A stretch of DNA of 16,200 nucleotides, taken from Bacteroidetes bacterium QS_8_68_15 (GTDB taxonomy: Bacteria > Bacteroidota > Rhodothermia > Rhodothermales > Salinibacteraceae). Each line of letters begins with the position of its first letter. Within the stretch, counting starts at the first letter, position 1. Positions 1 through 16,200 of this stretch are shown here, piece by piece. The position numbers were made by a program, and so were the translations under genes. The DNA lies in the NCBI GenBank assembly GCA_003023245.1, contig PXTR01000142.1:1-16200 (forward strand), given 5' to 3'. A model generated the notes under the pieces. The model made no database searches, had not been told where the DNA came from, and saw only the letters and a program-made list of their open reading frames with translations.

Positions 1-1
1 C

Positions 2-604
2 GATCCGTCCGCGACGCGGCCGTCCGCCTCTGACGCCTCCGCCGCGCTTCCTGCCCGGTCCGCCGCCTTCTCCGGCCGCGCCGACTCCGCTCGCGCCGAC
101 ACGACGCGTCCGCCTCCCCCCGACCGCTACGCCACGACGGGGCTCTCCCGCACAGACACTCGTGCGACGTACGAGCGAGCGCTCAGCTCTGCGCGCGGGG
201 TGCGCTCTTCGCTTACCGACCAGGAGCGCTCGCTGACCTGGACGAAGCGCAAGGCCGACAACTACCAGGTCGAGATCTACAAGAAAAGCTCGATGGCCGT
301 CGCGTGCTTTCTCTTCGTGCTGATCGGCATTCCGCTGGGCCTGACTCTCGGAAGCGGCTCGCTGGGCCGGGCCGGCGCCATCGCGCTGAGCATCTTTCTG
401 TTTTACTGGGTGACGCTCGTCCTGGGCGAAAAGGCCGCCGACCGCGCCGTCCTGCCGCCCTGGCTGGGCATGTGGGCGGCCAACATCGTGATGCTCGTCG
501 TCGGCGCCTGGCTGATGAGCTACGTCGCCCTCGACCTCGGCGCCACGCCCTCGCTGCGCCACCGCCTCTGGCGGGTCGTTAAACGTTGGAAAGTGGAAGG
601 TTGA
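2..604 (+). CDS. LptF/LptG (YjgP/YjgQ) family permease, C-terminal part
   Basis: The reading frame is open from the left edge (position 2) to TGA at 602-604, giving the last 200 residues of a longer protein. The family forms the membrane part of the ABC exporter that moves lipopolysaccharide from the inner membrane to the Lpt bridge. The conserved block YQVEIYKKSSMAVACFLFVL (268-327), followed by IGIPLG, matches the family's amphipathic helix and first C-terminal membrane helix. Two more helices follow (about 376-436 and 460-540), the standard three-helix end. Before this block is an unusual Ala/Ser/Arg/Pro-rich stretch of about 65 residues (2-199), probably a lineage-specific insertion or linker. 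The last eight residues (VKRWKVEG) and the stop codon lie inside a heptamer repeat that continues past the gene. LptF and LptG cannot be told apart from this part. A GTG at 200 is in frame but is probably internal. Confidence 0.82.
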   Translation, partial: DPSATRPSASDASAALPARSAAFSGRADSARADTTRPPPPDRYATTGLSRTDTRATYERALSSARGVRSSLTDQERSLTWTKRKADNYQVEIYKKSSMAVACFLFVLIGIPLGLTLGSGSLGRAGAIALSIFLFYWVTLVLGEKAADRAVLPPWLGMWAANIVMLVVGAWLMSYVALDLGATPSLRHRLWRVVKRWKVEG

Positions 605-650
605 ACGTTTCTCTTCGGGCTGACGAACCTTCAACTTTCAACCTTCAACC
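577..650. repeat. Heptamer-phased inverted repeat between LptF/G and rsmI
   Basis: Arm 1 (about 577-607) reads as imperfect 7-base units (TCGTTAA, ACGTTGG, AAAGTGG, AAGGTTG, AACGTTT). Arm 2 (625-650) reads as GAACCTT, CAACTTT, CAACCTT, CAACC. The reverse complement of arm 2 is GGTTGAA, AGTTGAA, GGTTCGT, which aligns unit for unit with arm 1. The arms could form a hairpin with a loop near 605-624 that contains CTTCGG. Arm 1 contains the permease stop codon and arm 2 ends directly at the rsmI ATG, so there is no room for a Shine-Dalgarno site. Confidence 0.85.
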
Positions 651-1322
651 ATGCTGTATTTAGTCCCCACCCCCATCGGCAACCTCGAAGACATCACGTT
701 ACGCGCGTTGCGCGTGCTGCGCGAGGAGGCCGACTTGATCGCCTGCGAGGATACGCGCACCTCCGGCACGCTGCTCTCGCACTACGACATCGACACGCCC
801 ACCACCGCCTACCACGAGCACAACGAGCACCAGAAGACCCCGCGCCTCGTCAAGCGCCTGCGCGCCGGCCACACCGTCGCGCTCATCACCGACGCGGGCA
901 CGCCCGGCATCTCCGACCCCGGCTTCTTGCTGGCGCGCGCCGCTCACGAGGAGGCAGACGCGCGCGTCGAGGCGCTGCCCGGCGCTACCGCGTTCGTGCC
1001 TGCCCTCGTCGCCAGCGCGCTCCCGGCTCACCGCTTCGCCTTCGAGGGCTTTCTGCCCAAGAAGCAAGGCCGGCAGACGCGCATCGAGCGCCTCGCCGAC
1101 GAAGAGCGCACGCTCATCTTCTACGAATCGCCGCATCGCCTTGTGCGCACCCTTACCGAGCTGGCCGACGCCTTCGGCCCCGAGCGCCGCGCCGCCGTCG
1201 CCCGGGAGCTCACCAAGCGCTACGAAGAACTGCGGCGAGGAACGCTGGACGAGTTACGGTCGTACTTCTCCGGTGACGATAAGGTGCGCGGCGAACTCGT
1301 CCTCGTCGTCGACGGAGCATAG
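651..1322 (+). CDS. rsmI: 16S rRNA (cytidine(1402)-2'-O)-methyltransferase RsmI
   Basis: This SAM-dependent methyltransferase of the tetrapyrrole-methylase fold adds a 2'-O-methyl group to C1402 in the decoding centre of 16S rRNA. The 223 residues carry the family signatures in order: LVPTPIGNLEDIT at 4-16, ACEDTR at 31-36, ITDAGTPGISDPG at 79-91 (the SAM-binding Gly-rich loop), ALPGATAFVPAL at 108-119, FEGFLPKK at 131-138, IFYESPHR at 156-163 and VARELTK at 183-189. It is shorter than the E. coli enzyme (286 residues) because the C-terminal extra domain is absent, a common compact form. The ATG at 651 is fixed by the conserved N-terminus MLYLVPTPIGN. There is no Shine-Dalgarno site; the start abuts an inverted repeat arm. 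Confidence 0.96.
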   Translation: MLYLVPTPIGNLEDITLRALRVLREEADLIACEDTRTSGTLLSHYDIDTPTTAYHEHNEHQKTPRLVKRLRAGHTVALITDAGTPGISDPGFLLARAAHEEADARVEALPGATAFVPALVASALPAHRFAFEGFLPKKQGRQTRIERLADEERTLIFYESPHRLVRTLTELADAFGPERRAAVARELTKRYEELRRGTLDELRSYFSGDDKVRGELVLVVDGA

Positions 1323-1323
1323 G

Positions 1324-1344
1324 GGTGGACGACGGACGGCGGCT
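1324..1344. repeat. Short degenerate heptamer run after the rsmI stop
   Basis: Directly after the TAG at 1320-1322 the sequence reads as GGTGGAC, GACGGAC, GGCGGCT, three imperfect 7-base units. This could be a decayed member of the heptamer elements found at other stop codons in the window. It is short and GC-rich, so chance is possible, and no matching inverted arm is visible. Confidence 0.3.
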
Positions 1345-1398
1345 CCCTGCCCTGCCAGCGTGGCAGCTATTGCGAGCCGTCGAAGACAATAGCAGGGA
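1344..1398 (+). promoter_or_regulatory. Potential three-way-junction structure between rsmI and the thioredoxin-like gene
   Basis: Three perfectly paired stems nest in 55 bases. The outer stem is TCCCTG (1344-1349) with CAGGGA (1393-1398). The second is CTGCCA (1352-1357) with TGGCAG (1361-1366), closed by a three-base loop. The third is CTATTG (1367-1372) with CAATAG (1387-1392), with a 14-base loop. The stems are almost contiguous, as in a stacked three-way junction. No T-run follows, so a simple intrinsic terminator is unlikely. I recognise no known riboswitch or hammerhead core. It could act as RNA in the leader of the next gene or as a cruciform in DNA. No function is assigned. Confidence 0.5.
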
Positions 1399-1470
1399 CG
1401 CGTGAACCCCCTCTGCAGCCTGCGGTCGAAGCGACGTCGAATCTTCAGTTCAGCCCCCAACCGCAACGCC

Positions 1471-2115
1471 ATGCCCGCCTTCCTCCGACGTGCGAGCCTG
1501 CTGCTCGCCGCGCTGCTGCTGGCCGCGGCCGGTCCGGCGGCTGCGCAGTCCTCCTCCGCCGAAGCAAACTCCTCCGAACCGGCCGCTTCCGGCGACTGCC
1601 GGACGGACCTTTCCGAACCGATGTTCACGGAGAACCGCACCGGCTCCTCCTCCTCCTCCTCCGATGACGCTGCTGCCGGCGCGCCGACCCCAGCCGAGGA
1701 ACGCGTCAAGGAGATCCTTTCTGAACAAGGCGTTCACGTCGTGCGCCTCTGGGCGCCGTGGTGCCCGAACTCCACCGGCGAGATGGCCGACGGCGCCTGG
1801 GACGACCTCGCCGCCGAAAACGCGGACGCGAGCTTCACCTTCGTCACCATCTGGAACGACGGCAACGGCGGCGCCGGCAAAATCGAAAAGTACGGCCTCC
1901 CACTGGGCGAACGCATCACCGAAGTCGTCCCCGCCGCGCCGGAGCAGGGCCGCCTCGATCAGTTCATGGGCCACCCCGTCAACTGGGTGCCCTCCACCTG
2001 GATCTTCCGCACCCCCGACGAGGGCGAGACCGAACGCGCCTTCGCCCTGAACTACGGTGAGATGAACCGCGCGACGCTCCAGACGCTCATCGACGCCGCC
2101 GGGAACGATTGGTAG
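1471..2115 (+). CDS. Exported thioredoxin-like protein with CPNS motif
   Basis: This is a 214-residue secreted or periplasmic protein with a thioredoxin-like fold. Residues 1-25 form a typical signal peptide (RR, then a Leu/Ala core, then GPAAAQ). A Ser/Ala/Asp/Pro-rich low-complexity linker follows (26-76), with six serines in a row at 59-64. The domain starts near residue 76. RLWAPWCPNS (92-101) takes the place of the usual WCxxC motif, so only the first cysteine (C98) is present and the second is Ser. VPSTWIF (173-179) supplies the cis-Pro loop. A CxxS site argues against ordinary dithiol oxidoreductase activity; a monothiol, isomerase or structural role is possible. The ATG at 1471 is preferred over an in-frame GTG at 1402 because it begins the signal peptide. 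The stop (2113-2115) lies in a heptamer repeat. Confidence 0.75.
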   Translation: MPAFLRRASLLLAALLLAAAGPAAAQSSSAEANSSEPAASGDCRTDLSEPMFTENRTGSSSSSSDDAAAGAPTPAEERVKEILSEQGVHVVRLWAPWCPNSTGEMADGAWDDLAAENADASFTFVTIWNDGNGGAGKIEKYGLPLGERITEVVPAAPEQGRLDQFMGHPVNWVPSTWIFRTPDEGETERAFALNYGEMNRATLQTLIDAAGNDW

Positions 2116-2142
2116 ATCGTTGATTGTTGATGGTGGATGGGG
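2107..2142. repeat. Heptamer repeat overlapping the stop codon of the thioredoxin-like gene
   Basis: From the end of the gene the sequence runs in 7-base steps: GATTGGT, then (after A) GATCGTT, GATTGTT, GATGGTG, GATGGGG. The TAG stop at 2113-2115 lies inside the run. The strict GAT at every seventh base makes the period clear. Confidence 0.75.
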
Positions 2143-2245
2143 TTTTCGTGGCTCTCGCGCCTGCGAGAAACAGAAGCGCTACGACACCGCGCCGAGTATT
2201 TCGGGGGGTAGGTAGCCGGCCCAAAGCAAGGCAGCAGCGGCCGAA

Positions 2246-2277
2246 AACCACCCACAATCCGCCACTGATCCATCCAC
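2246..2277. repeat. Probable inverted partner arm before the DUF2723 gene
   Basis: This C/A-rich stretch reads as ACCACCC, ACAATCC, GCCACTG, ATCCATC. Its reverse complement (GATGGAT, CAGTGGC, GGATTGT, GGGTGGT) resembles the GAT-type units at 2115-2142 but with several mismatches, so the pairing is weaker than at the other junctions. The arms are about 100 bases apart. Confidence 0.4.
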
Positions 2278-2286
2278 ACGCTCACG

Positions 2287-2310
2287 CTCCGGCAGTAACG
2301 AACGCCGGAG
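2287..2310 (+). promoter_or_regulatory. Perfect 7-bp hairpin in the leader of the DUF2723 gene
   Basis: CTCCGGC (2287-2293) pairs perfectly with GCCGGAG (2304-2310) across a 10-base loop, 37 bases before the ATG at 2348. A C-run rather than a T-run follows, so it is not a typical terminator. It may be a leader structure or chance in GC-rich DNA. Confidence 0.3.
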
Positions 2311-2347
2311 GCACCCCCCCGCACGTCCACACCCCCGCACGCCCATC

Positions 2348-2719
2348 ATGCGCCCCAAGCTCACCGACCGCCTGGTCGCCGGCGCCGTCTTTCTCTACGC
2401 GCTGGTGCTGTATCTACTGACGGTCGCCCCCGCGGCGTCGTTCTGGGACGCGGGCGAGTACATCGCCGTCGTGCACAACCTGGAGGTTTCCCCCCCGCCG
2501 GGCGCGCCGTTCTACATGCTGATCGGGCGGCTCTTCTCGATGTTCGTGCCCGACGATCTGGTGGCCCTTTCGGTCAACCTCGTCTCGGTGTTCTCCAGCG
2601 CGGGCGCGGTGCTGCTGGGGCACCTCGTCATCGTGCGGCTGCTGCGCACGTGGCAGTACGCCTCCGCGACCGACGAGCTGACCGGCGCGCTGCCATCGGC
2701 GCGTGCACCTTCACGGTGA
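2348..2719 (+). CDS. DUF2723 (TMEM260-like) protein, N-terminal fragment before a frameshift
   Basis: This is the N-terminal part of a large polytopic membrane protein whose remainder continues in another frame. DUF2723 is related to human TMEM260, a GT-C-fold protein O-mannosyltransferase; the substrate in this bacterium is unknown. Residues 9-30 form the first membrane helix. SFWDAGEYIAVVHNLEVSPP (31-50) is the family signature, with an acidic DAGE loop in the position where GT-C enzymes keep catalytic acids; GAPFYMLIGRLFSMF and another helix follow. The frame is right up to about residue 115 (DELTGAL) and then runs into 8-9 meaningless residues and a stop at 2717-2719. The ATG at 2348 gives a full N-terminus. 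No Shine-Dalgarno site is visible. With the next entry it would form one protein of about 1050 residues. Confidence 0.8.
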   Translation: MRPKLTDRLVAGAVFLYALVLYLLTVAPAASFWDAGEYIAVVHNLEVSPPPGAPFYMLIGRLFSMFVPDDLVALSVNLVSVFSSAGAVLLGHLVIVRLLRTWQYASATDELTGALPSARAPSR

Positions 2720-5493
2720 CCGACTCGTTCTGGTTCAACGCCGTCGAAGCGGAGGTCTACGCCCTCTCGATGCTGTTTACCGCGCTGGTGGTGTGGCTCA
2801 CCATGCGCTGGGCCGACGCCGCACGCCGCGAGGAAGCCCGGCTGCAGGGGGGCGGACGCGGCGGCGGCCGCGGCAGCATCTTTGGGCTCGCCTCCAACCG
2901 CTACCTCGTCCTGATCGCCTACCTCTTCGGGTTGGCCATCGGGGTTCACCTGCTGAACCTGTTGGCGCTCTTTTTCGTCGCGCTGATCATCTTCTTCACC
3001 GAGTACGACCGCGCCGAGTGGTCCGACGTGAAGCGCTGGGGGGCCATCGTAGCGACCGGGCTGGCCGCCTCGGTGGCGTTCGTCTTCGTCTATCCCGGCG
3101 TCGTGCAGATGCTCCCCACCTTCGCCGAACAGAGCGGCTGGCCGCTCTTCTTCTTCCTCGTCGTCTTCGCAGCGCTGGCCTTCGCCGTCTACTACACCCA
3201 TACGCGCGGGATGCAACGGGCCAACCTGCTGGCGCTCTGCGCTACGATGATCCTGATCGGGTACAGCGCCTACGCGCTCATCTTCATCCGCTCGGACGCG
3301 GATCCGCCCATCGACGAAAACGACCCCGAAACCGCCACGGCGTTCATCGACTACCTCAAGCGCGAGCAGTACGGCTCGACGCCCCTGCTCTCGGGCACCA
3401 CCTTCAACGAGGAAGAAGGGCGCATGGGACAAGAGGAAACGCTCTTCCCGCGTCGCCACTCCCCGAGCCGCCGCCACCAGCGCGTCTACAAGCGCTACGA
3501 CAGCGACTGGGAGTTTTTCTGGCAGTACCAGGTCGGACACATGTACGTGCGCTACTTCCTGTGGAACTTCATGGGCCGCGAAGGAGACACGCAGGGCAGC
3601 GGCACCGCCTTCGGCCCCGAGGCCGCCGCCCCGTCCGCCACGCAAGCGGCCTTGCAGACCGGCGGCGGAGGGCCCGGCGACAGCTCCTCCGCTGGCAAAA
3701 CGACGTCCGGCAACGAACCTCCCTCCGCTCCCGCCTCCTTCGAGACGCCCAGCGAAGAAGACGCCTACAACTACTACTTCGCGCTGCCGCTGCTGCTGGG
3801 CCTCTTCGGCATGACGTACCACTTCCTGCGCGACTGGCGGCGGGCCTTCTCCGTCGGCATCCTGTTTCTGCTGACAGGGTTCGGGGTCGTCGTCTACCTC
3901 AACCAGACGCCCATGCAGCCGCGGGAGCGAGACTACTCCTACGTCGGCAGCTTCTTCGCCTTCAGCCTATGGGTCGGCATCGGCGCGGCGGGGCTGATCG
4001 AACTGGCAGGCCATGCCCTCCGCGACCGCTTCTCCGGCGGGCTCACCGGCGTGAAGGGCCGCGGCGCGCTCTTCGGGCTGGGCGGGCTGCTCTTCCTGGC
4101 CGTGCCCGGCTGGATGGCCATTCAGAACTACGACGACCACGACCGCTCCGGCCGCTACATCGCGCCGGACTACGCCTATAACATGCTCAACAGCGTCGCC
4201 GAGGATGCCATTCTCTTCACCAACGGCGACAACGACACCTTCCCGCTTTGGTACCTGCAAGAGGTCGAAGGCGTGCGCCGCGACGTGCGCGTGGTTAACC
4301 TCTCCCTTCTGAACACGCCCTGGTACATCAAGCAGCTCAAAAACCAGCCCTCGCGCCAATCCGAGCCGCTGCCGATCTCGATGAGCGAGGACCGCATCGA
4401 CCGGCTCGCCGAAATGGGCTACCGCGACATGCTCTGGGAACCGGACTCCGTGCAGGTGCCCGTCGACAAAAGCGCATATCTCGAGGACGTCGGGTTCACC
4501 TCGCTGAAGCGCCGGCAGATCCACAGCCCGATGGCATGGAAGCTCACCGGCCGCTCGACGCCCTACGAGGGCTACAGTCTCCTGATCGCCGCCGACCGCG
4601 TGGCGTACAACCTGATTCGCAACAACGCCGAAAACGGCTGGAAGCGCCCCATCTACTTCGCCACCACCGTCAGCCAGGACGCGCGCCTGGACCTGGGCGA
4701 CTACCTCCAGATCGAAGGGCTGGCGCTGCGTGTAACGCCCATTCGCCACCAGGAGTCGCTGGGCCGCGTCACACCGCTGACGGCCGAGCGCATGTCGGAC
4801 TTCCGCTTTCGCGGCCTCAACGATCCGGACGTCTACTACGACAACGTCACGCGCCGCCTGATCGACGCCTACCGGCTCTGGTTCAGCGAAGCGGCGCTCC
4901 AGCTCTCCCGAAAGGGACGTCCCGAGATGGCACGCTCGCTCGTCGACACGCTCTCGCAGAACATTCCCTTCGACGTCATCCCCAGCGACACGCGGATGCG
5001 CATGCGGGTGGCCCGGGCCCACGCCGCCACCGGCGACACCAGCCAGGCGCTCAGCCTGCTGCGCCGGACCGAGAAGCGCGCCAGCGGAAAGGCCCGGCTC
5101 TCCATCGCGCAGACCTACGCGCGGATGGGCCGCTCTCAGGAAGCGCTGCGTCTCGCCCAGCAGGCCGAAGACAGCGTCCTGCGTGGGCTGCGCCAGGCCG
5201 GCTCCAACCGACGCCGCTTCCAACAGGCCGCGCGCCAGGTGCAGACGCTGCGCTACCTCTACATGCAGGCCGGCGCCTTCGACGAGGCCGCCGCCTTTAG
5301 CGAGGCGCTCGCGCAGGCCACCGGCGACCCCTCCCTCGCGCAGAGCGCCGGGGAACTGCGCAGCACGTTTCAGGGCCGCCCTGCCGCTTCCGGCGGCGCC
5401 GGCGGCGCTTCCGCTCCGCCCGCCGATTCGGCGAGGCCGCCGGCGCAACCCCCCGGCCCCGGCGCGCCTCCCACCGCTCCGATACAGAACTGA
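2650..5493 (+). CDS. DUF2723 (TMEM260-like) protein, C-terminal fragment after the frameshift
   Basis: Family homology starts at codon 2695 (IGACTFTVTDSFWFNAVEAE); the GTG at 2650 and the 15 codons before 2695 are out-of-frame sequence of the upstream part. About eight membrane helices follow between 2900 and 4130. A Gly/Ser/Pro-rich insertion lies at 3590-3750. The conserved block QTPMQPRERDYSYVGSFFAF is at 3904-3963, and NGDNDTFPLWYLQEVEGV, a hallmark of the family, lies near 4222-4275. After 4860 the protein becomes helical and TPR-like (ARAHAATGDTSQALSLL and similar units), then ends in a Pro/Ala/Gly-rich tail. About 930 codons after the shift show no other stop, so decay is recent or the shift is an artefact. 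The likely role is a glycosyltransferase-like membrane enzyme with a TPR partner-binding end, inferred from family only. Confidence 0.85.
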   Translation: MAVRLRDRRADRRAAIGACTFTVTDSFWFNAVEAEVYALSMLFTALVVWLTMRWADAARREEARLQGGGRGGGRGSIFGLASNRYLVLIAYLFGLAIGVHLLNLLALFFVALIIFFTEYDRAEWSDVKRWGAIVATGLAASVAFVFVYPGVVQMLPTFAEQSGWPLFFFLVVFAALAFAVYYTHTRGMQRANLLALCATMILIGYSAYALIFIRSDADPPIDENDPETATAFIDYLKREQYGSTPLLSGTTFNEEEGRMGQEETLFPRRHSPSRRHQRVYKRYDSDWEFFWQYQVGHMYVRYFLWNFMGREGDTQGSGTAFGPEAAAPSATQAALQTGGGGPGDSSSAGKTTSGNEPPSAPASFETPSEEDAYNYYFALPLLLGLFGMTYHFLRDWRRAFSVGILFLLTGFGVVVYLNQTPMQPRERDYSYVGSFFAFSLWVGIGAAGLIELAGHALRDRFSGGLTGVKGRGALFGLGGLLFLAVPGWMAIQNYDDHDRSGRYIAPDYAYNMLNSVAEDAILFTNGDNDTFPLWYLQEVEGVRRDVRVVNLSLLNTPWYIKQLKNQPSRQSEPLPISMSEDRIDRLAEMGYRDMLWEPDSVQVPVDKSAYLEDVGFTSLKRRQIHSPMAWKLTGRSTPYEGYSLLIAADRVAYNLIRNNAENGWKRPIYFATTVSQDARLDLGDYLQIEGLALRVTPIRHQESLGRVTPLTAERMSDFRFRGLNDPDVYYDNVTRRLIDAYRLWFSEAALQLSRKGRPEMARSLVDTLSQNIPFDVIPSDTRMRMRVARAHAATGDTSQALSLLRRTEKRASGKARLSIAQTYARMGRSQEALRLAQQAEDSVLRGLRQAGSNRRRFQQAARQVQTLRYLYMQAGAFDEAAAFSEALAQATGDPSLAQSAGELRSTFQGRPAASGGAGGASAPPADSARPPAQPPGPGAPPTAPIQN
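2681..2697 (+). other. Frameshift site (-1) in the DUF2723 gene
   Basis: Frame 2 codes correctly through acc ggc gcg ctg (2681-2692). The conserved continuation IGACTFTVTDSFWFNAVEAE starts at atc 2695 in frame 1. One base is missing, for example a G that would turn CC at 2693-2694 into GCC (Ala), or a longer deletion of 3n+1 bases occurred in this GGCGCG-rich stretch. No slippery heptamer is present, so programmed frameshifting is unlikely. Sequencing or assembly error and a real recent mutation are both possible. Confidence 0.85.
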
Positions 5494-5500
5494 CGCGGCG

Positions 5501-5570
5501 GCCGAAGGAGCAAGTCTGCCCCGAATGTGAAACTTTGGTCTGAACCGCTCGTTCGCCCGCACGCTTCGGC
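5501..5570 (+). promoter_or_regulatory. Leader of the cold-shock gene with a 7-bp inverted repeat
   Basis: The 191 bases between the DUF2723 stop and the cold-shock ATG (5494-5684) hold no gene. GCCGAAG (5501-5507) is perfectly complementary to CTTCGGC (5564-5570). Long structured leaders are known for cold-shock genes and control their translation with temperature, but the only evidence here is this single pairing and the length of the gap. No promoter could be assigned. Confidence 0.3.
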
Positions 5571-5673
5571 GGCTGGGTCGTTCAGGCGAGGGAGAAGGCG
5601 AGAGACGCACGCTCCGGTTTGCTCCGGCCCGCCTGCTCCCGCTTTTTCGCACGTGCATTTTCAACAGCAGTAC

Positions 5674-5679
5674 AGGAGG
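5674..5679 (+). promoter_or_regulatory. Strong Shine-Dalgarno site of the cold-shock gene
   Basis: AGGAGG stands five bases before the ATG at 5685. It decides this start over the in-frame upstream extension. It is one of only two clear Shine-Dalgarno sequences in the window; the other precedes the SCO gene. Confidence 0.8.
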
Positions 5680-5684
5680 CCCAC

Positions 5685-6188
5685 ATGCAACGCAGTACCG
5701 TAAAATGGTTCGACGCCAAGAAAGGGTATGGATTCATCCAGCACCCCGACGAGGGCGACGACGTATTCGTCCACTACTCGCAGATCCTTTCCGAGAAGGA
5801 CTTCAAGACGCTCCGCACCGGCCAGCCGGTTCGATTCGAGTTGAACGACGGGCCGAAAGGGCTGCACGCCCTCGACGTCCGCCCGCTCGACGAAGACGGC
5901 GAGAAAGAGCCGACCAAAAAGGCGGACGACGACGGCAACGTTCCCTCCGAAGACCCCGCCGCTGAGGAGTCAGACGCTGTGGAATCGACCGCTGCGGCCG
6001 AACCTGCCGCCGCAAGCACCGCCGCCCCCGCTTCCGCTGACTCCGCTACGGAACAGAGCGAAGCGGCTACCGAGCAGAACGAGCCGGAGGAGGAAGAAGA
6101 AGACGACTGGCGGAGCGACTGGGACGAAGACGAGTGGACGGACGAGCACGGCAACCCCCCCGACCCGATGGCCGGTCCCACGTTTTAG
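5685..6188 (+). CDS. Cold-shock domain protein with long acidic C-terminal tail
   Basis: This 167-residue RNA-binding protein begins with a complete cold-shock domain (1-66). It contains VKWFDAKKGYGFIQ with the RNP1 motif KGYGFI (13-18) and VFVHYSQI with the RNP2 motif VFVHY (27-31). Such domains bind single-stranded nucleic acid and act as RNA chaperones. Ordinary CspA proteins are about 70 residues; here a 100-residue tail rich in Ala, Glu, Asp and Ser is added. It ends in an acidic/aromatic segment, EEEEEDDWRSDWDEDEWTDE (135-154). The tail is predicted to be disordered and may limit RNA binding or bind partners. The start is fixed by AGGAGG and by the domain's N-terminus. It appears to be a single-gene unit with its own leader. 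Confidence 0.9.
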   Translation: MQRSTVKWFDAKKGYGFIQHPDEGDDVFVHYSQILSEKDFKTLRTGQPVRFELNDGPKGLHALDVRPLDEDGEKEPTKKADDDGNVPSEDPAAEESDAVESTAAAEPAAASTAAPASADSATEQSEAATEQNEPEEEEEDDWRSDWDEDEWTDEHGNPPDPMAGPTF

Positions 6189-6201
6189 CGCGAGGTGCTC
6201 A

Positions 6202-6227
6202 GCGCAGGGCGTGAGCGCAGGACGTAA
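6202..6227. repeat. Tandem 13-base repeat after the cold-shock gene
   Basis: GCGCAGGGCGTGA (6202-6214) is followed directly by GCGCAGGACGTAA (6215-6227), which differs at two positions. It lies 13 bases after the stop codon. It may be a slipped or decayed form of the heptamer elements at other gene ends, but the period here is 13, not 14. The rest of the 141-base gap up to ybeY shows no other feature. Confidence 0.5.
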
Positions 6228-6329
6228 GGCGGTTGGCACGGGACGTTTTCCGAAAAGCAGACGTCTTTCTCGTCCTGTCGACACTGGCATGACGACCACG
6301 CGCGCGCCCGTCGCTGACCGAGCCGACGA

Positions 6330-6791
6330 ATGAACGAACCGGCGTCCGAAATCGTCGTCGAAGAGGCGCACCCGGACGGGCGCACGCCGCTCGACACGGA
6401 GGCGCTCTCCGCGCTGCTGTCCCGCACGATCCGCACCGAGGGCGCCGAGCTGCGCGCGCTGACGGTCGTGCTGGCCGGACGGGATCTCGTCCGGCATCTC
6501 AACCGCGAGCACCTCGGCCACGACTACCCGACCGACGTGCTGGCCTTTCCGTTTGCGGAAGGCGCCGCGGTGGACGGCGAGATCTACGTCGATCTCGACA
6601 CCGCCGCCGAGCGATGTGCCGAGTTCGACGCCACGCCCGAGCAAGAAGCCCGGCGCTACGCCCTGCACGGCCTGCTCCACCTGATCGGCTATCGCGACAA
6701 GACCGAAGCGGGAAAACGGAAGATGCGCGCGCTCGAAGACCGCTACCTCGAGGCAGCAAACGACGATGCAGCGGCCGGCGGCGAGTCGTGA
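6330..6791 (+). CDS. ybeY: Endoribonuclease YbeY (rRNA maturation factor)
   Basis: YbeY is a zinc-dependent single-strand endoribonuclease needed for 16S rRNA 3'-end maturation and ribosome quality control. The 153 residues match the family length. LNREHLGHDYPTDVLAFPF (57-75) and DGEIYVDLDTA (82-92) are conserved blocks. The metal site is HGLLHLIGYRD (113-123): H113 and H117 are kept, while the third ligand, His in E. coli, is Asp (D123). From memory this substitution is usual in Bacteroidota-type YbeY, so it is not a sign of inactivity. The ATG at 6330 has no Shine-Dalgarno site. Its neighbours, a cold-shock protein and a ribosome hibernation factor, fit an RNA/ribosome stress theme, although each gene is separated by 140-160 bases. 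Confidence 0.95.
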   Translation: MNEPASEIVVEEAHPDGRTPLDTEALSALLSRTIRTEGAELRALTVVLAGRDLVRHLNREHLGHDYPTDVLAFPFAEGAAVDGEIYVDLDTAAERCAEFDATPEQEARRYALHGLLHLIGYRDKTEAGKRKMRALEDRYLEAANDDAAAGGES

Positions 6792-6954
6792 GCCGCTTGA
6801 AGTTGTAATCATGCTGCCAGTGCGCTCGCCCCGACGGTGAAAAGTACGGGCGGGAGGCAACTTTTTAGGGAAGGTGAAGTTAAGGAAGCGCAAAGAGAGA
6901 TCTGCGTTGTGCTCTCGCCACTGTCTCTCTCACGCTGACGTGCTTTCCACCCTC

Positions 6955-7272
6955 ATGGAAATTCCTCTCCAGATCACCACTCGCCACTTCGACGCGCGCC
7001 CCGCCCTGCACGATCACGCCGCGCGCCGCCTCGAAAAACTCGAACGCTTCTACGACGGCATCATCGACGCACACGTCATCCTCGAAGCCGACGGCCGCCC
7101 GCCCGACGACAAAAAGGCCGAAGTTATGATCAACGTCTACCAGAAACGGCTCGCGGCCACCAGCACTGCTTCCTCCCACGAAGAGGCCATCGACGGCTGC
7201 GCCGAGGGGCTACGTCGCCAGCTCAAGACGTACAAAGGCAAGCTCAAGAGCACGAAGCAAGACCGGTGGTAA
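6955..7272 (+). CDS. hpf: Ribosome hibernation promoting factor (short HPF/RaiA family)
   Basis: This 105-residue protein has the full sigma-54 modulation/ribosome-associated inhibitor A domain and nothing more. MEIPLQITTRHFDARPALHD (1-20), HAARRLEKLERFYDGIIDAH and a middle strand VMINVYQKRLAAT are followed by the helix EEAIDGCAEGLRRQLKTYKG. The C-terminus is rich in Lys and Arg (KLKSTKQDRW). The family binds in the mRNA/tRNA channel of the 30S subunit in stationary phase and promotes inactive ribosome dimers or blocks initiation. The C-terminal dimerisation domain of long HPF is absent, so partner factors would be needed for dimers. The ATG at 6955 matches the domain start; an upstream in-frame ATG (6874) would add a non-conserved stretch. 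The 163-base gap before it has a short AGAGAGA/TCTCTCT complementarity (near 6894 and 6924). Confidence 0.9.
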   Translation: MEIPLQITTRHFDARPALHDHAARRLEKLERFYDGIIDAHVILEADGRPPDDKKAEVMINVYQKRLAATSTASSHEEAIDGCAEGLRRQLKTYKGKLKSTKQDRW

Positions 7273-7300
7273 AAGAAGGAGTGGCTCGCTGCACTCGCCG

Positions 7301-7357
7301 AAGAGGAGAAGCGTGGCTGGCTGCTGGACACCCCTTCCTCACGCACCTTCTCTCTTT
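7301..7357. terminator. Possible bidirectional terminator at the convergent junction
   Basis: Two convergent genes end at 7272 and 7370. AAGAGGAGAAGCGTG (7301-7315) pairs with the region CACGCACCTTCTCTCTT (7340-7356), with a two-base bulge, across a 24-base loop. A pyrimidine-rich run follows on the plus strand. It is not a classic compact hairpin with a T-run. The GA-rich sequence after both stops may also be a degenerate heptamer pair (from the minus-strand stop: GGAGGAA, AGGGGGA, AAGAGAG, AAGGTGC). Confidence 0.35.
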
Positions 7358-7369
7358 CCCCCTTTCCTC

Positions 7370-8572
7370 CTACGGAGTCGACACGCGCGGCGTCTCTCCG
7401 CTCAGCACGCGGCTAATCCAGCGCGTCAGCGGGACGCCGTCGGTCGTCGTGTCGTAGTAGCTCGAGTCGTGAATGGCGAAGGTGTGCTGGTCGCCGGGCG
7501 TGTAGTAGGTAGCCCAGCGCTCAGGGGAGAGTTCGCTTCGCAAGCCGCGGACCGCCTGCCGGTATTCGTCCGCGCTGATCTGGCATCGCTCTGGCTGCCC
7601 CTCGGGGCACGGCGGCAATCCCGCTTCGAAGAAACTGCGGATGCTCGGGTCCTCCTCGGAAGTGACGAGGCCGAAGGTGGCCTCCGGGTAGGCGTCGGCA
7701 AAATAGCTGTAGAGGTTCCACAGCCCGCCGCCCTCCGGCCCGTAGCAGTCGGGGCACTCCGAACGCGGCGGTAGCGCGGCGTTGAGGTTCCACACCTCGC
7801 GCCACGACTGTTGCAGGGCCAGGGGAAGCACATCTTCGTCTTTCGGAAGCGGCCCGGACTCGGTGATGAGGTCCACCGGCTGCGGGGCGAACGCCTCGGC
7901 CATCGCCGAGTAGGCGAAGACCGACCCGAAGCCGCCGGCGCTGCTGCCGTAGGCGACGACCTGATCGACCCGCTCGGAGAAGTAGGGCGCGAGCAGCTCG
8001 GCGTAGCGCTCGACGTTGCGGTGCCCAACGAGCTGGTGCGTTTCCGACGAGTCGTCCACCGTTACCGAAGCGTCCGGCCGGCTGCCGCTGTGCAGGTCGT
8101 GGTTGCAGTTGGGCACGTAGGCGATGTCGTAGTTCGCCACCGGGTTGTCCTCCTCACGCCGGTCGTCGAAGATACCGGCCGGGTCGCCGTCGAAGCGATT
8201 GCCCGCGTTGCCCGTGTCGAAGCCGTTGGCAGGCGGGCAGTGGTCTCCCACGCACACTCCCCCGGCGGCGAACCAGATGAGCAGCCCGTCGGGGTCTTCC
8301 TGAAGGCGCACGCCCAGCCCCGTCTGCGACCCGTCGCTGCAAACGGCCCCCTCCACCTCCACGAAGGTCCACGTGCCCAGCGAGTCCCCCTCGGCCGCCG
8401 CAAGGGGCGACGGGTCTTCGCCCTCCTCCGGCCCGCTCGTGTCGCAGGCAGCGACGCCGCCGACCAGCACCAGCACGGTCCCCAGCCACTGCAGCGCCCG
8501 CACCAGTCGCGCCCCCGCCGCCGGGAGGCCGCCTGTTCGTGGCCGGCGCTGCAGAGGAAACCGTTCGTTCAT
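7370..8572 (-). CDS. Pectinacetylesterase/NOTUM-like lipoprotein hydrolase
   Basis: This 400-residue predicted lipoprotein has a basic N-terminus and a hydrophobic helix (about 26-42) ending in a lipobox VAAC with Cys43. The mature part resembles the pectinacetylesterase (NOTUM-like) alpha/beta-hydrolase family: LIWFAAGGVCVGDHC (98-112), YVPNCNHDLHSGS (152-164, equivalent to the YIPYCTGD block), AYGSSAGGFGS (207-217) with nucleophile Ser211, SEEDPSIRSFF (305-315) with a likely catalytic Asp309, and GDQHTFAIHD (360-369) with likely His363. Several cysteines suggest disulfides, fitting an exported enzyme. The substrate is not known; family members remove acyl groups from polysaccharides or lipids. 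The ATG at 8572 overlaps the metF stop as ATGA, which suggests translational coupling, and it starts the signal peptide. The reading frame stays open further upstream inside metF but without homology. Confidence 0.83.
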   Translation of the reverse strand: MNERFPLQRRPRTGGLPAAGARLVRALQWLGTVLVLVGGVAACDTSGPEEGEDPSPLAAAEGDSLGTWTFVEVEGAVCSDGSQTGLGVRLQEDPDGLLIWFAAGGVCVGDHCPPANGFDTGNAGNRFDGDPAGIFDDRREEDNPVANYDIAYVPNCNHDLHSGSRPDASVTVDDSSETHQLVGHRNVERYAELLAPYFSERVDQVVAYGSSAGGFGSVFAYSAMAEAFAPQPVDLITESGPLPKDEDVLPLALQQSWREVWNLNAALPPRSECPDCYGPEGGGLWNLYSYFADAYPEATFGLVTSEEDPSIRSFFEAGLPPCPEGQPERCQISADEYRQAVRGLRSELSPERWATYYTPGDQHTFAIHDSSYYDTTTDGVPLTRWISRVLSGETPRVSTP

Positions 8573-9618
8573 CCTTCTTGCGTGCCCTCTTCGTCTTCGA
8601 CGAGGGCCGGGTCGTCCTCGACGGCGGGAGTGGTGGACCTGGACCGGCCTTTTTTCTTGCGCAGCGTCTCGCGCAGCGGTGCGACGACGCGCTTGGCCAG
8701 CCGGGCGCTCGACATGATGTAGAAGTGCACCGCCGGCGCGCCCGCGTCCATCAGCTCCTCGGCCTGCTGGATGGCCCATTCCACCCCGATCCGTTCGACT
8801 TCCTCCCGGTCGTCAGCGGCCTCGACCTCGGCGGCGAGCGCTTCGGGAATGCTCAGGTGGAAAAAGCTGGGCAGGAATTGCAGGTGGCGCTTTTTCGAGA
8901 GCACCTTCAGGCCCGGAACGATAGGCACGTCGATGCCGACGTCGCGGCATTTCTCGACGAACTCGAAGTACGCCTCGTTGTCGTAGAACATCTGCGAGGT
9001 GATGTAGTCGGCCCCGGCGTCGACCTTGCGTTTCAGGCGCAGCACGTCCCACGTCAAGTTGGGGGCTTCGATGTGCTTTTCGGGGTAGCCGCCCACGCCG
9101 ACGCAGAAGTCGGTCGGGGCCGCCTCGGCCATTTTATCCAGGTACGTCCCCTCGTTCATGTCATTGATCTGCTCGACCAGCTCGACGGCGTACTCGTTGC
9201 GCGAGCGGCCCGGTGCGATGTCTTTTTTGTAACCGGGGTCGTCGCCGGTGAGGGCCATCACGTTGTCGACGCCGAGGTAGTTGAGTTCGATGAGCGCGTC
9301 CTCGCTTTCCTCGCGCGTGAAGCCCTTGCAGAGCAGGTGCGGCACCGTGTCGACGCCGTAGCGCGCCTCGATGGCCGCGCAGAGGCCAATGGTGCCGGGG
9401 CGCTTGCGCGTGACGCGCCGCTGCCACGTACCGTCGCCGCTCTCGACGTACTCGACCTCGGCGGCGTGGCTGGTCATGTCGATAAAGGCCGGGTCGTAGG
9501 GCATCAGTTCTTCGACCACGCCCATGATCTGCTCGGCGCTGCCGCCGCGCTTCGGGGGAATAATTTCGTAGGAGATCAGCGGGTCGTCGGCCTGTTCCAG
9601 ACGCTCGGTGACTTTCAT
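8569..9618 (-). CDS. metF: 5,10-methylenetetrahydrofolate reductase
   Basis: This FAD-containing TIM-barrel enzyme reduces methylene-THF to methyl-THF, the methyl donor for methionine synthesis. Conserved elements are SYEIIPPKRG (16-25) with the catalytic Glu18, PHLLCKGFTREE (93-104), NVMALTGDDPG (119-129) with the flavin-site Asp126, VGVGGYPEKH (173-182), AGADYITSQMFYDNEAYFEF (201-220) and GVEWAIQQAEELMDAGAPAVHFYIM (278-302). At 349 residues it is longer than E. coli MetF (296). The last 30 residues form a basic patch (RKKKGRSR) followed by an acidic tail, likely disordered. The ATG at 9618 matches the family N-terminus. No Shine-Dalgarno site is seen. The 121-base leader (9619-9739) holds an AT-rich stretch near 9728-9745 that could contain a promoter; I found no S-adenosylmethionine riboswitch pattern. 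Confidence 0.95.
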   Translation of the reverse strand: MKVTERLEQADDPLISYEIIPPKRGGSAEQIMGVVEELMPYDPAFIDMTSHAAEVEYVESGDGTWQRRVTRKRPGTIGLCAAIEARYGVDTVPHLLCKGFTREESEDALIELNYLGVDNVMALTGDDPGYKKDIAPGRSRNEYAVELVEQINDMNEGTYLDKMAEAAPTDFCVGVGGYPEKHIEAPNLTWDVLRLKRKVDAGADYITSQMFYDNEAYFEFVEKCRDVGIDVPIVPGLKVLSKKRHLQFLPSFFHLSIPEALAAEVEAADDREEVERIGVEWAIQQAEELMDAGAPAVHFYIMSSARLAKRVVAPLRETLRKKKGRSRSTTPAVEDDPALVEDEEGTQEG

Positions 9619-9739
9619 GCGGTGCGGGGGTGCTGCGGTAATTTGGTGATACGGAGTCGGAGCGTTGTAGGGGCAAGGCGGGGAGCTGTTCGCCGAAACA
9701 CCCCCCGTTTCCGCCTCAGCGCCTCACTATAACAAAAAA

Positions 9740-10042
9740 CTAATTTCGTCGCTGGTGAAGGTCGCGTTTCCAGTCGTCGGGAATTTGGCCGGAGGGAAAG
9801 CCGGCGTAGCGGTACGGTACGGGGCCGTCGTCTTCGCGCCGCTGCTCTTCACGGATCTCGCGCGCCCCCACGAGCGCGTGCTCGCCCGCCGCCGCATGTC
9901 GCCGGGGTCGCCGGGGCACCGACGCGCCGGTGCGCAACGGGGCCGGGCGTTCGGGAAAGTAGAGGCGATAGACGGTGGCCACGCACCACGTGAGCAAAAA
10001 GAAAAACAGCGGCGCGACCAGGAGCAGGAAGAGCACATGCAT
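9740..10042 (-). CDS. Small one-helix membrane protein downstream of the oxidase genes
   Basis: I do not recognise this 100-residue protein. Residues 1-28 (MHVLFLLLVAPLFFFLLTWC and on to YRLYF) form one hydrophobic helix. A 70-residue hydrophilic part rich in Arg and Pro follows and ends with PYRYAGFPSGQIPDDWKRDL, a segment that looks like a folded or binding motif rather than random translation. The ATG at 10042 places the helix at the N-terminus. The gene is on the same strand as, and 159 bases after, the oxidase subunit IV gene, and it precedes metF. Small single-helix subunits are common in heme-copper oxidases, so an accessory subunit or assembly role is possible but is inferred only from position. 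The gap 10043-10201 shows no repeat array. Confidence 0.6.
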   Translation of the reverse strand: MHVLFLLLVAPLFFFLLTWCVATVYRLYFPERPAPLRTGASVPRRPRRHAAAGEHALVGAREIREEQRREDDGPVPYRYAGFPSGQIPDDWKRDLHQRRN

Positions 10043-10201
10043 GACGGCAGGCCAGGACGTTCTGATAGTGCACAAGGAGAAACGAACACCGGCGGTGGCG
10101 CGGTGGGTTACCGCTTGTTAAGTTTTCGCATAGACACGGTTCCACTCCAGTTGAAACGACCACGCAATGCGGCGGAGTTCGCCGGTCGGCGAGACGTCGT
10201 T

Positions 10202-10702
10202 TTACGAGTCGTCGCCGGACGGGGCGCTCGCGGTGTCTGCGCTCGCAGGGGCTTCATCAGCCGTCGTCGCGCTGCTCGCGCCGCCGCCAGCGTTCGGATA
10301 GTCCGCCGGTGCGATGCGCAGGAGCGAGTCGGCCGGCTCCTCCGATTGCAGCTCTTCGGCGCGGCGCTCCTGAGCGGAGATCGTCTCGGGAGCCACGTTG
10401 CCCAGGTCGCCGCGAAAGCTCACGTCCAGCAGCGTAAAGAAAAGAAAGACCACGACGAAGACCGTTCCTACCGTGAAGACCATCGAGTTGACCCCCTTGT
10501 CGTACTTCAAGGCCATAAAGAAGAGCACCACCAGCGCGGATTTCGCCCCGGCGATCCCCAGCGCGACGGGCAGGTCCAGCACGCCGAGGTCGAGCTGCGC
10601 CACGGCGACGGTCAGAACGGTCAACACCACCAGCGCCCCGAAGACCCGAAGCAGGACCTTCATGGGAATGACGTGGTGGCTGTCGTGCTCGGTGTGGGCC
10701 AT
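10202..10702 (-). CDS. ctaF: Cytochrome c oxidase subunit IV (prokaryotic COX4 family)
   Basis: This small membrane subunit belongs to the caa3-type oxidase. Three helices (about 16-36, 44-66, 73-94) match the three-helix prokaryotic COX4 fold, and KSALVVLFFMALKYDK (54-69) is the typical second-helix signature. The N-terminus is His-rich (HTEHDSHH). A 70-residue acidic, Ala/Ser-rich tail follows the helices and is longer than in most relatives, probably disordered. The ATG at 10702 stands four bases after the end of an inverted heptamer array that fills the gap to the coxC stop, so no Shine-Dalgarno site is present. It is cotranscribed with coxC by position. Confidence 0.9.
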   Translation of the reverse strand: MAHTEHDSHHVIPMKVLLRVFGALVVLTVLTVAVAQLDLGVLDLPVALGIAGAKSALVVLFFMALKYDKGVNSMVFTVGTVFVVVFLFFTLLDVSFRGDLGNVAPETISAQERRAEELQSEEPADSLLRIAPADYPNAGGGASSATTADEAPASADTASAPSGDDS

Positions 10703-10710
10703 GGGCTTCG

Positions 10711-10787
10711 CGGTTTGGGGTTGCGGGTTCGGAGTTCGGGGTCGGAGGCGCTAAAAAACTCTAAACCCAAAACCCCGAACCCCAAAC

Positions 10788-10790
<3 letters not shown>
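10711..10790. repeat. Heptamer-phased inverted repeat between coxC and ctaF
   Basis: This is the clearest element of its kind in the window. The ctaF-side arm reads CGGTTTG, GGGTTGC, GGGTTCG, GAGTTCG, GGGTCGG (10711-10745). The coxC-side arm reads AAACTCT, AAACCCA, AAACCCC, GAACCCC, AAACTCA (10756-10790). Each arm is five exact 7-base steps. The arms are inverted imperfect copies with a 10-base loop. The coxC stop codon (10788-10790) is part of the last unit, and the other arm ends eight bases before the ctaF ATG. Confidence 0.92.
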
Positions 10791-11486
<696 letters not shown>

Positions 11487-11510
<24 letters not shown>

Positions 11511-11535
11511 GAGCGAGGGAGCGGTTTGCGTTCAG
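11487..11535. repeat. Direct repeat flanking the coxC start codon
   Basis: On the plus strand AGCGGTTTGCGTT occurs at 11487-11499 and again at 11520-11532, both followed by (T)CAG. One copy lies in codons 4-9 of coxC and the other in its leader, 33 bases apart, with the ATG (11508-11510) between them. A small duplication or slippage event is the simplest explanation. Confidence 0.6.
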
Positions 11536-11545
11536 GTCGGTCGGT

Positions 11546-11583
11546 GGTGCCGTGCGTGACGCATGGTGCGTGACGCGTGATGC
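11546..11583. repeat. Heptamer array, arm before coxC
   Basis: Plus-strand units are CGTGACG (11555-11561), CATGGTG, CGTGACG and CGTGATG (11576-11582). They are inverted relative to the CGTGATT/CGTGATG/CGTGACT units that follow the coxA stop at 11680-11702. On the mRNA this arm reads as C/A-rich sequence 35 bases before the coxC start. About 96 bases of unremarkable sequence separate the arms. Confidence 0.8.
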
Positions 11584-11679
11584 TACCTGCCCGCCGAGGA
11601 GGTCGACGAAAGAAGCGGTATCGCTTTCTGAATAGCGTCGCCGGTAGACGCTGGACGCAAGCGTGTGGGACCGGCTCCA

Positions 11680-11699
11680 GTCACGCATCACGAATCACG

Positions 11700-11702
<3 letters not shown>
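11680..11702. repeat. Heptamer array starting at the coxA stop codon
   Basis: Plus-strand units are GTCACGC, ATCACGA, ATCACGC (11680-11700), followed by TA, so the TAG stop of coxA (11700-11702) is made by the last unit. Read from the gene it is TAG CGTGATT CGTGATG CGTGACT. The boundary TAGCGTGAT is identical to that at 15960-15968 after an unrelated gene. Confidence 0.8.
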
Positions 11703-13502
<1,800 letters not shown>

Positions 13503-13520
13503 GGTGCTGGGAGGGCTGTG

Positions 13521-13561
13521 AGAGGTACCTCTTTTCTGATGCTTTTGCGCTTTCGAAGCGC
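13521..13561. promoter_or_regulatory. Two perfect palindromes in the coxA leader
   Basis: AGAGGTACCTCT (13521-13532) is a perfect 12-base palindrome and begins 19 bases upstream of the coxA start. GCGCTT (13547-13552) and AAGCGC (13556-13561) form a perfect 6-bp hairpin with a TCG loop. The spacer between them is AT-richer than its surroundings. They could be an operator or a leader RNA structure controlling oxidase expression. No regulator is identified. Confidence 0.4.
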
Positions 13562-13586
13562 GTTGCGTATTACGTGAGGCGTGAAA
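13559..13586. repeat. Heptamer array, arm before coxA
   Basis: Units on the plus strand are CGCGTTG, CGTATTA, CGTGAGG, CGTGAAA (13559-13586). They share the CGTGA core with the array after the coxB stop, in inverted orientation on the mRNA, with about 98 bases between arms. The first unit overlaps the 13547-13561 hairpin. Confidence 0.65.
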
Positions 13587-13684
13587 TTGCCTGCCTGCGA
13601 ATGCTCAGAAGAGAATCGAGGCGTCGCTTTTTCTGCATTGCTTTTCCGGTAGAGTAGAAACACAGCCCCCGTGCCCAGGCTTCC

Positions 13685-13712
13685 TCACGAAACACACATC
13701 ACGTTTCACCCA
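13685..13712. repeat. Heptamer array starting at the coxB stop codon
   Basis: Plus-strand units are TCACGAA, ACACACA, TCACGTT, TCACCCA (13685-13712). The coxB stop is at 13714-13716, one base away. Read from the gene, the mRNA has the stop followed by GGGTGAA, ACGTGAT, GTGTGTT, TCGTGAG. Confidence 0.7.
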
Positions 13713-13713
13713 C

Positions 13714-14706
13714 CTACTCCGCCGCGCCGACGCCGCTGCTGCCGGACGAGGACTCGGTGAGCGTCTTGTCGCTCTGCGTTTTCATAAACTCGATCAGCGA
13801 GGTAAGCTGCCGCTCGGAGAGCGACCCGTAGTTGGAGGGCATGTTCGAGCCGTAGCCGGCGACGATCTTCTCGTAGGGCGCAACGATGGACTCGCGCAGG
13901 TAGTTCTCGTCCACCGTCACGGTCTGGCCGCTCGACATCTCGTGACCGGTCGTGCCGTAGAGGCCCTGCCAGGTCGGCCCCACGTTCGAGGAGCCGTCGA
14001 GCGAGTGGCAGGCGTTGCAGCCCTGGCGTTCATAGAGGACCTTGCCGTACTCCGCCGGCGGGAGGTCCGCCACGCCGCCGCCGGTCTGGAGCCACTCCTG
14101 GAAGTCCTGCTGGTCGTGCACGACGACCTTGGCGTCCATCGCGGAGTGTTGCGTGCCGCAGTACTCGGTGCAGAACGCCTTGTACGTGCCCGTCTCGGTC
14201 GCCTCGAACCACAGGTACGAGTAGCGGTCCGGCAGCACGTCGTGCTTCACGCGAAAGGCCGGCACGAAGAAGCTGTGGAGCACGTCGGTGCTGCTCATCT
14301 TCAGGCGCACCGGGCGGCCCGCCGGCACGTGCAACTCATTGGTGATCGACGTGCCGTTCGGGTAGGTAAAGTTCCAGTTCCACTGCTCCCCCTGCACGTT
14401 GATCTCGTAAGCGTTGGGCGGGGCCGTCCCGATCTTGATGAACGACTGAAAGCCCCACGTGAAGACCACCAGCACCAGAATCGTCGGAATCACGATCCAG
14501 GAGATCTCGATGAGCTTGTTCTCCTTGACCGGAGCGGGCCGCTCGGAGGGGTGCTGCCGGCGGTACTTGTAGGCGAAGTAGAGCATCGCCCCCATCACGC
14601 CCACGAAGAGCACGATGCTCGTCCAGTAGACGAAGTAAAAGAGGGCGTCGATCTCCGGGGCCAGCGTCGAGGCCTGCTCCGGGAGCCAAACGGTTGCGTC
14701 GTCCAT
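13714..14706 (-). CDS. coxB: Cytochrome c oxidase subunit II fused to cytochrome c (caa3 type)
   Basis: This subunit takes electrons through a fused cytochrome c and the CuA centre and passes them to subunit I. It has 330 residues: two membrane helices (about 20-46 and 66-90), then a CuA cupredoxin domain with QWNWNFTYP (108-116). The CuA ligands are His144, Cys179, Cys183, His187 and Met190 in AFCTEYCGTQHSAM. A monoheme cytochrome c domain follows (about 215-312) with QGCNACH (229-234; haem attached at Cys230 and Cys233, His234 axial) and a probable Met289 axial ligand in GSNMP. A Ser/Gly-rich tail ends the protein. No cleavable signal or lipobox precedes helix 1. It lies 150 bases after the SCO gene, which fits with SCO loading its CuA site. 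Confidence 0.97.
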   Translation of the reverse strand: MDDATVWLPEQASTLAPEIDALFYFVYWTSIVLFVGVMGAMLYFAYKYRRQHPSERPAPVKENKLIEISWIVIPTILVLVVFTWGFQSFIKIGTAPPNAYEINVQGEQWNWNFTYPNGTSITNELHVPAGRPVRLKMSSTDVLHSFFVPAFRVKHDVLPDRYSYLWFEATETGTYKAFCTEYCGTQHSAMDAKVVVHDQQDFQEWLQTGGGVADLPPAEYGKVLYERQGCNACHSLDGSSNVGPTWQGLYGTTGHEMSSGQTVTVDENYLRESIVAPYEKIVAGYGSNMPSNYGSLSERQLTSLIEFMKTQSDKTLTESSSGSSGVGAAE

Positions 14707-14792
14707 GTCGTCGTCGGTACTGCCGTAGGGAAGGAGTTACTACTGCGTTTTACTTCGGAAGGCGCTTTCTACGACCGCCCAGAAAAGCATTC

Positions 14793-14808
14793 GAACGTCG
14801 ACACGTTC
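14793..14808. promoter_or_regulatory. Perfect short hairpin between the SCO gene and coxB
   Basis: GAACGT (14793-14798) and ACGTTC (14803-14808) pair perfectly around a four-base CGAC loop, in the 150-base gap between the SCO stop and the coxB start. No T-run follows on either strand, so it is more likely an operator or leader hairpin than a terminator. No heptamer array is visible in this gap. Confidence 0.35.
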
Positions 14809-14856
14809 TACGCACCACGTTTCAGCGCCTCCTCCCAAGACGCCCCCCAGTCGCTA

Positions 14857-15744
14857 CTACTCCCGTCGCCCTCCCTCGTTCTGTCGGTTGTTTTCCCGCC
14901 GCCAAAATACGGCGAGGCCCACCCCGAGAAGCACTGCAAAAAGCAAACTTCCCAGCCGCATGATGTTGAAAGCGTCGGCAACGTAGGAGTTCGACTTCGG
15001 GTCGTACTGAAAGCAGCGCGACACGACCTGGTCAAGCACGCTGCCGACCTGTCCGTTGGAGGCTTCGACGAGCGCCTTGCGCGTATCGCCGGCGCTGGGG
15101 TTGACTCCGCCGAGGTAGCGCGTGACCTCTCCCTCGCCGCTGAGAAAGATTACCGTCGAGGGATGCGCGAACTGCTTTTTGCGCTCGATCCAGTTGAAGT
15201 TGAAGCCCACTGCCTGCGTAAGACGCTGAATGCTCTCTTCCGACCCGGTGAGGAAGTGCCATCCGTCCGCCGCGTCGGGCTTGCCGAGGTTGCCGAGCGC
15301 GGTCTTCTTTTCCTTGCGCGCGATTTTCGGGCCTTCCCGTTTGTTGAAGCTGACGGTGAGCACCTCGAACTGCCCCCCCGGCGTCCACTCCATATCGGAG
15401 AGCGTGCGCGTCAGCCCCTTCAGCATCAGGTTGCAGAGCATCGGGCACTGGTGGTAGACGAGGTTGAGGACCACCGGGCGCTCCCCGTCGAAGTAGCGCC
15501 CGAGCTGCACCTGCTTTCCCGCCGCGTTGCGAAAGGTAAGGTCCTGCGGAATCGACGCGCCGAGCTTCTGCTCCAGCTCCACGCCGTCGAACTCCTCGAT
15601 CTGCTGCCCGCTGCGCTGCGCGTGAGCGGCGGGCACTCTCAGTGCGACGGCGACCAGCAACGCGACGCCGAGCCCCCCGGCCAGGACGCCCCGGAGGCTT
15701 CCCGCAGCCACCATCGAAGCAACGTCAAGCGGTCGTCGCATCAT
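14857..15744 (-). CDS. SCO1/SenC family copper chaperone
   Basis: This membrane-bound thioredoxin-fold protein delivers copper to, or reduces, the CuA site of subunit II. The 295 residues start with an N-terminal hydrophobic signal or anchor (about 12-42, ending AHAQ). QCPMLC (99-104) provides the CxxxC copper ligands Cys100 and Cys104, and FAHPST (192-197) the third ligand His194. VVLNLVYHQCPMLCN and VLTVSFN are typical SCO strands. Unlike short SCO proteins it has a second helix at the C-terminus (262-281, RLGSLLFAVLLGVGLAVFW), as in the long SCO variants next to alternative complex III/caa3 clusters. AGGAGG at 15753-15758 lies eight bases before the first of two adjacent ATGs, favouring 15744. 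Confidence 0.93.
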   Translation of the reverse strand: MMRRPLDVASMVAAGSLRGVLAGGLGVALLVAVALRVPAAHAQRSGQQIEEFDGVELEQKLGASIPQDLTFRNAAGKQVQLGRYFDGERPVVLNLVYHQCPMLCNLMLKGLTRTLSDMEWTPGGQFEVLTVSFNKREGPKIARKEKKTALGNLGKPDAADGWHFLTGSEESIQRLTQAVGFNFNWIERKKQFAHPSTVIFLSGEGEVTRYLGGVNPSAGDTRKALVEASNGQVGSVLDQVVSRCFQYDPKSNSYVADAFNIMRLGSLLFAVLLGVGLAVFWRRENNRQNEGGRRE

Positions 15745-15752
15745 CGCTCGGC

Positions 15753-15758
15753 CCTCCT
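15753..15758 (-). promoter_or_regulatory. Strong Shine-Dalgarno site of the SCO gene
   Basis: AGGAGG on the minus strand, eight bases before ATG 15744. It supports the first of two adjacent ATG codons and stands out because the other oxidase genes lack such a site. Confidence 0.75.
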
Positions 15759-15917
15759 GTTGGCTGTAGAGAAGAAAAACTGCGTCAGGAAAGCGGCCTT
15801 CCCGTTTCGCCCCTCGTTGCCACGTTGTGCTACGCAGGCGCGGGCGTCGGGGTCGGTGTGCAAAGCGTTTTTCTACGAAAGTTTTCTGGTCGGACGCAAT
15901 CGATGCGGTCTATTGTC

Positions 15918-15968
15918 ATCACGCGATACGCATCACGCGATACGCATCACGCGATACGCATCACGCTA
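15918..15968. repeat. Regular 14-base tandem array (two alternating heptamers) at a stop codon
   Basis: ATCACGC and GATACGC alternate without error: seven units from 15918 to 15966 (ATCACGC four times, GATACGC three times). The last unit plus TA makes the TAG stop of the partial gene (15966-15968). There are no spacers, so this is not CRISPR. No clear inverted arm is seen in the remaining 173 bases before the SCO start, which hold only the SCO leader. Confidence 0.95.
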
Positions 15969-16200
15969 CCGCCGGGCGCTCGAATCCGACGCAGGCGCAT
16001 CGGGAGCGGGCGCATCGCCGGGCACGACGACCTTCAGCCCCCGCCGACCCCCGGCAGGGAACGTGGCCGACGCTCCGCTCGCCGCGGCTGCCGCGTACTC
16101 GTCGCGGAGCGTCAGGCGCATGGCGCGGTCGAGCGGGATGCGATAGGCTCCCCCGCCGTCTTCGATGGGGCCGTACGTGCTCAACTTCGCGAAGGCGTCG
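15966..16200 (-). CDS. C-terminal part of a protein upstream of SCO, possibly an alternative complex III/oxidase cluster protein
   Basis: The frame is open from the right edge to TAG at 15966-15968, giving the last 77 residues. DAFAKLSTYGPIEDGGGAYRIPLDRAMRLTLRDEYAA holds a pattern (S/TYG, then about ten residues, then YRIPLDRAM) that resembles short segments I associate with small proteins encoded beside SCO, alternative complex III and cox genes in several phyla. This is from memory and not certain. The rest is an Ala/Pro/Gly/Asp-rich tail, probably disordered. No membrane helix or haem motif is in the visible part. It is the first visible gene of the minus-strand oxidase unit, 221 bases before SCO. 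A TTG at 16184 is not needed as a start. Confidence 0.55.
   Translation of the reverse strand, partial: DAFAKLSTYGPIEDGGGAYRIPLDRAMRLTLRDEYAAAAASGASATFPAGGRRGLKVVVPGDAPAPDAPASDSSARR

Follow-up and report, generated by a model that had tools for sequence, protein, structure and literature searches.

Heptad arrays at gene ends in a Rhodothermales lineage as candidate arms of small palindromic intergenic elements

Introduction

The STRR heptamers of heterocystous cyanobacteria consist of 7-bp tandem units, as do the arrays described here; we know of no inverted partners or shared interiors in STRR. Elements of the MITE, ERIC and REP types are small, non-coding and palindromic, and are dispersed through intergenic DNA in both orientations. 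Integron attC sites are likewise hairpins that follow stop codons, with 7-bp core sites.

An excess of heptamers in bacteria has been noted since 2007, without an accepted cause, to judge from the available portions of two reports (PMC4679880, PMC4692102). According to the accessible part of one of these (Rehm et al., 2015; PMC4692102), the GGGAATC heptamers of Xanthomonas are intergenic and occur as convergent inverted pairs, with 70 in Xcc and 75 in Xac; they lie mostly 0–50 bp after stop codons on the coding strand, stop overlap included, and also 0–50 bp before start codons on the non-coding strand, and differ in length and sequence between relatives. The TAACTGA heptamers are described, in the portion available of MacGregor (2015; PMC4679880), from marine Beggiatoaceae, Cyanobacteria and five Bacteroidetes.

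Here we analyse a 16,200-nt stretch of DNA (the window) whose coxA is matched best by Rhodothermales rather than by cyanobacteria. The initial annotation reported 7-base repeats at the stop codons of six genes, a placement that it did not know as described; such placement had already been published for the Xanthomonas heptamers (part of PMC4692102).

Results

Lag-7 arrays in the window

In the non-coding DNA of the window, taken with 15 bp on each side, lag-7 identity is 0.306, compared with a mean of 0.261 in 300 dinucleotide shuffles (sd 0.009, maximum 0.283), an excess of 5 SD that confirms the 7-base repeats reported at gene ends. There are seven stretches that reach the threshold of at least 14 of 21 lag-7 matches, and every one of them touches non-coding DNA. 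Four are arrays named initially, at lptF/G (582), the thioredoxin-like gene (2112), coxC (10756) and coxA (11671), and the remaining three (625, 10712 and 11555) are arms absent from the initial annotation. The other two named arrays stand on different footings: the coxB array (13685), taken alone, is below the threshold and draws its support from the element model described below (E 2.8e-16 with a window-free model), whereas the array at 15918 consists of 3.6 perfect copies of a 14-bp unit (TRF, 100%), which spans two heptads. The weaker candidates proposed after rsmI (1324) and the lipoprotein gene (7335) fail the threshold. The heptads vary between gaps. At the gathering score, Rfam 15 places no family over the window or over the elements in the window, L131, L144, L145, L153 and L163; a SAM riboswitch elsewhere in L153 is the sole Rfam match among these six sources.

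Placement at gene ends in the nearest relative

The genome-wide comparison with shuffles that the initial annotation had proposed was made in the nearest relative, G068 (coxB 83% identical; 669 kb sampled), and yields an excess on both sides of genes. In the 60 nt after 410 stops, lag-7 identity is 0.334, compared with 0.272±0.0033 in shuffled sequence (18.6 SD), so that the excess on which the annotation had staked its claim is present in G068; in the 60 nt before 461 starts it is 0.328, compared with 0.292±0.0024, and coding sequence shows no excess over its final 60 nt (0.278 vs 0.288). These statistics, like the counts of stops with arrays and the comparison of coxA locus groups below, cover stops and starts adjoined by at least 60 nt of gap; gaps below 40 nt were dropped from the counts of arrays per gap, and low-period repeats were excluded from array calls; with gene calls on GC-rich DNA, starts are approximate and stops exact.

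The signal in G068 peaks beside the stop, declines with distance and climbs again towards the start. On the stop side of co-directional gaps of at least 200 nt, identity is 0.350 at lag 7, compared with 0.279 at lag 5 and 0.282 at lag 8; in the 15 nt directly upstream of the start in the same gap class it is not specific to lag 7 (0.328 vs 0.310 at lag 5 and 0.322 at lag 8). A 7-phased array lies within 20 nt of the stop at 83 of the 410 stops. The control lags 5, 6, 8, 9, 10, 11, 13, 16, 17 and 19 give 2, 4, 20, 2, 1, 0, 6, 17, 6 and 2 stops, respectively, and lag 14, which is twice 7, gives 70. The arrays are also polar, with G exceeding C on the coding strand in 91/99 stop-side arrays (228/427 controls) and C exceeding G in 49/53 start-side arrays (397/488 controls). 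Their density per kb is 1.08 in divergent, 1.65 in co-directional and 1.83 in convergent gaps, and arrays are borne by 18 of 70 divergent and 103 of 353 co-directional gaps.

Inverted partners

The initial annotation had seen one arm: heptad arrays preferentially occur together with an inverted partner in their own gap. Such a partner (score of at least 12) is found in the array's own gap for 25 of 85 arrays in G068, against a mean of 5.9 and a maximum of 10 in 30 swaps, and the mean score is 9.3 in the own gap and 6.9 after swapping. The difference has the same sign in G010 (4/9 vs 0.2), G009 (5/14 vs 0.2) and G065 (5/10 vs 0.9). The gene-end placement noted originally holds, but the unit is an inverted pair, or hairpin, within the gap rather than a repeat of the stop codon. 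When the arms are aligned, 90.7% of cells pair, compared with 9–50% when they are slid, and changes on both sides occur in 6 cells (1.7 in shuffles). The structure tested was itself derived from these sequences, and two measures of arm covariation are not clearly above shuffles: pairs changed on both sides number 3, compared with 1.4 in shuffles, a value reached in 50 of 500 shuffles, and further pair types number 7, compared with 7.3. Indels within arrays, counted automatically, measure 1, 2, 3, 6, 7 (twice), 9, 21, 33 and 41 nt and are not solely multiples of 7.

Dispersed families

With arrays masked, the gaps of G068 and the window contain 47 matching pairs of interiors, compared with 1 in one shuffled set. 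One family, family 0, occupies 42 of 470 gaps in G068 (nhmmer); between its arms lie ~115 nt that are conserved across dozens of gaps. Its copies occur in both orientations; the 42 gaps comprise 35 co-directional, 6 convergent and 1 divergent (353, 47 and 70 among all 470), so that family 0 is found at gaps that a stop codon borders. Model R1 has 101 matches in G068, where 150 of 1704 candidates were scored and certain sites count on both strands, and 21 matches in G065. Its alignment omits six of 20 copies (L151, L005, L161, L166, L101 and L131:3819). The two best window copies belong to that alignment, and their R1 scores are thus high by construction; as a control for this circularity, the search was repeated with a model from 12 G068 copies only, which recovers two full and two partial family-0 copies in the window. 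Two gaps of the window are clear family-0 copies and two more hold remnants (Table 1).

Terminal inverted repeats combined with dispersed copies of a conserved interior are found for family 0 and for the lptF/G–rsmI family. After masking, interior homology to another gap is detected in 31 of 139 array-bearing and 41 of 331 array-free gaps of G068, so that evidence of copying extends to a minority of arrays. The long matches between copies are ~59–80% identical, and accordingly no recent movement is visible.

Table 1. Heptad-phased features of the window
Feature	Coordinates	Strand	Details
Heptad hairpin, lptF/G–rsmI gap	578..650	+	Arms 589-609 and 626-646
Heptad array GATTGTTGATGGTGGATGG	2110..2143	+	Contains stop codon of thioredoxin-like gene
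Heptad hairpin, coxC stop to coxD (subunit IV) start	10703..10787	-	Arms 10757-10786 and 10707-10736
Family-0 element, coxA stop to coxC start	11554..11700	-	Model core 11567-11694
Family-0 element, coxB stop to coxA start	13555..13707	-	Model core 13571-13698
Degenerate family-0 remnant, sco–coxB gap	14756..14810	-	E 1.5e-6; R1 21.8 bits
Family-0-related remnant after partial gene at window end	15813..15967	-	14-bp x 3.6 array (15917-15966) at stop

In the lptF/G–rsmI hairpin (inverted arms 81%; RNA fold z -2.2), the left arm includes the lptF/G stop TGA (602–604) and the right arm runs up to the rsmI ATG (651). Copies of this hairpin are dispersed in G068 (C15, 84%; C77, 79%; C89, 75%; plus four shorter matches); homologs of lptF/G and rsmI at E<=1e-6 are absent from the examined stretches of the seven copy-bearing contigs, and the element gave no match to plasmids. 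The array at the thioredoxin-like gene has a partial inverted partner at 2247–2259 and a similar 34-nt stretch in G068 (C98, 88%). The coxC–coxD hairpin (fold z -3.75) resembles 13 places in G068 partially, and none in G065, G004 or G001.

The family-0 element between coxA and coxC has the arms CGTGATTCGTGATGCGTGA / GCATCACGCGTCACGC, a fold z of -2.8 and E 2.2e-14 with the 12-copy model; its R1 score is 92.7 bits, from a copy within R1's own alignment. The orthologous gap of G068 (L131) also holds a family-0 copy, and that of G004 does so weakly. The element between coxB and coxA, with E 2.8e-16 in the 12-copy model and a fold z of just -1.45, scores 93.1 bits with R1, to whose alignment it likewise belongs; a search of the orthologous G068 gap found no family-0 copy. 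With the 12-copy model, the sco–coxB remnant matches model positions 64–119 only, and the remnant at the window end has E 2.5e-5 for 15893–15932 (R1, 23.8 bits for 15813–15932 and 13.7 bits for 15934–15967).

Genes ending inside arms

In the 669 kb of G068, 28 genes have their stop codon inside an array arm. A terminal -RDA, the reading of CGTGATGCGTGA, ends 5 of these 28 genes and 2 of 427 others, an excess due to the selection of genes for ending in such arrays. Compared with homologs, the tails of array-stopped genes diverge no more than those of controls (medians of 5 and 3 unaligned residues, against 5 and 4 in controls) among the 7 of 28 and 95 of 427 genes covered. The density of stop trinucleotides in stop-side arms is 0.0565, compared with 0.0475±0.0046 for column-shuffled heptads and 0.044 for start-side arms on the same strand, and 29 of 92 stop-side arms contain none; this test lends weak support to selection favouring stops in all reading frames.

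Balneola and other genomes

Two Balneola sister species were compared (133 orthologs, median 97% amino acid identity). In two gaps (g10C3 gap 6 and g10C1 gap 11), hairpins are written differently between identical neighbours, and arrays differ in length by 7, 14 and 21 nt between the species. None of the 102 orthologous gaps yielded a target duplication or a clean empty site; of these gaps, the 21 differing by at least 25 nt were inspected by eye, many of these differences being differences in gene calls. In Balneola there is no lag-7 excess before starts, and the G/C polarity is not clear-cut (8 vs 6 in G010 and 13 vs 5 in G009).

The signal is not a lineage-wide or general feature: in a pool of 17 other Rhodothermales samples, z is 1.4 on the stop side and 2.0 on the start side of genes. 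Five rough groups formed from 79 of 80 coxA loci (L041, being part of G010, was omitted) have stop-side z values that range from -2.7 to 1.7, and 31 of 35 samples of 11–22 kb contain 0 or 1 non-coding lag-7 array. The lag-7 signal is thus absent from most other genomes sampled.

Discussion

Taken as a whole, these observations are, on balance, best explained if the heptad arrays form the arms of small palindromic elements that make up dispersed families and are shaped by slippage and template switching. Such elements, of ~70–160 bp, would occupy the intergenic DNA that separates a stop codon from the gene that follows, in several families with unrelated interiors that were presumably copied or moved through the genome. 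Arms made of 7-bp units would grow and shrink by replication slippage, and their complementarity would most likely be maintained by template switching inside the hairpin. The elements would extend up to genes, where an arm may overwrite the final codons and provide the stop codon; deeper intrusion into coding DNA would be purged by selection acting as a barrier.

A somewhat unlikely alternative requires no mobile elements: hairpins would arise and be rewritten in place through favoured 7-nt slippage and template switching, with matching arms forming wherever non-coding DNA adjoins a gene and shared interiors being exceptional. The 108 of 139 array gaps that have no detected interior homolog fit this account, as do the differently rewritten hairpins in equivalent gaps of sister species. 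An earlier proposal (Mrazek 2007), as cited in the available portions of PMC4679880 and PMC4692102, holds that 7 nt is a polymerase contact favouring slippage, and the accessible part of PMC8604942 describes homogenisation of inverted-repeat arms by template switching. However, a ~115-nt interior conserved across dozens of gaps and a lptF/G–rsmI hairpin with copies at other genes count against rewriting in place, and slippage alone leaves the enrichment at stops over mid-gap unexplained. The hairpins could also function in mRNA, in translation insulation, stability of processed mRNA or termination, with a phase of 7 that may suit cold-shock proteins or other single-strand binders. The folds of three of the four window gaps that were folded, which beat nearly all shuffles (the fourth does not clearly do so), the near-absence of family 0 from divergent gaps (1/42), the co-variation of arm pairs and the binding of Csp or S1 to heptamers proposed in part of PMC4679880 are all compatible with such a role, which we nevertheless consider decidedly unlikely: arrays in general are found in divergent gaps too (18/70), of the window's 22 terminator-like sites only 2 fall in the listed elements, both in interiors (13664–13681 and 14793–14808), and most cox-operon gaps among the relatives examined have no 7-phased array.

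The initial annotation had suggested a dedicated process at gene ends. An enzyme making the arrays, whether a transposase of the RAYT type or a reverse transcriptase carrying a 7-nt template, could account for the exact period common to different heptads and for the gene-end-specific placement, whereas a terminal repeat adder would not predict inverted arms or shared interiors. No enzyme of either kind was found in ~1.9 Mb of G068, a possibly incomplete genome, and both were rejected as makers there: PF01797 (Y1_Tnp) has 0 matches, yet is present in low-array genomes such as G073 and G032, and PF00078 (RVT_1) has 0 matches in G068, G065, G009 and G010. A dedicated enzyme is very improbable. 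Chance or base composition, for which nothing weighty can be adduced beyond the frequency of short two-copy repeats by chance, has a negligible probability and was rejected, given the 18.6 SD after G068 stops and 5 SD in the window, the low control lags and the lack of an excess in the final 60 nt of coding sequence.

More broadly, 7-phased gene-end hairpins might form a general class of intergenic elements, defined by architecture and present in unrelated bacteria (this Rhodothermales lineage, Balneola and Xanthomonas), a tentative generalization that is rather unlikely to hold. In such a class, the 7-bp step, the pairing of arms and the post-stop position would be kept while the letters are freely rewritten, turnover would be fast and arms could replace gene tails. 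Whatever their breadth, heptads, inverted partners, shared interiors and gene-end placement are united here in one genome, and arms are rewritten between sister species, so that comparison of close strains offers a concrete way to distinguish slippage, template switching and the copying of elements. The 28 genes per 669 kb that stop inside an arm suggest that the elements may determine protein ends.

Among known systems, the TAACTGA repeats share with these arrays the period of 7, the intergenic location and a partial overlap with stop codons, and differ, according to the available portion of PMC4679880, in being one sequence, mostly directly upstream of starts, with 1 inverted repeat among 170 sets. 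Elements of the MITE, ERIC and REP types have in common with those described here small size, palindromic structure, lack of coding capacity and dispersal in both orientations, but the ends of the present elements are variable 7-bp arrays; for the RAYT of REP/BIME (PF01797), the ~1.9 Mb of G068, possibly an incomplete genome, gave 0 matches. The closest parallel is the Xanthomonas type, as far as it is represented in the accessible part of PMC4692102: its 7-bp tandem units, over-represented in intergenic DNA, recur here, and G068 shares the placement at stops on the coding strand and at starts on the non-coding strand as well as the inverted pairs. In Xanthomonas, one fixed G-rich heptamer is read as a G-quadruplex, whereas here each genome has many heptads and the interiors are family-specific; among the stop-side arrays of G068, GGG occurs in 26/99 and a four-G3 pattern in 0/99. 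Stop-codon placement and inverted pairing were therefore already known for one fixed heptamer; new here are the many heptad families within one genome, their family-specific interiors and the rewriting between sister species.

Gene Content and Relatives of the Window

The window is a stretch of bacterial chromosome in which, from the translations, we take the genes to be lptF/G, rsmI, a thioredoxin-like gene, a cold-shock gene, ybeY, an hpf-like gene, metF and the cox operon. The closest records to its coxA come from Rhodothermales, such as Roseithermus and Rhodothermaceae MAGs (72-76%), and among 114 genomes of the order that includes genome G004, the nearest to the window is G068 (coxB 83% identical; next, 65%). 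A long membrane-protein gene (2348-5493) is broken up, with its two parts in overlapping frames (2348-2719 and 2650/2716-5493), which points to a frameshift or sequencing error near 2690-2720; the translation of the cold-shock-type gene (5685-6188) has a long acidic tail.

Heptad Arrays and Inverted Partner Arms in the Window

Lag-7 identity in the non-coding DNA of the window is 0.306, compared with 0.261±0.009 in shuffles (maximum of 300, 0.283), and all seven stretches above the lag-7 threshold touch non-coding DNA. The initial annotation had placed heptameric repeats at the stop codons of six genes. The arrays of lptF/G, the thioredoxin gene, coxC and coxA exceed the threshold, the coxB array is weak when taken alone, and the array at 15918 is present with a unit of 14 bp; the two weaker candidates, after rsmI and a lipoprotein gene, fall below the threshold. 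What had been missed are the partner arms: four gaps between genes contain an inverted second array, and a fifth contains a weaker one (see table), whereas no inverted partner of the 15918 array was found in the stretch searched. One arm of these hairpins lies at the stop codon of the upstream gene, and the second is near the start of the following gene or reaches it. The heptads vary between gaps, yet both arms within a gap match.

Inverted arm pairs and copies of the largest dispersed hairpin family (family 0) in the window
Feature	Coordinates	Model match
Inverted arm pair	589-609 / 626-646	
Inverted arm pair, weaker	2122-2134 / 2247-2259	
Inverted arm pair	10707-10736 / 10757-10786	
Inverted arm pair	11554-11574 / 11680-11700	
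Inverted arm pair	13555-13579 / 13683-13707	
Family-0 copy	11567-11694	R1, 93 bits (own alignment member); 12-G068-copy model, E 2.2e-14
Family-0 copy	13571-13698	R1, 93 bits (own alignment member); 12-G068-copy model, E 2.8e-16
Family-0 remnant	14756-14810	12-G068-copy model, E 1.5e-6
Family-0 remnant	15893-15932	12-G068-copy model, E 2.5e-5

Periodicity in G068 and Its Spread

The genome-wide excess of 7-base periodicity after stop codons that had been anticipated is borne out in G068 (669 kb in 51 stretches): lag-7 identity exceeds that of shuffles by 18.6 SD after stops and by 15.3 SD before starts, and shows no rise over the final 60 nt of genes. Among 410 stops whose downstream gap spans 60 nt or more, 83 have a 7-phased array beginning within 20 nt, compared with 2, 4, 20, 2, 1, 0, 6, 17, 6 and 2 at lags 5, 6, 8, 9, 10, 11, 13, 16, 17 and 19, respectively; lag 14, twice 7, yields 70. 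Period-8 gene-end arrays (GAGTGCGG-like; e.g., L133:11175, L160:15371 and L165:14986) account for part of the lag-8 count, so that period 7 is dominant but not exclusive. Identity at lag 7 declines away from the stop and climbs towards the start. When lags 5, 7 and 8 are compared in co-directional gaps of at least 200 nt, the stop side is elevated at lag 7 only and mid-gap lag-7 values approximate those of the other two, whereas the 15 nt nearest the start show a rise at all three lags alike; the start side of long gaps is thus not lag-7 specific. On the coding strand, G exceeds C in 91 of 99 stop-side arrays (228 of 427 controls) and C exceeds G in 49 of 53 start-side arrays (397 of 488 controls); none of the 99 stop-side arrays contains a four-G3 quadruplex pattern. 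G068 also has a SAM riboswitch (L153:4733-4918, minus strand).

A general lag-7 signal can be rejected, the distribution across genomes being patchy. After stops, the excess is clear in G068, G065 (z = 5.9) and the sister Balneola species G010 (8.6) and G009 (5.8), doubtful in G012 (2.2) and G004 (2.3), and not significant in the small samples of G001 (1.7), G003 (-0.5), G061 (0.0) and G054 (0.4), or in 17 other Rhodothermales samples pooled together (1.4); it is absent from five rough groups derived from 79 of 80 coxA loci (-2.7 to 1.7). On the start side, only G068 shows a clear excess; that of G065 is weak (2.7), and the two Balneola genomes have none (-0.3 and 0.3). A non-coding array of 188 bp in Roseithermus (L097:5024-5211) is built of CTGGCTG/CTGGCTT heptads arranged as 14-bp units, and one genome of the order, G024, has 29 matches to the reverse transcriptase family PF00078.

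Dispersed Families and Arm Pairing

The gaps of G068 and the window cluster by sequence, and with arrays masked, 47 gap pairs retain a match, compared with 1 in a single shuffled set. Family 0, the largest of the families, combines CGTGATG-type arms with an interior, the part between the arms, of about 115 nt. It is present in 42 of 470 G068 gaps, of which 35 are co-directional, 6 convergent and 1 divergent (353, 47 and 70 among all gaps), so a stop codon nearly always lies beside it. The covariance model R1, whose alignment includes the two best window copies, matches 101 times in G068 (150 of its 1704 candidates were scored, and some sites count on both strands), 21 times in G065, once in G004, 21 times in G003 (short, 61-77 nt among the matches listed) and 0 to 5 times in each of the remaining 14 of the 18 genomes covered; the independent model was built from 12 G068 copies alone. 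Three G068 copies of the lptF/G-rsmI hairpin (578-650) are 84, 79 and 75% identical to it, and four further copies are shorter; no lptF/G or rsmI homolog was found in the fetched stretches of the contigs involved. Interior homology after masking is found in 31 of 139 G068 gaps with arrays and in 41 of 331 without; copy status is accordingly supported for a minority of hairpins only.

A complementary stretch scoring at least 12 occurs in the same gap for 25 of 85 G068 stop-side arrays, compared with a mean of 5.9 and a maximum of 10 in 30 trials with swapped partners; the remaining 60 score lower. The respective values are 4 of 9 versus 0.2 in G010, 5 of 14 versus 0.2 in G009 and 5 of 10 versus 0.9 in G065. 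In the family-0 alignment, tested with a structure derived from the same sequences, 90.7% of arm cells are paired (9-50% after sliding one arm) and both-sided changes occur at three arm pairs (six cells versus 1.7 in shuffles); the double-change pair count was matched or exceeded in 50 of 500 shuffles, and pair types are no more numerous than in shuffles.

Sister Species, Gene Ends and Proposed Mechanism

The two Balneola species (133 orthologs, median 97% amino-acid identity) share 102 orthologous gaps, 14 with an array in either species. Two of these (g10C1 gap 11 and g10C3 gap 6) have the same flanking genes and heptad hairpins written differently in each species; in the latter gap, the stop codon of each lies inside its own array. 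Three arrays differ in length by 7, 14 and 21 nt, and an automatic count gave indels of mixed sizes within arrays. No clean empty site was found among the orthologous gaps examined. After one common stop codon, G010 has a ACCACAAAGAACACAGAG... hairpin (L094:4306-4500), and G009 a heptad hairpin with about 750 bp of extra DNA, followed by the ACCACAAAG hairpin (reverse complement of L252:9533-10286); the arrangement resembles an inserted segment that brought a hairpin with it. A repeat at Balneola contig ends (L094:1-141 and L092:1-200) has more than 20 dispersed G009 matches, mostly 85-96% identical.

In G068, 28 genes terminate inside an array, and the tripeptide RDA, the reading of CGTGATGCGTGA, ends 5 of them compared with 2 of 427 others, an excess that, because the genes were chosen for ending in arrays, shows only that arms encode tails. 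The unaligned tail is at most 6 residues in five of the seven genes with a comparable homolog, and tails do not differ from those of control genes in unaligned residues. The lptF/G product of the window, whose end (-VVKRWKVEG) is encoded within the array, is about as long as six homologs. That arrays touch stop codons is consistent with elements whose end would overwrite the very tail of a gene; a test for selection for stop codons in arms gave a weak result.

The best reading of these data is that the elements are palindromic, with arms of slippage-prone 7-bp units, would in part be copied, and would have their arms held complementary through template switching. The shared interiors support copying, and the inference of slippage and of template switching draws on the changes between the sister species and on mechanisms described in two publications (PMC8604942, PMC7202029). 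A search of the ~1.9 Mb of G068 revealed neither a Y1 transposase gene nor one for a reverse transcriptase.

Comparison with Known Heptamer Repeats

In the open-licence literature, we found no report of many heptad families per genome with family-specific interiors, of arms ending proteins in this way, or of matched rewriting between sister species. Placement at stop codons, which the initial annotation believed to be undescribed, is already in print: a report on Xanthomonas GGGAATC heptamers places them on the coding strand within 50 bp of stops, overlap with the stop codon included, and in mirrored position before starts, with inverted convergent pairs and differences between relatives (PMC4692102). 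TAACTGA heptamers are reported to lie chiefly before starts (PMC4679880).
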